64,000 bases of DNA from a virus, in the IMG/VR virus record IMGVR_UViG_3300017971_000243, positions 23,798 to 87,797 of that record; one strand, written 5' to 3'. Under the pieces are notes generated by a model. The model made no database searches and had not been told where the DNA came from. It saw only the letters and a list, made by a program, of their open reading frames with translations. Shown piece by piece: positions 1 through 64,000 of the stretch (position 1 is the stretch's first letter; each line of letters opens with the position of its first letter). Made by a program: the position numbers and the translations under genes.

Positions 1-2
1 AT

Positions 3-671
3 ACTGATTGGGCTTTACTTACTGGACTTGACATGGCAGATCCTACTGCTGTGCATGGACAAGCTCGCACCATTTTCTGTGCTGTGCTTAAGGGACTGGC
101 AGGAAGCCGCAGTAATCCTTTCCATGAAACTATTGAAATACCAGATATGAAGTATATCTACATATTGATATTCCTGACAAGTATTCAGAATCAAGATATC
201 AATATTGTTAAACGTCTAATGGACGAAATGGATACAGAATATGATGGAATTGATGCATTCTGCAGCGAGCGCTACGGGTCCTGGGATATGGTTCAGTGGT
301 GCGAGGATCGAGATATTTTCTTCGAACCTATCTTTCCTAATTACGACCGACAACGGGAAGCATTTAAAGAGTTTTATAATGTTGCCCGTGAGGGTAGATT
401 TAAATGCCCACCAATCCATGTGGTCGGAAGTAAACGGGTCGATGTTTTACGTGAAGAGCTGTCAGTCTTTGATCATGATCCCATTAAGCGATGGTTCGGA
501 AGTCCAGAAAAGACTGAAAAGGGAGGAATACAGGACGATTCCGTGTATAGTGTGGGATGGTGTTTATACGGAGGTCGTATGCTCGGACCTGACTCTTTTA
601 GAATCAGAAAGTCAATGACTAGCTTTGGAACATTCATTCAAGGCACAGGAATCGTAGGGGATTATACTTGA
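3..671 (+). CDS. terL: Terminase large subunit, C-terminal part (5' end outside window)
   Basis: The reading frame is open back to the window edge, so the ATG at 33 is internal and this is the C-terminal nuclease part of the DNA-packaging motor. Seen: GLDMADP near the start (first acidic residue of an RNase H-like nuclease), KGLAGSRSNP, an acidic stretch MDEMDTEYDGID, and IQDDSVYSVGW near the end, where TerL nucleases carry their last aspartates. TerL pumps DNA into the prohead and cuts the concatemer. It sits directly upstream of the portal gene, as expected. The ATPase domain is not in the window. The call rests on motif order and synteny. Confidence 0.8.
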   Translation, partial: TDWALLTGLDMADPTAVHGQARTIFCAVLKGLAGSRSNPFHETIEIPDMKYIYILIFLTSIQNQDINIVKRLMDEMDTEYDGIDAFCSERYGSWDMVQWCEDRDIFFEPIFPNYDRQREAFKEFYNVAREGRFKCPPIHVVGSKRVDVLREELSVFDHDPIKRWFGSPEKTEKGGIQDDSVYSVGWCLYGGRMLGPDSFRIRKSMTSFGTFIQGTGIVGDYT

Positions 672-707
672 TTTTCCGCCTTTCTTTTTGGGAAAGCAAA
701 AAATAGT

Positions 708-737
708 TTGACAACCCGCCCCCAGGTGTGTTATATA
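708..737 (+). promoter_or_regulatory. Sigma70-like promoter upstream of the portal gene
   Basis: TTGACA at 708-713, an 18-base spacer, then TATATA at 732-737 preceded by TGT (extended -10). It lies in the 115-base gap between terL and the portal start, so it could drive the head and tail operon. The rest of the gap shows only a weak CTTTC/GAAAG stem around 690. Confidence 0.6.
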
Positions 738-786
738 TTTGGCAATTTGTTCTCTTAATACCATCTTGTAGATGAGGAATCAAAAA

Positions 787-2364
787 ATGACAGTGGAGTT
801 GAGTAGAGATGAGATAGCGGAGAGAATACAAGAAATTCCAGATGACGTTTTAAGGCACATCACCTTCAGTATGCCCTGGCAATCACTAGCTGAAGGGTAC
901 TCTGGAGCAACCGATGAAGATGGATTCCCTATCATTCCTGATGCAGGGAAAAAGGAAGATCCAACCGAAGTAAGGAAGCGACTACAGACGGTCTGCTTCC
1001 AGAAAGCTCATCAAAATCCCCACATTAATACTGCAATAAGAGGTCTAGCTGGCCGTGTTACTGGCATGGGCTTCGAGGTCTCTTCAGGAATACCTGAAAT
1101 TCAGCAAGCCATTGACGAAATTTGGTATGATCCCCGCAACCGTCTTTATTATTTCCTTTATAAGTACTACGTGAGGCATTTGATAGAAGGTGAACTATTC
1201 TTATGTCTTACTTTACACAAAGATGGCTTTGTAGAAGTAGATTTTGTGGATCCCTCTGTGGTTAGCAGCAGTGGAGGGGACGGAAGTGGAGTAATCAATC
1301 ATCCTACTAAGCCTACAATGCCTCTGATGTACAATATCCGCTACGATAGCAATAATATGCAACAGATACCCTCGATTTTCTGTGCTTACTACCCAGAACT
1401 GTTATCGTTAGCCGCAGAATCCGAGCTTTACGACCCAAAATTGCAATCGAATAGCAAATCTAGGGCTAGAACTTTCACTAAATTCAAGAGTTATAATAAA
1501 TTTATTGTAGTGCTTGAGAAAGGATTTGTTACGAAAAGAGCGATATCCTACCTAAGAACTACGCTTGAGTGGATAAATCACTACGAAAACCTTAAAAAGT
1601 ATGAAATAGACCATAAAAAGTCATCTGGGGCTTATTTATGGATATTCAAAATAACTGAGCCAAAGAGTTTCAAACTTTGGCTATCTTTATCTGATGATGA
1701 CCGTCGTAAGACGGGTATCATGGCAAAAAAGACCCCAGGATCGTCATTGGTGCTTCCCCCTGGCATGGAGGTAGAGGTTAAGAATCCTGTACTTTCTAAT
1801 ATTAGGGAGCAGGATACGGATATTCTTGAAATGGTTGGGAGCGGACTCAACGAGCCCGAGGATATTCTCTCCTCCAAATCTCGGAGCCCTTATGCTAGTA
1901 TAAGGGCTTCGAGAGGTCCAATGTCAGACCGTGTAAGTGATGAGGTTGTGCTGTTCGATCGCTGGTTTATTCATGACTTTTGGGGTTCCATATTCTACCT
2001 TAAATCCGTAGTTTCTGATTTCCCTTCTATATTTAAAGTAAAGGAAGCTGTGGGATTTAATGAAGATAAAAGTCCGATTGTGAAAAAGGTGGATAGGAAA
2101 CCTCAAGAACTCATCAAAGTTTCCTATCCCATTAGCGAAGTAATAGACCTAGAGGGCCGTGCTAAAGCATTGTTAGGGGTTAAACATGGTCCTGTGAGTG
2201 AGCAACTAGGTATACCTAATGAAGAGGTAGCACGAAGGATGGGTGTGGGTAACTACCATAAAGCTAGATTGAAAAAGGCTACAGAGGATGAGATGTATCC
2301 CGAGCTTATTTACAATGTAGATGCTGAAGCTACCCAGGAAGACTTAGAAGGAGGAGGAGCATGA
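787..2364 (+). CDS. Portal protein
   Basis: Portal subunit of about 525 residues, the dodecameric ring through which DNA enters and leaves the head. Recognised by position between terminase and protease, by length, and by portal-like features: an N-terminal segment with GLAGRVTGMGF, then YYFLYKYYVRHLIEGELFL and the loop DFVDPSVVSSS, and an acidic C-terminus. An in-frame ATG exists at 772, but the ATG at 787 is better placed behind the AGGA at 776. The 3' end overlaps the next gene by ATGATAG. Confidence 0.8.
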   Translation: MTVELSRDEIAERIQEIPDDVLRHITFSMPWQSLAEGYSGATDEDGFPIIPDAGKKEDPTEVRKRLQTVCFQKAHQNPHINTAIRGLAGRVTGMGFEVSSGIPEIQQAIDEIWYDPRNRLYYFLYKYYVRHLIEGELFLCLTLHKDGFVEVDFVDPSVVSSSGGDGSGVINHPTKPTMPLMYNIRYDSNNMQQIPSIFCAYYPELLSLAAESELYDPKLQSNSKSRARTFTKFKSYNKFIVVLEKGFVTKRAISYLRTTLEWINHYENLKKYEIDHKKSSGAYLWIFKITEPKSFKLWLSLSDDDRRKTGIMAKKTPGSSLVLPPGMEVEVKNPVLSNIREQDTDILEMVGSGLNEPEDILSSKSRSPYASIRASRGPMSDRVSDEVVLFDRWFIHDFWGSIFYLKSVVSDFPSIFKVKEAVGFNEDKSPIVKKVDRKPQELIKVSYPISEVIDLEGRAKALLGVKHGPVSEQLGIPNEEVARRMGVGNYHKARLKKATEDEMYPELIYNVDAEATQEDLEGGGA

Positions 2365-2786
2365 TAGATGAAAAAGTAGCCAGAAAGCTCGTACAGAGAA
2401 TCGCTATGTCCTATCTTGGCACTTTTTATATTTGGGGAGGAGACGATCCCTCAGGATTTGACTGTAGCGGTCTTGCTATCGAGTGCTTAAAATCTGTGGG
2501 AATTCTTCCTAGATCGGGTGACTGGACAGCTCATATTCTAGCTAAAAGATTTGTTACTACTGAAGGACCTAGACCAGGAGATCTTGTTTTCTGGGCTAAC
2601 GAGAATGCCCATGTCGTACATGTTGAGATATATATTGGTAATGGGCTGTCTGTTGGCGCTTCTGGCGGAGGTAGTAAAACTAAAACTGTAAAAGATGCAA
2701 TCAAACATAATGCCTTTATTAAAGTAAGACCTGTAGCCTCTCGTGGCGGAGAGGTTTTTTATTGCAACCCTTATATAGAGGTATGA
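2361..2786 (+). CDS. NlpC/P60 cysteine peptidase
   Basis: 141-residue NlpC/P60-fold peptidase. Catalytic Cys in FDCSG (about residue 35) and His in HVVHVEIYIG (about residue 90) are visible, as is the PGDLVFW strand typical of the family. These enzymes cut D-Glu-mDAP or related peptidoglycan peptides. No signal peptide or membrane segment is seen. Its place between portal and capsid protease suggests a virion-associated wall-degrading enzyme or a lysis factor. The start overlaps the portal stop by four bases. Confidence 0.85.
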   Translation: MIDEKVARKLVQRIAMSYLGTFYIWGGDDPSGFDCSGLAIECLKSVGILPRSGDWTAHILAKRFVTTEGPRPGDLVFWANENAHVVHVEIYIGNGLSVGASGGGSKTKTVKDAIKHNAFIKVRPVASRGGEVFYCNPYIEV

Positions 2787-2787
2787 G

Positions 2788-3258
2788 ATGCCTTGGACAG
2801 CGGCAGATGCCAAAAGGTTTAAAAAGGGCTTGACTTCAGCTCAGGCAGCTCAATGGGCTAAAATAGCTAATGGTGTACTGAGATCATGCCAGAGTCAGGG
2901 TAGTAGTGATTGTGAGGGAAAAGCAATAAGGATAGCGAATAGTAAATTTAGTGATGAAAGTTTTGAGCTTGAAGCCTTGGTAGAAATGGGATCTACTTGG
3001 AAACAGGTAGATTTACTTTTGCATGATTCATTTTTTGGTCTCCAGCAGCAGAAAGCCGGAGGCTCTAATGCAGGTAAATATAAAACAGGACCTTTTTGTG
3101 GTCCTTCAGGAGGAGCACCTAAGGGCACCTATCCTGTAAATACAAAGGCAAGGGCTATAGCGGCCTTGGCGTATGCTCGTCACGCACCTAATCCTTCTGG
3201 TATTCGAAGATGCGTGTGTCGTCATTGGCCAAGTTTACCAGCTTGCAAAAGGAGCTAA
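2788..3258 (+). CDS. Virion-morphogenesis accessory protein with a Cys-rich C-terminal segment
   Basis: 156 residues. The N-terminal half (PWTAADAKRFKKGLTSAQAAQW) resembles ChaB-like segments found in phage head proteins. The C-terminal half has YPVNTKARAIAALAYARHA followed by a Cys cluster (CVCRHWPSLPAC), a module I have seen at the ends of Mu gpF-like or protease-associated phage proteins. No catalytic motif is seen. It begins one base after the NlpC stop and ends just before the protease gene. The biochemical role is unknown; a head-assembly role is inferred from position. Confidence 0.55.
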   Translation: MPWTAADAKRFKKGLTSAQAAQWAKIANGVLRSCQSQGSSDCEGKAIRIANSKFSDESFELEALVEMGSTWKQVDLLLHDSFFGLQQQKAGGSNAGKYKTGPFCGPSGGAPKGTYPVNTKARAIAALAYARHAPNPSGIRRCVCRHWPSLPACKRS

Positions 3259-3260
3259 AA

Positions 3261-4463
3261 ATGAGTGAGAAACAAGTACCGAAAGGAGCACTACGTTTTG
3301 TAGATGAGGGACATGGATGCCAAGCATTCGTGGACTTCGGGGAAGGTGAAGAAGGACAGCCTAAATTGAGTATGGTTGGGTACTCAGGCAAGATTATTAA
3401 AGGTCATTGGTACTGGGGGGACCTTGCCATTGACTTGCAAGGCATGAAATTCGAGGAATCCCGCTATCCTATCCTTGAAAATCATGATACCAGTCGTAAG
3501 GTTGCCTTTATGGGTAAACCTATTGTGAATGAGGAAGGACAGCTCGTAGCCCCTGAAAACAGCAAGCTGTTGGATACTGAAGCTGCTGATGAGTTCATTA
3601 AATTATCAAAACAGGGATTTCCTTACCAGTCTAGTATTAGTGCCAAGCCGCTCGTGGTAGAGAAGCTGGATGAAGGTGCGAAGGCAGAGGTTAATGGGTT
3701 CTCCATGAAAGGACCAGCTACTATCTGGAGGCAGTCAAAGTTTCGAGAGATGTCTGTTTGTGTGTTTGGATGGGATAATAAGACTAGTGCTTCGGCTTTC
3801 AGCAAGGAGCCTATCGATATTGATTACGAAGAGAAAGTAATCAACGCTGAGGATGACCTCAGTGATAACCAAAAACCTGTTTTAAAGAGAAGGGAGGTGA
3901 AAGAGATAATGGATATTAAGGAACTCCAAGAGAAGTATCCAGAAATTTATGATGCTGCTCTTAAACTTGGCAGGGAGGCAGCCGAGAAGGAATTCTCTAA
4001 AGAGAAGACCGTTTTGGAAGCCAAACTGGAGACGATGCAGAAGGACAATGAGTCTATGAGTGAGAAAGTTCTTGAGCTGGAGAAGAAAGATGCAATCCGG
4101 ACTGAGAATGAGCTCAAAGCCGAAGGTTCTAAAATATGGCTTGATAAGTTGTCTGACAGCAAGATTCCCGAACGTTATTACGATAAAGTTCAGCCCCATG
4201 TTTCCTACAGCAAGTTTGTGGAGGATGGGGTACTGAATGTCGAAAAGTTTGGGGAAGCCATCGACGCTGAGATTAAAGATTGGGAAGACAGGGGCATGAC
4301 TGAACAGGTCCTGGGCTCTGGCTTCACCAAAAAGGAAGTCGAGGATGGCTCTTCTGAGGGATCGGAAGAGGAGACCAAGAACGATATGGCTATAGCAGAG
4401 AAATTGGTCCATCTTGCTGGGCATCAAACCAAATCGGACTTGGAGAAGAAAGCTCAAACTTAA
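3261..4463 (+). CDS. Prohead maturation protease fused to scaffold domain
   Basis: About 400 residues. Residues 1-200 look like a prohead protease: LENHD holds the candidate catalytic His and GFPYQSSIS the candidate Ser. Residues 215-350 are a strongly charged coiled coil typical of a scaffold. The end is acidic. The ATG at 3261 sits behind AAAGGAG; the in-frame codon at 3210 would overlap the upstream gene. Such fusions cleave the scaffold and capsid delta domains during maturation. A second in-frame start at 3909 probably yields free scaffold. Confidence 0.7.
   Translation: MSEKQVPKGALRFVDEGHGCQAFVDFGEGEEGQPKLSMVGYSGKIIKGHWYWGDLAIDLQGMKFEESRYPILENHDTSRKVAFMGKPIVNEEGQLVAPENSKLLDTEAADEFIKLSKQGFPYQSSISAKPLVVEKLDEGAKAEVNGFSMKGPATIWRQSKFREMSVCVFGWDNKTSASAFSKEPIDIDYEEKVINAEDDLSDNQKPVLKRREVKEIMDIKELQEKYPEIYDAALKLGREAAEKEFSKEKTVLEAKLETMQKDNESMSEKVLELEKKDAIRTENELKAEGSKIWLDKLSDSKIPERYYDKVQPHVSYSKFVEDGVLNVEKFGEAIDAEIKDWEDRGMTEQVLGSGFTKKEVEDGSSEGSEEETKNDMAIAEKLVHLAGHQTKSDLEKKAQT
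3909..4463 (+). CDS. Probable internally initiated scaffold protein (nested in the protease gene)
   Basis: An ATG at 3909, in frame with the protease gene, follows a near-perfect ribosome site GGAGGTGA at 3893-3900. The same GGAGGTGA box precedes the decoration gene (4508), the capsid gene (5231) and the gene at 42944. Initiation here would give a 184-residue protein starting MDIKELQEKYPEIYD and containing only the coiled-coil scaffold. This matches the lambda C/Nu3 arrangement, in which scaffold is made from an internal start. The start is inferred from the ribosome site. Confidence 0.6.
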   Translation: MDIKELQEKYPEIYDAALKLGREAAEKEFSKEKTVLEAKLETMQKDNESMSEKVLELEKKDAIRTENELKAEGSKIWLDKLSDSKIPERYYDKVQPHVSYSKFVEDGVLNVEKFGEAIDAEIKDWEDRGMTEQVLGSGFTKKEVEDGSSEGSEEETKNDMAIAEKLVHLAGHQTKSDLEKKAQT

Positions 4464-4507
4464 ACCTTTAACCCTTTGAAGCCTATTAAGATAGGAGGTG
4501 AAACTGT

Positions 4508-5203
4508 ATGGTAGATATAGCTCGAGGAGGCGATATCCCTCATGTACTTCATGGTACGCAGAAGGATTATAAACGCCTATATTATTCAGACCACATGGCA
4601 GCTCTTCGTGTTCCTGTCACCCTTCAGGCTGGTTATGGCTTGATTGAACAAGGTACCACCTTGGCAAAGAACCTGTCGGCTGCTGGTGGGAAGGCAAAAC
4701 TTTTGCCTTACGCTCCTACTACCTTCCCAGCGGACGTTGATAATGCGCGGGCTTATTTGGTTGCTAATAGTGGAACTACTGATAAGTTCGTGTATGTTAC
4801 CTTGGACGATAGTTATAAGTTCCAGGTAGGCGACGATGTTATCATCAATGACAACACCACCGCTGCGGAGAACAAGGGAGCGATCACGGCTATCGATCGT
4901 ACTTCTGATCCACATCGTGCAAAGATCACTTTCACGACTGCTATTGGAGGTACTGCTTTTACAACCGCCCGAAGAGCCTACATCATTGTCGAAGCTGGCA
5001 CGAGTGGTAATAATTACTCAGATTGTGTCGGTATTTTGGAGAAAACTGTGGATACAGGCACTGGTGTTACGGCTAAAGGTGCTGTTGCAACCCTTATACT
5101 TGGTAATTGCGTTCTGTACACAGGATGTCTTACCAACTTGGATGCCGCTGCTATTGCCGACATTAGCTCTGCTACTTTCGGCCAATACACATACATCCGT
5201 TAA
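4508..5203 (+). CDS. Head decoration/stabilisation protein
   Basis: 231 residues, rich in Gly, Ala and Thr with alternating beta-type segments, lying between protease-scaffold and major capsid protein where lambda gpD-like decoration proteins sit. It is longer than gpD (about 110 residues); the middle (YVTLDDSYKFQVGDDVII) looks like an added beta domain and the C-terminal part is the gpD-like portion. The strong ribosome site AGGAGGTGAAA at 4494-4504 implies high expression. Confidence 0.6.
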   Translation: MVDIARGGDIPHVLHGTQKDYKRLYYSDHMAALRVPVTLQAGYGLIEQGTTLAKNLSAAGGKAKLLPYAPTTFPADVDNARAYLVANSGTTDKFVYVTLDDSYKFQVGDDVIINDNTTAAENKGAITAIDRTSDPHRAKITFTTAIGGTAFTTARRAYIIVEAGTSGNNYSDCVGILEKTVDTGTGVTAKGAVATLILGNCVLYTGCLTNLDAAAIADISSATFGQYTYIR

Positions 5204-5230
5204 TTCCACGATGGAAGGAGGTGAAACCAT

Positions 5231-6559
5231 ATGCCACGTGGTCAAAGTGATATACCGGAATTGAGACTGTCGGTTCTCCAGAATTACATGGAGATATTTG
5301 TTACACCGCCAGAATTGATTCTAATGAACATTTTTGGATCCAGCCAGTCCCCATCAAGTAGCATCGAGTGGGAAAGCCACAGAGGTGGAAGGGGTATGAC
5401 CCCATTCGTTCCGCCTGGTGCTCCGGCGCCCCAGACCGCTCCTCACGGGATAAGCCAGCACAGAGCCGAGGCTGCATACTGGAAAGAGAAAATGCCTTTT
5501 GATGAAGAGTTCCTAAATAATCTTCGTCAACCTGGCACCGAATCCCAACGTATGACAGCTCAGCAGAAACTGGCGAGGGAATTGGCTAACCTTAAAAACA
5601 GGAGCAATAGACGAAAGGAATGGATGTTTGCCCAGATGCTGTTCAATAATGGCTTCTCCTATGATGTACAGGGAGGCTATAAGGTCAGCATTGATTATGG
5701 TATTCCTACTGCAAACCGGGTTGCACTTACCTCATCTTACTACTGGGGATCAGGTGCAAGTCGAAATGTGATAGGCGACATCCAGGACGGTAAGCAGCGA
5801 ATTGCTGATGAGTGTGGCGGTAAAGTAGACATCGCTATTTTTAACTCCAGCACCTTGAAACTGCTTGCTAATGACACCAACATCACTAACTTGTTGAAGC
5901 GAGACGCCTTCGGCACTGGCGAGCTTTATGGTAATATCGCCAGAAATGTGCATGAAATTGTGGGTGTCAACCCCCAGATCCTGGGTTCCTTACTGGATAT
6001 TCCTCGGTTTGTCGTTTACGATGAACAATATGAGATCAAAGCCTGGTTGACTGCTGCCGTAACAGGCGGAAGCACGACTTGGATATCAGTAGATGCCAAT
6101 GAGGATTTTGTAGTTGGCGGAACGCTGAGAATTCATGATCGTAGTGCTGGCACTTGGGAGGAAAGGTACATCCTTTCAGTAGACGCCGAGGCTGGCACCG
6201 TTCAGATAGAATATCCATTTACCAATTCGTACAAAGCGATGGAAGACTATGTAACGATGGCACAGAAATTCGTACCGGACTACAAGTTCGTTATGATGTC
6301 TACCAGAGTCGATGGTCAGAATATTGCTGAGTACAAAGAAGCACCTTTCGGAGTAGCTCGCCATTATGGTCAATACACGGATACCAATACGGATTGGGAT
6401 CCTGAAGTAACGTGGATTAGGGTGCAGGATAAAGGCTTGCCCGTTCTCTATCAGAGAGATGCGGTTTACGTTTTAACCGTTGCACAGGCAGCTGGCTTAG
6501 CAGCCACCTCAACCACCACGACTACATCATCCTCCACCACAACCACTACAACTGCTTAA
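5231..6559 (+). CDS. Major capsid protein (lambda gpE family) with Thr-rich C-terminal tail
   Basis: 442 residues, longer than lambda gpE (341). The N-terminal half carries gpE-like features (SVLQNYMEIFVTPPELILM, then RMTAQQKLARELANLKNRSN). A beta-type insertion lies around residues 270-330 (GGSTTWISVDANEDFVVGG). The main fold ends near YVLTVAQ, after which a tail of almost only Thr and Ser (6505-6556) closes with Ala and the tandem stops TAA TAG. Ribosome site GGAGGTGAAA at 5218-5227. The tail is proposed to be a surface-exposed glycosylation tag. Confidence 0.85.
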   Translation: MPRGQSDIPELRLSVLQNYMEIFVTPPELILMNIFGSSQSPSSSIEWESHRGGRGMTPFVPPGAPAPQTAPHGISQHRAEAAYWKEKMPFDEEFLNNLRQPGTESQRMTAQQKLARELANLKNRSNRRKEWMFAQMLFNNGFSYDVQGGYKVSIDYGIPTANRVALTSSYYWGSGASRNVIGDIQDGKQRIADECGGKVDIAIFNSSTLKLLANDTNITNLLKRDAFGTGELYGNIARNVHEIVGVNPQILGSLLDIPRFVVYDEQYEIKAWLTAAVTGGSTTWISVDANEDFVVGGTLRIHDRSAGTWEERYILSVDAEAGTVQIEYPFTNSYKAMEDYVTMAQKFVPDYKFVMMSTRVDGQNIAEYKEAPFGVARHYGQYTDTNTDWDPEVTWIRVQDKGLPVLYQRDAVYVLTVAQAAGLAATSTTTTTSSSTTTTTTA

Positions 6560-6562
6560 TAG
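6505..6562 (+). other. Thr/Ser-rich C-terminal tag of the major capsid protein plus tandem stops
   Basis: The last 17 codons read T-S-T5-S3-T6-A, then TAA TAG. The stop region forms a perfect hairpin ACTGCT-TAAT-AGCAGT (6551-6566). Equivalent tags end the genes at 7231-7896 and 10207-10827. Confidence 0.8.
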
Positions 6563-6591
6563 CAGTGGTTGAAATTAAGGAGGCAATCGAT

Positions 6592-6783
6592 ATGGATATC
6601 GAAAAAGTAATAATATTGAGTACTCTAAAGAGTGGTAAAAAGATATGGGAGGAGGGGACGGTTTTAGTGCCGCCCCTCCCTCCTGACATACAAGAAGAGG
6701 TAGACCTTGGTGTTAAAACTATAAAGGTTATTTATCATAGGAAGTCAAGAAGGCTTCCTTCTCAGGTGAAACAAGATGACTGA
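6592..6783 (+). CDS. Small head protein of unknown function
   Basis: 63 residues starting MDIEKVIILS. The ATG at 6592 follows TAAGGAGG, so I prefer it to the GTG at 6565. It has a short beta-rich N-terminus, a central LVPPLPPDIQEEV stretch and a basic end. It lies between capsid and head-tail connector genes and overlaps the next gene by eight bases. Not recognised; position suggests a small head or head-tail joining component. Confidence 0.55.
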   Translation: MDIEKVIILSTLKSGKKIWEEGTVLVPPLPPDIQEEVDLGVKTIKVIYHRKSRRLPSQVKQDD

Positions 6784-7231
6784 AGAAGAATTAATCGATC
6801 AGCTAACAGAGGAAGTTAAAAATCTAGATACTTATCTGGAGAGGGATGATTACGTAAATGGATTGGGAGATGCCCAGGCTGAAACTGGATGGACATTACC
6901 TTTAGATGACACCCTCAAGCTGTTATGGATTAAGAAAAGAGCCAAACGTCATATCTTCTTTTACCTTTACTCCGAATCTGCTCATAAATTCAAATATAAG
7001 CAAATAAACCTTCAGCAAAGGTGGGAACATTATAAAGAAATAATCAGTACGATGGATGAGGAATTCGTAGCGTTTCAAGAAGATAGACCTGATCTTTTTG
7101 GTGCTGTGGATCCATTTCATGCTTTTGGTACTAAGATCGATGCTGGATTTGCTTATGAAGGTCAGACAGGAGAGGACATAACTTATAGTGATGTAGCTGA
7201 AGTTGATTTTACTCCTAAAGAGAATGACTAA
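6776..7231 (+). CDS. Head-tail connector-like protein
   Basis: 151 residues, mostly alpha-helical by eye, with MTEEELIDQLTEEVKNLD at the start and a long helix around residues 55-105 (KLLWIKKRAKRHIFFYLY). Size, helical content and position directly after the capsid gene fit the head-completion (gp6-like) connectors that sit on the portal ring. The acidic C-terminus ends in TAATG, overlapping the next gene. Assignment is by synteny. Confidence 0.5.
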   Translation: MTEEELIDQLTEEVKNLDTYLERDDYVNGLGDAQAETGWTLPLDDTLKLLWIKKRAKRHIFFYLYSESAHKFKYKQINLQQRWEHYKEIISTMDEEFVAFQEDRPDLFGAVDPFHAFGTKIDAGFAYEGQTGEDITYSDVAEVDFTPKEND

Positions 7232-7896
7232 TGACCATTGGACCTGATATTAAAGAAGCTATTGTTGAGGTCGGAACTAAATATAACATATTAAGGGACA
7301 GTGGGAATGTTCTTGGAGAATATCTTGACTACGAAACTAATGCTCAGGTCACAAAACCCTTCATTCGAGAGTTCTTTCTCGAAGCTACCCTAGTATATGA
7401 TACTTCAGCGTTAGCTGGAGATGTCATTCAATTTACCACCACATCAGAGAAATACTTCATAATGAATTTAACGCCAGAGATGTTTGAGAATACAGTTATC
7501 TCATATCAAGGCGTATTATATAAAACCAATGAAACCATGACGGTGTACAGACCAAGTGAGTCAAGGGACAGTCAAACCCTTTTGATGAAAACTACTTGGA
7601 CACCCGTTGAAACCAACAAACCTATACTGATCACGGCTCCTTTATTTGGTATAGACTTAGATACAGACGAGCAACTTGGATTGATTGGGTTACAGGTGCA
7701 TGAGGCATTTGTTCCATCCAGTTATGATATCCAAGTTTTAGATCGCCTGCTGTTAAGCTCTGGAGAGTACTATAGGGTAGAGGCGATAAAAAAGAGAAGA
7801 TTTGAAGGCATGGACGTATTGGAAGTGGGAACTGACACTAGACCTACTACCACTACCACCACAACTTACACCACTACTACTACGACTACTGCCTAA
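7231..7896 (+). CDS. Head-tail or tail-completion protein with Thr-rich C-terminal tail
   Basis: 221 residues, beta-rich. It lies where the neck or stopper protein is expected. The folded part ends around VLEVGTDTRP. After it come seven Thr, one Tyr, seven Thr and Ala (7846-7893), then the tandem stops TAA TGA. The same layout ends the capsid and major tail proteins, and the Tyr flanked by Thr is shared with the major tail protein and with the long mucin-like repeats. The exact structural role is inferred from gene order only. Confidence 0.55.
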   Translation: MTIGPDIKEAIVEVGTKYNILRDSGNVLGEYLDYETNAQVTKPFIREFFLEATLVYDTSALAGDVIQFTTTSEKYFIMNLTPEMFENTVISYQGVLYKTNETMTVYRPSESRDSQTLLMKTTWTPVETNKPILITAPLFGIDLDTDEQLGLIGLQVHEAFVPSSYDIQVLDRLLLSSGEYYRVEAIKKRRFEGMDVLEVGTDTRPTTTTTTTYTTTTTTTA

Positions 7897-7899
7897 TGA
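7846..7899 (+). other. Thr-rich C-terminal tag plus tandem stops
   Basis: T7-Y-T7-A followed by TAA TGA. It parallels the tails at 6505-6562 and 10799-10830. Thr codons vary (ACT, ACC, ACA, ACG), so the run is not a simple DNA microsatellite. Confidence 0.8.
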
Positions 7900-7945
7900 G
7901 TTCAATGCTTGAGTTCTTTTATCTTTAGCATAGGAGATTATGCTA

Positions 7946-8128
7946 ATGTCCAAGCCAGGTTGTTTATGTCCTTATTGCGGAACAGAAGTTATTATAATCA
8001 GCAGTAAAGAGGACGACCGTTTCAAGGTAGTTTGTCCTAAGTGTTTTAAGCCTTTTTATGTAGTGAATAGTAAGACCGGATTACCAGAAGGAGATCAGTA
8101 TGAGGTGGATCCGAGGCATATACTATGA
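7946..8128 (+). CDS. Zinc-ribbon protein
   Basis: 60 residues with two Cys pairs, CPYC near residue 8 and CPKC near residue 31, spaced as in a small zinc ribbon. The ATG at 7946 sits better behind AGGAGA than the in-frame ATG at 7940. The 3' end overlaps the next gene by ATGA. Small zinc ribbons among phage head and tail genes often have no known role; this may be a nucleic-acid-binding regulator or a structural plug. Confidence 0.6.
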   Translation: MSKPGCLCPYCGTEVIIISSKEDDRFKVVCPKCFKPFYVVNSKTGLPEGDQYEVDPRHIL

Positions 8129-8388
8129 ATTTGTTTATCAGCGATGAGGATTTAATCAGAGTAGATATTTTTGTTAAGCGATGTGGCGGAAATTGTGAAC
8201 CTGGAAGATTACTGCATAGACTTTACTCGGCTTATTTAATGATGAGGGAAGCCCTAAAAAAAGCCGATTATGAAGCGTATCAAAGGATAATTGAAAATGG
8301 TGAGAATGTCGTGGGATTTGAACAGCTACCGTCGGTATCTGGGTGCCTTGATAAAGATAAGAAGGAAGGCACAGATAGAGCAGAATGA
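8125..8388 (+). CDS. Hypothetical protein in the head-tail region
   Basis: 87 residues, helical, starting MNLFISDEDLIRVDIFVKRC. It contains two Cys in a CGGNC motif and no other recognised motif. It overlaps its upstream neighbour by four bases and runs about 90 bases into the next gene, so its last third is translated in two frames. Not recognised. Confidence 0.45.
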   Translation: MNLFISDEDLIRVDIFVKRCGGNCEPGRLLHRLYSAYLMMREALKKADYEAYQRIIENGENVVGFEQLPSVSGCLDKDKKEGTDRAE

Positions 8389-8812
8389 CCTTCCCATGCG
8401 TTCGGCACTGGACTATGTTTATCGTGTAAGTAGTAATATCAGTATTCAAAAGTTTGCAGGACAGTGGTCACCTCTTAACCAGCGTTATAGGGAATGGAAG
8501 TTGTTTGCTTTTGGTGAAAGTAGATGGTGGATAATGAGCGGAGCCTTACAAAGGTCTCTTACAATTTTTAAACTAAGTGGAGGATGGTTTGGAGGAGTTC
8601 CTGCACATGCTATGGCACCTGGTACTTCTTGGTTTGGAACGGATCCTGGTCCACCTGTTAGCATAGCTGAGTATGGGTATTGGGCTGAATATGGTAGAAG
8701 GGGGCAGGCTGCTAGGCCTCTTTTTAATCCTACCCTTGAAGAGTTTATAGAAGAAGGATGGCCTAAGCAAGCTACTCAATCAATGTCTAAATTAATGGGA
8801 GCATGGCGATGA
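8297..8812 (+). CDS. HK97 gp10-like tail completion protein
   Basis: About 171 residues. Features fit the gp10/minor tail family: a basic N-terminal helix, a central RWWIMSGALQRSLTIF region, GYWAEYGRRGQAARPLFNP (an Arg-Pro-Phe element typical of this family) and a C-terminal helix. The ATG at 8297 lies nine bases after AAGGA (8283-8287). It overlaps the preceding gene by 92 bases. It probably joins tail tube and head. Call from motif and position. Confidence 0.6.
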   Translation: MVRMSWDLNSYRRYLGALIKIRRKAQIEQNDLPMRSALDYVYRVSSNISIQKFAGQWSPLNQRYREWKLFAFGESRWWIMSGALQRSLTIFKLSGGWFGGVPAHAMAPGTSWFGTDPGPPVSIAEYGYWAEYGRRGQAARPLFNPTLEEFIEEGWPKQATQSMSKLMGAWR

Positions 8813-9129
8813 AATGGTTAAAAGGTAATGTCGAATCAATTTTAACCGTTCTGGCAATAATTGGAATGGTAGTAGGAGGACTGTCCTACTTTGCTAAGAG
8901 TGAAGATCTTAATCTTGTTGACCTTAGGCTAGAACAGAAGATAGTAGGAGATGCAATATATCAAATATCTATGCAGATGGGTCAATTGGAAGATAAACAT
9001 GGAAATGATAATTGTTCTAGATGGAATGATGCCAGAGATCGTGAACGTTATCGTAAATTAAGATTACAATTGGAATCCCTTAAGAAAAAGCAAGATGCAA
9101 TCATCAATGAACAAACAAGGAGTAGATGA
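8809..9129 (+). CDS. Small membrane protein with N-terminal TM segment and coiled coil
   Basis: About 106 residues starting MKWLKGN. One strong transmembrane segment lies around residues 10-28 (SILTVLAIIGMVVGGLSYF), followed by a charged helix with heptad-like spacing. The ATG at 8809 overlaps the upstream stop (ATGA). A holin or membrane-anchored accessory protein is possible, but there is no lysis cassette here. A second protein with one TM and charged helices occurs at 42585-42941. Confidence 0.5.
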   Translation: MKWLKGNVESILTVLAIIGMVVGGLSYFAKSEDLNLVDLRLEQKIVGDAIYQISMQMGQLEDKHGNDNCSRWNDARDRERYRKLRLQLESLKKKQDAIINEQTRSR

Positions 9130-9338
9130 TGAAGATAGTGGATGCTTATCCAAAGGATGTTCATGTTCAAATTGAAATGCCATTAAAAGAACTTAAAATG
9201 CTCAAAACGTATATTGAGAACAGTCTTCCTGTTTATGCTCGTGTACATGAAGAGTTTGAGGAAGAGCAGTTCTTGGAGCACAACTTCATTCCAGAAGCTA
9301 AAAGCGTAATAGAGTACGCGGAAAAGTTTAGCAAATAG
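9129..9338 (+). CDS. Hypothetical small protein
   Basis: 69 residues, MKIVDAYPKDVHVQIEMP, helical and acidic toward the end. The ATG at 9129 lies six bases after AAGGAG; the ATG at 9126 is only three bases away from it. No motif recognised. It is the last gene before the repeated intergenic element. Confidence 0.45.
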   Translation: MKIVDAYPKDVHVQIEMPLKELKMLKTYIENSLPVYARVHEEFEEEQFLEHNFIPEAKSVIEYAEKFSK

Positions 9339-9382
9339 CACAGCAAGCAATTTAAGAAGTTCGTGCAGAATTCGTTAAATAA
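9339..9382 (+). repeat. Repeated intergenic element, copy 1
   Basis: Noncoding gap before the gene at 9419. It contains GTTCGTGCAGAATTCGTTAA, matching copies at 32531-32580 and, on the minus strand, 53555-53603. In each case the element directly precedes a gene and points in its direction. Likely a regulatory DNA or RNA element; function unknown. Confidence 0.65.
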
Positions 9383-9418
9383 ACTGCACTAAATTTAAGA
9401 ACAGAGGTGTATAACAGT

Positions 9419-9883
9419 ATGACTTTAGACGCTACAGCAAGAGAAGCAAATATCAGAGATAGTGTTAAAAAGTTCTTTATAGACACCTACTCCGTCCCTA
9501 TGTCTTTTGATAAAGCTCTATCTCAGCCTGACTTGCAAGGGCGTACCGTTCATAAATGGATAAATGTAATTATTCACCTTTCAGAAGTAGCTCTTTTATC
9601 TGACACCTTGGTACATGTGTACTGCTGTACGAGACAGGATAATGAATATTTTAAATTATCCCAGTTAAGGGACACTATTGTGGAAGGACTTTCGATTGAC
9701 TCTAGTACCAGTCAATCTGATGCCTTTAAACGAATCACTTTCTATCAGAGTCATCCTACTAATCCATGGACAGAAATAGGGAAACTGCTAGTTACCGAAG
9801 TGTATGAGTCAATACCTATGGAAGGTCCTGATGAAACCAAATATAAAATAATAACAGTACGATTAAGGGCACCGGCAAAGTGA
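9419..9883 (+). CDS. Tail terminator-like protein
   Basis: 154 residues, alternating helix and strand. An N-terminal REANIRDSVKKFF helix precedes a central beta region (TLVHVYCCTRQDNEYFKLSQL) and a C-terminal TEIGKLLVTEVYESIPM strand pair, as in phage tail terminators that cap the tail tube. It sits between the gp10-like protein and the major tail protein, the usual place. The ATG at 9419 follows GAGGTG at 9404; the GTG at 9407 is inside that ribosome site. Confidence 0.5.
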   Translation: MTLDATAREANIRDSVKKFFIDTYSVPMSFDKALSQPDLQGRTVHKWINVIIHLSEVALLSDTLVHVYCCTRQDNEYFKLSQLRDTIVEGLSIDSSTSQSDAFKRITFYQSHPTNPWTEIGKLLVTEVYESIPMEGPDETKYKIITVRLRAPAK

Positions 9884-9893
9884 GAACTCTATT

Positions 9894-10184
9894 ATGGCAA
9901 AACGATTCTACCACTGCAAGTACTGTGGAAAGCGAATGATAGAAAGACTACCGAATGGATGTTGGAAGTTTGTATTTGGTAGTGATAAGGAAAATCCAGG
10001 AGATCCTCCTGTTGAAATGATAATATTTGGATCGCTTAAGATGAAATGTCTTAGGAGATCTTGCGGTAAGTTTAATACTTTTTATTTTTGGCCTAAGGTG
10101 AGGTTTGCAAGTCAATCAGACGACATTGAGGTTAATCCTATAAATGAGCAGTCTGAAGTTCTGGCAGAAACTCGTAATCATTAA
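9894..10184 (+). CDS. Com-like zinc-finger protein
   Basis: 96 residues. CKYCGKRMIERLPNG near the N-terminus and KCLRRSCGKFNTFYFW around residue 45 give two Cys pairs in an order resembling Mu Com, a small zinc-finger mRNA-binding regulator. The spacing between pairs is longer than in Com. It lies directly upstream of the strongly expressed major tail protein gene, so a translational-control role is conceivable but unproven. Confidence 0.5.
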   Translation: MAKRFYHCKYCGKRMIERLPNGCWKFVFGSDKENPGDPPVEMIIFGSLKMKCLRRSCGKFNTFYFWPKVRFASQSDDIEVNPINEQSEVLAETRNH

Positions 10185-10206
10185 CTTTAACAAGGAGGTA
10201 TAGACT

Positions 10207-10827
10207 ATGGTTGATCGTTATGGTCCATTGACCAAAGACAGTACCACCATTGCGTTAGGTCTGGCGCAGATCAGGGTAGGCCCTTCAGCGGCTAATATTC
10301 ATAATTATAATCCCTGTCTCGGTTCTGCACACAGCCTAGGCGCTATGGCAAACACCTCTTACACAGGTAATCTGGAATTCTATAAGCTAGAGTCTGGATA
10401 TCCTCTGTTAGAGGACGCTACATTCCCGCTGCGGGAATCAGCTATGCTGTCATGTGGTTTTAGGGAAATCACTCCCAAAAACATGGCTCTAGCTTATGGC
10501 TTGGATCCTGCAGATTATACCAATGCACATAGTGGAGATGTGCCGTTGGGTAACATTTCAACCCCGGTGTTCATTAGAGTGGAGGCTTTGTATACCTTCC
10601 CTGATGGCTCCAACACCATGACCATTGTTTTCCCAAGAGCTCAGGCTATTGCTTCTATTGAGATGGAGTTTGCACCTGAGGAACCTGCTGCTGTTGCCCT
10701 TCAACTCGAGGCTAAGAGAGCAGACAGCGGGATTAGTGGTGGAAATGCGGTATGGGATAGTGCCCCTCTGGGTCACATTATCTGGAATACCACAACTTAC
10801 ACCACTACCACTACTACTACAGCTTAA
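10207..10827 (+). CDS. Major tail protein with Thr-rich C-terminal tail
   Basis: 206 residues. Position just before the G/GT chaperones, a very good ribosome site (AAGGAGG at 10194) and a beta-rich sequence indicate the tail tube subunit. The folded part ends near PLGHIIWN. After it come T3-Y-T7-A (10799-10824) and tandem stops TAA TAG. The stop lies in a small hairpin CAGCT-TAAT-AGCTG (10820-10833). With many copies per tail tube, this tail would display many Thr acceptors along the virion. Confidence 0.75.
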   Translation: MVDRYGPLTKDSTTIALGLAQIRVGPSAANIHNYNPCLGSAHSLGAMANTSYTGNLEFYKLESGYPLLEDATFPLRESAMLSCGFREITPKNMALAYGLDPADYTNAHSGDVPLGNISTPVFIRVEALYTFPDGSNTMTIVFPRAQAIASIEMEFAPEEPAAVALQLEAKRADSGISGGNAVWDSAPLGHIIWNTTTYTTTTTTTA

Positions 10828-10830
10828 TAG
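10799..10830 (+). other. Thr-rich C-terminal tag of the major tail protein plus tandem stops
   Basis: T3-Y-T7-A, then TAA TAG. The nucleotide context GCTTAATAGC is identical to that at the end of the capsid gene (6554-6563), suggesting the 3' ends are related or under the same constraint. Confidence 0.8.
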
Positions 10831-10859
10831 CTGAAACAACCTTTTAGGAGGGAAATAAA

Positions 10860-11312
10860 ATGCCAGACTCTTCTGATGATAGAAAACTCAATCCGCAGGT
10901 TCGCTCTGTCGAAATAGGCAAGCGAACCCTGCGGAACCTTTCCATCTATCCTCTTTCATTATCTGATCAGCTTAATCTCACAGACCTTGTAAATAAAGGA
11001 TTGAATGCTTTCCTTCAAATGGCACCTGATGAAAATGAAGAAGGAATGATGCAGTTTATAGCCTTTGTGTTAAGTTTAATCAAAGAAAATATCGAGCGTA
11101 TTGTTGAGATGATTACTGATGAAGATAAAAGTATATTGGAAGAGATAACGAATGTTCAATTAATGGAAATTGTGGAGATCGTTTATAAGGAGAACTTTGA
11201 AGGCCCTTTGGGAAAGTTGACAAGCCTCTTCCCGGAGGTGAAGAGGCAGGAGCAACTGTCACCCTCGCCGAAACGGTCACCACGTGTTGTGAGATCTACG
11301 GCTACACCTTAG
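10860..11312 (+). CDS. Tail assembly chaperone (gpG-like)
   Basis: 150 residues, helical and acidic, between major tail protein and tape measure. Lambda gpG analogues bind the tape measure and recruit tube subunits. The ATG at 10860 follows TTAGGAGGG. The last third runs on in frame 0 to the TAG at 11310-11312, but a programmed -1 shift upstream gives a longer form (separate entry). After the shift site the frame-0 end is low-complexity and basic (SPSPKRSPRVVR), as expected of a by-product reading. Confidence 0.75.
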   Translation: MPDSSDDRKLNPQVRSVEIGKRTLRNLSIYPLSLSDQLNLTDLVNKGLNAFLQMAPDENEEGMMQFIAFVLSLIKENIERIVEMITDEDKSILEEITNVQLMEIVEIVYKENFEGPLGKLTSLFPEVKRQEQLSPSPKRSPRVVRSTATP

Positions 11313-11599
11313 ACCACTTCTATAAGTTAAGTTATAGGAATGGAGGCCTTACTTTTGGACAGGTTGAGGTTTTATTTGATCATTACCAAGACCGTATTTA
11401 TAAGGAGATGCGCTTTAGGGCTTCTATGGCTGGTGTCAATCTTGACAAAGAGGTGGAGAAGAAAAAGGAAACGGATCTTACGACCTTCAAGGATCCTGAA
11501 TCCTATGAACACATGTCAATAAAGGACAGAAGAAAACTTACAATGGAGATGTTAAAGAGGATTAAACCAAAATTATCAGGTAGTTTTAAAAATGGCTGA
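10860..11599 (+). CDS. Tail assembly chaperone G-T fusion by -1 frameshift
   Basis: In frame 0 the codons TTG GGA AAG form the slippery heptamer GGGAAAG at 11210-11216, the same heptamer used by lambda G-T. Overlapping it upstream is CCCTTTG (11204-11210), also in correct X-XXY-YYZ phase. The -1 frame is closed by TGA at 11198 and open from 11201 to 11599, encoding a T-like domain (CEIYGYTLDHFYKLSY, then FGQVEVLFDHYQD). Shifting gives about 246 residues. The end overlaps the tape measure start by eight bases. Confidence 0.8.
11210..11216 (+). promoter_or_regulatory. Programmed -1 ribosomal frameshift site GGGAAAG
   Basis: The heptamer sits in frame as G GGA AAG, with the alternative slippery site CCCTTTG immediately before it. 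It connects the G-like frame to the T-like -1 frame. Confidence 0.75.
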
Positions 11600-14500
11600 C
11601 AGAACATTAAATCTAGGTACACTTTTTACGGCTGACATACGCGATTTCCTAAGTAAAACCGCCCGCATTAGAGAAGAATTACGCAAGATGGGAGCTGCCT
11701 TTGAACAGGGAGCTAGGGGCGGATCCAAGATGGGAAGTGAAACTGCCGCTGGTATTGACAAGGTAGATAAGAGTGTTAAGAAGAGTGGCAAGACGGTCCA
11801 GGAATACAGCAAGCAGATTGCTAAAGTGGAAGGTGCTTGGAAGCGTGTTTTGGCTGCTATGAAGGTAACCGCTTCCTATGGATTAGCCGCCTCAGCTATC
11901 TTCTCCGTAGTGCAGGCTCTTAAAGCAGGTGTTACGGAAATCATAGATTTTGATCAAGCTCTTAAAAACCTCCAAGCTATCACCCGTGCTACCGACAACG
12001 AAGTGCTAGGTATGGGTGAAACAATAAAAGATGTGGCACAGAAAACCAAGTTCTCTACTGGTGAAGTAGCAGAGGGAATGGTATTGTTAGGACAGGCTGG
12101 TTTTAGTGCTACAGAGGCAATGCAGTCGATGGAAGCAGTAGCTAACTTGGCTACTGGAACATTATCTGATTTAAAGACTACTTCTGATTTACTCACCACC
12201 ACTATTCGTGCATTTGGATTCCAAACGGTAGAGTCAGCCCGTGTATCTGATGTTATGTCAAATGCTATCAACCGTTCTAAACTTACCCTTGACAAACTCC
12301 GCATAGCGTTCAACTTTGTAGGTGCCGCGGCAGCACAAACAGGCCTATCGCTGGAAGAGACCGCCGCCGCTATGATGGTTCTTGCTAATAACGGTCTGAG
12401 AGCAAGTACCATTGGTACTGGTTTGAGGCAAGTATTAGCCAGACTTCTTGCACCTAACCGCAATTTAAGAGAGGAATTTGAAGCACATGGTATTGCTCTA
12501 ACCAAAGTTAATCCTAAATTAGTAGGATTCCAACAGGCTTTAATGAACCTCAAGCCTATACTGTATGACTCTGAGAGGCAAGTTGTAGATATGGGCAAGG
12601 CTTACAGGTTGTTTGGACTGCGTGGTGCCCAAGCGGCCGCTATCCTTACTCGTGCTTTTGTTACAGGTGACTTTAGTAAGATGTTGGAGTATACCTATGA
12701 AGTGGGTTCAGCTGCTAGGATGGCTGCAAAACAGATGGAAGGTCTTGGAGTTAAGATTAAGAATTTAGCAGATAGAGCAAAATTGATAGCAGTAGCTTTC
12801 GGTGAAGGCGGGGCAATAGGAGTTATGAAAGGTTTTATCGATGTGCTCAGAGCCGTTGCAAAAGGTATTGCTGATTTTGTTAGTTCAGGTCCTGGTAGGC
12901 TAACTACAAGTTTTACCGTGTGGACAGGTACTATTTGGTTGTCTATACAGGCTTTGAGAGGTCTGTCTGTGGCTTTTGTATTTCTTGGCAGTAAAATAGG
13001 TGCTGCCATTACCACTTTAAGATTGTATATTCAATTATTAGTTCAACTTCAAATAGTCTCGGGTCAATCCTTACTGACATTTAAGGGAATGAAAACTGCT
13101 CTTTTAAATGTGGGTGGGATAATAAAAGGATTTAAAGGAGGATGGTTATTACTGGCGGCAGCTATAGGTGCGGTGGTAGCAGCTATTAAGTTTTGGCTAG
13201 GTGCTCAAGAAAGAGCTGTAAATGCGGCCATTAAAACTCAACAAGAGCAGGAGAAAACTGTACAGACTCTTAGGGTGTATGCTCAGGCACTTTCAGATCT
13301 TCAGGCAAGACAGAATGAAGGTAAGGATGTAAGTAAGGAACATGCTGGGTTAGTTGCTCGTTTAAGGAAAGAATATGAATTATTGAATGGTGTGTTGTCT
13401 GAGTCAGTAGATGCAGTAGGTAGGAATGCGGTGCTTACTCAGAGAGCATATGAGGAAGAACTTAAAAAGAGTATCATTGTAACTTCTGATTTGGCTAAAG
13501 AGCAAAAAAAGCTATTAGATGAAACTGGAAAATGGGAAGGATTTAAGGAAAGAGTAAAAAGGTTCGGTGGTGTATTTGTAGGTGTGTTAGCTGATTTTGG
13601 TCAATGGATACTCAAGGGAATTAAATGGCTTGCTGATTTTGGAGCCAAAATTATAGATTTAGCTAATATAGTGCTGAGGAAACTGAGCCCAGCGTTTGCT
13701 TTCTTTTCGGATGTAGGAAAGAAGGGCTTAGAAACCCTTAGTAAATTTTTAGGTTACTTTACGGAAAATCTAGAAGATGCTGGTAAATCAACCGAAAAGT
13801 ATAAAAAGCAGAATGAAGAGCTCATTAACACTTATGTTATTATGGCTCAAAAACTCAAAGAAATTACAAAAGGACAGGCCTCTATAGAAGATATAATAAA
13901 GCAGATCGAAGAAATGCAGGGAGTTAAGTTAAGCCCAGAGGCTATATCTGCTATAACTGAAGAACTTAATAAAGTAACCGTTAAGTTTGAGAAGGAGACT
14001 GAGGAATGGGAAAAACAGTTAGGTAAGTTACCTAAATCGTTTCAAGAGATGTTTAGGAGTTTAGATCCCATCCAGAAGGTAGAGTTCGCTAAGAGACTTA
14101 AACAGATGGAAAATGAAATAGCGGCTGCTGAGGATCAGATAAAGATACTTCTTGGTAAAGAAGAGAGTTTCCAGAAGGAAAGGGCTGCTATTAGAGCTAA
14201 ATACCTTGCCAAGTTTGCGGAAGATATGGGTAAGGAAACCAAGACTACAGAGGAAAGTTTAAATGACCAGATAAATTTGATACAGGAATTTGTAGAGAAA
14301 GAGAATGAGGAATACGAAGGACGATTAGAGGAAAGGGAGAAAACTTATGAGAAGGAATTACTGTTAGCGCAGGGCAATGAGGAAGAGGTAACCCGTGTAA
14401 AGCAAGAAAATCTGGAGAAAAGAACCCAAATAGAGAAAGACCATCAGGATACTATTTTGGGTTATCAATCTGTTATTACACAGAAAAGGGGAGAGCTTGA

Positions 14501-15953
14501 GGCCGAACTTACTGAGAAGATACTAAAGGAAAATGCTAAGGTAACCCAGGGTATAATTAATGAACTGAAGAAAAGACAATCAGAACTTAGAAAAGAGGCT
14601 GAAGATTTTGAAAAGACCTCTCTTGATTTTAAAAAGAAAGGTCAAGAAGAGGCTCTTGAAATATCCCGTCAGGGGATGAGTGAAGAGCAGAAGTTCCGAA
14701 GCATAATGGCTGAAAGGGATGATGTTTTAAGAAGGGCTAGAATAACTAAAGATAAGGAACTTTTCAACAAAGCACTAGAATTAACCAAACAGTTAGCCAC
14801 CGAAGTTAAGGACGAAAATGGAGAAGTAATTTACACCCTTGAAGAGAATGCCCGTAGGTTCTCCCAACAGTATCAGGATATCGCTCGTAATGCACAACTC
14901 ACGTTTAAAAATCTATCAGAGGATAGAAAACAGGAACAACAGGATGTAGAAACAGCAATCACTAAGATGACTGATTTGTTAAAAGCATACAAAGGGGAGA
15001 TGGATGAAATTTCAAGGAAGAAATTGGAATTACAAGCTGATGAAGCAATGGATAAATTGGATAAAATGTACGATTGGGTCACCAAGTTCAGAAAGGAATG
15101 GGACCAAATTGAATCTAAATCAGTAGTTTTGAATGTTGAAGTTAAGCAGAGTGGAGGAGGTGGAAGCACTTCTACCACTACTCCTGAAGGTGAGGGTGAA
15201 ACTGTAGAGTCAGATTCGAGCGAGCGAACCTATATGAGAAAGGGAGGAATAGTTAAGCAAGTTAAAGAAGTAATTCACAGAAGAATAGGCGGATGGGCGG
15301 ATAGGGCTAGAGGTAAGATAGCTGGATACGGAGGCGGAGACATTGTTAGAGCTATGTTGGAGCCTGGGGAATTTGTCGCCCGTAAAGAAGCTGTTAGCAA
15401 ATATGGTCCTGATTTCTTTGAAGGTCTTAATAAGATGACGGTGCCGCAGACCGTAGTTGAGGCACAAGGAGGTGCCCAAAGATCTGGTGGGTCTGAAACT
15501 GCTTCCACTGCTGCTTCTGCTGCTGGCGACGGTGGGGATGGCGGAGGGGTAGCTGCTAAAATAGGTGGCTTAATCAAAGAAATCAAAAAGAAAGTTATCA
15601 CTTCTAATACTAAAGTAGTCAAGTTGCGAAAGGGAGGCAATGTAGTGAACTATATAAGGTCTGCTGGTGCCCGTGTTCACTCCTCCCTTTCCAATATTTC
15701 TTATAGCACCCAAAGTAGGACGGCTTATGTGGCCGCTCGTACTGGAGGTTTAATAATGGCTCCTGCCCCTGCTCCTGCCATAGTAAAGCTACAAGAAGGA
15801 GGAAATGTTCCTTACAGCTCTAAGGAACCAGGCAAAGTTATCAATGTTAATATAGCACCTAGGTATTTAACAGGCGACCGTAGGAGTATGCGACAGGCAG
15901 CGGTTGAAATTAAACGAGAACTCGAAGCACTAGGAGTAAGATGGGGAAAATAG
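11592..15953 (+). CDS. Tail tape measure protein
   Basis: 1453 residues. Residues about 110-330 match the TP901-type tape measure domain (FDQALKNLQAITRATDNEV, then GLSLEETAAAMMVLANNGLR). Three hydrophobic segments lie at about 90-110, 430-475 and 515-540. A long charged coiled coil covers about 740-1190. The C-terminus is Gly- and basic-rich with repeated KLRKGG/KLQEGG elements. By the usual rule of roughly 1.5 angstrom per residue the tail would be about 200 nm. A short linker STSTTTPEGEGE is Thr-rich. It ends one base before the next ATG. Confidence 0.9.
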   Translation: MADRTLNLGTLFTADIRDFLSKTARIREELRKMGAAFEQGARGGSKMGSETAAGIDKVDKSVKKSGKTVQEYSKQIAKVEGAWKRVLAAMKVTASYGLAASAIFSVVQALKAGVTEIIDFDQALKNLQAITRATDNEVLGMGETIKDVAQKTKFSTGEVAEGMVLLGQAGFSATEAMQSMEAVANLATGTLSDLKTTSDLLTTTIRAFGFQTVESARVSDVMSNAINRSKLTLDKLRIAFNFVGAAAAQTGLSLEETAAAMMVLANNGLRASTIGTGLRQVLARLLAPNRNLREEFEAHGIALTKVNPKLVGFQQALMNLKPILYDSERQVVDMGKAYRLFGLRGAQAAAILTRAFVTGDFSKMLEYTYEVGSAARMAAKQMEGLGVKIKNLADRAKLIAVAFGEGGAIGVMKGFIDVLRAVAKGIADFVSSGPGRLTTSFTVWTGTIWLSIQALRGLSVAFVFLGSKIGAAITTLRLYIQLLVQLQIVSGQSLLTFKGMKTALLNVGGIIKGFKGGWLLLAAAIGAVVAAIKFWLGAQERAVNAAIKTQQEQEKTVQTLRVYAQALSDLQARQNEGKDVSKEHAGLVARLRKEYELLNGVLSESVDAVGRNAVLTQRAYEEELKKSIIVTSDLAKEQKKLLDETGKWEGFKERVKRFGGVFVGVLADFGQWILKGIKWLADFGAKIIDLANIVLRKLSPAFAFFSDVGKKGLETLSKFLGYFTENLEDAGKSTEKYKKQNEELINTYVIMAQKLKEITKGQASIEDIIKQIEEMQGVKLSPEAISAITEELNKVTVKFEKETEEWEKQLGKLPKSFQEMFRSLDPIQKVEFAKRLKQMENEIAAAEDQIKILLGKEESFQKERAAIRAKYLAKFAEDMGKETKTTEESLNDQINLIQEFVEKENEEYEGRLEEREKTYEKELLLAQGNEEEVTRVKQENLEKRTQIEKDHQDTILGYQSVITQKRGELEAELTEKILKENAKVTQGIINELKKRQSELRKEAEDFEKTSLDFKKKGQEEALEISRQGMSEEQKFRSIMAERDDVLRRARITKDKELFNKALELTKQLATEVKDENGEVIYTLEENARRFSQQYQDIARNAQLTFKNLSEDRKQEQQDVETAITKMTDLLKAYKGEMDEISRKKLELQADEAMDKLDKMYDWVTKFRKEWDQIESKSVVLNVEVKQSGGGGSTSTTTPEGEGETVESDSSERTYMRKGGIVKQVKEVIHRRIGGWADRARGKIAGYGGGDIVRAMLEPGEFVARKEAVSKYGPDFFEGLNKMTVPQTVVEAQGGAQRSGGSETASTAASAAGDGGDGGGVAAKIGGLIKEIKKKVITSNTKVVKLRKGGNVVNYIRSAGARVHSSLSNISYSTQSRTAYVAARTGGLIMAPAPAPAIVKLQEGGNVPYSSKEPGKVINVNIAPRYLTGDRRSMRQAAVEIKRELEALGVRWGK

Positions 15954-15954
15954 A

Positions 15955-16689
15955 ATGTCATCTGTAAAATTATTTCCTTACAATATATTAGCGGAAGACG
16001 CTTCGGTAACCGTTACAGGATCTCCTGATAGCGGTTATCCTGAAAGTAGACTTTATGACAGGTCGATTGACTTCTATTGGAAATACACTAATACTGGAGA
16101 CATTAGTATAGAGTGCGATCAAGGATCTGGTATTCTTAATGTTGATTTCTTAGCGATTGAAAGACATAATTTTAATGGAAGAACGATGCATTGGGAATAT
16201 AGTGATAATGGAAGTAGTTGGTCACCTGCTGTTACCAGTTGGACTCAGTCTGGTAATACTCAAATCATAAAAACCCTTACTACAGCTTTAACTCACCGTT
16301 ATTGGAGAATACGGGTTATTGGTGCTGTAAATCCTCAATGTACTGAGGTGTGGATGAGTTTAGGGTATGAGTTTAGGATTAATTATGAAAGTCCTTCAGG
16401 TAAACCACTACCTAATGTTCGCTGGCGTGAAACATTGGGAGGCATGGAGAGGAGCACCAAGCTAGGAGGAGTTAGAAGGGAAAGAAATTACACATTACCT
16501 CATTTTCAGAATGACTATACGTTGGCTTCTTTTAGGCAGGCAGAGGATTATCTGGACGACTATTCTAAACCTCTTTATATAATGGATCATGAAGGCAATT
16601 ATTGGTTTGCTAGGATAAGAGATACAGAAGAAAACTATAATACGGAAGAAACTGCTGAACGAGATATTGAATTCTTAGAGATGCTATGA
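15955..16689 (+). CDS. Distal tail-type protein
   Basis: 244 residues. Residues 1-140 form a beta-sandwich-like unit (YPESRLYDRSIDFYWKY, LAIERHNFNG, RYWRIRVIG) resembling discoidin-like carbohydrate-binding modules. The C-terminal part (WRETLGGMERS, then FRQAEDYLDDY) resembles distal tail adaptor proteins. Directly downstream of the tape measure, it probably starts the tail tip. It overlaps the next gene by four bases. Confidence 0.55.
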   Translation: MSSVKLFPYNILAEDASVTVTGSPDSGYPESRLYDRSIDFYWKYTNTGDISIECDQGSGILNVDFLAIERHNFNGRTMHWEYSDNGSSWSPAVTSWTQSGNTQIIKTLTTALTHRYWRIRVIGAVNPQCTEVWMSLGYEFRINYESPSGKPLPNVRWRETLGGMERSTKLGGVRRERNYTLPHFQNDYTLASFRQAEDYLDDYSKPLYIMDHEGNYWFARIRDTEENYNTEETAERDIEFLEML

Positions 16690-19301
16690 AAACCTTAACC
16701 TCTTTTAATCAAACAGCTTCGGACAGTCCACATACTGATTTAATAAGATTAGCCAAGATAGAATTAAGCGGTCTTACACTTTATTTTTGTGACCGTTCTT
16801 TTGGTAGTGCTGGGTCTGAAATGGAGTTCAACAGTCAGCTCTATGAACCCATGGTTCTTAGTTGGAGTGAAATAAGATCAGGAAAGGTGGGATTAGAAGG
16901 TAAACCCAGTGAACCAGGAGAAACTAGTTTTGTAATAGACAACACCATTCCTGTGGGAGGTGTGGATTACTTCACCAAACTCTTTAATTATTACAAACCT
17001 GCTTATTCCGTAGTAACCATATCTGAAATATTTGAAGGAGCCTCTGCTTCAGATGAAATCATACGTTTTAAGGGTAGCATTGAAGATATCGATATGGGAT
17101 GGGAAGAGGTAACCCTTCACTGTTCTGATCTTAGTATAGATATAGATAAAAAGATAGAATTTGAGGTGATGGATGAGGAGACATATCCTGAAGCTGATCC
17201 AGATGATTGGGGCAAAATGCTACCAATTGTTTATGGTCAGGCTAAACGAGTTCCTTTCCTAGCTGCTGATGCAGGATCTATGTCTACATTGGTAACTAAT
17301 ATTACCAATGTACAAAGTACTTTCGATGTTTCAGAAGGAAGTAAATTTCCTTCTGGTGGTGCAGAGATTCAAATAGACTTTGAGAGAATATTGTATGTTC
17401 AAAGAGTGGGCAATACACTTACTGGATGTATCAGGGGATATAATGGAACAGATGCAGTAGCTCATAATGTAGGTGCAACAGTGGCAGAGATTCAGACAGC
17501 CTATATTTACTTGATAGGGCATCCTGTTCATTCTATTGATGACGTATATGTTATAAATAGAAATTCAGATGAGAATGTTCTTCAGTCAGGAAACTATACG
17601 GTTTATACAGGGCAGAGCGGAGATGAGCATACCGATTATCCTGGAAAGGCTGTGATTCAATTTAACACTATTCCCTCTATTGAAGCCCAGGTTAATGTAG
17701 AGATAGAGGATACTATAGATGTAGATGATAATATTGCGGTTCAAGATGCACAGCATAAGCATAACGCAGGAGGGGTAGATTACGAAGTATATGAGTTTGA
17801 ACAAGCTAGGTATACTGTAGGAGATGGAGGTTGGTTTTCATGTAGTGATATCTATCACCAAGAAAATTGTACTCTTAAAAATATTGTAGATAATAATGTT
17901 ACTAGTTGGTGTGCTATGCAAGGTCAGGGCACTAATGTTGAATTATCTAAAGTTTTTGTTCAAGATGCACCTGGTGATATCGAACAATACCGTGTTTGTT
18001 GTGCTATTTATGCTGCTGATACAAATTGTGGTGTACATGTTGATTTTATTAATAGTACTATTGATTGGTCAAGGACAGGTGGGGACTTTGTAGTAAATGT
18101 GATAGAGAAAGGACCATGGAGGGAGTATAGTGGCACCTGGGAGAATTTCTTAAATGAGGAAGCTAATATAACAAGAACAGGCACTAGTGCTGGAGGTTAT
18201 GTTTTAGCGAGTCTTGTATGGGTGGAGTTAATAATTGGTGCGGAGGTGCCTCAATCTTATTCAGGTGTTACTAAGCAGAATACAGTCCTCAAAATAGGTA
18301 CTGTAGAATTAGTAGGTAATAGCGTAGCTGATACAGTAATCGGGGGTAGGGTTTCGGCTGACATACAAGGATATGAAGCGGACGATTCGGGCGATTATGG
18401 CACTGACGGAGAAGTGATAGAAAGGCCTGATTACATACTAAAGCACTTCCTGATAGAACGCTGTGGTTTAACCTCCAGTGAAATAGGAACTACATACACA
18501 CAAGCAGGCTCTGATTATGATTCTAATAATATCACCCTTGCTCCTGTACTTCTGGAAAAACCTAATATTAGGGAGTTCATTAGTCAAATAGCTTTTCAAT
18601 CCCGTAGTATAGAGTATTGGGAGGAAGGCAAGCATAATCTTAAATGGATACCTTACACTGACACTTCAGATAAAACCATCGAAGCAGCCCGTATAGACAT
18701 AGAATCTATATTGTTGAGCTATACACCAAGAGCTGAAATATTGAATAAGTTTGTAGGTGCCTACAATAAGGAATGGATAGGTGCCTTTGGTTCCAGTGCT
18801 TATTCTGAGGAGATAGAATCTCAAAGGAATGTAGTTCTAGCTCAGTCTGTTACAAGTCAAGCTGATTTTGGAGTATTGGAAGAAGATCCACTTCAGCTTG
18901 ATTTTATCAGAGATGAATCACTAGCTCAACGCATACTTAACTATTTTAGAGACGTTAGGTGTCAACCACGATTAGTAGTGGAGTACACAGGGGGACAGTA
19001 CCTTACTGATTTTGAAAAAGGAGATATTTTTGATTTTGTATTTGAAGCGGATGCGGATCTAGATAAAAGACTGCTCGGCTTGGTCACAAGTGAAGGAACT
19101 CAGTTTAGAATTATCGACATGGAGCACAGGGAAGGAGGGGTGATATGGATACAGGGTATATTAGTAGTTTCCTCTTCTACCTCTTCTGGTGCTTTTTATC
19201 CTTCCTCAGCATCTGATGACGGCTATACCCAAGGATCTACTTTTTACAATGACACAATCGCTATACCTATAGGCGATTATCAAGGAAGCCCTGTTTACTA
19301 A
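16686..19301 (+). CDS. Tail tip/baseplate hub protein
   Basis: 871 residues. The N-terminal 170 residues (LIRLAKIELSGLTLYFCDRS, EPGETSFVIDN, VTLHCSDLSIDIDKKIEFEV) resemble phage hub proteins of the gp27/gpJ superfamily. A middle beta domain with many Asn, Asp and Gly residues (about 360-540) looks like a carbohydrate-binding insert. The last third (EKPNIREFISQIAFQSRS, then YLTDFEKGDIFDFV) is hub-like again. It probably forms the central tail spike opening. The gene ends TAATG into the next. Confidence 0.6.
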   Translation: MKTLTSFNQTASDSPHTDLIRLAKIELSGLTLYFCDRSFGSAGSEMEFNSQLYEPMVLSWSEIRSGKVGLEGKPSEPGETSFVIDNTIPVGGVDYFTKLFNYYKPAYSVVTISEIFEGASASDEIIRFKGSIEDIDMGWEEVTLHCSDLSIDIDKKIEFEVMDEETYPEADPDDWGKMLPIVYGQAKRVPFLAADAGSMSTLVTNITNVQSTFDVSEGSKFPSGGAEIQIDFERILYVQRVGNTLTGCIRGYNGTDAVAHNVGATVAEIQTAYIYLIGHPVHSIDDVYVINRNSDENVLQSGNYTVYTGQSGDEHTDYPGKAVIQFNTIPSIEAQVNVEIEDTIDVDDNIAVQDAQHKHNAGGVDYEVYEFEQARYTVGDGGWFSCSDIYHQENCTLKNIVDNNVTSWCAMQGQGTNVELSKVFVQDAPGDIEQYRVCCAIYAADTNCGVHVDFINSTIDWSRTGGDFVVNVIEKGPWREYSGTWENFLNEEANITRTGTSAGGYVLASLVWVELIIGAEVPQSYSGVTKQNTVLKIGTVELVGNSVADTVIGGRVSADIQGYEADDSGDYGTDGEVIERPDYILKHFLIERCGLTSSEIGTTYTQAGSDYDSNNITLAPVLLEKPNIREFISQIAFQSRSIEYWEEGKHNLKWIPYTDTSDKTIEAARIDIESILLSYTPRAEILNKFVGAYNKEWIGAFGSSAYSEEIESQRNVVLAQSVTSQADFGVLEEDPLQLDFIRDESLAQRILNYFRDVRCQPRLVVEYTGGQYLTDFEKGDIFDFVFEADADLDKRLLGLVTSEGTQFRIIDMEHREGGVIWIQGILVVSSSTSSGAFYPSSASDDGYTQGSTFYNDTIAIPIGDYQGSPVY

Positions 19302-21178
19302 TGGCAAAAACTTTTATCAGATTTAATAATGTTGTTATTCCTGAGGAATCTGTTATAGCCAGAGCCTTTGTGGTTTTCACTTCTTATTCTTCTCTAGACT
19401 CTATAGATGCTAATGTTAAATGCTATTTTGCTAATCAAGATAATCCTTCCGCTCCTTCCTCTAAAAGTGATTTAGATAGTAGACCTTTGACCTCTTCTGT
19501 GGACTGGACAAACCTCCAAGAATGGGTAGATAATAGGGTGTACACTACTCCTGATCTCAGAGACATACTACAAACAGTGATGGATAGGGAGGGATGGGAG
19601 AGCGGTAATAGTGTTCTTTTTATAATGGAAGACGATAGTTCTGACACTGGATCCCGTCGTGAGTTTTCGGCTATTGAGTTCCTTAGTGGGGCTGAGAAAG
19701 CAGAACTTAGGTTGTCTTGGGAACCTCCACGTCAAATAGAGAGGGTGGATTTTATTCCTGCACCAGGGGCTTATAGTGAGGATGTGGATGTAGAGTTAGT
19801 AGCTTACCCTTCTGGATGTTCTATCTATTATACTTTAGATGGAAGTGATCCAGATGAAAATTCTTATCTTTATTCTTCTGCTCTTCCTTTGATCACTTCT
19901 GAGTATAATTATCATATAAGGGCTCGTGCTTACAAAGATCATTGGCTTCCAAGTGAAATATATGATGGTTATTATTTTACCACTACTATTGTTAAGGTTG
20001 AGGAGATATTTGATTCTGGTGAGAATCGTTTGAGGTATGTAGATATTGCTTTGGATTCTAATGATGTTCCTCATTTATTCTTTGGAAAGTTAAATCCTCT
20101 TGTAGGAGTACTTGGAAGTTATGAATTATATTATATCAATAGAATAGGAGGATCGTGGTCACCAATGGAATTGATCCGTCAGATTCCTTATGACGGTACT
20201 TATAGGCAGATTAATCGAGACATGGGTATAGTGATAGATAGTAATGACGACCCTATTGTTTACTGGTCTGAGAATAGAGAAAGTGGAATCTATAATGCTG
20301 ATTTTTGCAGGGCAAAGAAAAGTGGAGGATCTTGGTCATTAGAAACTCCAGTATCAGATCTAAGTTCTTATTTAGTATTGGATTTTGAATATTTTATAGA
20401 GGAAGATGATACAGAACATGTGATGTTTACTGACTATACAGGTGTATATCCTGTAAGATGGTTTTCGAGGAACCCTAACACTGGTAATTGGTCTTATGGT
20501 GGTCAATTTTCTAGTAATGTGGATTATGATTTTGTGATAGACAGTAATGGTTATATCCATTGTGTATATGGATCTAACAATCTTACCAGTATTTATTATA
20601 GGACTAATGCATCTGGTTCTTGGGTAACAGAGTCTTGGCTTCATCATCCAGAAAATGAAGATATAAAAATCTTTGGTACTTTCAATATAGGATTAGGTAT
20701 AGGAGATGAAGTTCATATAATGTGGGCTGGTAATGAGTATCATCAAGAAGCTGCCTGTGGTGGAATACATAGGTTTAATTCTAGAATCATAAGGTGGTAT
20801 AAGGATGAAGAAGGAACTTGGGTTCGAAGGATATATGAAGATGCTGGTAAGAAATGGGATGAGGCTGGGGATTGTAGAGATAATTGGTATACAGCATTAG
20901 ATATGGAAATGCTACCTATAAATGCAGAAAACAATGTGCCTAGTTTTGTAGGACGTTGGTGCAGTTATAGCACCTGTTACGTGACACTTTGGAGAGGGTA
21001 TGGAGCAAATATAAATATAGAAGGGGGATACGAAGAGGACGAATCTGCTGAGTGTAATGCTGTAGATAGTGATCTTAATAATCATTTAGCGTGGGTATGG
21101 GAAAACGAAGATGTAACTCCTAATACATATAAATTAAAATATGGAACCACTGCAATTGAGTGGAGAGAGTATTTGTAA
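19301..21178 (+). CDS. Tail fibre-like protein: CBM96-like, chitobiase-type and beta-propeller domains
   Basis: 625 residues. The N-terminal 145 residues (MAKTFIRFNNVVIPEESV, ending RLSW) are homologous to the next protein and resemble DNRLRE/CBM96-type carbohydrate-binding modules. Residues 150-225 match the chitobiase C-terminal/Fn3-like pattern (PGAYSEDVDVEL, YYTLDGSDPDENS). The rest has recurring D-S-N-D-x-P/I-H strands (LDSNDVPHLFFG, IDSNDDPIVYW, IDSNGYIHCVYG), as in a beta-propeller. Likely a receptor-binding or glycan-binding tail component. The stop overlaps the next start (TAATG). Confidence 0.6.
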   Translation: MAKTFIRFNNVVIPEESVIARAFVVFTSYSSLDSIDANVKCYFANQDNPSAPSSKSDLDSRPLTSSVDWTNLQEWVDNRVYTTPDLRDILQTVMDREGWESGNSVLFIMEDDSSDTGSRREFSAIEFLSGAEKAELRLSWEPPRQIERVDFIPAPGAYSEDVDVELVAYPSGCSIYYTLDGSDPDENSYLYSSALPLITSEYNYHIRARAYKDHWLPSEIYDGYYFTTTIVKVEEIFDSGENRLRYVDIALDSNDVPHLFFGKLNPLVGVLGSYELYYINRIGGSWSPMELIRQIPYDGTYRQINRDMGIVIDSNDDPIVYWSENRESGIYNADFCRAKKSGGSWSLETPVSDLSSYLVLDFEYFIEEDDTEHVMFTDYTGVYPVRWFSRNPNTGNWSYGGQFSSNVDYDFVIDSNGYIHCVYGSNNLTSIYYRTNASGSWVTESWLHHPENEDIKIFGTFNIGLGIGDEVHIMWAGNEYHQEAACGGIHRFNSRIIRWYKDEEGTWVRRIYEDAGKKWDEAGDCRDNWYTALDMEMLPINAENNVPSFVGRWCSYSTCYVTLWRGYGANINIEGGYEEDESAECNAVDSDLNNHLAWVWENEDVTPNTYKLKYGTTAIEWREYL

Positions 21179-24100
21179 TGGCGAAAGCATTTATTAGATT
21201 TACAGGTGTGAATATTCCTCAGGGAAGCAGTATCAATTTGGCTTTCGCTCGATTTATAGCATATGGAGCTACCAATGCTTCAAATGCCAATGTTACCTAT
21301 TATTTTGTAAATGCTGATAATCCTAGTGCACCAGCTAATAAGACAGAGTTAGATGCCTTCAGTTTAACTTCTGGTATAAACCAAAGCGATCTACTTGCTT
21401 GGGGCGACGGTACAGGCTATAGCACTCCTAACCTAGCTTCTATACTTCAAACAGTGATAGACAGGAGTGGTTGGGCGAGCGGCAATGCTATTATATTGGT
21501 GATAGACGACAATAGTTCTGACACCGGATCCCATCGTATGTTTAGCAGTTATGACTATAATAGTGGTTCGGAGAAGCCTACCTTCTATGTAGATTGGCGT
21601 AGTCAGTGGCTACAGTATTTTAATTATACTCGTTGGGAACCTGATCATATAGATCCTGAAACTGACATCGAAGTTGAATGGGATTCTGTTAATGGTGATT
21701 GGGATTTCAATGTAAATGCAGATTCAAATGGTGGTCGTCTAAGAGCTATTGGTACTTGGATGATTAACTTCAGACCTGAAAAGATTAAAATCATCCATGA
21801 TCATGGAGGCAGTCCAAATCTTGAAATAATGACCACTAATGGTCAATGCTGGCAAGGTAATTATGCTTCAGGTACTGTGATTTACCCTAATTGGGTGAAT
21901 AGAGGAGATATAGATTACTTTACCTTTACCTTAAGTGCTGGAGACGACACACCATTCAATGTAACTGATATACTGCTTTGGGATACAAGAACCACCGCAA
22001 GTCAAACAACAACCTCTACCACTACATCTACTTATAGCACAACCAGCACATTATCCACCACAAGTAGTTTCACCACTACTACTGGATCTACTACTTTCTC
22101 TAGTACCACTTCAACAACCAGTAGTAGTACCAGCACTACAATGAGCACGAGTAGTACAGAGACCACCTATACTACTAGCACTACAGGAACTACTGGGAGC
22201 ACCACTTCTAGTACTCATTCGAGCACTACTTCCTTTACCAGTACAAGTACCAGCACCTTCAGCACAACCAGTACATCTACATCAAGCACCAGCACTTCTA
22301 CCTATAGTACAACCAGCACTTATTCTACCACCAGTACCAGCACCAGTACATTCACTACGACTAGTACATACTCTACCACCAGTACCAGCACATCAACCTA
22401 CTCGACCACAAGTACTTTTATAACAACCACATCTTCTTCTACTTCTAGCACCAGCACCAGCACCAGCACCAGCACATACTCCACTACTACATCTTCAGCT
22501 ACTACCACCACTCAAACTGTACCTTGTGATAATTGGAGTAGTGATCATACATCAGGAGGAACTGCTTCGGCTTTTTCAACGCAGGCTGGTAGTGACCCAG
22601 ATAATGCTTTTGACGATAATGATAGTACTTATTGGCAGGCTACAGTAGATCTGTTTCCAAATTGGATACAGATTGAAATGACATCAGCTTGGATTGTGCA
22701 TAGGGTTAGATTACTTTTTAACAACGCTTCTTATAGGCCTACAGGATTGTCAATCTTATCTTCGGCTACAGGTAATTTTGCAGGGGAGGAAACTACTCAT
22801 TATTCTGGAGAGAATCCTAAGGGAGGATGGAATACTTATGATATATTAGATAATACATTACATCATAAGTATTGGCGTTTTAGATTTACTGATGCTTTTG
22901 ATAGTACTAATGTTTATTTGCATGAGGTAGAATTATTAACTTGTGGTACTCTTACAACCACTACAACTACCTATACAACTACATCTACCAGTACATATAG
23001 CACAACCAGTACCAGCACCTCGACCTTTAGCACAACTAGTACATACTCAACTACCAGTACCAGCACCAGCACCTATTCAACCACAAGCACAAGTACCAGC
23101 ACCTTCAGCACAACCAGCACCAGCACCAGCACCAGTACATACTCTACAACCAGCACAAGCACCAGCACCTTCAGCACAACTAGTACCAGCACCAGTACAT
23201 ACTCTACTACAAGTACCAGTACAAGTACCAGCACCTATTCAACCACAAGCACAAGTACCAGCACCAGTACCAGCACCAGTACATATTCAACCACCAGTAC
23301 CAGTACATCTACTAGCACAAGTACCAGCACATATTCAAGCACCAGCACAAGCACCAGCACATACTCAACCACTAGCACAAGCACCAGCACATACTCGACC
23401 ACTAGTACCTATTCAACAACTAGTACAAGCACTAGTACCTATTCAACAACCAGCACAAGCACGAGCACAAGCACCAGTACTAGCACTTACTCTACCACAA
23501 GCACTTACTCTACCACAAGTACCAGTTCTAGTACAGCATCTACAACCAGCACCTTAAGTACCACATCGTCTACAGCATCTACAACCAGCACCTCATCTAC
23601 CACAAGTACCAGTTCTAGTACAGCATCTACAACCAGCACCTTCAGCACTACCACTACAACCGAGCCCCCTCCTGTTCCTGACTTTGAAGATGATTGTTCC
23701 GGTACTTTTACTGATAAATGGATCGATAACTCTAATAGTAATAATCATGCTCAATATACAAGTGGACAATTAGAATTAGATCTTAATACAGCAGGTGGAA
23801 ATTATGGATGTAATGCACTTTTGAAAGATGCTTTGGATGCTTCGGGACAATGGTCTTTCAAATTTTGGTTTAAACCTACAAACAATCCATACGATGATGG
23901 TCTAATTAATTATATACAAGGTTTTGAAATAGTCGAGGCGAGTCCAACTTACTATACTGGTTCTTGGGATTATAACAGATGTGAACTTGATATGGGTTCT
24001 GCTGGAGATAAAATAAGATTGGCAATGAGGTCAGATACTAGTGGATTAATAACTGTTACAGAAGTTAGTGGTGGTAGTGGAAACACTCTTATTAATGAAT

Positions 24101-24330
24101 CATTTACATACGATGAAACAAATGGACATAATGTGGAAATTGTCCTTAATTTTGATGAAGAATGGATTGAGTTATATGTAGACGATACCCAGTATGGATC
24201 ACAGCAGTCGGTATCTAGTACGATTCTTTCAGCAATTGGAAGCTCTTTTAAGGTTAATTTACATTATCATAACTATTTAAAATCAGGATATAATTGTTGG
24301 TTCGACAATTTTGAGTTTACACAGAGTTAA
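21178..24330 (+). CDS. Mucin-like fibre protein with CBM96-like, discoidin and LamG-like domains
   Basis: 1050 residues. Order: CBM96-like domain (1-145, paralogous to the previous protein); second beta domain (146-270); Ser/Thr-rich stretch I (about 275-446); discoidin/F5-8C-like domain (about 447-590, with DPDNAFDDNDSTYW and KYWRFRFTDAF); Ser/Thr-rich stretch II (about 592-829); C-terminal LamG/jelly-roll-like domain (830-1050, WSFKFWFKP). The stretches contain almost only S and T plus periodic Y or F. Likely a virion surface fibre and prime acceptor for the glycosylation operon that starts 62 bases downstream. Confidence 0.75.
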   Translation: MAKAFIRFTGVNIPQGSSINLAFARFIAYGATNASNANVTYYFVNADNPSAPANKTELDAFSLTSGINQSDLLAWGDGTGYSTPNLASILQTVIDRSGWASGNAIILVIDDNSSDTGSHRMFSSYDYNSGSEKPTFYVDWRSQWLQYFNYTRWEPDHIDPETDIEVEWDSVNGDWDFNVNADSNGGRLRAIGTWMINFRPEKIKIIHDHGGSPNLEIMTTNGQCWQGNYASGTVIYPNWVNRGDIDYFTFTLSAGDDTPFNVTDILLWDTRTTASQTTTSTTTSTYSTTSTLSTTSSFTTTTGSTTFSSTTSTTSSSTSTTMSTSSTETTYTTSTTGTTGSTTSSTHSSTTSFTSTSTSTFSTTSTSTSSTSTSTYSTTSTYSTTSTSTSTFTTTSTYSTTSTSTSTYSTTSTFITTTSSSTSSTSTSTSTSTYSTTTSSATTTTQTVPCDNWSSDHTSGGTASAFSTQAGSDPDNAFDDNDSTYWQATVDLFPNWIQIEMTSAWIVHRVRLLFNNASYRPTGLSILSSATGNFAGEETTHYSGENPKGGWNTYDILDNTLHHKYWRFRFTDAFDSTNVYLHEVELLTCGTLTTTTTTYTTTSTSTYSTTSTSTSTFSTTSTYSTTSTSTSTYSTTSTSTSTFSTTSTSTSTSTYSTTSTSTSTFSTTSTSTSTYSTTSTSTSTSTYSTTSTSTSTSTSTSTYSTTSTSTSTSTSTSTYSSTSTSTSTYSTTSTSTSTYSTTSTYSTTSTSTSTYSTTSTSTSTSTSTSTYSTTSTYSTTSTSSSTASTTSTLSTTSSTASTTSTSSTTSTSSSTASTTSTFSTTTTTEPPPVPDFEDDCSGTFTDKWIDNSNSNNHAQYTSGQLELDLNTAGGNYGCNALLKDALDASGQWSFKFWFKPTNNPYDDGLINYIQGFEIVEASPTYYTGSWDYNRCELDMGSAGDKIRLAMRSDTSGLITVTEVSGGSGNTLINESFTYDETNGHNVEIVLNFDEEWIELYVDDTQYGSQQSVSSTILSAIGSSFKVNLHYHNYLKSGYNCWFDNFEFTQS
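22003..22515 (+). repeat. Ser/Thr-rich mucin-like coding repeat I (gene 21178-24330)
   Basis: About 170 codons of S and T with Y, F, L, G, M, E and H rarely interspersed, e.g. TSTYSTTSTLSTTSSF. More degenerate than stretch II. Synonymous codons are mixed, so selection acts on the protein. Confidence 0.85.
22955..23668 (+). repeat. Ser/Thr-rich mucin-like coding repeat II (gene 21178-24330)
   Basis: About 238 codons built from units such as TSTSTYSTTS, with Tyr or Phe about every 6 to 14 residues. It is the same unit as in the 37633-42588 gene, allowing recombination between the two loci. Confidence 0.85.
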
Positions 24331-24334
24331 CGGA

Positions 24335-24353
24335 TATATGCTATAATCATATA
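24335..24353 (+). promoter_or_regulatory. Extended -10 promoter of the glycosylation operon, inside a palindrome
   Basis: TGCTATAAT at 24339-24347 is a consensus extended -10 box. It is flanked by TATATG and CATATA, which form a 6-bp inverted repeat around it. No good -35 at 17 bases; TTTACA lies 20 bases upstream. The same TGCTATAAT occurs on the minus strand at 48272-48280. Confidence 0.55.
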
Positions 24354-24391
24354 GCGTCAATCATTAACCAAATGAAGAAAGGAGTAGGAAG

Positions 24392-25654
24392 ATGAAAATT
24401 GCAATCATGACAACATTTCAAGAGTTTCAACCAGGTTACAGTCTTACGGGTATTGTTAAGGATCAGGTAGAGATGCTCGCTCGTTATGACCATGAAGTTC
24501 ACCTTTTTGTAAATGAAAGGTATCATGGAGAGGACTTTCCAGGTAACGTACAATTAAGGAAGGAAATACCTTTTACTCACCTCAAAGATTATCATTCTGT
24601 GAGGGACCTGTCAGACGAGCATAAGATTATCAAAATTGAGACAGCCAAAAGGTTCGTCAAGATACTCGGTGAAGAGGAATTTGATGTAGTTTATACTCAT
24701 GACTTTGTTTTCATTGGTTGGAATATGCCTTATGGTGAAGCTATAAAGGAAGCTACTTCCAATCTACCAAAGGTAGTGTGGATGCACTGGATACACAGTA
24801 TCCCTTCAGGTGGTCCACGAGATTGGTGGAATATAGGGGAATACGGTCCAAATCATAAACTCATCTATCCAAACGAAACTGACCGTATTAGGGTAGCAGA
24901 GCACTATAAGGGGCAGATTCATGATGTTCGTTGTATACCTCACATTAAAGATATCCGTACATGGTTTGAATTTAGTGACGACACCAAGAGGCTGATTGAT
25001 AAATATCCAGGCATACTGAGTGCAGAATTCGTTCAATTACTACCTGCTTCAGTAGATCGACTGGCAGCCAAAAGGTTGCGTTATGTAATGAGTATCTTTG
25101 CTGAGCTTAAAGCTCATGGAAGAGAAGTGTTCCTTCTCGTAGCTAATCAGTGGGCTACTGGTAAACAACAGAAAGAAGATACTGATAAATATAGACAACA
25201 TGCGATAATGAAAGGATTGATTGATCAAGTAGACTTCGCCTTTACCAGCGACTTCGAGAGCCCCAAGTTTGATGTAGGCATTCCCCAGTATATGATCCGT
25301 GAGCTGTTTCTCTGTAGCAACCTGTTTATCTTCCCCACTAGGGAAGAGTCTTTTGGTCTTGTAGTACCAGAGGCGGCTTTGTCTGGAACCTATATGGTGC
25401 TAAATAAGTCTTTGCATCAGCAAATAGAGATTACTAAGGCCAATTGCCTCTATTTTGACTTTGGTAGCTTTAGTCATGATTTAAAGATTGAAGATCCAGA
25501 TAAATTCTTTCGTGATGTAGCTTTTATCATCATAGGCAGATTTAAAGAGAATGAGGCATTGAAAATCAAGACACACTGCCGCAGAACCTATAATTATGAT
25601 AATCTTTACCGTAAGTACTACGCACCCACAATGCAGGAGTTAAAATATAGATGA
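24392..25654 (+). CDS. GT-B glycosyltransferase (GT4-like)
   Basis: 420 residues, first gene of the operon, behind AAAGGAG. It has a Rossmann-type N-terminus (MKIAIMTTFQEFQPGYS), a mid-domain VVWMHWIHSI, and near residue 325 the GT4 signature EESFGLVVPEAALSG with the two spaced Glu that bind the nucleotide-sugar. Predicted to transfer a sugar from a nucleotide donor with retention. The acceptor is unknown; context suggests phage surface proteins. Cytoplasmic, with no signal peptide. Confidence 0.75.
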   Translation: MKIAIMTTFQEFQPGYSLTGIVKDQVEMLARYDHEVHLFVNERYHGEDFPGNVQLRKEIPFTHLKDYHSVRDLSDEHKIIKIETAKRFVKILGEEEFDVVYTHDFVFIGWNMPYGEAIKEATSNLPKVVWMHWIHSIPSGGPRDWWNIGEYGPNHKLIYPNETDRIRVAEHYKGQIHDVRCIPHIKDIRTWFEFSDDTKRLIDKYPGILSAEFVQLLPASVDRLAAKRLRYVMSIFAELKAHGREVFLLVANQWATGKQQKEDTDKYRQHAIMKGLIDQVDFAFTSDFESPKFDVGIPQYMIRELFLCSNLFIFPTREESFGLVVPEAALSGTYMVLNKSLHQQIEITKANCLYFDFGSFSHDLKIEDPDKFFRDVAFIIIGRFKENEALKIKTHCRRTYNYDNLYRKYYAPTMQELKYR

Positions 25655-26235
25655 GAAATTGGTACGAGAGTAAAAGAGTTAAAGGACTAAAGGCTCTTAT
25701 CAGTCATGAACTCGACAGCTTCCCTATAATACAGAAGGTGGTAAGGGATAGTAAGTTTAAGGTAATAGTGGAGTTGGGTACTTTTTATTATGGACTTACC
25801 TTGTTATTGCATGAGGCTGATCCTAAGGCTACTCTTTTTACCTTTGACAATATGGATGCTAGGACGAGTTTAGTACGTGCTAAAGGTAAAGTCACTAAGG
25901 AGGATTTGGAGTTCCTTATAAACCATGGTTTTGGTAAGAGGGTATCCTTTATAAGGTCAGATGTTATAGACAGGAAGAATATCATGCTGTCAGCCTTACT
26001 TGAAAGACCTGAAAAGAAACTCCTTTATTGTGATAATGGTAACAAGGACAGAGAAATCTGTTATTATGGTAAGCTGTTAAATAAAGGAGATGTGATGGGT
26101 GTTCATGATTGGGGATATGAAGTTCATCCTGAGAATCCTTGCGTTAAAGAGGTGCTTGATATGTTCAGAGGACATCCAGCTAATACTCATCTTAAACTTA
26201 AAAGCTGTACCACTCGCTTTTTCATAAAGGAATAG
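25651..26235 (+). CDS. SAM-dependent methyltransferase-like (cephalosporin-hydroxylase/MTase24-like fold)
   Basis: 194 residues. VIVELGTFYYGLTLLLHE (about residue 33) resembles motif I of class I methyltransferases. LFTFDNMD may be the acidic end of strand 2, and LLYCDNGNKDREICYYGKLL resembles the region before strand 5 in sugar O-methyltransferases of the CmcI-like group. It overlaps the first glycosyltransferase by four bases. It may cap a sugar hydroxyl; specificity cannot be read from sequence. Confidence 0.6.
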   Translation: MRNWYESKRVKGLKALISHELDSFPIIQKVVRDSKFKVIVELGTFYYGLTLLLHEADPKATLFTFDNMDARTSLVRAKGKVTKEDLEFLINHGFGKRVSFIRSDVIDRKNIMLSALLERPEKKLLYCDNGNKDREICYYGKLLNKGDVMGVHDWGYEVHPENPCVKEVLDMFRGHPANTHLKLKSCTTRFFIKE

Positions 26236-26236
26236 T

Positions 26237-26959
26237 ATGAGAGTGCCCTTGGGAATTATAACGTACCAACGTCCTGACTACTTAGGCAGAACACTCACTT
26301 CCTTCTTTAATGTTAATTATGATTGCTTAGAAGAATTTAGACCAGTAGTGGTGCTTGTGCAGGGCATGGATGACGCTACGATGAGAGTTCTAGATAGGTT
26401 TAAAGAGAGAATAGATAGGATTATTTCCCTTAAAAGTAATCATGGTTGTGCTTGGGGTTATTCCCTTTTAAATCAAGAGCTTTTAGAAGAAGGTACGGAT
26501 CTTGTAATGCACTTACAAGATGATTGGTTAAGTACGGAGCCTATTACTCACTACCTTTATGAGGATGACTTCTCTGGATATAAAAATAACAAAGGTATCT
26601 TTCAACTGTTTGAAGAAAGGGAGGATGTTGGGTATGCACGGCTTAGGTCGGCTACGTGGAGCAAGGTGAGTATTGTAAATAGAATCTCTAAAAAGACTAT
26701 CAAATGGAAGAAATGGGATACCAAGTTCAATAAGTACTGTCGTATTGTTATTGGTAATGCTCATTTTACCTTTAATCCTACTATCATTAGAACCTCCGTT
26801 TTAAAGCGTATGCTACCTGTAACTGAAGAGCACGATGCGATGGAGAAATATCATAAATTAGGTTTACTTGCTGGTCAGGTGAGAGGAAACTGTTTTATGC
26901 ACATAGGAGAAGAGAGGGCTACAACAGAAATTAGGGGAAAGGATAGGTGGGTAAGATGA
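26237..26959 (+). CDS. GT-A glycosyltransferase
   Basis: 240 residues. The N-terminal LGIITYQRPDYLGRTLTSFF is a GT2-type nucleotide-sugar-binding start, and VMHLQDDWL (about residue 92) carries the acidic DxD-like metal motif. It resembles the protein at 30017-30745, which has LQLEDDW at the same place, so the two are probably paralogous. One base separates it from the preceding stop. Confidence 0.65.
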   Translation: MRVPLGIITYQRPDYLGRTLTSFFNVNYDCLEEFRPVVVLVQGMDDATMRVLDRFKERIDRIISLKSNHGCAWGYSLLNQELLEEGTDLVMHLQDDWLSTEPITHYLYEDDFSGYKNNKGIFQLFEEREDVGYARLRSATWSKVSIVNRISKKTIKWKKWDTKFNKYCRIVIGNAHFTFNPTIIRTSVLKRMLPVTEEHDAMEKYHKLGLLAGQVRGNCFMHIGEERATTEIRGKDRWVR

Positions 26960-27660
26960 GTAGAAAGAAGAAACCTACCCCTTTCTCTATACAGTTAAAG
27001 AAATGGTATCCTAGGATGGAAGATAGATCCTCCATCATTCATAAGTTTATTTCTATTCACATACCAAGAACAGGAGGGACTACTTTTCGCAACCTTCTGT
27101 TTTATTGGTATGGTATTTTAAATGTGCTTCATGATGAAACAAGTAAGAGGTATATTCCTGATATAATAAAAGCCTCTCCTCCTCCTAATGCTACTCTATT
27201 TGACATAATACATGGGCATTTTCATCATACTAAGTATGATTATTTAGGATTGCCTATGGTCACATGGGTAAGGAATCCTATAGATATGGTTGCAAGTCAG
27301 TTCTATTCTCTTAAAATTCATAATACTACTGCCAGGTCTCCAGAAATACACATAAAGATAATAAAGGAGGAGATGACTCTAATAGATTTTGCTAGGTACG
27401 AAGGCACTCGTAATCCTATTAGTAAGTTTATTGGAGGAACAGATTTAGATAAATTCGACTTTATAGGCATAACAGAGTATTACGATGAGAGCTTACAGAG
27501 ATTTGGTAAGTGGAGTGGTATGCCTATTCCAAATGCTTATCCTATTTATAATTTTAGAGACTACCCGGAGATAAGTAAAAAGGAAAGAGATATAATCGGA
27601 AAATACAATAAAAAAGATCTAATAATATATGATGAAGCGGTTAAGAGGTTTGCACCTTGA
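26956..27660 (+). CDS. Sulfotransferase (PAPS-dependent)
   Basis: 234 residues. SIHIPRTGGTTFRNLL (about residue 30) is the 5'-phosphosulfate loop of carbohydrate sulfotransferases of the 2-O-sulfotransferase type. TWVRNPIDMVASQFYSL (about residue 105) is the 3'-phosphate-binding element with Arg and a downstream Ser. These enzymes move sulfate from PAPS to sugar hydroxyls, so the host must supply PAPS. The ATG at 26956 overlaps the previous stop and follows AGGTGG; the GTG at 26947 is less likely. Confidence 0.8.
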   Translation: MSRKKKPTPFSIQLKKWYPRMEDRSSIIHKFISIHIPRTGGTTFRNLLFYWYGILNVLHDETSKRYIPDIIKASPPPNATLFDIIHGHFHHTKYDYLGLPMVTWVRNPIDMVASQFYSLKIHNTTARSPEIHIKIIKEEMTLIDFARYEGTRNPISKFIGGTDLDKFDFIGITEYYDESLQRFGKWSGMPIPNAYPIYNFRDYPEISKKERDIIGKYNKKDLIIYDEAVKRFAP

Positions 27661-28796
27661 GGTTGATTTTCTTATTTAATAGTGATGGAGCAGCACAAGA
27701 AGGATCTAATGTGCCTTGGGATCCTCACGCTCAATCTAATAATTTTTATGCTACAGGTGAAAATGGATTGCCTAGCGAAGGGTACCTGTATATGCTCCGC
27801 GAAATGCTTAATCAGGGTATAATAGATGACCTTCTTATTTTTATCGAATCCTCTCGCAGTCCAGGTTATACCACTTATTTTAATCATGTTAAGTGTTATG
27901 TAGTTCCTGAGATAGGATATGCACATCAGTTCTTGAGATCAGATGATATAATTTGGGCAAGAGGTGGATTTAGAAGTTGGTTTAACTTTTTAAACCGTAT
28001 GAAGAAAGAAAGGCGTTGGTTGCTGGTTTACGCAGCCAATACAGGTAGGGCACGGTGGAAGTTCTGGGACGTTGTTTTTGACGACCTTTATGGGAAGCAT
28101 CGTTATGATTCCCGAGGTAGATTTTTTTACTACTTCAAAAAGCCTATAAATCCGGATTACTTCCGGCCTCTTCCTGATATTAAGAAGAGGTATGATATCT
28201 GCGTTGGTGCATCGCACGTCCACGACAAGAAAGGTCAGTGGAAAACCATTGAGGTCATCGCGGAGTATAAAAGGCTTTTTAATCAAGACCTCCACTGTAT
28301 AATGCCAGGTCGTGTAACTCACGGGGTCAAAACAAACCAGATAGGTTCAACTATAAATAGTGCCCGTCTGTCAGTACACTGTCCTGGTATGCTCCACCGC
28401 ACAAAGGTGGCTGAGGTTTTAAACCAAAGCCACCTTTCTGTCTTTATGGGACAAGGCGGGCAGAATGATAGGGGTCCAATAGAATCGCTGGCCTGTGGAA
28501 CTCCTATACTCTTGGCGGGGACTGCCCGCCATTGTCCTTCTATTTGGAAAGATAATCCTTTTTGTCATGTATCTTCAAACCCTGATGATATAAGCAGCAT
28601 AGCTCATGAACTTAGGAATGCAATCCTTACCTTCCGTAAAAAGGGAATAAAGCAGAGGTGTTATGATGATTTTCAAAAGCGTAATGGTCTTTATGATGTA
28701 ATATTACCTGAAATGGAAAGACTGTTCCGTGTAATTAGAAAGAATCCTAAACCAGATATTCAACCTTTAATAAAGGAATATATTGAAAATGATTGA
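27657..28796 (+). CDS. GT-B glycosyltransferase (GT4-like)
   Basis: 379 residues with a TTG start at 27657 that overlaps the previous stop (TTGA) and lies after GAGG. GPIESLACGTPILL near residue 280 is the GT4-type donor-binding segment. YDICVGASHVHDKKGQW around residue 180 looks like the start of the C-terminal Rossmann domain. Codon use and spacing match the rest of the operon. Acceptor unknown. Confidence 0.7.
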   Translation: MRLIFLFNSDGAAQEGSNVPWDPHAQSNNFYATGENGLPSEGYLYMLREMLNQGIIDDLLIFIESSRSPGYTTYFNHVKCYVVPEIGYAHQFLRSDDIIWARGGFRSWFNFLNRMKKERRWLLVYAANTGRARWKFWDVVFDDLYGKHRYDSRGRFFYYFKKPINPDYFRPLPDIKKRYDICVGASHVHDKKGQWKTIEVIAEYKRLFNQDLHCIMPGRVTHGVKTNQIGSTINSARLSVHCPGMLHRTKVAEVLNQSHLSVFMGQGGQNDRGPIESLACGTPILLAGTARHCPSIWKDNPFCHVSSNPDDISSIAHELRNAILTFRKKGIKQRCYDDFQKRNGLYDVILPEMERLFRVIRKNPKPDIQPLIKEYIEND

Positions 28797-29382
28797 TTTA
28801 AGAACAATGTATAAAGGAAGATATTTTGCAAGAAGAAGCAGTTTAGAGTGGAGAGCAAAGGCTGTATGTGATGCTATTTGTAAAGTATTAGATCCTAAAT
28901 CTGTGATAGATGCAGGGTGTGCTGTTGGAGATCTAATAAAAGAGTTTGACAAAAGAAAGATAATGTGCTATGGGATAGAGGGTACGGATAATGTAGTTCC
29001 CTACCTTTTGGTTCCTAAAGATAAAGTTTTCATCAAAGACCTGAGACTTCCACTTAACTTAGGTCTAAGTTTTGATCTTGCAATTTGTTTAGAGGTAGCA
29101 GAGCATATAGATGAAGAGTGTGCAGATCAATTTGTTGAGAATTTAACCAATCTCTCCAAAAGAGTTCTAATTTCAGCCGCTCCTCCTGGACAAGGAGGTC
29201 ACGGTCATGTCAACTGTCAGCCTTACACCTATTGGGTATTCAAGTTTGTTAATAGAGGTTTTATTAACGGGCAATCTATTCAGGATAGAGTAAAGAATCT
29301 GTTAAAACCTTGGAAAGACAAGAAAGGAATCAAAGCCTATTACGATAACATGATGTATTTTGAAAGGATAAAGCCGTTTTGA
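28789..29382 (+). CDS. Class I SAM-dependent methyltransferase
   Basis: About 197 residues. Motif I SVIDAGCAVGDLIKEF, strand 2 CYGIEGTD, and the post-motif LAICLEVAEHIDEE give a clear class I methyltransferase core. It resembles small sugar O-methyltransferases. The ATG at 28789 overlaps the preceding stop region and follows AAGGA; an in-frame TTG at 28783 is less likely. Probably methylates a sugar or glycan intermediate. Confidence 0.7.
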   Translation: MIDLRTMYKGRYFARRSSLEWRAKAVCDAICKVLDPKSVIDAGCAVGDLIKEFDKRKIMCYGIEGTDNVVPYLLVPKDKVFIKDLRLPLNLGLSFDLAICLEVAEHIDEECADQFVENLTNLSKRVLISAAPPGQGGHGHVNCQPYTYWVFKFVNRGFINGQSIQDRVKNLLKPWKDKKGIKAYYDNMMYFERIKPF

Positions 29383-30008
29383 GGAAGTTTGTTTTTGTTC
29401 ATATACCTAAATGTGGAGGCACTTCTTTTAATATTACGGTAAGGGAAAAGTTTAAAGATAAGATATTTAGGGATCGTCATTTTAGGAAAGACAGATACTT
29501 GGGAATGATAAAATTTACTGATAGGTCTGAAAAGGGTTACCCTGGTGGTTTTGACGAAAACTACCATGTAGGCGTTATTGGTCATTTTACAGCCAATAAG
29601 TATAAGCATTTAGGGTGGCCTATGATTACTTTCCTTAGGGATCCTGTAGACAGATTGATTTCCTATTACTCTGTTTGGAAGCACGGGGCTGAGGGAATTA
29701 AATCAAAGAATATATTTTGGTTCGCCCGTCAATTTCCTAACTATATGCATCTAATGACAGGCGGGGATTTAGATCAATTTGCTTTTGTAGGTATTACAGA
29801 GAGGCATGAAGAAAGTATGAGAATAATAGAAAAGATTTTGGGATTTGAAATCATACATAAGATGCATGCCAACAGAACTCCTGGTAGGAAGAAGTTTAGG
29901 TTTAGTGGACGTACCAGGAGAATACTTGATGAAATAAATCAAGAGGATAGAAGTATTTACAATGAGGCATTAAGTAGGTTTGATATAATGGCTCAAAGAT
30001 ATCTATAG
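29379..30008 (+). CDS. Sulfotransferase (PAPS-dependent), second copy
   Basis: 209 residues, TTG start overlapping the previous stop (TTGA). FVHIPKCGGTSFNITV at the N-terminus is the 5'-phosphosulfate loop and TFLRDPVDRLISYYS (about residue 88) the 3'-phosphate-binding motif. It shares layout with the sulfotransferase at 26956-27660 (GGDLDQFAFVGITE against GTDLDKFDFIGITE), so one probably arose by duplication. Two sulfotransferases suggest two sulfation positions or acceptors. Confidence 0.8.
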   Translation: MRKFVFVHIPKCGGTSFNITVREKFKDKIFRDRHFRKDRYLGMIKFTDRSEKGYPGGFDENYHVGVIGHFTANKYKHLGWPMITFLRDPVDRLISYYSVWKHGAEGIKSKNIFWFARQFPNYMHLMTGGDLDQFAFVGITERHEESMRIIEKILGFEIIHKMHANRTPGRKKFRFSGRTRRILDEINQEDRSIYNEALSRFDIMAQRYL

Positions 30009-30016
30009 GAGGTATC

Positions 30017-30745
30017 ATGATAGATGTTACAATCACAGCTTGCAGAAGGCGTGAATTACTATTCAAGACTCTTAATTCTTTTTTAGAAAACCTTTTATGG
30101 AACCATGACTTTAGAATTATTATTAATGTGGATCCTGTAGGAGTAAATGAGGACAGCTATAAGTCGATAGAATTATGCTATTGGTTCGCAGAACCCGTTA
30201 TTGCTCGCTGTCCAGCAGAGCCTAATTTTAGTGATGCTTTTAAGTGGTGTTGGGATCAGGTAGAAAATAATTGGATCTTACAACTGGAAGACGATTGGGA
30301 ATTGTTGCAAAGGGTGGACTTACGACATATGATGGGAATATTAGAATCATATCAAGATCTTGCACTTCTGCGCCTACCTCAGTTTAAGTGTGGCAAGGAT
30401 GGTATGAAGAACTGGGATCGTTGGTTTCCCTGGAATGGCACTTATTATGAATGCCCAGAGGAAATTAAACAAGCAGTAGGTTTCTGTGGTCATCCTTCCC
30501 TTATAAAGGGATCCTTCGTTAAAGCCTGTCGCCAACATCTACTCACCGATCGTAATCCTGAAAAGCAATTTCATGGGGGTAATGAAGCATTGGTAAACGA
30601 GGTGATGCATTGGAAGTATGGGGTATATGGTCATCCAGGAGAGCCTAATTATATACGAGATATGGGGAGGGAGTGGGCTGTTAAGAATGGATGGAAAAAG
30701 AAAGGTAATAAAGCTCACTTTATGATATGGGAAAAGGAAGAATGA
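30017..30745 (+). CDS. GT-A glycosyltransferase
   Basis: 242 residues, behind AGGAGG. The N-terminus (MIDVTITACRRRELLFKTLN) is GT2-like and WILQLEDDWELL near residue 92 has the acidic metal-binding motif. FHGGNEALVNEVM near residue 195 may be the acceptor-side helix. Similar in size and layout to 26237-26959. It overlaps the next gene by four bases. Confidence 0.65.
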   Translation: MIDVTITACRRRELLFKTLNSFLENLLWNHDFRIIINVDPVGVNEDSYKSIELCYWFAEPVIARCPAEPNFSDAFKWCWDQVENNWILQLEDDWELLQRVDLRHMMGILESYQDLALLRLPQFKCGKDGMKNWDRWFPWNGTYYECPEEIKQAVGFCGHPSLIKGSFVKACRQHLLTDRNPEKQFHGGNEALVNEVMHWKYGVYGHPGEPNYIRDMGREWAVKNGWKKKGNKAHFMIWEKEE

Positions 30746-31653
30746 AGGTACTTTATCTTTTTCACAAAGGAGCGAATGGATATTATCTTGAGAATGTAGT
30801 AAGGGAAATGAATTTATTTCCAGATATATCTTCCTCCATAGTTTACTTTTCAAGATTTAAGGAAAGTATGTTAGAGGAAGATTATGATGTACTTATTTAT
30901 GAAACTTTTCCTGATGAGTACAATCCTAAAAAGTTTAATAAGGAAACGGTGGACTATTTTGATAACATATTCTTAAAGTTTAAAGGGGTTAAGATACTAC
31001 ACGACACCCATGATGATGGTAACAAGGATGGATACACTAGATTTGATGATATAACTCCTTACCCTCCAGTTATAAAAGCATTTACAGGTAAGTACTACCC
31101 TAAAATTGATTATGTAATATTGAATACCAGTTTAAGTTTGTCTGATGCTAAGGTGTATAGAGATGAATTCGATAGGGACATTTCAATAAGTTTCAAGCAT
31201 GGTCAAATAGGAGTTGAATATTATCCTCATTATGTTAGGGAGTCGGTTCGTAAAATATTGAAAGTTAATAAAGATCTTCCTGATGTTAGTTATAAAAGGG
31301 TGGAAGGTAGAGAGAATTATATTCAAGAATTAAGAAGAACTCTAATAAGTGTGGGCTGCTGTGGTTTTGGACAGTATTCAGGATCTTACGCAGATTGCTT
31401 AAAAGCTGGTGCTTTGCTGTATGCTCATTGTTCCTTGGAGGATATCCACTTTCTGCCTAATGAAGATTTAGTAGATGGGGAAGATTATATATCTTGGAAC
31501 TCCCATAATTTTCATTCTAAACTTAAATGGTTATTAGATAATCCTTTATTGATAGATCGGGTTAGGAAGAATGGGAGAGAAAAGTTCAAGAAATCTTTTA
31601 GCTATGATAGGTCTGCAATTAAATTGATAAATTATTTAAAGAAGGAGGTATGA
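30742..31653 (+). CDS. Glycosyltransferase-like protein (CgeB-type)
   Basis: 303 residues starting MKVLYLFHKGANG. The ATG at 30742 overlaps the previous stop (ATGA). The C-terminal half (SVGCCGFGQYSGSYADCLKAGALLYAHC, then LVDGEDYISWNS) resembles the donor-binding domain of CgeB-like glycosyltransferases, although the usual E-x7-E pair is not clear. The N-terminal part has VLIYETFPDEYNP and KILHDTHDDGN. Likely a GT-B enzyme of the same pathway. Confidence 0.55.
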   Translation: MKVLYLFHKGANGYYLENVVREMNLFPDISSSIVYFSRFKESMLEEDYDVLIYETFPDEYNPKKFNKETVDYFDNIFLKFKGVKILHDTHDDGNKDGYTRFDDITPYPPVIKAFTGKYYPKIDYVILNTSLSLSDAKVYRDEFDRDISISFKHGQIGVEYYPHYVRESVRKILKVNKDLPDVSYKRVEGRENYIQELRRTLISVGCCGFGQYSGSYADCLKAGALLYAHCSLEDIHFLPNEDLVDGEDYISWNSHNFHSKLKWLLDNPLLIDRVRKNGREKFKKSFSYDRSAIKLINYLKKEV

Positions 31654-31654
31654 A

Positions 31655-32530
31655 ATGAATTATTGCAATCCAGAAGGTTTCCGTAATGAGATTAAATTAT
31701 TAAGGGAACAGGGAAGAGATAAGTTCTTTAGTTGGTTTGATGGACCTAAAGGTGAAAATGAAACTACGGATGCGGCTTTTGAAAAGGCAGAGGATGTTTT
31801 CAACAGGCTTATGCTTCCAAGTGCCAAAAAGTATCTTAAGAAACTTAATACCAAGACTTCTTTAGATATAGGTTATGGAAGTGGTGGACAAGTTTTGGCT
31901 GCCTCATTGTATTTTGACAAGGCATATGGTTTAGATGTTCATGAAGAAGCCGACTTTGTTATGGAAGAACTCAATAAGAGGGGAATTAAGGACGAAGAGG
32001 TAGAATTAGTAGTAGGAGATGGTAAAACAATTCCACTTCCAGAAGAGAGTATTGATTTTGTCCACAGTTGGGTTACGTTTATGCACTTAGGAACGGTGGA
32101 AAATATCAGAAATTATTTGAAAGAGGTTTACCGTGTTATGAAACCAGGAGGAGTTGGAGTAGTTTTCTTTTCCAGAATGCTAAGGTCAGCTCTTCACCAG
32201 CCTTGGTCTGAGGTACTGAAAGACATCGAAAAGGAGAAAGAAGGACCAGGATATCGTGAAGGCGGACCTAAAACTAAAGTTCGTGGCATTAACATACAGA
32301 TGTCAATGTGGTATATGGAAGACTTGGCAAAGAGTACAGGATTTGATTTATTAGATAGAACGGGGTCCTGGGATATGATACACAAGCGCAGGTATTTTTT
32401 TGGTCAGTATGGTATCGTATTTAGAAAACCCTCTACCAAATCTTCTACCACTTCTAAAAGTGTATCAAGCACAGATGTTGAAAGTACTCCAGCAAGACCC
32501 AGAAGGAAATTGTTTAGTGGAAATAAATAA
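31655..32530 (+). CDS. SAM-dependent methyltransferase with Ser/Thr-rich tail
   Basis: 291 residues behind AAGGAGG. TSLDIGYGSGGQVLAASL (about residue 66) is motif I, AYGLDVHEE strand 2, VVGDGKTIPLPEESIDFVHSW motifs II/III, and YRVMKPGGVGVVFF the post-III region, so this is a Methyltransf_11-type enzyme. The last 35 residues are Ser/Thr-rich and basic, unlike normal methyltransferases, and could themselves be an O-glycosylation acceptor or a docking tail. It is the last gene before the second intergenic repeat. Confidence 0.75.
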   Translation: MNYCNPEGFRNEIKLLREQGRDKFFSWFDGPKGENETTDAAFEKAEDVFNRLMLPSAKKYLKKLNTKTSLDIGYGSGGQVLAASLYFDKAYGLDVHEEADFVMEELNKRGIKDEEVELVVGDGKTIPLPEESIDFVHSWVTFMHLGTVENIRNYLKEVYRVMKPGGVGVVFFSRMLRSALHQPWSEVLKDIEKEKEGPGYREGGPKTKVRGINIQMSMWYMEDLAKSTGFDLLDRTGSWDMIHKRRYFFGQYGIVFRKPSTKSSTTSKSVSSTDVESTPARPRRKLFSGNK

Positions 32531-32580
32531 AGCATAGTGAAGCATTAAGCAAGCACAGTTCGTGCAGAATTCGTCAAATA
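32531..32580 (+). repeat. Repeated intergenic element, copy 2
   Basis: Begins AGCATAGTGAAGCATTAAGC and continues with GTTCGTGCAGAATTCGTCAA. It matches copy 3 (53555-53603, minus strand) over about 48 positions with few differences, and copy 1 over the second half. It lies between the methyltransferase and the GT27-like gene. Confidence 0.7.
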
Positions 32581-32652
32581 TCAGCGTCAATTTTAACGTG
32601 TAATTACATGACTTTACGACAATCTCGCAGGAGAAGAAAGGAATACGATAAA

Positions 32653-33624
32653 ATGGCAGAACTTTCAGTAATTATACCGTATGTAAATGAATATCCACAG
32701 CTGATATTCACTTTGCAATCCATCGCAGGAGAGCTGCGTGACAGGGTAGACTTCGAGATCGTAGCAGTAAACAATTATTGTGATCAATTTGTGAATCAAA
32801 GAAAGACTCAGAACCTACCTTGGGAAGAGGATAAGGGAGCCGAAGCCATTAAAGCTACAGCTCAGAAACAGAACCCATGGTTGAAACATGCAGAGTATTC
32901 TGAAAGGCTGTCCCATTGGAATGCCAAAAGGGTGGGTGTTAAGCACAGCACTGGTGATTATTTATTTTTTGTGGATTCACACGTTATCCTTGCTCGTGAC
33001 AGCCTTTATGGTATGCTCCAGTACTATAAGCAGAATGAGGAAAAGATAAACGGATCAATGCACTTACCACTCACTTATAAAATATTAGAATCTCGTAGGT
33101 TGATATACAAACTTAATGTTGAGTGGTTTGAACATGGGTTACTTGACTACAAATTCACACCCTGTCGTGTAGACAAAGGAGATCCTTTTGAGGTTCCCTG
33201 CATGAGTTGTTGTGGAGTACTCGTATCAAGAAAAGTATATGAAGCATTAGGAGGTTGGTCTCCTGAGCTTGGTATATATGGAGGAGGTGAGAACTTTTTT
33301 AATTTTACCCTATCCGTTTTGGGAATGAATAAATGGATCTATCCTAATGGTACTTGTTTCCATCATGGTGAAAGGAGAAGCTATCATTACCTTTATGATG
33401 ACTATGTACGCAATAAGCTCATCGCTTGTTACCTTTATGGAGGAAGGGATTATGCACTCAAAGCTATTAATGGGGGTCTCAAGGGGAAACCTGAAGTTCT
33501 TCACTCTATTTATAGGAATGTAGACCTGAAATGTCGCCGCCACAGAGATCATATTCAAAGGCGTCAAAAGGTCAGTATAGAGGATTGGGTAAAGAAGTGG
33601 ATGCCCCCAGACGCTTCTGCCTGA
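32653..33624 (+). CDS. GT-A glycosyltransferase resembling polypeptide GalNAc-transferases (GT27-like)
   Basis: 323 residues. GT2/GT27-type start LSVIIPYVNEYPQLIFTLQS; metal motif FFVDSHVIL (about residue 110), where the DxH form is characteristic of polypeptide GalNAc-transferases rather than the usual DxD; then GGWSPELGIYGGGENFFNF (about residue 205), resembling the WGGEN segment of that family; then TCFHHGERR, where GT27 enzymes have a metal-ligand His. GT27 enzymes attach GalNAc to Ser or Thr of mucins, which fits the Ser/Thr-rich proteins encoded on both sides. The ATG at 32653 follows AAGGA; another ATG is at 32608. Confidence 0.7.
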   Translation: MAELSVIIPYVNEYPQLIFTLQSIAGELRDRVDFEIVAVNNYCDQFVNQRKTQNLPWEEDKGAEAIKATAQKQNPWLKHAEYSERLSHWNAKRVGVKHSTGDYLFFVDSHVILARDSLYGMLQYYKQNEEKINGSMHLPLTYKILESRRLIYKLNVEWFEHGLLDYKFTPCRVDKGDPFEVPCMSCCGVLVSRKVYEALGGWSPELGIYGGGENFFNFTLSVLGMNKWIYPNGTCFHHGERRSYHYLYDDYVRNKLIACYLYGGRDYALKAINGGLKGKPEVLHSIYRNVDLKCRRHRDHIQRRQKVSIEDWVKKWMPPDASA

Positions 33625-33758
33625 CCAGAAAGTTATTCTATAAAATAAGGGTGAAGATACAACAGGATGAGGAATTGGAAGATTATCAGAAACGTAAATT
33701 AATCTATTTGCTTGACTTTGTGATTGAGTCAAGATTTAACAAGGGAGGTAAAAAATGA
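33531..33758 (+). CDS. Small basic helical protein
   Basis: Up to 75 residues; the first 31 codons overlap the upstream glycosyltransferase in another frame. The C-terminal KIQQDEELEDYQKRKLIYLLDFVIESRF is a charged helix. The start is uncertain: the ATG at 33531 has only a distant AGGA, while GTG at 33651 would give a 35-residue protein. It overlaps the next gene by four bases. Not recognised. Confidence 0.35.
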   Translation: MSPPQRSYSKASKGQYRGLGKEVDAPRRFCLTRKLFYKIRVKIQQDEELEDYQKRKLIYLLDFVIESRFNKGGKK

Positions 33759-34183
33759 AAAAATCTATTTATGTAGTAATTCTGTCATTGGTAATTATTT
33801 TTAGTGCTTACGCATTAGATTGGCAAAAAACCAACCAGGCAACTGTTGCCTGGGATGCTGTAACTACCTTGGAGGATGGTACAGTAATACCTGCTGGAGA
33901 TGTAATTAAGTACAATGTCTACCTGGCTAATTTTAAGACCGATCCTAACAAAGAGAATCCTTCTTTGCTCACTACTACACCTATTGTTGATTTACAATAT
34001 GTTATTACTTTGAATACCGAAGGTCGCTATTTAGTAGGTGTTAGTGCTGTTAGGTTTGATTCAGAAGGAACTTTATTAGAAGAGAGTGAGGTTAACTGGT
34101 CGGATACTAATGGGGAATATACGCCAAACCCTTTCGGTATCGTGCATCACGTTCCACCGGGCAAGCCGAAGAACTTGAGGTAA
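33755..34183 (+). CDS. Exported Fn3-like protein
   Basis: 142 residues behind AAGGGAGG. An N-terminal signal peptide is clear: KKS, a hydrophobic core of about 14 residues, then SAYALDW, with cleavage probably after the Ala of YAL. The mature part (ATVAWDAVTT, IKYNVYLANF, YLVGVSAVRFDSEG) reads as one fibronectin type III-like beta-sandwich. Secretion of a phage Fn3 protein suggests a periplasmic or surface role. It could bind glycans or the host envelope. Confidence 0.6.
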   Translation: MKKSIYVVILSLVIIFSAYALDWQKTNQATVAWDAVTTLEDGTVIPAGDVIKYNVYLANFKTDPNKENPSLLTTTPIVDLQYVITLNTEGRYLVGVSAVRFDSEGTLLEESEVNWSDTNGEYTPNPFGIVHHVPPGKPKNLR

Positions 34184-34232
34184 CAAAAGAGCTTATAGAA
34201 AGTTCCAGTTGTTTTATCAATACGGTGATTAA

Positions 34233-37200
34233 ATGAGACTTGTAAAATCAGAAGAACAAAACCCTCAGGATTATTTTCTGCAAAGTGGAGTCGATGAACA
34301 GGGTGATCCGATTTACAAAGATGTAAATCAAGAAGTCACAGACTATGCACCCGCCAAGGCTTTCCGCAAAAAGGTGTTCGATGGGACTGCCGACATCGTG
34401 GTCCTGTCGAACACGATTCAGATTTATTGGAAAGGTAACCTTGTAGCTGAAGCCCAGCTTGAAGGGCAGGTAGAAATATCACCCAACAACTGGCAAGGGC
34501 AGTTGTTTTCTTTTGCTGATTCCAACGTGCAGAAGATAACTGAGATTGAAACAGACGAAGGTACGGTTCCAGTGACTCCATTTTTCAGGTGTTATGTAGT
34601 CAAAGACATTCCGGCACTTGGTATAACTGATGCGGTTTTCGGCATGGATGTTCACTGGGCTTTTAAAAACACCAAGCTATCGTTTTATCTGGACACGCCA
34701 GGTTTCAATGCCCGAATCCGTTGGCAATGTAGGGTTAAGGATTCAGCTTTGCGATGGGTTGATGAATCTGATCCATTGTTTCCTGTTGTTCATAAAGGCT
34801 TGTGGTTTTCTGTTTCAGACTATGAGGGCAATGTCAATCATGGATCACAGGGAGACCCAGAACCAGGATGGACTCAGCATTGGTGGACATTTGAGCCGGA
34901 TGGAAAACAAATAGACGTTGCAGACGCAAGGACTCCACTTGAACGCTATGAGCAAGGCGTGGGGCTTGTGGTTGATCCGTATTTGTCAATCGAAGAATCC
35001 GGCAGCACAGTAACAGTTTATTGTGATGGATTTAGTATATTATTTGATCCGACAGAAACTGGTGGTTTAAATTGTGACAACAATAGTGCGACTACATGGA
35101 ATTATTATTATCCCGCTCAAGTCGTTGTTTCTTCAGGTGTCTACAATTTAGGATACGACCCAAATTCAATTATAGAAATAATTGAATCAAATGCAAACAG
35201 GGTAGTTTTGAGATTTAGAGGAAACTTTTATAATTCAACTCCTACTGTATTGACCAATTCAGATTCCATTGAAATTTATCTTTATATTTATTCAGACCGT
35301 ATTGTGCAGCACAGTAAATGGATAACTTCTGGTGGAAATATTAGTATTGATAGCAATGGTCAAAATGGCTTCCCTATGAATTATATAGGAAGTGGAGTTT
35401 TAACGAACGATACAGCAATTTATGAAAATGGTGGCTCTGAATCAACAGGTACAGGAGAGCATGGGAGTGCTGACTATGTTGGAATTGATGCTGATGAGCT
35501 GGATCATATTTTAATTAACTTATCGGAATCATCAACAGGAGGCAGTTTAAGCCAATATCATAGTAGTACAAGGCAATATCGAATAGGGTGGGATAACTGC
35601 ACTATTGAGCCAGGTACACATGAGATTGTAAATGTTTGGATATTTGATACAGAAGACCGCGAAGGCTCCACAAAAATCTATGACTCCACTGACCGCCTTG
35701 CAATGGGTGATCAATATAAAGACGCCATCTTGGATCAAAGCCCAAGCAAAGGTGATGATGTCACCGACATGATTTTACCGGCAAGGATTTCAAGCGGCAC
35801 CCTGCATTCAGATGGAGCACACCATTATGAGGTGGATACAAACGATGCAGTTAAATTGACTTTAGATACAACCCGCATACGCCCTGCATTTGCAATTCAT
35901 GATTGGCCTTTTCAGTATGGAACCGTGGCAAGCCCGACAGATATTTTGCTGTGCCATTTAAAATGTGATGAGAACGCCGCAAGCCCCACTCTTACAGATC
36001 AAACTGCAAACAATGCAGATGGCACTTGGAGCAACATTTCAGATGGAAGTGACAGGAATACCAACACAAGTGGAGATTCTGTTCAGGTGTTTGGCAGGGG
36101 TAGGAATTTGGATACTCAGGACGGTGCTGGACATATTGAAATGACATTTGGAAGCGGGACTGTACATGATAATGCGTTTTTTTGTCGTGGGTCACTTATG
36201 ATAAAACTTTTACCCCAATTTGATTATGATACAGTTGATGGACAAGGTCTTTTTGAACTCTACATAAGTAGTGATGATTATTTTACATGCATTTATAATC
36301 CAACGCCTGATAATTGGAATACAGGTGGTTCCGTTGGAGGATCAGCTATTTGGCAAGGTTCAGCACCACAAACTTATGATAATTATAGTCTTAAAAGATG
36401 TCATGTGATTTTATTTTCATGGGATCTTTTAAGGCATGAGTGGTTTATTTTTTATGATGGGGTATGTGCAGCAAGTAAAATTAATACTGGAACAGCTGGA
36501 TCAGGCGATCCTGTAAATTTCGAGATTGGTTCAAGAATAAATCGTACTTATCCTGCTGATATAATCATTGACGATGTCAAAACCTTTAGTGAGTGTCTGC
36601 TGCCCTTCGGTGCCTACTTCATCGGCAACGGCGAAGGGCTGTTGGCAGACATTAACAACCCACATGCTGATTTGACTTTTTTCTGGGATTGTCAGGCATC
36701 AGGGGCGGGGGCAGCCAAGGGTGGTGCAAACCTCGGCACGAATTATACAGTCACCCTGAATGGGTCAGGTGTGCTGACAACCGCCGATAAGATTATTGGA
36801 ACAAAAAGTTTTGACACTACGGCAGAGGGGAGCCACTCAGCTTCATTTTCAATAGATGCAAATAATTTTGATGGCAGCTATGGGCGAATAGGTATGTGGG
36901 TTAATTTTCAGACTGTCACAGCATCCAAGTACTTTTTAGGGTTTGGAGATGCAACAGATTATATAGATTTGTATATAAGTGCGAGCAGTTATTTCTATGC
37001 TATCTGGCAATCTGATGGAGTAACAAGATATTTGGCAAGCACATTAACGCCAACAGCAGGAGTATGGTACTGGGTTGAACTTGCTTGGGATGATTCAGAT
37101 TATATAGATTTCTATGTAAATGGAATCTTATTAGATCATGAAGATTCAGGTGGAAGTTGGTCAAAGACGACAGGAACAATGTATCTGGGTGCAGATGAAA

Positions 37201-37322
37201 GTGGAGCAAATTCTGCTGACTGTCTGATCGGGGCTTTTTATATAACCAAGGACAGATTTACACCACAAATCTGGACGGCATTTGGCAAGCCGCTGCATGT
37301 GCCGCTGGTGGACTTACAATGA
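34233..37322 (+). CDS. Large tail fibre protein with LamG-like domains
   Basis: 1029 residues. The N-terminal 250 residues form several beta strands with a repeated FRKKVFDGTADIVVLS-type region. Two LamG/concanavalin-like units are visible, at about 570-790 (LLCHLKCDENAASPTLTDQT) and about 810-1020 (SFDTTAEGSHSASFSID, then GVWYWVELAWDDSDYIDFYV). Such domains bind carbohydrate or form trimeric fibre knobs. No Ser/Thr-rich stretch occurs. Codon use differs somewhat from neighbours (more GCC and CCG in the first 700 bases), which may reflect horizontal acquisition. Confidence 0.65.
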   Translation: MRLVKSEEQNPQDYFLQSGVDEQGDPIYKDVNQEVTDYAPAKAFRKKVFDGTADIVVLSNTIQIYWKGNLVAEAQLEGQVEISPNNWQGQLFSFADSNVQKITEIETDEGTVPVTPFFRCYVVKDIPALGITDAVFGMDVHWAFKNTKLSFYLDTPGFNARIRWQCRVKDSALRWVDESDPLFPVVHKGLWFSVSDYEGNVNHGSQGDPEPGWTQHWWTFEPDGKQIDVADARTPLERYEQGVGLVVDPYLSIEESGSTVTVYCDGFSILFDPTETGGLNCDNNSATTWNYYYPAQVVVSSGVYNLGYDPNSIIEIIESNANRVVLRFRGNFYNSTPTVLTNSDSIEIYLYIYSDRIVQHSKWITSGGNISIDSNGQNGFPMNYIGSGVLTNDTAIYENGGSESTGTGEHGSADYVGIDADELDHILINLSESSTGGSLSQYHSSTRQYRIGWDNCTIEPGTHEIVNVWIFDTEDREGSTKIYDSTDRLAMGDQYKDAILDQSPSKGDDVTDMILPARISSGTLHSDGAHHYEVDTNDAVKLTLDTTRIRPAFAIHDWPFQYGTVASPTDILLCHLKCDENAASPTLTDQTANNADGTWSNISDGSDRNTNTSGDSVQVFGRGRNLDTQDGAGHIEMTFGSGTVHDNAFFCRGSLMIKLLPQFDYDTVDGQGLFELYISSDDYFTCIYNPTPDNWNTGGSVGGSAIWQGSAPQTYDNYSLKRCHVILFSWDLLRHEWFIFYDGVCAASKINTGTAGSGDPVNFEIGSRINRTYPADIIIDDVKTFSECLLPFGAYFIGNGEGLLADINNPHADLTFFWDCQASGAGAAKGGANLGTNYTVTLNGSGVLTTADKIIGTKSFDTTAEGSHSASFSIDANNFDGSYGRIGMWVNFQTVTASKYFLGFGDATDYIDLYISASSYFYAIWQSDGVTRYLASTLTPTAGVWYWVELAWDDSDYIDFYVNGILLDHEDSGGSWSKTTGTMYLGADESGANSADCLIGAFYITKDRFTPQIWTAFGKPLHVPLVDLQ

Positions 37323-37636
37323 GCAAAGGAAAATGGAAAATATATTACACCGACAGTAGCTTTAACGACGAACAGGGCTCCCCTAGGGAGGCACCGTTCT
37401 GGGACGTGCAAGACATTATTCAGTATGATTTGCACACCGAGAGAAAATATCACCAGAACGGTAGCGACTGGTATATTTTCCAAGACGGCTTCTGGGTGGG
37501 TGTGGACATGATAGGTTTAATTGACTACATGGCACATTATAAGGGAGAAATAATCGTGAAGGCGGGGCGCACCATACCCTCTAAACAATGGCAAAAAATA
37601 TTCGATACGGCAAGGAAAGACCCGTACATTAAATGA
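37319..37636 (+). CDS. Hypothetical tail-region protein
   Basis: 105 residues, WKIYYTDSSFNDEQGSP at the start and rich in aromatic residues. The pattern WYIFQDGFWVGVDMIGLIDY suggests a compact beta fold. It overlaps both neighbours by four bases and lies between two large fibre genes, so it is probably a fibre assembly or attachment factor. Not recognised. Confidence 0.5.
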   Translation: MSKGKWKIYYTDSSFNDEQGSPREAPFWDVQDIIQYDLHTERKYHQNGSDWYIFQDGFWVGVDMIGLIDYMAHYKGEIIVKAGRTIPSKQWQKIFDTARKDPYIK

Positions 37637-40600
37637 CAAATCCAATTTATACACAGGAGGACTTTCAGGGCTACAAAGACGATGCCGTTCCTGGTAGCGC
37701 AACCACGAAAGCCTCGCTTAATAATGATTGGACGCAGAATACTGATGAGAACTTCCGCATCCGTTTTGCCGTTGTGGAGTCGAACAACAAGGCGGAAGCT
37801 AACCCGATGTTCGAACTGGAATACCGCTACGATTCCACCGGCACGGGGTCAAGCTATGGCTCTTGGACTCAAGTAACAACCACATCAGTCGAAATAGCCT
37901 TCTCGACTACCACCTACTATACTGACGGCGACCTTGACAATAACAAGCGGGTTTATGACGGAGGTGCATCGTCCAGCGGAGATTTCGGTGAGCTGAGTGA
38001 CGGCGCAACCAACGACACGATTGCTGACACCATCGACTTCGGGGGAAATGAGTTCTGTGAGATGGAGGTCTGCCTCCAGATTAATTCTGTGAACGTTGTC
38101 AATGGTGGTTTGATACAGGTTAGGGTTAAAGACCCGAATTTATCGACATTTGACGAGACGCCCACGATCACGATTTCCTCGCCTACCACTACCACGAGTA
38201 CTACCACTACCACCTTTAGTACTACAAGTACCAGCACCTATTCAACCACAAGTACCAGTACAAGCACTCAAACAAGTACAAGTACCAGCACTCAAACAAG
38301 TACAAGTACCAGCACCTATTCTACCACAAGCACCAGTACAAGCACCTACTCAACTACCAGCACAAGCACCAGCACTTTCAGTACAACCACTACCTTTAGT
38401 ACAACTAGTACTACAACTACCGAACCTCCTTCTACTTGTAATATACAACAGTATGGAGGTACTAATAATTATCAACTAGTATGGTTGCCTGGTGGTGAAA
38501 TATTAATAACCACTGATGATGAACTTACAGCCTCAGAAACTTTGGAGTTCCTATTAGAGTGTGAAGGGGAGGCTGCTACTACCACTACCACTACCACTAC
38601 TTTTACTACGACCAGTACAAGTACCAGCACCTACTCAACAACCAGCACCTATTCTACCACCAGTACAAGTACCAGCACCTATTCAACTACCAGCACCTAT
38701 TCTACCACCAGTACTTCTACTAGTACCTATTCTACCACCAGTACTAGCACTCAAACAAGTACCAGCACTAGCACCTTAAGTACAACCAGCACCAGTACCA
38801 GTACAAGCACTTCAACCTATTCAACCACCAGTACAAGCACCAGCACTTCTACCAGTACCTATTCAACTACCAGTACAAGTACCAGTACAAGCACCAGTAC
38901 CAGCACATACTCAACCACAAGTACCAGTACCAGTACAAGTACCAGTTCCTATTCAACTACCAGTACAAGTACCAGAACAAGCACAAGTACTTCAACCTAT
39001 TCAACCACTAGCACATCTACTAGCACAAGTACTTCAACCTATTCAACCACAAGTACCAGTACCAGCACTAGTACATATTCAACCACAAGTACCAGTACCA
39101 GCACAAGTACCAGCACATACTCAACAACCAGCACAAGCACCAGCACATACTCAACCACCAGCACCAGCACTAGTACATATTCAACCACAAGTACCAGCAC
39201 TAGCACAAGCACCAGCACATACTCAACCACAAGTACAAGTACCAGCACAAGCACCAGCACATACTCAACAACCAGTACCAGCACAAGCACCAGTACCAGC
39301 ACATACTCTACTACAAGTACCAGTACCAGCACAAGCACCAGTACCTATTCAACCACAAGCACCAGTACCAGTACTTCTACCAGCACATACTCAACTACAA
39401 GTACCAGTACCAGCACAAGCACCAGTACCTATTCAACCACAAGCACCAGCACATACTCTACCACAAGCACTAGTACCAGCACATACTCTACCACAAGTAG
39501 CAGTACCAGCACATACTCAACTACAAGTACCAGTACCAGTACCAGCACCAGTACATACTCAACAACCAGCACTTCTACCAGCACATACTCAACAACCAGT
39601 ACCAGTACAAGCACCAGCACCAGTACATACTCAACAACCAGCACCAGCACCAGCACCTATTCAACCACAAGTACCAGTACAAGCACCAGCACCAGTACAT
39701 ACTCAACAACCAGCACCAGCACCAGCACATACTCAACCACAAGTACCAGTACCAGTACAAGCACCAGCACATACTCTACCACAAGTACAAGTACTAGTAC
39801 ATATTCAACCACAAGTAGCAGTACCAGCACTTCTACCAGCACATACTCAACAACCAGCACTTCTACCAGCACATACTCAACAACCAGCACAAGCACCAGC
39901 ACATACTCAACCACAAGTACCAGTACCAGCACAAGTACCAGCACATACTCTACTACAAGTACCAGCACCAGCACATACTCTACTACAAGTACCAGTACCA
40001 GCACAAGCACAAGCACCAGCACTTTCAGTACAACTAGTACCTTCAGTACCACTACAACTACAGAACCAGGAGAAACTACCACCAGTTCCACAACTACTAC
40101 TTCCTTTACAAGCACCAGCACCAGCACATACTCAACTACCAGCACAAGCACCAGCACATACTCAACCACAAGTACCAGTACCAGTACCTACTCTACCACA
40201 AGTACCAGTACCAGCACAAGCACCAGCACATACTCAACCACAAGTACAAGCACTAGTACATATTCAACCACCAGCACATCTACTAGTACAAGCACTTCAA
40301 CCTATTCAACCACAAGTACCAGTACCAGTACAAGTACCAGTACCTATTCAACCACAAGCACCAGTACCAGTACTTCTACCAGCACCTACTCAACAACCAG
40401 CACATCTACTAGTACAAGCACCAGCACATACTCTACTACAAGTACCAGCACCAGTACTTCTACCAGCACCTACTCAACAACCAGCACCTACTCTACTACA
40501 AGCACCAGCACCTACTCAACAACCAGCACATCTACTAGTACAAGCACCAGCACATACTCTACTACAAGTACCAGCACCAGTACTTCTACCAGCACATACT

Positions 40601-42588
40601 CAACCACAAGTACAAGCACCAGCACATACTCAACCACAAGTACAAGTACCAGCACAAGCACCAGCACATACTCAACTACCAGTACTTCTACCAGTACATA
40701 CTCGACAACCAGCACCAGCACCAGCACCAGCACCAGCACATACTCAACCACAAGTACCAGTACCAGTACAAGTACCAGCACATACTCAACCACAAGTACA
40801 AGTACCAGCACCTACTCTACAACCAGTACATCTACTAGCACAAGTACCAGCACATACTCAACCACCAGTACCAGCACTAGTACATATTCAACAACCAGCA
40901 CAAGCACCAGTACTTCTACCAGCACCTCAACTTATAGCACTACCAGTACCTTCAGTACCACTACGACTACAGAACCAGGAGAAACTACCACTAGTTCTAC
41001 AACCACTACTTCCTTTACAAGCACCAGCACATCTACCTTCAGCACAACTAGCACCAGTTCTAGTACTTCTACCAGTACCTACTCAACCACCAGTACCAGT
41101 ACCAGTACCAGTACAAGCACTTACTCTACAACCAGTACAAGTACCAGCACATACTCAACCACAAGTACCAGTACCAGTACAAGTACCAGCACATACTCAA
41201 CCACCAGCACTAGTACTTCAACCTATTCAACCACCAGTACAAGCACCAGTACTTCTACCAGTACATATTCAACCACAAGTACAAGCACCAGTACAAGCAC
41301 CAGTACATACTCAACTACCAGCACTAGTACTTCAACCTATTCAACCACCAGTACAAGTACCAGCACCAGCACATCTACCTTCAGCACAACTAGCACCAGC
41401 ACATCCACCTTCAGCACAACTAGCACCAGCACATCTACCTTCAGCACAACCAGCACCAGCACATACTCTACCACAAGTACCAGCACATCCACCTTTAGTA
41501 CCACCAGTACAAGCACCAGCACATACTCTACCACAAGTACCAGCACATACTCAACCACAAGTACCAGCACATACTCAACCACAAGTACCAGCACATACTC
41601 TACTACAAGCACTAGCACATACTCAACCACAAGTACCAGTACCAGCACCTACTCAACCACAAGTACCAGTACCAGCACTAGTACATATTCAACCACAAGT
41701 ACCAGTACCAGCACAAGTACCAGCACATACTCAACAACCAGCACAAGCACAAGCACCTATTCGACCACCAGTACAAGCACAAGCACCAGTACCAGTACCA
41801 GTACCAGTACCTACTCTACTACTAGTACAAGCACCAGTACAAGCACCAGCACATACTCTACCACAAGTACCAGCACATCCACCTTTAGTACCACCAGTAC
41901 AAGCACAAGCACCAGCACCAGTACCAGCACAAGTACCTACTCGACAACCAGCACAAGTACCTACTCGACAACCAGTACCAGTACCAGCACAAGCACAAGC
42001 ACAAGCACCTTCAGTACCACTAGTACTCTCAGCACAACGAGCACTACTGGAACAGGAACAACTTCTAGTACTTCTACCAGCACCTTCAGTACAACCAGCA
42101 CCTATTCAACCACAAGTACCAGCACATCTACTTCTAGTACTTACAGTACCACTACGACTACATACCCTCCCTCTGAGGAGCCCCACATTGGATTTACCCG
42201 TGACGAGGTCACGTTAGGATATAAAAGAGATGTTGTAACATTAGGATTTAAGGAGGTGATTGAGGTGGGCAGCACACCAAAAGTAAAGAACTTTTTCAAG
42301 CAACCTTGGGAGTCCTTCGTGCCATATGGTGACTTTGAGGATGTACTCGAGAGTGGAGAAACTATAGACACCAATAACTCTACCGTAACTGCTAAGGATA
42401 AGGACGGCAATGCTGTTACTGATATATTGTCAGGCAGTCCCTATGTGGTAGATGTTTACAAATACTGTCAAAGAGTGGTTAGCGGGGATCCAGACTTAGA
42501 TCCTTATCTAATCACTTTTCGCATACAGACTAATCTTAACAATAAATGGGAAGTTGATGTTAAGATGAAAGTAGGTGAGTTAGTATGA
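37633..42588 (+). CDS. Giant mucin-like Ser/Thr-repeat virion protein
   Basis: 1651 residues. A folded N-domain (1-180) begins TNPIYTQEDFQGYKDD and is beta-rich. Then come Ser/Thr stretch I (about 184-264), a small folded island (about 268-312, QQYGGTNNYQLVWLPGGE), and Ser/Thr stretch II (about 314-1510), interrupted twice by a TEPGETTTSS spacer. A folded C-domain (1511-1651) begins EPHIGFTRDEVTLGYKRD. The repeat unit is close to TSTSTYSTTS, with one Tyr or Phe per unit and no Pro. Fibre or brush protein; proposed main O-glycan carrier. Overlaps both neighbours by ATGA. Confidence 0.75.
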   Translation: MTNPIYTQEDFQGYKDDAVPGSATTKASLNNDWTQNTDENFRIRFAVVESNNKAEANPMFELEYRYDSTGTGSSYGSWTQVTTTSVEIAFSTTTYYTDGDLDNNKRVYDGGASSSGDFGELSDGATNDTIADTIDFGGNEFCEMEVCLQINSVNVVNGGLIQVRVKDPNLSTFDETPTITISSPTTTTSTTTTTFSTTSTSTYSTTSTSTSTQTSTSTSTQTSTSTSTYSTTSTSTSTYSTTSTSTSTFSTTTTFSTTSTTTTEPPSTCNIQQYGGTNNYQLVWLPGGEILITTDDELTASETLEFLLECEGEAATTTTTTTTFTTTSTSTSTYSTTSTYSTTSTSTSTYSTTSTYSTTSTSTSTYSTTSTSTQTSTSTSTLSTTSTSTSTSTSTYSTTSTSTSTSTSTYSTTSTSTSTSTSTSTYSTTSTSTSTSTSSYSTTSTSTRTSTSTSTYSTTSTSTSTSTSTYSTTSTSTSTSTYSTTSTSTSTSTSTYSTTSTSTSTYSTTSTSTSTYSTTSTSTSTSTSTYSTTSTSTSTSTSTYSTTSTSTSTSTSTYSTTSTSTSTSTSTYSTTSTSTSTSTSTYSTTSTSTSTSTSTYSTTSTSTYSTTSTSTSTYSTTSSSTSTYSTTSTSTSTSTSTYSTTSTSTSTYSTTSTSTSTSTSTYSTTSTSTSTYSTTSTSTSTSTSTYSTTSTSTSTYSTTSTSTSTSTSTYSTTSTSTSTYSTTSSSTSTSTSTYSTTSTSTSTYSTTSTSTSTYSTTSTSTSTSTSTYSTTSTSTSTYSTTSTSTSTSTSTSTFSTTSTFSTTTTTEPGETTTSSTTTTSFTSTSTSTYSTTSTSTSTYSTTSTSTSTYSTTSTSTSTSTSTYSTTSTSTSTYSTTSTSTSTSTSTYSTTSTSTSTSTSTYSTTSTSTSTSTSTYSTTSTSTSTSTSTYSTTSTSTSTSTSTYSTTSTYSTTSTSTYSTTSTSTSTSTSTYSTTSTSTSTSTSTYSTTSTSTSTYSTTSTSTSTSTSTYSTTSTSTSTYSTTSTSTSTSTSTYSTTSTSTSTSTSTYSTTSTSTSTYSTTSTSTSTSTSTYSTTSTSTSTYSTTSTSTSTSTSTSTYSTTSTFSTTTTTEPGETTTSSTTTTSFTSTSTSTFSTTSTSSSTSTSTYSTTSTSTSTSTSTYSTTSTSTSTYSTTSTSTSTSTSTYSTTSTSTSTYSTTSTSTSTSTSTYSTTSTSTSTSTSTYSTTSTSTSTYSTTSTSTSTSTSTFSTTSTSTSTFSTTSTSTSTFSTTSTSTYSTTSTSTSTFSTTSTSTSTYSTTSTSTYSTTSTSTYSTTSTSTYSTTSTSTYSTTSTSTSTYSTTSTSTSTSTYSTTSTSTSTSTSTYSTTSTSTSTYSTTSTSTSTSTSTSTSTYSTTSTSTSTSTSTYSTTSTSTSTFSTTSTSTSTSTSTSTSTYSTTSTSTYSTTSTSTSTSTSTSTFSTTSTLSTTSTTGTGTTSSTSTSTFSTTSTYSTTSTSTSTSSTYSTTTTTYPPSEEPHIGFTRDEVTLGYKRDVVTLGFKEVIEVGSTPKVKNFFKQPWESFVPYGDFEDVLESGETIDTNNSTVTAKDKDGNAVTDILSGSPYVVDVYKYCQRVVSGDPDLDPYLITFRIQTNLNNKWEVDVKMKVGELV
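38184..38425 (+). repeat. Ser/Thr-rich mucin-like coding repeat I (gene 37633-42588)
   Basis: About 80 codons of S/T with Y, F and Q. It includes QTSTSTST units not seen in the other gene. Confidence 0.85.
38574..42163 (+). repeat. Ser/Thr-rich mucin-like coding repeat II (gene 37633-42588)
   Basis: About 1195 codons, nearly all S or T, with units TSTSTYSTTS and TSTSTSTYSTTS. Two spacer motifs (TTTTTEPGETTTSS, near 40050 and 40955) split it into three blocks. Thr is encoded mainly by ACC, ACA and ACT and Ser by AGT, AGC, TCA and TCT in no fixed order. The opposite strand is open over long stretches because of the composition; those antisense frames are not genes. Confidence 0.9.
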
Positions 42589-42941
42589 GTGATTGGAATG
42601 GAATAGAAGATAGAAGGAAACACATAAGGAGGGAATCAGATAGATCCGTCTGTGCATTTCATGATATCAAATGTTCTGCTATTCATAAAAATGAAGCACA
42701 TATAGAACAATTATTCGAGAGAACGGCAACTAAGGAGGATTTGAAGGAAATGAGAGAAGATATTAAATCTAGGGCACCACGATGGGTCTTGATAATATTA
42801 GTAGGTATAACGATTACGATGTTTGGATGGATAGCTACGAGAATGGAGGAGAAATTTGATACCATACACACTATCAAGGCTAATCAAGAAGTACTACTCA
42901 AGGCGTTTCATATCCAACCTAAACAGAAAGGAGGTGAATGA
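42585..42941 (+). CDS. Small membrane protein (XhlA/holin-accessory-like)
   Basis: 118 residues. A charged N-terminal half (DRRKHIRRES, HIEQLFERTATKEDLKEMRED) precedes one transmembrane segment around residues 66-86 (WVLIILVGITITMFGWIATRM) and a short helix. The layout of a cytoplasmic helical part with a late TM resembles hemolysin XhlA-type phage proteins found in lysis cassettes. It overlaps its upstream neighbour by four bases. Confidence 0.5.
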   Translation: MSDWNGIEDRRKHIRRESDRSVCAFHDIKCSAIHKNEAHIEQLFERTATKEDLKEMREDIKSRAPRWVLIILVGITITMFGWIATRMEEKFDTIHTIKANQEVLLKAFHIQPKQKGGE

Positions 42942-42943
42942 GT

Positions 42944-43141
42944 ATGAAGGATATCCTTTTAAAGCTGTTCAGTATTTTGTTTGGTCTCTTGACGCCAGAA
43001 ATGTTGAAGGATTTAATGGACCATGTGCTGGATTTTATCGAGGATAAAGTTGCCAGCACTGATGCAGATTGGGACGATAAAATATTTCTACCCATTTGCA
43101 ATTTAATTAGAGTGTCATTCAACATTCCGGACAATGATTAA
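42944..43141 (+). CDS. Small phage protein of the lysis region
   Basis: 65 residues starting MKDILLKLFSIL. The ATG at 42944 sits six bases after GGAGGTGA, exactly as for the decoration and capsid genes. It has an amphipathic N-terminal helix and an acidic C-terminus ending FNIPDND. Proteins with this pattern are common next to tail or lysis genes of phages infecting Proteobacteria, but I know of no function. Confidence 0.55.
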   Translation: MKDILLKLFSILFGLLTPEMLKDLMDHVLDFIEDKVASTDADWDDKIFLPICNLIRVSFNIPDND

Positions 43142-43162
43142 TCTTCAACAGCCTTGCAGCCG

Positions 43163-43193
43163 AAAGTGGCTGTCTGATAGAGACAGCCACTTT
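43163..43193 (+). terminator. Perfect 13-bp hairpin, candidate terminator
   Basis: AAAGTGGCTGTCT (43163-43175), loop GATAG, then AGACAGCCACTTT (43181-43193). It is followed by AATTT rather than a long T run, so it may act as a terminator, an attenuator or an mRNA 3'-end stabiliser. It lies in the 68-base gap after the gene ending at 43141. Confidence 0.5.
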
Positions 43194-43209
43194 AATTTAG
43201 GAGAATAAA

Positions 43210-43374
43210 ATGAAGTGGTTAGGTATAATCTTGAAGGCCTTTTTTGAATCACTTTTAGGTCTTTTAAAGAAAGAAACTCAAACCATGGAGGTAGGTCATA
43301 GTAATGGAGACACCGAAAAAAGACTACATGACAAAATTAATGATACTTGGAGTAAGCCTTCTGATCCTAAGTAG
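43210..43374 (+). CDS. Small amphipathic protein, overlapping the lipoprotein gene
   Basis: 54 residues, MKWLGIILKAFFESLLGLLK then a charged C-terminus ending SKPSDPK. The ATG at 43210 lies after TAGGAGA. Its last 71 bases overlap the lipoprotein gene at 43304 in another frame. The layout of a membrane-associated small protein overlapping a lipoprotein recalls nested lysis genes such as Rz/Rz1, but this protein lacks the periplasmic coiled coil of a spanin. Confidence 0.5.
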   Translation: MKWLGIILKAFFESLLGLLKKETQTMEVGHSNGDTEKRLHDKINDTWSKPSDPK

Positions 43375-43531
43375 CTGTACTTGGATGGCACCTAAAATTA
43401 AGACCATTTATGTGCCTGAAGGTGATGCGGTGATGCTCAGGCAGGATGTAAAGAATGTAGATATATGGGCTAAGGCTAAAGATCAGGCTCCTGTTCCAGG
43501 AAAGATGACTTTAGAAGAAGGTTGGATGTGA
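43304..43531 (+). CDS. Small lipoprotein
   Basis: 75 residues (67 if started at the ATG at 43328). Hydrophobic segment LMILGVSLLI followed by the lipobox LSSC, so the mature protein would be lipidated at Cys. The mature part (IYVPEGDAVMLRQDVKNVDIWAKAKDQ, ending LEEGW) resembles small lipoproteins found with phage tail/lysis genes. A spanin outer subunit is possible but lacks the Pro-rich region. It is the last plus-strand gene, with a converging gene 40 bases away. Confidence 0.55.
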   Translation: METPKKDYMTKLMILGVSLLILSSCTWMAPKIKTIYVPEGDAVMLRQDVKNVDIWAKAKDQAPVPGKMTLEEGWM

Positions 43532-43571
43532 CTGTCTGACCCTAGGTACCACCGTGAGTGGAAATCAGAAC

Positions 43572-43829
43572 TTAACGCTTTGGAACAGTAGGTTTCTTTT
43601 CAGGTCGATACACTACACTGTCTCTCCAGTATTCTAAGTAATCTATTCTAATTAGGTTTTCTGCTATACTCGCTTCTAGTCTCATCACATCCTTTTGTAG
43701 CATAGCAATCTCTTGAGCTAACTGTTTATTTCCTTCTAGGGGTTCTCTAAGCATCTGATTATTAGATACCAGGTAACCTAGAATAAATCCACTAATAATA
43801 AGAGCCACACCAAATATCAATTCTTTCAT
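43572..43829 (-). CDS. Membrane-anchored coiled-coil protein
   Basis: 85 residues. TM segment at about residues 4-22 (LIFGVALIISGFILGYLVS), then a coiled coil with heptads (LAQEIAMLQKDVMRLEASI) and a basic end. It resembles an inner-membrane spanin (Rz) in layout. It is the last gene of the long minus-strand operon and overlaps the Rad50 C-half by four bases. Confidence 0.45.
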   Translation of the reverse strand: MKELIFGVALIISGFILGYLVSNNQMLREPLEGNKQLAQEIAMLQKDVMRLEASIAENLIRIDYLEYWRDSVVYRPEKKPTVPKR

Positions 43830-44461
43830 ATTACCTCTACTTTACTCACTTTCCCTTTCTTGCTGTTATGGAATGTCCTGTTGGCAGCTATATTGATGTC
43901 CTCTGCATGGCTGACCATTATGATTTGCAGTCCAAGTCGATCACAGACCATTTTGAGCATTTCGCTGACCTTATCCTGCCTGTCTGGGCTGACATTACGG
44001 AAAGGCTCATCAAGTATAAATGTTGGTCTATTCTTTTTGAGAGACCAGTAAGCAATTCTGAGAGCAAAGCTGGCGATATCTTTGACTCCTCCACCACTGC
44101 TATCTTTTGGACGTTGATCGACACCTTCCTCTCTGAAGAGCAAGTCACACTCTGTTCTGTTTCTTCGTATGGTAATTTTAACGACAAACTCTGGCCAGTC
44201 TGGGTCAACGGCTTCAATGGCAGTAGTGACGAGAGAACTGATGTGGAACTCAAGTCTTTCTTGAGTCTTTTTAGCCACCTCCTGGATAATGGCGAGGGCA
44301 CGAGCGCCATCTTCTATTTTCCTTTCTGTCTCTTCCTTCTTAACCTGTAACGAGTAATACTGCTGTCTGATGGATTCTTGAGCAGTTTTGAGTTCATGGT
44401 ACTTTCTTTGAATTTCTGAAAATTTCTCAGTACTGAAGGGATATGCAACCGTTTTGTTCAT
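43826..44461 (-). CDS. Rad50/SbcC C-terminal half (split subunit)
   Basis: About 211 residues from MNKTVAYPFSTEKF; the upstream in-frame ATG at 44545 would overlap the preceding gene. A short coiled coil (KYHELKTAQESIRQQYYSL) precedes the ABC C-lobe: signature-like SSGGGVKDIASFALRIAY, Walker B TFILDEPFRNVSPD, and H-loop IIMVSHAED. This is the half of Rad50 after the zinc hook. It must associate with the N-half at 45868 to form an ATP site. With Mre11 between them, the three act in end-processing recombination. Confidence 0.8.
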   Translation of the reverse strand: MNKTVAYPFSTEKFSEIQRKYHELKTAQESIRQQYYSLQVKKEETERKIEDGARALAIIQEVAKKTQERLEFHISSLVTTAIEAVDPDWPEFVVKITIRRNRTECDLLFREEGVDQRPKDSSGGGVKDIASFALRIAYWSLKKNRPTFILDEPFRNVSPDRQDKVSEMLKMVCDRLGLQIIMVSHAEDINIAANRTFHNSKKGKVSKVEVI

Positions 44462-44486
44462 ACTGCTTTCATCTACAACTAGGGTT

Positions 44487-44729
44487 TTATTCCCAGTCGT
44501 AGTTAGCTTTGAGCTCCGAGTAATCTTTCTGGATTTCATTCTCAATTTCCTCGAGTTCTGAAGTTAAGGTAACAATCTTAATTTTAGCTTCATTATAGTC
44601 CTTAACGTCAAATTCTTCTTTAAGTGATTTATACATCTCCTCCAGTCTGCCTTCCTCCCTAGAGAGATTGCTCTTAGCCTCTTCTAAAGAGCTTCCTAGC
44701 TTCTCAAGGTCTTTCAGTATATCATCCAT
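44487..44729 (-). CDS. Small coiled-coil protein within the Mre11/Rad50 cluster
   Basis: 80 residues, almost entirely charged heptads (LGSSLEEAKSNLSREEGRLEEM). It overlaps Mre11 by eight bases and ends 25 bases before the Rad50 C-half start. It may supply the missing descending arm of the Rad50 coiled coil, making Rad50 a three-piece protein. No zinc-hook Cys is present. Confidence 0.55.
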   Translation of the reverse strand: MDDILKDLEKLGSSLEEAKSNLSREEGRLEEMYKSLKEEFDVKDYNEAKIKIVTLTSELEEIENEIQKDYSELKANYDWE

Positions 44730-45675
44730 CTGACAGGACTCCTTCTATTAACTTCCTCACACTCGGTTTAACACGGTGTGATTTAAGGTATGAATCAATA
44801 TTGTGTTTAAAATCTAGCCCTTCGATTTGGACGTCTTTGCGGACCCCTTCCACGAAGGCTTCCAGCTTTTCATTCCTTTCTTTTTCTTCCGCTGCTTGAT
44901 CCACACGGAGAACCTCAGTGATGGGAGCCAATGGGTGTACTTCATGTTTTTCCACCGTCCTTCCTACTGTGTCGTAAATGTATATGCAAGGTATGTGATG
45001 AATTTGATCTATGGTAGATCGCATTAGGCTACCACAATTAATGAGTACCCTATTGTTTGCCTTAATTAGGAAACTTCTATGGTTGTCACCTGTAACTATG
45101 AGGTCAAATTTAGTTCTTCTGAGTAAAAGTTCACCTTGTTCATAGTCAGTCTGTCCTGGCCATAGGGGGTCGCCTGATACCACCATACGGTGTGTGACCC
45201 ATACATGGAGCCCAGAGGCATCACAGGGCTCGGGTATGGCGGCATTCCAGCCTGAGCCGTAGAAGTGTACTCTATCTGCAAAGGTGCTAGGTCTTCCAAA
45301 TTCTAAGATTGATTCTTCTTTTAGGATCCTTATTACACCCGCCGCAGCCAGCACCCCCATAGGTGTATCCCTCAAGTCGCTGGTATGGTAGCGCATGTCA
45401 TGTTGACCAGGAACAGTGAGTACTTTTATACCATCATTAGATAGAACATTTTTCCATCTTTCTATCCAATCTGTTTTCATCCTGTCCCTGGCTTTGAAGC
45501 TGTCGAACATATCCCCAGGCTGTAGAATATATTTGCATCTATTCTGTACAGCCATTCCTATCATCCAGCTTATCTTGCGGTGCTGTGTAGCTGGATAATC
45601 GTCAATACGGTTCCTCGGGGTTTTGTCCGTAAGGTGCCAGTCACCCGTTATCAGTAGTTTCACATTCTTCTCCAA
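44722..45675 (-). CDS. Mre11/SbcD-like nuclease
   Basis: 317 residues. Calcineurin-type metallophosphoesterase motifs in order: GDWHL (residues 11-15), PGDMFDS (about 54), PGQHDM (about 94, in place of GNHD), VTHRMV (about 163) and TGDNHRS (about 195). These bind two metal ions for exonuclease/endonuclease activity on DNA ends. The partner Rad50 halves flank it. The start overlaps the gene at 45641 by 35 bases. The C-terminal 90 residues are helical and may contact Rad50. Confidence 0.85.
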   Translation of the reverse strand: MEKNVKLLITGDWHLTDKTPRNRIDDYPATQHRKISWMIGMAVQNRCKYILQPGDMFDSFKARDRMKTDWIERWKNVLSNDGIKVLTVPGQHDMRYHTSDLRDTPMGVLAAAGVIRILKEESILEFGRPSTFADRVHFYGSGWNAAIPEPCDASGLHVWVTHRMVVSGDPLWPGQTDYEQGELLLRRTKFDLIVTGDNHRSFLIKANNRVLINCGSLMRSTIDQIHHIPCIYIYDTVGRTVEKHEVHPLAPITEVLRVDQAAEEKERNEKLEAFVEGVRKDVQIEGLDFKHNIDSYLKSHRVKPSVRKLIEGVLSDG

Positions 45676-45868
45676 TTACAATGCCTTTAGGTACAAATAC
45701 CATCGACTGGCTGACGGTAACTTTTGTCATCAAGTGTCCTACACCAATAGCGATTATATTCTTATATAGAGTACCTTCAGGTATCTCCATCTTCTCCGTA
45801 ACCTCTTCACCAGTAACTCCGCCTTCTGGCGGATGTGATACTTTATGAACTTCTTCCCATTTGTACAT
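45641..45868 (-). CDS. Hypothetical protein between Rad50 N-half and Mre11
   Basis: 75 residues, MYKWEEVHKVSHPPEGGV; the ATG at 45868 overlaps the Rad50 N-half stop (TAATG) and follows GGGAGGG. Beta-rich middle (KNIIAIGVGHLMTKVTVS). Not recognised. Its translational coupling to Rad50 suggests a role with that complex. Confidence 0.5.
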   Translation of the reverse strand: MYKWEEVHKVSHPPEGGVTGEEVTEKMEIPEGTLYKNIIAIGVGHLMTKVTVSQSMVFVPKGIVIGEECETTDNG

Positions 45869-46923
45869 TACCAAGCCCTCCCACACAGCGGACAAGCGTT
45901 TGTGCTTTTTAGCAAGCTGTCATATTTGGACTGTAAATTTCTTACGTGCTTATTTGCTGAATTCACGACGATTTCTGCTTCGTCTATACGCTTACATACA
46001 CTTTTTAACTGCCTTATTTGCACCAAAAGCTGTTGCCTTCGTGTAACCTTCTGTGATAACTGCACATACTTATCCTCAACTGACAGCCACTCTTTGCCCC
46101 TCTCCACAGCTTTGCTGTAGTTGTCCACCTGCATTAATAAATAACTGAGTCTTCCTTTTTTGATCTTTATATTATCTCTTCTTTCGAGTTTCCACATCAG
46201 ATTGATGTAGTGATCCTCAACTTTTAACCAATGGCTGTACTCTTTTATCTTATCTTCAACTGATCTTATGTTCTCAATCTTTTCATTAAGAATATATATT
46301 CTGTATTTAATCTTATCAGTCCTATTTATGTTCTCTTTTACTCTTAGTATTTTAGGACCAACTTCATCTATCCAGGCAAGTGACTCCAGGTCATTCTCTG
46401 CTTTAAATATATCTTCGTTGATTATCTTCAGCGCAAGGTTAGCTTTGGATACTATGCTGTTTACCTTACTCATACTTTCATCTATTATGTCAAGCCCTAC
46501 TGCCTCATTGAGCTTTCGGGCTACACTGCCTGGACTGTCAAGTATGAGAAAATAAGGATCGTCCTGCCCTTGAAGGTTAACTTCATTCATCTGTGATGCT
46601 TCCAGTACTTCATCAGGCAAGTCAGATTTTATTGCTTTCAGTTCTTTTCCATTTACAAGGTAACTGTTTTCACTATCAGACTTATTGCGGAAGATGGTAG
46701 CATCATTGAATTCTAATCCTGTTGTAGTTACGCTACCTTTGGGTGCGAAGTAGGAACGGAATCCTTCACCTAAAGGGCGGTTCTGGAGAGCCCAATTAAG
46801 AGCTCTCCAGATTGAGGATTTACCGCTATGCGAAGTGCCCTTTATGACATTAAGGCCTTTATCAAACTCTAGTACAGAGTGTTCGTGTCTTTGGTAGTAT
46901 TTTATTTCAGCCGTCTCTAGCAT
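45868..46923 (-). CDS. Rad50/SbcC N-terminal half ending at the zinc hook
   Basis: About 351 residues. LNVIKGTSHSGKSSIWRALNW is the Walker A region, and the conserved Q-loop area LQGQDDPYFLILDSPGSVARKL follows. A long coiled coil runs from about 150 to 335. The protein ends in NACPLCGRAW, the CxxC zinc hook, followed at once by the stop. In ordinary Rad50 the chain turns here and continues. The preferred ATG at 46923 overlaps the upstream stop (ATGCTAG); 46938 is an alternative. Confidence 0.8.
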   Translation of the reverse strand: MLETAEIKYYQRHEHSVLEFDKGLNVIKGTSHSGKSSIWRALNWALQNRPLGEGFRSYFAPKGSVTTTGLEFNDATIFRNKSDSENSYLVNGKELKAIKSDLPDEVLEASQMNEVNLQGQDDPYFLILDSPGSVARKLNEAVGLDIIDESMSKVNSIVSKANLALKIINEDIFKAENDLESLAWIDEVGPKILRVKENINRTDKIKYRIYILNEKIENIRSVEDKIKEYSHWLKVEDHYINLMWKLERRDNIKIKKGRLSYLLMQVDNYSKAVERGKEWLSVEDKYVQLSQKVTRRQQLLVQIRQLKSVCKRIDEAEIVVNSANKHVRNLQSKYDSLLKSTNACPLCGRAW

Positions 46924-47129
46924 TGTTTCATGATCCATTCAGGAGTTTGTTGTACATCTAAACATTCCCAATCGTCTCCTGCAAGGTTCTTGACATTATA
47001 TACCAGTCTAGATCCAAAATCCATGGAGTAAATTTCGTTTACGTTATCAAGATTTACAAGTACTACATTGGATATGATTCCACTGGCTTTTAATATGGGG
47101 TGAACTCTAGTTACCTTTATCCAGTTCAT
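46917..47129 (-). CDS. Hypothetical small protein
   Basis: 70 residues from MNWIKVTRVHP; the ATG overlaps the previous stop (ATGA). A beta-type sequence (ISNVVLVNLDNVNEI) resembles small phage proteins with an SH3-like or Sm-like strand pattern. Not recognised. Confidence 0.45.
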   Translation of the reverse strand: MNWIKVTRVHPILKASGIISNVVLVNLDNVNEIYSMDFGSRLVYNVKNLAGDDWECLDVQQTPEWIMKQC

Positions 47130-47317
47130 TGAGTAAGCAACCTCTCTGCCCAAATGGCCTTTTTAAGGATCCATTTTTCCTTAGTAGTTAGGTTAGTTTT
47201 GACACCACTTCTTATCTCCGCCAGCTTCCAACGGTATCGTTGTAAGTGACGACGAGCCATCTTCTTCAGGTGCCTTTCCTTCTTTTCCCTATTCACTCTT
47301 TTTATCATGATGTTCAA
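47126..47317 (-). CDS. Small highly basic protein
   Basis: 63 residues (60 if started at the ATG at 47308; 47317 is a TTG). Very rich in Lys and Arg (KRVNREKKERHLKKMARRHLQ). Probably binds nucleic acid. Overlaps both neighbours. Confidence 0.45.
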   Translation of the reverse strand: MNIMIKRVNREKKERHLKKMARRHLQRYRWKLAEIRSGVKTNLTTKEKWILKKAIWAERLLTQ

Positions 47318-47783
47318 GAATCCTTCCTATAAAAACAGCTCTTTCGATGGCATTCTTTGCTATCAGCATAGGCTCCCAAAGTGCTCCTGTTGTTTCTCTT
47401 CTGAGGTTACTCGACATATTATTCATAAAACAATGTACAACTCTATCGAGCAAAAATTCTATATCTTTATTGCTCTTACCTATGCTTTTCATCGCTAATT
47501 CCGAGTAGCCATGAAATATATAAAGGAACTCGTTTTGGGACTCCCTGGTAGTTTTTATATTATCAATCCATTTTCCTGCATATCTACAGTCCACACCCTT
47601 CCTTTTAAGAAAGTTGCTCACCTTACCTCTGGATTTTCGGGTGACTCTTATCACCGTATAGCTACCTTCATAAAAGAAGTGCCACCAATTATCTTCAGAC
47701 AGCACCTCTTTCCATAGAGTATGAAGTATCTTTTCCTCATCTTCATTAAAGTTCCACAGTTTATATTCATATAATTTTTTAAT
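47289..47783 (-). CDS. Hypothetical protein
   Basis: 164 residues. A TTG at 47783 lies nine bases after AAGGAGG and overlaps the previous stop (TTGATTAA), so I prefer it to the TTG at 47795. Mixed helix and strand, with Trp-rich NWWHFFYEGSYTVIRV and a helical C-terminus. Not recognised. Confidence 0.45.
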   Translation of the reverse strand: MKKLYEYKLWNFNEDEEKILHTLWKEVLSEDNWWHFFYEGSYTVIRVTRKSRGKVSNFLKRKGVDCRYAGKWIDNIKTTRESQNEFLYIFHGYSELAMKSIGKSNKDIEFLLDRVVHCFMNNMSSNLRRETTGALWEPMLIAKNAIERAVFIGRILEHHDKKSE

Positions 47784-47976
47784 CAAAGCGAACAATCCTC
47801 CTTGGTTTTTGTCTTTTAGGTTCCCAGGGTATAGTGTCTATTTCCCCTTTACGACAATTAACGTGGAGAGGTGTAACTGTCCAACCAGATACTGAGCAGT
47901 ACTTTTCCCACTCTATTAAGTTCTCTCTTTTGAACCGTTTACAGTGGCCGCAAAGGAATCTTCTTTGTTTTTCCAC
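47779..47976 (-). CDS. Small zinc-finger-like protein
   Basis: 65 residues with GTG start. CGHCKRF near residue 9 plus later Cys and His (KYCSVSGW, PLHVNCRKGE) could bind zinc. The end is basic (KRQKPRRIVRFD). Overlaps both neighbours. Function unknown. Confidence 0.45.
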   Translation of the reverse strand: MEKQRRFLCGHCKRFKRENLIEWEKYCSVSGWTVTPLHVNCRKGEIDTIPWEPKRQKPRRIVRFD

Positions 47977-48245
47977 AGGTGAATTACCTCTCCCATCTTC
48001 TCTTTCAGTTCTTCCTTTTTCTTTAATATCTCTTCCTCAACAGTTTTGGTTTCCTCACACAAGCGCCAGGCTTCATCCACTTCCATTTTCATGTCAATCG
48101 CTGCTAAGGCAAGCACAAGAAGCTCATCAAAACTGCCTACTTTATTCAACACATAGTACATGTTTTTAGGTTTTTGTCCAAAAATGAATGACAGGCTGTT
48201 CACAACTTTCACAAACATATTCAGCGTTTCGACATCCTTAGTCAT
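47916..48245 (-). CDS. Hypothetical helical protein
   Basis: 109 residues behind AGGAGG at 48253-48258. Helical, with a C-terminal coiled coil (TVEEEILKKKEELKEKM). First gene after the internal promoter at 48272. Not recognised. Confidence 0.5.
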   Translation of the reverse strand: MTKDVETLNMFVKVVNSLSFIFGQKPKNMYYVLNKVGSFDELLVLALAAIDMKMEVDEAWRLCEETKTVEEEILKKKEELKEKMGEVIHLWKNKEDSFAATVNGSKERT

Positions 48246-48271
48246 AGGCTAACCTCCTGTATTTATTACAT

Positions 48272-48280
48272 ATTATAGCA
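48272..48280 (-). promoter_or_regulatory. Extended -10 promoter inside the replication operon
   Basis: Minus-strand TGCTATAAT, identical to that at 24339-24347. No convincing -35. It lies in the 52-base gap upstream of the recombination genes, so it may drive the Mre11/Rad50 group separately. Confidence 0.5.
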
Positions 48281-48282
48281 CA

Positions 48283-48299
48283 CAGCCTTTGGCTTTTTT
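48283..48299 (+). terminator. Small hairpin with T tract reading on the plus strand
   Basis: AGCC-TTT-GGCT followed by TTTTT on the plus strand, where no gene is present. It may stop antisense transcription, or be chance. Confidence 0.25.
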
Positions 48300-48816
48300 A
48301 GGGTTTCCGTTTAGCCCTTTTGATATTTCCTGTGGTAGTTTGTCTTTCCATCATGTCCTCCATTGCCATCCGTGCAAGGCAGTAAGCATCACACAGGTTA
48401 TTATTCTCGAATTCTACACCCCACTTCTTAAAGCAATGGAGCAACATCAGTTCTTTCTTGCTACCCTTCTTCTTACCCTTAGTACCTATTACGAACTTCT
48501 TTAAGGATGTAGGGTTGATTATCTTGTATGGAAATAAGTGCTTTCTGGTTTCAATTATGATATAGTATAAGAGGCCTCCATCGTATAGGGCTTGCTTTCG
48601 TGATTTGCCAACAAACTTGTCCTCAATATATACCATATGAGGCAAGTCAAATTGGTCAAGGAAGTAAAAGATTTCCTCACCTATATAGATGATTCTTTCT
48701 TCAGGCTTTTGTTTAGAGTTTGATTTTATTAAGGTTTCACCAAGTATAAATTCTTTATCAGTAAGTACAGACACACCTGTCTCAGTAAAGCTGAGGTCTA
48801 AGCCCACATAGTTCAT
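48298..48816 (-). CDS. RuvC-like Holliday-junction resolvase
   Basis: About 172 residues from MNYVGLDLSFTETGVSVL; an in-frame start at 48834 would overlap the previous gene. RNase H-fold acidic residues: Asp in GLDLS, Glu in VYIEDKF (about residue 70) and Asp in NLCDAYCLA (about residue 145). PTSLKKFVIGTKGKKKGSK is the usual basic DNA-binding region. It would resolve branched recombination intermediates before packaging. Confidence 0.75.
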   Translation of the reverse strand: MNYVGLDLSFTETGVSVLTDKEFILGETLIKSNSKQKPEERIIYIGEEIFYFLDQFDLPHMVYIEDKFVGKSRKQALYDGGLLYYIIIETRKHLFPYKIINPTSLKKFVIGTKGKKKGSKKELMLLHCFKKWGVEFENNNLCDAYCLARMAMEDMMERQTTTGNIKRAKRKP

Positions 48817-49718
48817 CTTGCTAACTCCTTCCACGCTCTCAACCTGCTATTTTTCAACAAAGTAAACAACCCGTAGTCCTCACATATGGAGAATATATTA
48901 TCTAAATCAAAATTCTCTTCAAAGTCAAGCTGTGGTGTTTTAATACCTGGAAATGGTAGGTTTACAAGTAGGTCATTTCGTGTTATGAATTCTTCCGTTG
49001 CAAATTTAATGTCATGATAGAACTTACCAGGTTTAAGCTCTCCTTTTAACCAAGAAATGGCTCTCGCATTTCCTATACCTGGCAGTCCAGGTACTCCATC
49101 CCCAGGGCAACCTACTAGGATTTTAACCTGGACCCATTGCTCAGGTTCTATGTCATATTCATTATAGAAGTCTTGGTGAGTATAGAACTTTTTAGTGTTG
49201 AGTCTCCACATCCTACAGTGGCTTAGCAGTTGGTAAAGATCATTATCACTACTCACTACTATATAATCAACATAGCAATCATTTAGGACGATGTCTGCTA
49301 TGATATCATCAGCTTCGTAACCTGTCTGTATGAACACATTTTTGAATCCCAGTGCAGGGAGTATGTTTTTCCTAAGTTGGTGCATCTGTTCAAAACAATG
49401 AGAGTATAATATTTGTTCTTCTTCTGTCCTTTCCACATTGTGCTTCTCTTTTTTGTAGTCAGGAAATACTTTCTCCTTACGGTAGCTTTTCCTGCTGTCC
49501 CAAGCAAACACGAACTTAGTGGTGTCAAACATATTTACAAAGGACAGAAGGCGATTAAGGAAGTGAAAAATAACACCAGTATGGCGGTCCTCCCATTGAA
49601 GACCGCCAAAATGGTGCATAGCTTCATAGCAGATAGGATGGCAGTCAATGATGACTATCTTGCTTTTCGCTTGCGGTTGCGAGTATTCTTTTTGAACTTG
49701 TCCTCGATTTCCAGCCAT
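48813..49718 (-). CDS. 5'-3' exonuclease/flap endonuclease
   Basis: 301 residues. IVIIDCHPICYEAM (first metal Asp), FAWDSRKSYRKEKVFPDYK, GYEADDIIADIV and VSSDNDLYQLL carry the acidic clusters of the T5 D15/FEN family. GCPGDGVPGLPGIGNARAI is the helix-hairpin-helix DNA-binding motif. It removes RNA primers and flaps. It overlaps RecA by 64 bases. Confidence 0.85.
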   Translation of the reverse strand: MAGNRGQVQKEYSQPQAKSKIVIIDCHPICYEAMHHFGGLQWEDRHTGVIFHFLNRLLSFVNMFDTTKFVFAWDSRKSYRKEKVFPDYKKEKHNVERTEEEQILYSHCFEQMHQLRKNILPALGFKNVFIQTGYEADDIIADIVLNDCYVDYIVVSSDNDLYQLLSHCRMWRLNTKKFYTHQDFYNEYDIEPEQWVQVKILVGCPGDGVPGLPGIGNARAISWLKGELKPGKFYHDIKFATEEFITRNDLLVNLPFPGIKTPQLDFEENFDLDNIFSICEDYGLFTLLKNSRLRAWKELAR

Positions 49719-50731
49719 AAGTCAATTACCTGTTCCTTCAGCTTTTGTTCTAAATTGTGCTTCTCTACATATTGTATAGCATAGTCCATGGCTTGGTAAG
49801 TTTGTCCGTCTCCACATTCATAAGTGCTGGCCTTTTTCATGTCCTTTTGCCATTGCAAGTTAGCCCTAATATCATCTATACCATATCCAAAGATGATAGG
49901 AATATAGGCCTCCCTGTGAGGATCGTCCTTGCTATTCTTAATAACTGTGGCAATACTGTTAATGCCTATTACTTTAGGAACCTTCGCACCACTTTCCAGT
50001 GTAACTTCTTTATCAATATGATGAGCACGGCCATATTTCTTTTTGTACATGGCTTGGATATAAATTCTAACTGAAGCCCAGAAAGGAATTCCCTTGCCGC
50101 CAGGTGTTTTAAGTCCCGTGTCTCCTTGCCGTACTTGATTGGTGCACACTAATGTTTTATACCCTCCTTGAGCCAACATATTTCCTGTTTTCCTTAAGCC
50201 AGCACTAAAGTCCTTGGCTATCCTCATGCCCATTTTATCACCTTTCTCCATCTCGAGCTTAGAAGAAAGAGCTGCCAAGGAATCACATCCATAAATGCTC
50301 ACGGTTCCTTCGTTTGGTGGATTCCATTCTCTAATATCGTCAAATACTTCCTCCACCAAGCTAGGTCTCCAGTACTTGTCCTCAGGTAGGTTCACTCCAT
50401 AAATCTCTGCGTATTCCCTGTCCAGTCGTGCCTCAGGATCTGCAAATCGAACTGTGCCTCCTGCTGCCTGAGAGCATCCACATATTTCAGCCAGAACTGC
50501 TGTCTTTCCCAGTTGTGCTTCGCCAAAGATCTCTACAATAAGACCTCCAGGAAGTCCACCTCCTCTTACTCTTCCACCAAAGATAGCAAGGTCAAGTAGT
50601 GTACTGCCTGTGCTGATAATTAGGTCTTTTGATTTAGGAGTGTCCTCTTTCTCCTCCTTTGCTTTAGTTGCTTGGGAGTACTCCTCCGCTGCCTGCGAAG
50701 GAGTCCTTGCCCTTCTTATTATTCTAGCCAT
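49655..50731 (-). CDS. RecA/UvsX-like recombinase
   Basis: 358 residues. Walker A FGEAQLGKTAVL (about residue 70), Walker B-like VSIYGCDSLAALSS (about residue 145), and the L1/L2-region TLVCTNQVRQG...TPGGKGIPFWASVRI, all as in RecA-family recombinases. It forms filaments on ssDNA. The N-terminal Ser/Thr/Ala-rich 45 residues resemble the polymerisation motif. It is coupled to SSB by TAATG. Confidence 0.85.
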   Translation of the reverse strand: MARIIRRARTPSQAAEEYSQATKAKEEKEDTPKSKDLIISTGSTLLDLAIFGGRVRGGGLPGGLIVEIFGEAQLGKTAVLAEICGCSQAAGGTVRFADPEARLDREYAEIYGVNLPEDKYWRPSLVEEVFDDIREWNPPNEGTVSIYGCDSLAALSSKLEMEKGDKMGMRIAKDFSAGLRKTGNMLAQGGYKTLVCTNQVRQGDTGLKTPGGKGIPFWASVRIYIQAMYKKKYGRAHHIDKEVTLESGAKVPKVIGINSIATVIKNSKDDPHREAYIPIIFGYGIDDIRANLQWQKDMKKASTYECGDGQTYQAMDYAIQYVEKHNLEQKLKEQVIDLWLEIEDKFKKNTRNRKRKAR

Positions 50732-51837
50732 TACTTACCTCCTTTTTCCAACCTGTCTGCCTCTGCCGCACAATCATCCCATACTTTGCAGTCGTCACAT
50801 TCAGGTAGAGGTTTGTCTATGTCCTTGCCAAAAACACCGCCTGCTGGACATTTGTTTCCATTCTCTTCTTCCTCTTCAGGTTGTTCTTCTTGCTGAGGTT
50901 TCCGCACTCTCCTGCGTGTAGGTTGTTCCTCAGGTTCCTGCTGTTCTTCTTCCTCATCCGGCTGTCTTTCCTCAGTTTCAGGTTCTTCCTCTTCCTGTAC
51001 TGGAGGCCGTCGTGTAGCCCGTGTAGCTTTTGGTTGTTCCTCTTCCTCTTCTGGACTGGTAGCAGGTATATCCTCTCCACCCCAATATTTACGTTTCAGT
51101 TCTTCATAGGTAAGAACTATTATACCTTGATCTAGGGAGATTGTGCTGTCCAACACTTCATCCGACACTTTATATTCCCTGTCTAGGAATTGATGTGCCA
51201 TGTACTCAGTATTGAATTGTCCCTGTCCTTTTCGTTTGAAGTATACCTGTTTGCCTTCGTCAGGATCAGCGTAAGGGATAAACCCTCCCCTCTTTGGCTT
51301 CTGTGAAAGCTCGGTCAAGTGACGTTCCATGAAGAAATGAGCAACGTCCCAAATCTGCACACCTTTTGACTCCTCCTCATGGCTGTCATAGCACACGATC
51401 TGGTAAATACTGCGGCGCTTAGGGTTCTTTTCGGATGTTTTTTCTTTAATCTCATCCTCAGTAAGATCGTCCCGCTTTCTAATCTCATTTATGTGCTCAC
51501 AGATAGGACAAGGCAGACCATAGTTACGAGCAGGACAGACTACACTATCCTCATTAGGTCCTACATTGTAGTGTACCCAAAGGTCAAGTACTATGGCAAT
51601 GTCACCACTTTTGATGTCATAGCTCTTGGTCGGATAATTGTCGCCTGCAATCCAGGGTATGATGTCAATTTGGTGTTCTCCTTCTCCACACTTCCAAAAC
51701 TCTTTGTTTCCAAGTTCACTTTTAGACTTGAAGAATGATCCATACCTACCACTTTCGTCCTTTTTGTCATAGCTCTCTTGGCTACGTTTTAGGAGATCCT
51801 GTTGTAGGGTTTTTCTGCTTCTGATTTTTGATACCAT
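50731..51837 (-). CDS. Single-stranded DNA-binding protein (gp32-like)
   Basis: 368 residues. A central OB-type region has a zinc-binding cluster CPARNYGLPCPICEHI (about residue 95). A long acidic Glu/Gln/Pro/Arg linker (about 255-330) follows, then a second Cys cluster, CPAGGVFGKD then ECDDCKVWDDC. This two-cluster layout is known from gp32-like phage SSBs. Acidic tails usually bind replication partners. It lies directly upstream of RecA. Confidence 0.7.
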   Translation of the reverse strand: MVSKIRSRKTLQQDLLKRSQESYDKKDESGRYGSFFKSKSELGNKEFWKCGEGEHQIDIIPWIAGDNYPTKSYDIKSGDIAIVLDLWVHYNVGPNEDSVVCPARNYGLPCPICEHINEIRKRDDLTEDEIKEKTSEKNPKRRSIYQIVCYDSHEEESKGVQIWDVAHFFMERHLTELSQKPKRGGFIPYADPDEGKQVYFKRKGQGQFNTEYMAHQFLDREYKVSDEVLDSTISLDQGIIVLTYEELKRKYWGGEDIPATSPEEEEEQPKATRATRRPPVQEEEEPETEERQPDEEEEQQEPEEQPTRRRVRKPQQEEQPEEEEENGNKCPAGGVFGKDIDKPLPECDDCKVWDDCAAEADRLEKGGK

Positions 51838-51982
51838 TTTTACCTCCTCTGTCAGATTGTTTTCTTACTTGTTGTTTACTTATATGCCAAGCATATGATA
51901 CGAGTCTTACCACCATATATATAAAGAATAATAGTAACAATATCACTATTATAGATCTTAAAGTATCAATCAATAGTTCCAT
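51782..51982 (-). CDS. Small membrane protein
   Basis: 66 residues. One strong TM segment (about 7-28, TLRSIIVILLLLFFIYMVV) and a basic C-terminus (KQQVRKQSDRGGKNGIKNQ). Its last 56 bases overlap SSB. Function unknown; possibly anchors replication factors to the membrane. Confidence 0.5.
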   Translation of the reverse strand: MELLIDTLRSIIVILLLLFFIYMVVRLVSYAWHISKQQVRKQSDRGGKNGIKNQKQKNPTTGSPKT

Positions 51983-52469
51983 CTTCTTGCCTTCTCTTGA
52001 GTCGTGGATTATCAGCCACCTTTTCCCTTAGCTGCTCCCTTCTGTAATCGTCTACTGTGGTGTCAGTGGTAAAGTAGTCAGCTAAGAATAAACGAGTGAG
52101 ATACTCAAGCGCCATTTTCTTATCTAACATGGCATAGCTCGCAGCCTGGAGAATATTTACATCATGCTCTGCATCAATAAAGTCTCTGTAGGCTTTTTGA
52201 TACTCTTCGTTCTTCATCGCAGCGTTACGAACAAAAGTACTGCTGTTGGCCTGCTGTTTATTTAATCCATAGTCCTCATAGTTTTGAAGAATGAAATCCA
52301 TAGCGTCTGCCAGTGCCAAGTCCATAAGGCGTTTCTTATTTGCCATATCCTTCCTAGCATCTGCTAAGTCTTTCCCAAAGTCAAAGCTCGACCTTGACTG
52401 TCTTTCCCACTCTTCGTCAAGGTTGTTCTTGTCAACATCTATTTCATCATATATCATTTCTGTTTCCAT
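51966..52469 (-). CDS. Hypothetical helical protein of the recombination module
   Basis: 167 residues, entirely helical (DLALADAMDFILQNYEDYG, then AEHDVNILQAASYAMLDKKM). It overlaps the membrane protein by 17 bases and the upstream small gene by one base (TAATG). Position beside SSB and RecA would fit a recombination mediator (UvsY-like role), but I see no diagnostic motif. Confidence 0.5.
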   Translation of the reverse strand: METEMIYDEIDVDKNNLDEEWERQSRSSFDFGKDLADARKDMANKKRLMDLALADAMDFILQNYEDYGLNKQQANSSTFVRNAAMKNEEYQKAYRDFIDAEHDVNILQAASYAMLDKKMALEYLTRLFLADYFTTDTTVDDYRREQLREKVADNPRLKRRQEDGTID

Positions 52470-52603
52470 TATCTTTCCAGTAAATTCTGTATACCTAATA
52501 AAATCATTAGAATTCCTAAAGGTAGGAAGATGCTTTTAAGGTGTAACCCAATAAGTATAATTCCAAAAACAAAGAATATCGTTGTAATTATTGATCTAAT
52601 CAT
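52469..52603 (-). CDS. 44-residue membrane protein
   Basis: Starts MIRSIITTIFFVFGIILIG and ends LLGIQNLLER. Two hydrophobic segments make a helical hairpin. The ATG overlaps the clamp-loader stop (ATGA) and the stop overlaps the next ATG (TAATG), strong evidence for a real coupled gene despite its size. Function unknown. Confidence 0.65.
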   Translation of the reverse strand: MIRSIITTIFFVFGIILIGLHLKSIFLPLGILMILLGIQNLLER

Positions 52604-53538
52604 AATTTACATGCCAAGTATAATGAATACACTATACCTGCCCTTTTTCCTGTGTTATAGTATGGTTCAATAAAAAGGCTGATTATTTCAGCTAACCTAT
52701 CGTCCTCATTTCTACCAACCAGCACTTTGCTTAAATAGTTTAGTATTCCTACCCGTGCGCTCTCCTGCTTATCGTCCTCAATAGCCACTATATATGTTCT
52801 CATTTTAGCCCAACTTATACCATCTACTAAGCCTTGACATATTTGCTTCAGTGTGGCTTCTCCAATAATGCCTTCACGAACCATCTTTAGAGCTTCCCTT
52901 GGCTTCTCTATGTAGCGCACCATGTCAAGGGTTTTCAGCGCCGCTCTACAACTGCCTTCACTCACTTTGGCAATTTCTTGCAGTACAGGATCAGGAAATT
53001 TAATTCCCTCCTTCTCACATACTATCTTTAACAACCCCACCACTTCGTGGCTTGCCAGTCTTTTAACTGTATAAATGTGGCAGCGATTACGGATGGTGTC
53101 GAGTAGCTTTTCAGGTTCGGTAGTGCAGAGGGCGAAGTAAGCAAAGCTGGGTGGTTTTTCAAGTAGTCTGAGCACAGCATTTTGAGCTTCATTAGTGAGT
53201 TTATGACACTCATCTAGTATGTAAAATTTAACCTTACCCCCCATAGGTCTTAACTTAGAGAGCATGTCAATCTCTCTCATCGTGTCAATACCCCTAGTGT
53301 TGGAAGTATTTAGGTATTGGAAGTCCCTATCATGACAGCCAAGGATGTCTTTGAGAATCATAGCAAGGGTTGTTTTACCACACCCACTAGGACCAGCGAA
53401 AAGGAAACTATGGTGTTTTATATCATCTTTAGTGTAAGACCTAAGCGTTTCTACCAGCGTTTTATTGCCTACGAAGTCGTCGAATGTCTTGGGTCTGTAC
53501 TTTTCAGGTAGGCTTTCGTCTAATAGCATGTTGGACAT
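52600..53538 (-). CDS. Clamp loader subunit (RFC small/T4 gp44-like AAA+)
   Basis: 312 residues. Walker A AGPSGCGKTTLAM (about residue 48), Walker B YILDECHKLT (about 107), sensor CTTEPEKLLDTIRNRCHIY with the SRC-like NRC arginine-finger motif, and GSCRAALKTLD in the lid. It opens and loads the sliding clamp encoded at 57840. No delta-like second subunit is visible in the window. Confidence 0.85.
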   Translation of the reverse strand: MSNMLLDESLPEKYRPKTFDDFVGNKTLVETLRSYTKDDIKHHSFLFAGPSGCGKTTLAMILKDILGCHDRDFQYLNTSNTRGIDTMREIDMLSKLRPMGGKVKFYILDECHKLTNEAQNAVLRLLEKPPSFAYFALCTTEPEKLLDTIRNRCHIYTVKRLASHEVVGLLKIVCEKEGIKFPDPVLQEIAKVSEGSCRAALKTLDMVRYIEKPREALKMVREGIIGEATLKQICQGLVDGISWAKMRTYIVAIEDDKQESARVGILNYLSKVLVGRNEDDRLAEIISLFIEPYYNTGKRAGIVYSLYLACKL

Positions 53539-53554
53539 AATATTTTCGCTTTCT

Positions 53555-53603
53555 TATTTGCTGAATTCTGCATGAACTTCCTGTGCTTAATGCTACGCTA
53601 TAC
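53555..53603 (-). repeat. Repeated intergenic element, copy 3
   Basis: Read on the minus strand it begins GTATAGCGTAGCATTAAGCA and continues GTTCATGCAGAATTCAGCAA. It lies in the 80-base gap before the clamp-loader gene, pointing toward it, and aligns with copy 2 over nearly its whole length. Confidence 0.7.
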
Positions 53604-53618
53604 TTAACATGTTTCCAC

Positions 53619-54191
53619 TTAACCTTCTAACTTATAATATATACGCCTAACGACACGAGCGTCGAACATAGCACCATGAAAATTATCATCTTTCATTTCA
53701 AAACCCATCGCTTTTGCCAATGTATTTAACCTAAAGTTAGGTAACAGACCACGTTTGTCTTGCAAAGCCCAGGCAGCTATTGTCATCACGTCTAAATAGG
53801 GAAACCAAAAGAAGCTACCAAAGAATTTGTCGTCATGGTTCATCCAGAGGCGTCGGCAGAACCTGTAATCAAACTCAGCATTGTAAGCTACAAAGAACAT
53901 TTTATCATCACTATCAAACTTGTCAACCCATTCACTCAGCCATGCTTCAAACATCTCTTTGAGTTCTATCTGTGTGTTTTTATAGTTACAGATTTCCTCC
54001 ACTGTTTTACCACATGCTGTGAGGGCTTCTGTATTAATAGGAGCACCTTTAGGAGGTCGTGCCTTCATATGGAACTTATCTTTCTGCACCCCATCTACAT
54101 CAAGTATGCACCCTAATTCCCATATGTGATGTTTACTTTCAAATATACCTGTGGTTTCAACGTCGAGAAAGAGCATCTTTTTTTCACTCAT
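53619..54191 (-). CDS. DnaQ-like DEDDh 3'-5' exonuclease
   Basis: 190 residues. FLDVETTGI is ExoI (D-x-E), VAYNAEFDYRF ExoII, and HGAMFDARVV ExoIII with the His of the DEDDh type. It could proofread or trim; the polymerase also has its own exonuclease domain. Its start overlaps the upstream gene by eight bases. Confidence 0.8.
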   Translation of the reverse strand: MSEKKMLFLDVETTGIFESKHHIWELGCILDVDGVQKDKFHMKARPPKGAPINTEALTACGKTVEEICNYKNTQIELKEMFEAWLSEWVDKFDSDDKMFFVAYNAEFDYRFCRRLWMNHDDKFFGSFFWFPYLDVMTIAAWALQDKRGLLPNFRLNTLAKAMGFEMKDDNFHGAMFDARVVRRIYYKLEG

Positions 54192-54381
54192 GAATTAGGT
54201 CCTCCCTTTGTGGCCATAATATTACTGATTCTTCTGGGTGAAGTTTGCATGGAACAACTGTGAGTTTTACACTATAGGGCGGCATCCTTTTCAATACAAT
54301 CAAGAGTCTGGTTCCACACTTCCCACATCTACCTTCAAAATCATATTCCCTCTTACCTTCGTGTTTGTATTGTTTAGCCAT
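54184..54381 (-). CDS. Small zinc-ribbon protein
   Basis: 65 residues from MAKQYKHEGKREYDF; the ATG at 54381 sits behind AAGGAGG, so I reject the longer frame from 54402. GRCGKCGTRL and a later Cys-His (VPCKLHPE) suggest zinc binding. Not recognised. Confidence 0.55.
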   Translation of the reverse strand: MAKQYKHEGKREYDFEGRCGKCGTRLLIVLKRMPPYSVKLTVVPCKLHPEESVILWPQREDLIHE

Positions 54382-54523
54382 CTTGTTCCTCCTTGATGTC
54401 AATACGAATAATCTTACCTACCCAGTATGCTTTCACCGTTGTGTGGTCCTCATAAAGGTCAATTCTCTTCTGACCATCAGCTACTCTTGTGTAGGCTTCT
54501 TGGATCATTTCCATTGTGTCCAT
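54374..54523 (-). CDS. 49-residue hypothetical protein
   Basis: Starts MDTMEMIQEAYTRVADG and ends IKEEQDG. The ATG at 54523 is preceded by AGGAGG within the upstream gene, and the stop overlaps the next start (ATGGCTAA). Helix followed by strands. Function unknown. Confidence 0.55.
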   Translation of the reverse strand: MDTMEMIQEAYTRVADGQKRIDLYEDHTTVKAYWVGKIIRIDIKEEQDG

Positions 54524-54674
54524 CAATCATCCTCCTAAAGTATCTGTTGAAGTCACCACCTTCACGTACCCAAAAGTAAGACATCACCAACCGTGCTTTT
54601 ACCTTTCTGAAGTAAGCCTCACGGTGTAAGCCTGCTTTGCCATGTCCTGGATTGCCTGCTAAGTAGAGTTTCAT
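54477..54674 (-). CDS. MK[IL]YxAG mini-protein, copy A
   Basis: 65 residues: MKLYLAGNPGHGKAG, then RLVMSYFWVREGG. It belongs to a family of four small paralogs in this operon (also 57459, 58807 and 59185), all with a start strand M-K-[IL]-Y-x-A-[GA] and a second aromatic strand. The pattern resembles the first strand-helix-strand of DpdA/TGT-like proteins. It overlaps neighbours on both sides. Confidence 0.6.
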   Translation of the reverse strand: MKLYLAGNPGHGKAGLHREAYFRKVKARLVMSYFWVREGGDFNRYFRRMIDGHNGNDPRSLHKSS

Positions 54675-54814
54675 ATTTTATCAAACAGCCTTAATACACA
54701 GGTGGTAAATAAGGCCGTCATGCAGATTAAACCAATAGCTCTCCACACAATATTACCTATTTTGTGCCAGTTAATTCCTGGGCTTGGTTTTAGACTTGGT
54801 GGTACATATCCCAT
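54671..54814 (-). CDS. 47-residue membrane protein
   Basis: Starts MGYVPPSLKPSPGIN. One TM helix (IVWRAIGLICMTALFTTCVL). It begins nine bases after the polymerase stop and overlaps the next gene by ATGA. Function unknown. Confidence 0.6.
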   Translation of the reverse strand: MGYVPPSLKPSPGINWHKIGNIVWRAIGLICMTALFTTCVLRLFDKI

Positions 54815-54823
54815 AATTCACCA

Positions 54824-57469
54824 TCAATAATTTAAATCATATATCTTTCCTGACTCTACACCTACGAAGTCACCATTCTTATTCATCGTCACTTCCTCTT
54901 TCGTGTACCAATTAGCATTGATAGGTGTAAATTCAAATTCCATTATAAGTGGTACAATAATCCAATCAAATTCATCTCGTATGTCTTTCTCTGCTACTTG
55001 GCGTATAGTTTCAACCACCATCTCTTGTTCAGGAGGATAAGTATCAAACATCATACTGTCATGTACTTGACTGAGCAACTCGCTGTCCCAGTTTTCATCC
55101 CTTGCTATGTCATCACACCTGTTACATGACCACAGTAGGCAGTGAAAAGCGGTTGCCTGTATAGGTGTGTTGATAACTTCATTCATGGATAAGTAGCCAC
55201 TCCTTCTATGTCCAAAATAAGTAGTTACATATCCCTTTTTTACATAATCACGAATCACCTTTTCTTGCCATTGTTTAGTTTTCTTAAAACGGTTCCAGTA
55301 ACGGCGTTCGTAGTTCTTACAGTGAGTCTCAAAGCGATCATAAGAGGCTATGTCTTTAGATCTTAACCACTCTTTCATTAGCTCACCTTCAACTGTTTTC
55401 AGTCCTCCTTCTACAACTGAACTCCAGAGGTGCTTTGCACAATTACCATAGTAGGAGCCATATAACTGTGGAAATACCCATTGATTCTTACTGTAAAATC
55501 TTACTGCACCCGTAACCTGCTTACTGTCCAACTTAAATACCTCTGCCGCACAATCACGGTGCATGTCAGCACCTGGGGTGACGATATAGTTTATCCATTC
55601 AGGGTCCTCTGTATAGCATCCAGCGATTCTGACTTCTTGGCTTCCATAGTCAGACTCAATAAATCTAAAGTCATCTGAAGGGATGATTCCAGTTCTACAA
55701 GTACGTTTTGCATCCTCTTCACGGACCGGAATATTATGCAGATTAGGATTGTTTGAGCTACTACGGTAAGTGCGAGCGATATGAAGATTAAAGAAGCTGT
55801 GGACTCGTCCATTGTATTCCTCCCTTAGAAATTGTGCTAAGTAGGTATCTTTGATCTTTTTAGATCGCCTGTGCTGTAATATTCTCTGAGTGAAATCAGT
55901 ATTTATCTCGTCTAATACCTCAACGTCTACACTCTCCTGCTGACCTGTTTTAGTTTTCTTAACAGGAGGATATTTTAAGATATTGAACAGTAAGTGGCGA
56001 ACGTCAGAGCCTGAGCTATGGTTGAAGGGCTTACCTGTCTTAGATCTGAACTTTTTTGCTTCAGGAGAATTTAGTATCATTCTATCCAGCCTCTTCATCT
56101 TATTCTCAAGCCTGACATCCTCCTTTTTGTAGTAATTTATATCAACAGGAACCCCACGCCGTTGCATATTATTGAAGGTGTAGATAGAGCGTTGGTAGAA
56201 GCTGCGGGCTCTTTCAAGCTCTAAATTTTGCTCTAAATATTGTTTCTGTAGGAAATACAGTTTGCGAGTGAAGATACAATCCATCCCACAGTAAAGCATC
56301 AGCTTTTCAAGTGGTGCATTATCAATATCATTATACTCTACTGTGTTGTCCGTTTCTAGGTAAGGTCTAATCTCATCTTCATACCCCTCAACACCAAAAT
56401 TGAGGAAGGTTTGAAATTTGAGCCCAGTAAAGTATTTCCTATCGTCTATTAAGTGAGCTGTGTTCATCGTACACCAGCTCAAGTTTCGAGGTCTAACTCC
56501 AGCTCTTATTGTGCTCCAGAGGTCCTCATATGCTACATTGTGGGCTATTTTCTTTACGGGTTCCCATGTTAGAACTCTTCTCCATAACCTTAGCACTTTA
56601 TTTTGCTCATTTTCTTTCCAATAGTTAGGCTTCTCTAAGGGAAACACATAAGCATCTTCATCAAAAGAGAGACCTACACAGTGAATCCTGTGCTCAGGTT
56701 TAAATGGTTTACGACCTGTAGTTTCGTAGTCGAAGGACATGATAGCATTATTCATATCCAGTATTTTATGGACTAATTCCTCAACCTCTTTTATTTTGTA
56801 AAGCAAATGAACATTCTTTTCATAATTTTTATATAGAGGTAGTGGAGTTTTCCATTTAAGGGCTTCCTTTAGATCTCTTTCAAAGGTAGCTTGTATGTTG
56901 GGATCCTTTTGTCCTCTCATAGCCCAACTGGGGTGAAACATAGGATGTACCCAGAGCATGTGTTTCATATCAGGCACATGCAACCCTCTCCACCTTGTTA
57001 TTGCTCGCTTGTCAAACCTATCTCCATATAAGCTGTCTATCGCATAGCCTCCCATTGTCCAGAGGTGGTCAAATTTATATTCTTCCAGTGCTTTGAGAAC
57101 ATAAGGACGGCAGCAGTTTATCTCTTTCATGGAGGGCTTTGCGTTCTTGGGCTTGCGGCAGTTGATAGCGTTAAGCATGTAGCAATCGCGATGTAGACTG
57201 ATTCCTAAAGATGATAATTTATTGGCTAAGAAAGTGCCAGCCTCCCCCACCAGCTGTGTTCCTTTTATGTCTTCCGTTTCCCCAGGCTCTTCACATAGTA
57301 TGAAGATTCCTTTTTCACCCTTTCCACCTACAGGCATTTTAGGTGTCTTAGGCCAAGTATGTAGCCCACATGCCTTGCAATCAGGCTCTCCTGGTGTGTT
57401 ATATTTTATATCAAGAGCTGACTTTCGTGGTGCCTTCTTTTCGAATGTAAAGAAACCTTTATTTGCCAT
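54824..57469 (-). CDS. Uracil-DNA-glycosylase-like domain fused to family A DNA polymerase
   Basis: 881 residues. Residues 25-200 resemble family 4/UdgX uracil-DNA glycosylase: 4Fe-4S Cys in CKAC (31-34), NCRKP and NCCRP; EEPGETED as motif 1; HPSWAMR as motif 2. Residues 240-430 are a 3'-5' exonuclease (SFDYETTG, IAHNVAYEDLW, YCGMDCIFTRK). Residues 440-881 are polymerase: motif A ESDYGSQEVRIAG, motif B RFYSKNQWVFPQLYG (one residue longer between K and YG than in E. coli Pol I), motif C QVHDSMMF. This is the phage replicative polymerase. Confidence 0.9.
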   Translation of the reverse strand: MANKGFFTFEKKAPRKSALDIKYNTPGEPDCKACGLHTWPKTPKMPVGGKGEKGIFILCEEPGETEDIKGTQLVGEAGTFLANKLSSLGISLHRDCYMLNAINCRKPKNAKPSMKEINCCRPYVLKALEEYKFDHLWTMGGYAIDSLYGDRFDKRAITRWRGLHVPDMKHMLWVHPMFHPSWAMRGQKDPNIQATFERDLKEALKWKTPLPLYKNYEKNVHLLYKIKEVEELVHKILDMNNAIMSFDYETTGRKPFKPEHRIHCVGLSFDEDAYVFPLEKPNYWKENEQNKVLRLWRRVLTWEPVKKIAHNVAYEDLWSTIRAGVRPRNLSWCTMNTAHLIDDRKYFTGLKFQTFLNFGVEGYEDEIRPYLETDNTVEYNDIDNAPLEKLMLYCGMDCIFTRKLYFLQKQYLEQNLELERARSFYQRSIYTFNNMQRRGVPVDINYYKKEDVRLENKMKRLDRMILNSPEAKKFRSKTGKPFNHSSGSDVRHLLFNILKYPPVKKTKTGQQESVDVEVLDEINTDFTQRILQHRRSKKIKDTYLAQFLREEYNGRVHSFFNLHIARTYRSSSNNPNLHNIPVREEDAKRTCRTGIIPSDDFRFIESDYGSQEVRIAGCYTEDPEWINYIVTPGADMHRDCAAEVFKLDSKQVTGAVRFYSKNQWVFPQLYGSYYGNCAKHLWSSVVEGGLKTVEGELMKEWLRSKDIASYDRFETHCKNYERRYWNRFKKTKQWQEKVIRDYVKKGYVTTYFGHRRSGYLSMNEVINTPIQATAFHCLLWSCNRCDDIARDENWDSELLSQVHDSMMFDTYPPEQEMVVETIRQVAEKDIRDEFDWIIVPLIMEFEFTPINANWYTKEEVTMNKNGDFVGVESGKIYDLNY

Positions 57470-57650
57470 TGCTGAAGTCGTTCACTCCTTTGTAGTTAAT
57501 TTCCTCTATCCGTTTGTAGTGTTTCAGCGTGATGAGGCACTTCTTGAGGTAGAAGAAGGTTACAAGTCTGTTTTTGATTCCAGATGCTTCCAGCCCTTCT
57601 TCCCGTGTGCGTTGTAGCCCTGCTGGTACTCCTGCAAAGTAGATTTTCAT
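57459..57650 (-). CDS. MK[IL]YxAG mini-protein, copy B
   Basis: 63 residues: MKIYFAGVPAGLQRT, then RLVTFFYLKKC. Same pattern as copies A, C and D. It overlaps the polymerase start by eleven bases and the membrane protein before it by four. Confidence 0.6.
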   Translation of the reverse strand: MKIYFAGVPAGLQRTREEGLEASGIKNRLVTFFYLKKCLITLKHYKRIEEINYKGVNDFSNGK

Positions 57651-57838
57651 TTGCTTATCTTATAGATGATTCCAAGTACAAAGGATAATATTGACCAAAG
57701 CAGCACTTTAATTTCTCCAATGTCAGATAGAGGTTGGGTAGAAATCCAATCGTATCTAAAGTTATGTATTTCATTCCAACTCACTATACCTATTAAAAAT
57801 AGGAAAAACCATCCAAGTAGGTAGAAAAGAACTTGCAT
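57647..57838 (-). CDS. Small membrane protein with two TM segments
   Basis: 63 residues. TM1 LFYLLGWFFLFLIGIVSW and TM2 VLLWSILSFVLGIIY, separated by a polar loop with Trp. It starts one base after the clamp stop. Function unknown. Confidence 0.55.
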   Translation of the reverse strand: MQVLFYLLGWFFLFLIGIVSWNEIHNFRYDWISTQPLSDIGEIKVLLWSILSFVLGIIYKISK

Positions 57839-57839
57839 C

Positions 57840-58856
57840 TTATTGTTCCGGTAAGCTAATTATATGTTGAAATCGTTCGCTCTTAAAGTAAGCTAGGTCA
57901 TCTGTGGCAACCATTGTGGTTGCTTTCTCAAGTACTTGGCTGAGGAAGAAAGGGTTGATGAAGAAATGGAACTCCTTATCACTTTCGAAGTCAACGAAGT
58001 CCTCAATCTCCCCTACGCTCTTCTCTGCCTTGCACTTTATCTTGTCCTTCTCTATAATCACTTCAACCCGTTTGTCTAAATCAATCTTACCTTCCGCCAT
58101 AAACACTACAGATTCTATTAAGGGCTTTAGCTCTGTAGGTAGTGTGAGTTCTGTGCCCTGAACGTCAAAGTATTCTAAAACGTCAGGGTATTTATCTTCC
58201 ATCACCCTTGCTGAAAACGTAACATCTTTGCCAGTCTTAAAATGCACCCAATTCTTCTTCAGACAAACTTTAGTGATGTCAAAATTGATCAAGTCAGCTA
58301 CCGACCTAGCTGGTATCAGCGTAGAGAATCCTGTGCCTGAGGGAAGTGTATAAAGGGAGATACGTGCTTCATCAGAGCTTGCAAGGTAAGTGTCGTTTAC
58401 ATATACACAGGTGCCTGCTCCCTTTGTCATGTCCTTACTGGCGCTAAACATGCAGAGGAACATTCCTTTTACGAACTCCCTTGGTAGCCTCTGCCATTCT
58501 TCTATTTTATCCAATTCCAGCATTTCGATCATCTTCTCTGCATCCCTCTCCACTTCTGTGCTCAACTTCGCCTCCCTGCTGCTCGTTTTAACGAGCATTT
58601 TATCATCTTCCATTTCAAGTTTAACAGCTTGGTTCCCACGGGTGCCAGTTAGGGTTTTATACAGATCATCAGCTATGACGCTACATTGGAAGTCAGTTTG
58701 GAGAGGATGGCTTACACAGATTTCATCATTATATGTCATCACTGCGTTGCCACTGAAAATGAAATGAGTAAACTGTTCTATGATTCCCTTGCTTGCCAGT
58801 CCAGGTTTAACTGCTTGGAGTATCTCCAGCAGGTCGTTCTTTTCCATTAGTTCCAT
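57840..58856 (-). CDS. DNA sliding clamp
   Basis: 338 residues, close to bacterial beta clamp length (366). Regular strand patterns (VKLEMEDDKMLVKTSSREAKL), FSTLIPARSVADLINF in the second domain, and a C-terminus ending in VATDDLAYFKSERFQHIISL, comparable to the partner-binding pocket region of beta clamps. It tethers the polymerase encoded just downstream; the loader is at 52600. Start at 58856 after GGGGGAAG. Confidence 0.8.
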   Translation of the reverse strand: MELMEKNDLLEILQAVKPGLASKGIIEQFTHFIFSGNAVMTYNDEICVSHPLQTDFQCSVIADDLYKTLTGTRGNQAVKLEMEDDKMLVKTSSREAKLSTEVERDAEKMIEMLELDKIEEWQRLPREFVKGMFLCMFSASKDMTKGAGTCVYVNDTYLASSDEARISLYTLPSGTGFSTLIPARSVADLINFDITKVCLKKNWVHFKTGKDVTFSARVMEDKYPDVLEYFDVQGTELTLPTELKPLIESVVFMAEGKIDLDKRVEVIIEKDKIKCKAEKSVGEIEDFVDFESDKEFHFFINPFFLSQVLEKATTMVATDDLAYFKSERFQHIISLPEQ

Positions 58857-59034
58857 TTAGCTTCCCCCTTTCATAAGGTATTCCTGTTGCTAACTCCCAG
58901 CTCTTTCTGCGAAATTGAAAGCCTCCATGTTCTAAATCATAGTAACTAAAAAGGACTCTCTGGGTAGCACCATGCAAGGCCCGTACATGATGCTCCCAGA
59001 GGTCACTTCCCACTGCCGCGAAGTATATTTTCAA
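58807..59034 (-). CDS. MK[IL]YxAG mini-protein, copy C
   Basis: 75 residues: MKIYFAAVGSDLWEHH, then RVLFSYYDLEHGG. It overlaps the clamp gene by 50 bases. The second strand, FSYYDL, matches the SYYYL-type element seen after strand 1 of phage DpdA/TGT-like proteins. Confidence 0.6.
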   Translation of the reverse strand: MKIYFAAVGSDLWEHHVRALHGATQRVLFSYYDLEHGGFQFRRKSWELATGIPYERGKLNGTNGKERPAGDTPSS

Positions 59035-59246
59035 GGTAGGATTATTCCTCCTTTACTTCTGCGTTCAGGTAATAACTTTTTTACGCCGCCTTCTGTGCGT
59101 AGAGCAATTAATATGGACTCCACGGTGGGTAGAAATTTGTTATCTGACTTTCGGAAGTGTCGGACACCCTGCTTAAGGGCATTCTCAATCGTCATTATCA
59201 GCTTTCGGGCGTCCTGCTCTGGATTCCTCACTAACTTTGATGACAT
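59031..59246 (-). CDS. Hypothetical small basic protein
   Basis: 71 residues from MSSKLVRNPEQDARKL; the ATG at 59246 follows AAGGAG, and the longer frame from 59303 would overlap the upstream gene more. Helical, then basic (KLLPERRSKGG). Not recognised. Confidence 0.5.
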   Translation of the reverse strand: MSSKLVRNPEQDARKLIMTIENALKQGVRHFRKSDNKFLPTVESILIALRTEGGVKKLLPERRSKGGIILP

Positions 59247-59385
59247 TCTTTGCTCCTTTTCTATGGTAAAAGCTGGCAAGTCTGTTGTAGGAACTATAGC
59301 CATTCTTCAGTACATACTCTTTCATAGCTCGTTCCTTCTGTATGTCATTCATTACAGGGAAATTGCCAGCCATATATAGTATCAT
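59185..59385 (-). CDS. MK[IL]YxAG mini-protein, copy D
   Basis: 66 residues: MILYMAGNFPVMNDI, then NGYSSYNRLASFYHRKG. The most diverged member of the family. It overlaps its upstream neighbour by four bases. Confidence 0.55.
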   Translation of the reverse strand: MILYMAGNFPVMNDIQKERAMKEYVLKNGYSSYNRLASFYHRKGAKNVIKVSEESRAGRPKADNDD

Positions 59386-59576
59386 TTAGATTGATCCACT
59401 AAGACAGTTATTCTTCCTTTTATTGTTAAAAAGGATAGTTTCAGTAATCTCCATCCTACTCTCCTTGCTTCTTTCCTAGAGATATTTAGAATTACCATTT
59501 GTTTAGGTAGGGTAGTAGTGGTTACTGGAATTTTACTCGTAGAAGAATCAGTTTTATTATTTGATGTATTAGTCAA
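59382..59576 (-). CDS. Hypothetical small protein with TTG start
   Basis: 64 residues. The TTG at 59576 overlaps the stop of the DpdA-like gene (TTGA) and follows AAAGG. Ser/Thr-rich N-terminus (SNNKTDSSTSKIPVTTTT), then ISRKEARRVGWRLLKLSF. The long upstream frame to 59621 is less likely. Not recognised. Confidence 0.45.
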   Translation of the reverse strand: MTNTSNNKTDSSTSKIPVTTTTLPKQMVILNISRKEARRVGWRLLKLSFLTIKGRITVLVDQSK

Positions 59577-60760
59577 AATAAGTTGAATCCTTTCGGCATT
59601 TTGTGGCGCTTGAAAGCCCAAGGCCAGTCAGGTTGACTCTTTTCTAAATCTAGATAGTAAAGTATGTTCAATTCATCTCTTACTCTGTAGTCAGTAGCAA
59701 GGCCCTTTTCAATTTCGATTTCAACTTCCCGTTCTTTATCTCCTTTTCTTCCACTAACGAATCTCTCATTATCCTGGAGGTCGTAGCCATTGCCGACAAG
59801 TTTATACTTACAACTTCCAAGTCGGAAACCTTTTTCGTGGTAGTAATTAAGGATGAAATTTCGTTCAGCAGGTGAGTAATTTGAGATATGTTTTCCCTGC
59901 ATCTCTTTAAACGGACTTCTATCTGAAACTGCAACGCTGTGGGGCGAGACGTTGTAGACACGTTTACCTCCTTTTGTTCTTGGAGTCAATACTATACCAT
60001 ACTTACCATATTTTACCCAGCTGGCACTATCCACACTGTACCAGGGATAGCGACTAACAAGTTCAGGTGCTGTCACCGCGAAGCCATGTACTTTAACCCG
60101 CGGGATGCCATTGTCGTAGGTCAACAGGTAATCCCAAATGTCATCCAACGGAGGTATAATAACTGAAGTAGGGTTAGGAACCAATCCACCTATTGCTATG
60201 TACTCATAGCCTTTAGCTAGATACATCTCAAGCCATTTGATCTCGCATCCAAAATGCCAAACAGGTATAGGCTTTAGGCCTTTGCTCTCCATATACTGCT
60301 GATTCTCCCAGGTAGCTTCTGCATTATTAATCACATCAAGTACGGCATAGACTTCTAGGTTAGGAAGGTACTCCTTAATAAACATGGTATACTTGCGACG
60401 ATAGATTTTGTATTCGTTCATCTCAAGGAAGCTGAAGTCATCATGCTTCCTGTCCTTTAGGTAACTTCCCATGTAAGTGTGAGCACCTCCTTCTTTGTTT
60501 CTCACAAGGGAGTTATAAAGGCTAGGAGCCCCAGAGTCCATAAATATCTTTACATCGTCATATTTCACCATATACTTTATCCTTTCCCATAAATCCCTTA
60601 CAGTTCTATCCCGTACCTGAAGTAGCTTAATTGCGGTGTGAGGTCTCATTCCTATTCTAGGAGTAGCAGGAGGTTTGCTTATAGCATTTCCCAGCTCTTC
60701 TCTTAGATTGAGTATATCGTAAGTGCCTTCAATGCTGAAATGATTATTATAGAGTTTCAT
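59573..60760 (-). CDS. DpdA/tRNA-guanine transglycosylase-like enzyme
   Basis: 395 residues. IFMDSGAPSLYNS (about residue 72) matches the strand with the catalytic Asp of TGT-like TIM barrels. YAVLDVINNAEATWENQQYM and YIAIGGLVP are further barrel strands, and VKVHGFAVTAPELVSRYPWYSVDSASW is characteristic of phage DpdA proteins. DpdA exchanges guanine in DNA for a 7-deazaguanine precursor. Beside QueD-like and glycosyltransferase genes, a modified-DNA role is likely. The N-terminal 60 residues lack the usual AG start seen in the mini-proteins. Confidence 0.7.
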   Translation of the reverse strand: MKLYNNHFSIEGTYDILNLREELGNAISKPPATPRIGMRPHTAIKLLQVRDRTVRDLWERIKYMVKYDDVKIFMDSGAPSLYNSLVRNKEGGAHTYMGSYLKDRKHDDFSFLEMNEYKIYRRKYTMFIKEYLPNLEVYAVLDVINNAEATWENQQYMESKGLKPIPVWHFGCEIKWLEMYLAKGYEYIAIGGLVPNPTSVIIPPLDDIWDYLLTYDNGIPRVKVHGFAVTAPELVSRYPWYSVDSASWVKYGKYGIVLTPRTKGGKRVYNVSPHSVAVSDRSPFKEMQGKHISNYSPAERNFILNYYHEKGFRLGSCKYKLVGNGYDLQDNERFVSGRKGDKEREVEIEIEKGLATDYRVRDELNILYYLDLEKSQPDWPWAFKRHKMPKGFNLF

Positions 60761-61023
60761 TCCATGTATGTTCTTTCCGTTGTGTCTTCCTCTTTTTCAC
60801 GTTCAGGACAGGGAACCTCTTCTCCAGTTTCAGAATCAATACACTTATAAATAAACACTCTCTTCCTCTTATTATGAGGCCTAATAGGTCTCGTTGTGTG
60901 GATTCCTTCGCTCTCAATTCTTTTGTTATCAATATATATTTGGCGAGTACTTTTGGGCAAGTCACCTGCCTGACTTATCATCACTGTTGCTAACAGTATA
61001 ACAGCTATCCTTAGTACCTTCAC
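60757..61023 (-). CDS. Small exported protein
   Basis: 88 residues. N-terminal signal peptide (MKVLRIAVILLATVMISQAG, cleavage probably after SQA), then a charged mature part with two Cys (YKCIDSETGEEVPC). Coupled by overlaps to both neighbours. A secreted protein inside a DNA-modification cluster is unexpected; function unknown. Confidence 0.55.
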   Translation of the reverse strand: MKVLRIAVILLATVMISQAGDLPKSTRQIYIDNKRIESEGIHTTRPIRPHNKRKRVFIYKCIDSETGEEVPCPEREKEEDTTERTYME

Positions 61024-62063
61024 AATTCCTCCAATATAGTTAGCATTTTCTCTATGGCAAACTTTCCTTTCATTATAAACTTTTGTGCCAGTATTTGAGC
61101 CATCACTTGCATGGCTTCAAAGTATTGTTCATCTGTTACCATCTTTACAATCATACCTACGCATTGACCAAAATTGTGAAAGCGAAACTCTGCAGGGTAC
61201 AGCTCTTGGTAGCTTAGTCTGTTTGGTACCAGAGGAATACACCCACACATCACAGCCTCTTGCATAGCTATACCCCAAGTTTCCTGCTCTGCAAAGCTCA
61301 CTGCTATGCTTCCATTATTCAGCATATTGTAGTATTCTTGTTTACTCTTTATCATATCCTTAGTCTTGAAAAAGTTCCATTTGCTGAAGTCAACATCAGA
61401 CTCACGACATGCTTTCTCTAGTTCATCAAACATGTGAGGATTCTTTTCTATGTCCAGTCGGTGTGGAAATAATATGTCCTGTCTAGGACGAGGGTTAGGA
61501 TTAGCAAACTCAGGATAGATAGGCAGACCTGTGATGTGTATTTTATTATCTATATCATGTGGTTTACTGGGTGTCCATCCTCTTTGTTCTAATATTAGAT
61601 TTTTATGAAATTGAGTAGCTACAAATATATGATCGATAAACTCCAACCATCCTCTTTCAATCCACTGTGCCCACCTCGTCATTCCTACTCTGTGGAGCAT
61701 GTCGTGTTCGTCATAGCTACCAGCATGTAGTATGCCAGCTATTTTGAAATCAATTTTCAGTGCATCTCTCATATAGGCTAACATTTCAATACCAGGAAAC
61801 CAGAGGTCGTGAAATAGGAATGTGTCGCCTGGCATTACTTTATTCATCCAGAATAGTTGACAGATAGTGGATAATTGGTTAGCTTTAAAATGATTGGTAG
61901 TTATGACATCAAGGAAGCTACCCTGCTCTATTTTGTTAGATAGTGGAGTGGGATATACAGTTTTGCTCTCGATTTTCAATCGTTTAAGCTCTTCAGGGAA
62001 CCATTTGTTCCACTGTTTACTGTACCTCTCCTCAAGACTTTCGATTGGAATGTTGTAAATCAT
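61020..62063 (-). CDS. GT-B glycosyltransferase resembling queuosine mannosyltransferase (QTMAN/GTDC1-like)
   Basis: 347 residues. The C-terminal half has ILFPHRLDIEKNPHMF, then SFAEQETWGIAMQEAVMCGC, IPLVPNRLSYQELYPAEF. From memory this follows the C-terminal pattern of GTDC1/QTMAN proteins (IVWPHRWEHDKDPESF and HEFFGVAMLEAVYCGC), enzymes that mannosylate queuosine. The N-terminal half has FHDLWFPGIEMLAYM. It overlaps the radical SAM gene by four bases. It may glycosylate a deazaguanine base in phage DNA; a general GT4 role is the alternative. Confidence 0.6.
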   Translation of the reverse strand: MIYNIPIESLEERYSKQWNKWFPEELKRLKIESKTVYPTPLSNKIEQGSFLDVITTNHFKANQLSTICQLFWMNKVMPGDTFLFHDLWFPGIEMLAYMRDALKIDFKIAGILHAGSYDEHDMLHRVGMTRWAQWIERGWLEFIDHIFVATQFHKNLILEQRGWTPSKPHDIDNKIHITGLPIYPEFANPNPRPRQDILFPHRLDIEKNPHMFDELEKACRESDVDFSKWNFFKTKDMIKSKQEYYNMLNNGSIAVSFAEQETWGIAMQEAVMCGCIPLVPNRLSYQELYPAEFRFHNFGQCVGMIVKMVTDEQYFEAMQVMAQILAQKFIMKGKFAIEKMLTILEEL

Positions 62064-63340
62064 ATTATCCCCAGTCTGGCAAGTATAGCATAAAAGGTTG
62101 CAGAGTCTGCTATACTGATGCCTTCTTTAAGATTGCGTAGAATATTTTCCCATACTGTACCTGAATTAGGTATGCCTATATCAGGAAGTCTGTAAAGATT
62201 GATGTAATAATCTAAATCTTCGTGGTCTTGTCTGTGTTTTATGAGTTGAGATAGGAAACTGTTAGGCAGGTAACTGGGAAGCAAACGCATCGGTCTACTT
62301 GAAATGAACTTACCTCTCTTCTTGAGTTGTGAGTAATCTTTAGTTCCATGATAGGGCTGAAAGAATTGTCCTAATCCCCCTTCAGTTCCATTAGTACGGA
62401 CCCGTCCATACAGCTCTTCAGGTTTAAAACCATGCTCTCTTAAAAACTTTCCAGTTTCGTTTAGAGTTTTCAGCGTTTCACCTGGGAAGAACGTCAGGGC
62501 TAACCAGAATATATCAACTGAGCATTTCTCAGAAAGTTCCTTGCATTTATTGACAGGGGCTTTACCCATCTTCTTACCTAAGTCAGGGTCGGCCGTCTCC
62601 ATGCCTATTTCAATCAACTTCATACCACTGTCTGTGAGCACCTCATTACCATGAAGGTCAATAAAACGGTTTACAGTGGTTACTTCACCTAGAGCGATAA
62701 AATTAAAACTTCCTAACCGTGCAGCATGATTCAGTATTTCAAATGCTCTTTGGTGATCGAAAAAGAAGTCCTCATCTGTAAAATGAATGTTATTGATATC
62801 TCTTTCTATACAGTGATCGAGCATCATTTTGACATCTTCTATGGGAATTACTATTCTCTTCCTACCACAGTTAACCGTAGAGGGACAGAAAGCGCAGCCT
62901 CTTGGACAACCATATGAGGTAAACAGTGGATATACCTGCCCCTCATACTTTGTAAGATGCATATCACAATCACTCAACAGCAGATGTTTTAGTGAGGCAT
63001 AGCATTGAGGATAATTGTACATTCCTGCCAATATCATTTCTTCTTTAGGATACCAGTGCTTTAATTTAAGGTGTTTAATTAAAGGTGTGTACCCAAAGAA
63101 AATAGGCTGTTTAGGAAGGAACTTATTGAGCATGAGGCAGAGATCTATCTGCGGATATGACCAAAGAGCTACCAAATAGTCCTCTGCCTTTGGTATTCTG
63201 TTAATTTGTGCCATAGTGAAGTCTTCCATTAGCCATGCGTTCTGTTTTAAGGCTATGCTGTTGTAGACAATATAGGGAAGATAACAGAAGCTGCCTCGGT
63301 TGACTTCTGGACTTGTGGGATCAATAACTACTACTTTCAT
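62060..63340 (-). CDS. B12-type radical SAM enzyme
   Basis: About 426 residues from MKVVVIDPTSPEVN; the ATG at 63340 lies after AAGG and just past the QueD-like stop. Residues 1-130 look like a B12-binding-type Rossmann domain. GCPRGCAFCPS (about residue 145) is the CxxxCxxC 4Fe-4S motif, and IEIGMETADP (about residue 240) is the SAM-contacting strand. Not the CX14CX2C pattern of QueE. Reaction unknown; possibly a modification of a base or sugar. Confidence 0.7.
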   Translation of the reverse strand: MKVVVIDPTSPEVNRGSFCYLPYIVYNSIALKQNAWLMEDFTMAQINRIPKAEDYLVALWSYPQIDLCLMLNKFLPKQPIFFGYTPLIKHLKLKHWYPKEEMILAGMYNYPQCYASLKHLLLSDCDMHLTKYEGQVYPLFTSYGCPRGCAFCPSTVNCGRKRIVIPIEDVKMMLDHCIERDINNIHFTDEDFFFDHQRAFEILNHAARLGSFNFIALGEVTTVNRFIDLHGNEVLTDSGMKLIEIGMETADPDLGKKMGKAPVNKCKELSEKCSVDIFWLALTFFPGETLKTLNETGKFLREHGFKPEELYGRVRTNGTEGGLGQFFQPYHGTKDYSQLKKRGKFISSRPMRLLPSYLPNSFLSQLIKHRQDHEDLDYYINLYRLPDIGIPNSGTVWENILRNLKEGISIADSATFYAILARLGII

Positions 63341-63344
63341 AGGT

Positions 63345-63683
63345 TTACCTTGGTTCGAATGTTCTGTAGTATTCTGCTCCATTTTCACCATCCTCAAATA
63401 CACTCACATAGTCAGCCTTAAAGTGGTCTGCGAGCTGTTTACATATCATCTCGCAACTCCTATGCCCTAGGTCCATTGTCATATTTGCATTGATATATTC
63501 CTGTACTTCCCATTTCATCATGAAGAATTCTATATCTCTATCGTCATGATGAACAATCCACTTCATCTCTACATGGAACATGTGACGATGGGGCTCTCTT
63601 AGGAAAGCTACTTCATCCGGTGCGCTAGGCCAACAATGCAAGGCTTCAAATTGAGTTCTAATTACAACGAATGTTTTAGGCAT
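63345..63683 (-). CDS. QueD-like (6-pyruvoyl-tetrahydropterin synthase family) protein
   Basis: 112 residues from MPKTFVVIRTQFEALHCW. FEALH and PHRHMFHVE provide the His ligands (F-x-A-x-H, then H-x-H) of the PTPS/QueD zinc site, followed by DRDIEFFMMK, where the family has the conserved DF segment, and a C-terminal VSVFEDGENGAEYY with the Glu-plus-aromatic end. QueD makes 6-carboxy-tetrahydropterin in 7-deazaguanine synthesis. The start at 63683 overlaps the upstream stop (TAATG) and follows GGAGG. Confidence 0.6.
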   Translation of the reverse strand: MPKTFVVIRTQFEALHCWPSAPDEVAFLREPHRHMFHVEMKWIVHHDDRDIEFFMMKWEVQEYINANMTMDLGHRSCEMICKQLADHFKADYVSVFEDGENGAEYYRTFEPR

Positions 63684-64000
63684 TACTTCCTCCAATAAAG
63701 TGACCAGTCACATCCATCCTTGTCAGCTAAGAAAGGGAAGATGTGCCAAATAACCCAGGTAGGTTCATGTTCGTTTAAGGCATCACAGTAGTCTTTTTCA
63801 GGATACACGTATTCGTTTGGGACATCTCCGTCTGCTGCTGCTCCAGGAGAAGCACCTGCAGATGCAGAACCTCCAGAACCGCCAGAACCGCCAGAACCAC
63901 CTGAACCTCCACCGTCGTCTCCACCTGAACCTCCACCGTCGTCTCCACCTGAACCTCCACCGTCGTCTCCACCTGAACCTCCACCGTCGTCTCCACCTGA
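63683..64000 (-). CDS. C-terminal part of a protein with SGGDDGGG repeats (start outside window)
   Basis: 105 residues in the window, open to the right edge. A 24-base tandem repeat encodes SGGDDGGG several times (about 63904-64000), then SGG repeats, then a folded-looking end (PEKDYCDALNEHEPTWVIW, ending WSLYWRK). The glycine-aspartate stretch is a flexible acidic linker. The C-terminal module may be a membrane- or protein-binding tail. Not recognised. The frame reading METTVEVQV on the same strand is a shadow. Confidence 0.65.
   Translation of the reverse strand, partial: SGGDDGGGSGGDDGGGSGGDDGGGSGGDDGGGSGGSGGSGGSGGSASAGASPGAAADGDVPNEYVYPEKDYCDALNEHEPTWVIWHIFPFLADKDGCDWSLYWRK
63904..64000 (-). 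repeat. 24-bp tandem repeat encoding SGGDDGGG
   Basis: Four nearly perfect copies of a 24-base unit (one continuing to the edge), reading SGGDDGGG in frame with the partial gene. Copies are almost identical at DNA level, so the array is young or homogenised. Confidence 0.8.

Follow-up and report, generated by a model that had tools for sequence, protein, structure and literature searches.

A candidate phage-encoded O-glycosylation module that occurs with Ser/Thr-rich tails and repeats on phage proteins

Introduction

Why does a tailed phage carry a run of predicted sugar-handling genes among its tail genes, and on what would their products act? The question is raised by a stretch of 64,000 nucleotides (hereafter the window) that forms part of an 87,797-base virus record, IMG/VR IMGVR_UViG_3300017971_000243. 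Genes for a portal, a head protease, an HK97-type capsid and a tape-measure protein mark the phage as tailed, and its replication genes lie on the opposite strand. The original prediction for this locus, made from its letters alone, was that the phage builds a sulfated, mucin-type O-glycan coat on its own fibres and, through Thr-rich tails, on capsid and tail. Here we describe the enzymes and their candidate acceptors, follow both across related and unrelated phages, and weigh the resulting interpretation against its alternatives. Genes are named by their first nucleotide in the window.

Results

Enzymes encoded by the block

Eleven contiguous ORFs occupy positions 24392-33624 on the + strand, with spacings of -19 to +77 nt, and are bounded by two Ser/Thr-repeat proteins. 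All eleven had been expected to be carbohydrate-tailoring genes; the contiguity holds, but several of the enzyme labels are weak. The first gene (24392..25654), which we call the signature gene, encodes a GT4 glycosyltransferase with one Pfam model above its cut-off. Pfam also supports well a GT2 glycosyltransferase (32608..33624), which has in addition a weak PHROGs match to 'GtrB-like O-antigen conversion' (E 0.008), and an accessory methyltransferase (31655..32530). The C-terminal stretch of the latter is itself Ser/Thr-rich and basic. The protein at 30017..30745 has no Pfam match; its AlphaFold (AF2) model (pLDDT 94.4) has a GT-A glycosyltransferase fold and matches SpsA, chondroitin polymerase and TarP, and an acidic LE(D/E)DW motif is present in 24 of 24 sequences compared. 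An accessory sulfotransferase (29379..30008) scores 28.9 bits against PF03567, for which the cut-off is 22, and matches the PHROGs entry 'Galactose-3-O-sulfotransferase' (5.9e-7); its likely paralogue at 26947..27660 (Pfam 0.019) shares 31.5% identity with it (E 3.7e-15). Weaker labels are likewise given to a GT4-like glycosyltransferase at 27657..28796 (Pfam 0.0032, PHROGs 0.0053) and a methyltransferase-like protein at 28783..29382 (E 1.5e-5, below the curated cut-off). The last three are hints only, comprising a possible O-methyltransferase-like protein at 25651..26235 (no Pfam match of its own, one homologue matching RMNT_CmcI at 0.15), a possible GT2-like glycosyltransferase at 26237..26959 (Pfam 0.043) and a possible GT4-like glycosyltransferase at 30727..31653 (Pfam 0.08). 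No sugar-nucleotide synthesis gene was identified within the block, and none of the 11 proteins contains a membrane-like segment (19-residue window, mean hydropathy of 1.6 or more).

The AlphaFold model of the signature enzyme (pLDDT 94.7) also has a glycosyltransferase fold, of the GT-B type. In Foldseek and VIA comparisons it matches GT-B enzymes including BshA, MshA, PimA, TarM and SdgB, with a large rmsd across both domains. The EX7E motif is a feature of retaining GT4 glycosyltransferases and is fitted by E319 and E327, which are found in 48 of 48 aligned sequences. A single-protein scan with 24392 returned only two same-species copies, and an eight-member alignment retrieved 139 relatives in IMG/VR viral contigs, 80 of which were kept. 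The A1 profile matched no solved structure at E 0.01. By tblastn, 24392 matched nothing in 50,697 deposited phage records, and two of its weaker relatives and 30017 were likewise unmatched among deposited phages. Genome contigs yielded two relatives, and the MAGs to which these contigs belong are labelled Deltaproteobacteria or Desulfobacteraceae, which is only a hint of the host.

Four companions of the signature gene are recurrent. Among 75 dereplicated loci with a 24392 relative, the flanks held 32608 in 35, 27657 in 32, 28783 in 29 and 30017 in 28, while 31655 was found in 8 and 25651 in 5. A search with the 30017 family gave matches in 17 of 45 records holding the signature gene. Sulfotransferases are much rarer. 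PF03567 turned up in 3 of 22 records, namely the window's own species together with two copies nearly identical to it, in 4 of another 50 (L203, L204, L212 and L220, all of which hold 24392 relatives together with Ser/Thr tails or repeats) and in 0 of 11 control-cassette records. On these counts we rejected the sulfotransferase as a defining part of the module. As few lineages carry a sulfotransferase, sulfation, probable though it is in the window's species, would be an optional cap if it occurs.

Several features lie elsewhere on the phage. Two small proteins each have one strongly hydrophobic segment, and could be secreted (33755-34183) or holin-like (42585-42941). Short tandem repeats occupy 63865-64000, the window closing with 4.3 perfect copies of a 24-base unit. 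Candidate 7-deazaguanine DNA-modification genes, encoding a queuine tRNA-ribosyltransferase-like protein, a GTP cyclohydrolase and a QueE-like protein, were observed at 59573-60760 of the window and at L001:403-990 and L001:1636-2292, all on the - strand.

Ser/Thr repeats and C-terminal tags

The two proteins flanking the block had been put at about 400 and 1280 residues of Ser/Thr repeats, and recounting gave 435 and 1309. The first, a fibre-like protein without a Pfam match (21178..24330, +), carries its repeats in two segments (nt 21973-22530 and 22930-23676); its ORF is open from a GTG at 21160, and by eye its N-terminal part resembles that of the protein at 19301-21178. The second is a giant fibre-like protein (37633..42588, +) lying three further genes after the block end, with repeats at nt 38143-38445 and 38560-42183 and a Ser plus Thr content of 74% overall. 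Outside the repeats it matches a protein with Ser/Thr repeats in each of G003, G004, G008 and G011. The repeat core is [YF]STT, most commonly spaced at 10 or 14 residues, and the DNA of the long Ser/Thr arrays is itself tandemly repetitive.

Short Ser/Thr tags were also found at the C-termini of three proteins encoded upstream, all on the + strand. The major capsid protein (gene 5231-6559) ends in ...ATSTTTTTSSSTTTTTTA-COOH (6485..6559), a head or head-tail protein (gene 7231-7896) in ...RPTTTTTTTYTTTTTTTA-COOH (PTTTTTTTYTTTTTTTA; 7840..7896) and the likely major tail (tube) protein (gene 10207-10827) in ...NTTTYTTTTTTTA-COOH (10780..10827). As neither the 7231 nor the 10207 protein has a Pfam or PHROGs match, their roles are assigned from position, for the latter that before the tape measure gene. 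All three tags finish in ...TTTTTTA-COOH. The corresponding DNA motif (ACN x6-GCN-TRA) has three exact in-frame matches in the window and none in 100 shuffles, and when one 13-residue draw was taken at random from each of 76 proteins, three tags were never reached in 2000 trials. The Thr-rich tails predicted for capsid and tail are therefore present, and prove to be the best evidence, at the sequence level, for a glycosylation reading. A survey of titles and the starts of abstracts found no description of phage virion proteins with C-terminal Ser/Thr tags.

Relatives of the capsid gene carry the tag at 24 of 39 loci, and two others (L006 and L034) are cut before the capsid end. Untagged relatives end approximately where the tag starts, the three proteins of G010 finishing in ...YILDVA, ...SEDTR and ...RIAWA. 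Across 27 distinct tagged capsids the Ser/Thr make-up is kept, whereas third bases agree at 0.31 vs 0.27 expected by composition; all four Thr codons and all six Ser codons, from both Ser codon boxes, are in use. Conservation of the capsid tag is thus at the level of the protein. On a quick capsid tree of 67 proteins the 27 tagged members form one group and the tag needs one change, so these members are not independent of one another.

Tagged ORFs number 90 in all, and in 87 of these the body measures at least 50 residues. They fall into 32 sequence clusters, 16 of which have two or more members, and a few singletons may be chance ORFs. The final residue is Ala or Val in 54 of the 90, vs approximately 15% among ORFs at least 100 aa long. 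Thr-Pro type tails (such as ...TTTTEPPPTTTTTV and ...TTTTAAPVTTTTTTA) replace pure Ser/Thr tags in G034 (L361-L363) and G029 (L356-L360), both of which hold the signature gene.

Co-occurrence of the signature gene with Ser/Thr features

A locus was scored as positive where 9 of the last 13 residues of a protein were Ser/Thr, at least 5 of them Thr, or where Ser/Thr reached 75% over 30 residues. Dereplication reduced the 24392 loci from 81 to 75, L083 (same species as L082) being removed first, and the controls from 56 to 40; a set of 41 rows omits L190 (same species as L128). On fetched flanks, 49 of the 75 loci were positive (36/51 at 40% identity or more, 13/24 below). By contrast, positives were absent from loci of a control phage glycosyltransferase, taken from another sugar cassette, that of untagged relatives (0/40), and from random viral loci (0/43). 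The 43 random loci, 401 kb in total, were on average shorter than the 75 loci with 24392 (1252 kb), and per 100 kb the counts came to 0 vs 9.34. The records are environmental and often fragments, and loci inside one phage group are non-independent.

At 40% identity or more, the 15 negative loci were then judged on their whole records, and the 11 negatives below 40% on flanks. Six of the 15 were positive by the same rule, three had weaker Thr tags and six had none, which puts Ser/Thr features in 42-45 of the 51 closer relatives. The six without tag or repeat are G026, G033, G037 (20.0 of 22.5 kb read), G042, G044 and G047, five of them records of 11-30 kb. In the five long tagged records (the window, G003, G004, G008 and G011; 79-89 kb), relatives of 24392, 27657, 28783 and 30017 follow the tail genes, and all five encode long Ser/Thr proteins; a 32608 relative is present in four, G003 ending inside the block. 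G004 and G008 each have one more Ser/Thr-rich ORF, overlapping a longer ORF on the opposite strand.

With the tags as the starting point, the 24392 gene is present in 13 of the 40 tagged records listed, and in 10 of the 14 of those that are at least 20 kb, vs 0 of 50 untagged records (50 of the 52 untagged loci were used). The other 27 of the 40 are mostly short fragments and include four of 40-103 kb (G107, G108, G110 and G117); nor was the gene found in two further tagged records, G013 (35.8 kb) and the 20 of 21 kb that were read of G007. Among the pattern matches listed, block genes occur at 6/60 loci with an in-frame tag vs 0/58 without. At 15 of 68 loci the immediate upstream neighbour of the glycosyltransferase is Ser/Thr-rich, and at 29 of 68 this holds for one of the three closest genes; adjacency is common but not general.

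The single gain of the tag within the capsid family led us to compare gene content, for INDEPENDENCE. Records that share head genes with the window phage and lack 24392 have no tags (G010, G016, G020, G070, G072, G073, G074, G077 and G078; in G077 terminase and portal matches are absent). Conversely, where a 24392 gene occurs at 41-58% identity and the terminase, portal and capsid genes of the window phage are missing, it is other proteins that bear the tags, examples being G023, G025, G027, G038 and G045. Gene and tags therefore go together across phages that share no head genes.

Fifteen control records were read whole. G076 has head genes, Ser/Thr repeats and a Thr-rich tail, and its 24392 relative is distant (E 3.3e-49, 26% identity), whilst G075 is a partial exception, with three Ser/Thr-rich ORFs (tail proteins) and no 24392 gene. 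Two short Ser-rich ORFs overlapping other genes were seen in G010 and one weak acidic tail in G071; the remaining 11 showed no Ser/Thr feature. The other sugar cassette of untagged relatives lies at L064:4724-15229 in G010, between the 7231 and 8291 homologues, and near the same place in G016, G020 and G021. It encodes a GT4/GT9 fusion, a GT2, a DegT aminotransferase, two radical SAM proteins and a methyltransferase. A 24392 relative accompanies this cassette in one of 20 records, G076. The co-occurrence that had been proposed as a check is borne out, in that the signature gene is mostly accompanied by Ser/Thr tails or repeats, in unrelated phages too, and the control glycosyltransferase and random loci are without them.

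Discussion

Comparison with known systems

Phage-encoded glycosyltransferases have been reported to glycosylate the virions of a few cultured mycobacteriophages, including Che8 and Rita (Freeman et al. 2023; PMC12619734, PMC11256854), and the glycans of capsid and tail-tube subunits are described at their C-termini (PMC12619734). In the Cluster O mycobacteriophage Corndog, an O-methyltransferase and glycosyltransferases lie within the structural operon, between portal and protease genes, and capsid modification is suggested by the authors (PMC4351075). Given these C-terminal glycans and operon enzymes, a system of this kind is already known. The window phage resembles the mycobacteriophages in having its own glycosyltransferases, with candidate acceptor tags at the C-termini of its capsid and likely tail-tube proteins.

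However, the two are distinct in several respects. By hhalign the 24392 family matches Che8 gp108 with a probability of 0.3 percent and the 30017 family matches gp109 with 0.4 percent, each family being unrelated to the Che8 enzyme set against it; the two enzymes are among the three annotated Che8 glycosyltransferases. The Che8 capsid ends in ...NKTGS and its major tail protein in ...YSDGS, neither with a Thr tag. Moreover, the Che8 glycosyltransferase genes are near the right genome end, away from the tail genes, unlike the window block, and the parts of Che8 listed include no repeat fibres or sulfotransferases, both of which the window phage has. The window module thus appears to work like the mycobacteriophage case but to stand outside that family, and to differ from Che8 in its two modelled enzyme families, Ser/Thr tags, repeat fibres and optional sulfotransferases. 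The suggestion that no described phage has the full combination needs qualifying accordingly: the capsid and tail-tube glycans of mycobacteriophages are a near precedent, whilst the tags are absent from the Che8 capsid and tail proteins.

At serine-rich repeat adhesin loci, glycosyltransferase genes adjoin the repeat gene, and the window likewise has a Ser/Thr repeat protein beside its glycosyltransferase genes. The Ser/Thr repeats of these adhesins, found in Gram-positive bacteria, are glycosylated inside the cell (PMC6973325). However, the adhesins are cell-surface proteins exported via accessory Sec, and no such genes were recognised in the window. The staphylococcal glycosyltransferases SdgA and SdgB act on repeat-rich proteins (PMC3794999), and the fold of SdgB matches that of 24392 (Z 14.8, 8% identity, rmsd 16.5), as do those of many other GT-B enzymes, equally well or better.

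A proposed glycosylation module and its alternatives

We think it likely that the locus encodes a transferable, cytosolic O-glycosylation module for the virion, with acceptor tags encoded in its target proteins and with sulfotransferases as accessories. The acceptors would be the long Ser/Thr repeats of the fibre-like proteins and the short C-terminal tags of the capsid, head and tail-tube proteins, glycosylated in the cytosol before or during assembly with the use of host sugar donors. The glycan would be built and capped by the phage-specific 24392 with its recurrent partners 27657, 30017 and 32608 and the methyltransferase 28783, and species-specific extras, here the two sulfotransferases and further methyltransferase-like proteins, would decorate it. 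Tags and repeats are, we infer from sequence, where the enzymes act, and the order of action and the sugar are put forward in the same spirit. As its gene tracks the tags, 24392 is taken as the most likely tag-reading enzyme; it or a partner would recognise the T(n)-[A/V]-COOH end, and 24392 could lengthen a glycan instead of initiating it. The original prediction that phage enzymes glycosylate Ser/Thr-rich virion parts is, as a whole, partly supported: the co-occurrence (49/75 vs 0/40 and 0/43) speaks for it, but the sequence evidence does not bear out a 'mucin-type' chemistry or the benefits proposed. If there is a benefit, it most likely would be shielding of the particle, from proteases or binding factors, or tuning of adsorption, both of which are plausible.

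An unlikely alternative is that the target of the block is the host surface (O-antigen, capsule or exopolysaccharide), for instance in superinfection exclusion, the Ser/Thr stretches being flexible linkers with no part in it. Phage glycosyltransferases are well known to convert serotypes, and the weak GtrB-like match of 32608 would fit it. However, an O-antigen conversion (gtr) cluster has a membrane flippase and membrane-bound glycosyltransferases, and since all 11 block proteins lack a membrane-like segment we rejected host O-antigen conversion. The position of the block among tail genes and the tracking of Ser/Thr tags by the signature gene across phages argue against a host-surface target more widely.

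We give equally little credence to the view that tags and repeats serve in their own right in structure or adhesion, as sticky Thr-rich ends, as spacers or as sites of another modification such as phosphorylation, their link to the glycosyltransferases reflecting shared ancestry or habitat. The single gain of the tag in the capsid family, the tagged records without the gene and G075 are in keeping with this. However, the tags are spread over 32 sequence clusters, and they accompany the gene in phages that have no terminase, portal or capsid genes in common.

Modification of phage DNA by the glycosyltransferases is very improbable. DNA glycosylation is known in phages, and the candidate 7-deazaguanine genes are present; however, the block adjoins tail genes and tracks Ser/Thr tags, and DNA glycosylation was rejected on the finding of no hydroxymethylated-base enzyme in the scanned subset of ORFs. 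Least credible of all, and already unlikely from the sequences as an origin of the tags, is a DNA-level simple-repeat expansion with no protein function, which would suit the tandemly repetitive long arrays but was rejected for the capsid tag on its full range of Thr and Ser codons, its near-random third bases (0.31 vs 0.27) and the Ser/Thr kept in 27 distinct capsids, the same tag moreover ending three proteins in the window phage and its relatives.

Within the preferred reading of a virion glycosylation module, we hold at even chances a more specific proposal, namely that the short C-terminal Ser/Thr end, mostly closed by Ala or Val, acts as a portable glycosylation signal for a glycosyltransferase family confined to phages, that unrelated phages gained it in parallel on capsid, connector, tail-tube and fibre proteins, each protein carrying its own instruction for the coat as a detachable tag, and that a second, unrelated sugar cassette replaces the module in relatives.

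A module with a visible acceptor code would occur in many uncultivated phages (139 relatives in IMG/VR, 80 kept). Because a C-terminal tag makes the targets readable from sequence, it becomes possible to test directly which virion proteins get sugar-coated, and why. Provided that it is real, the tag would also serve as a compact, genetically encoded handle for glycosylating proteins.
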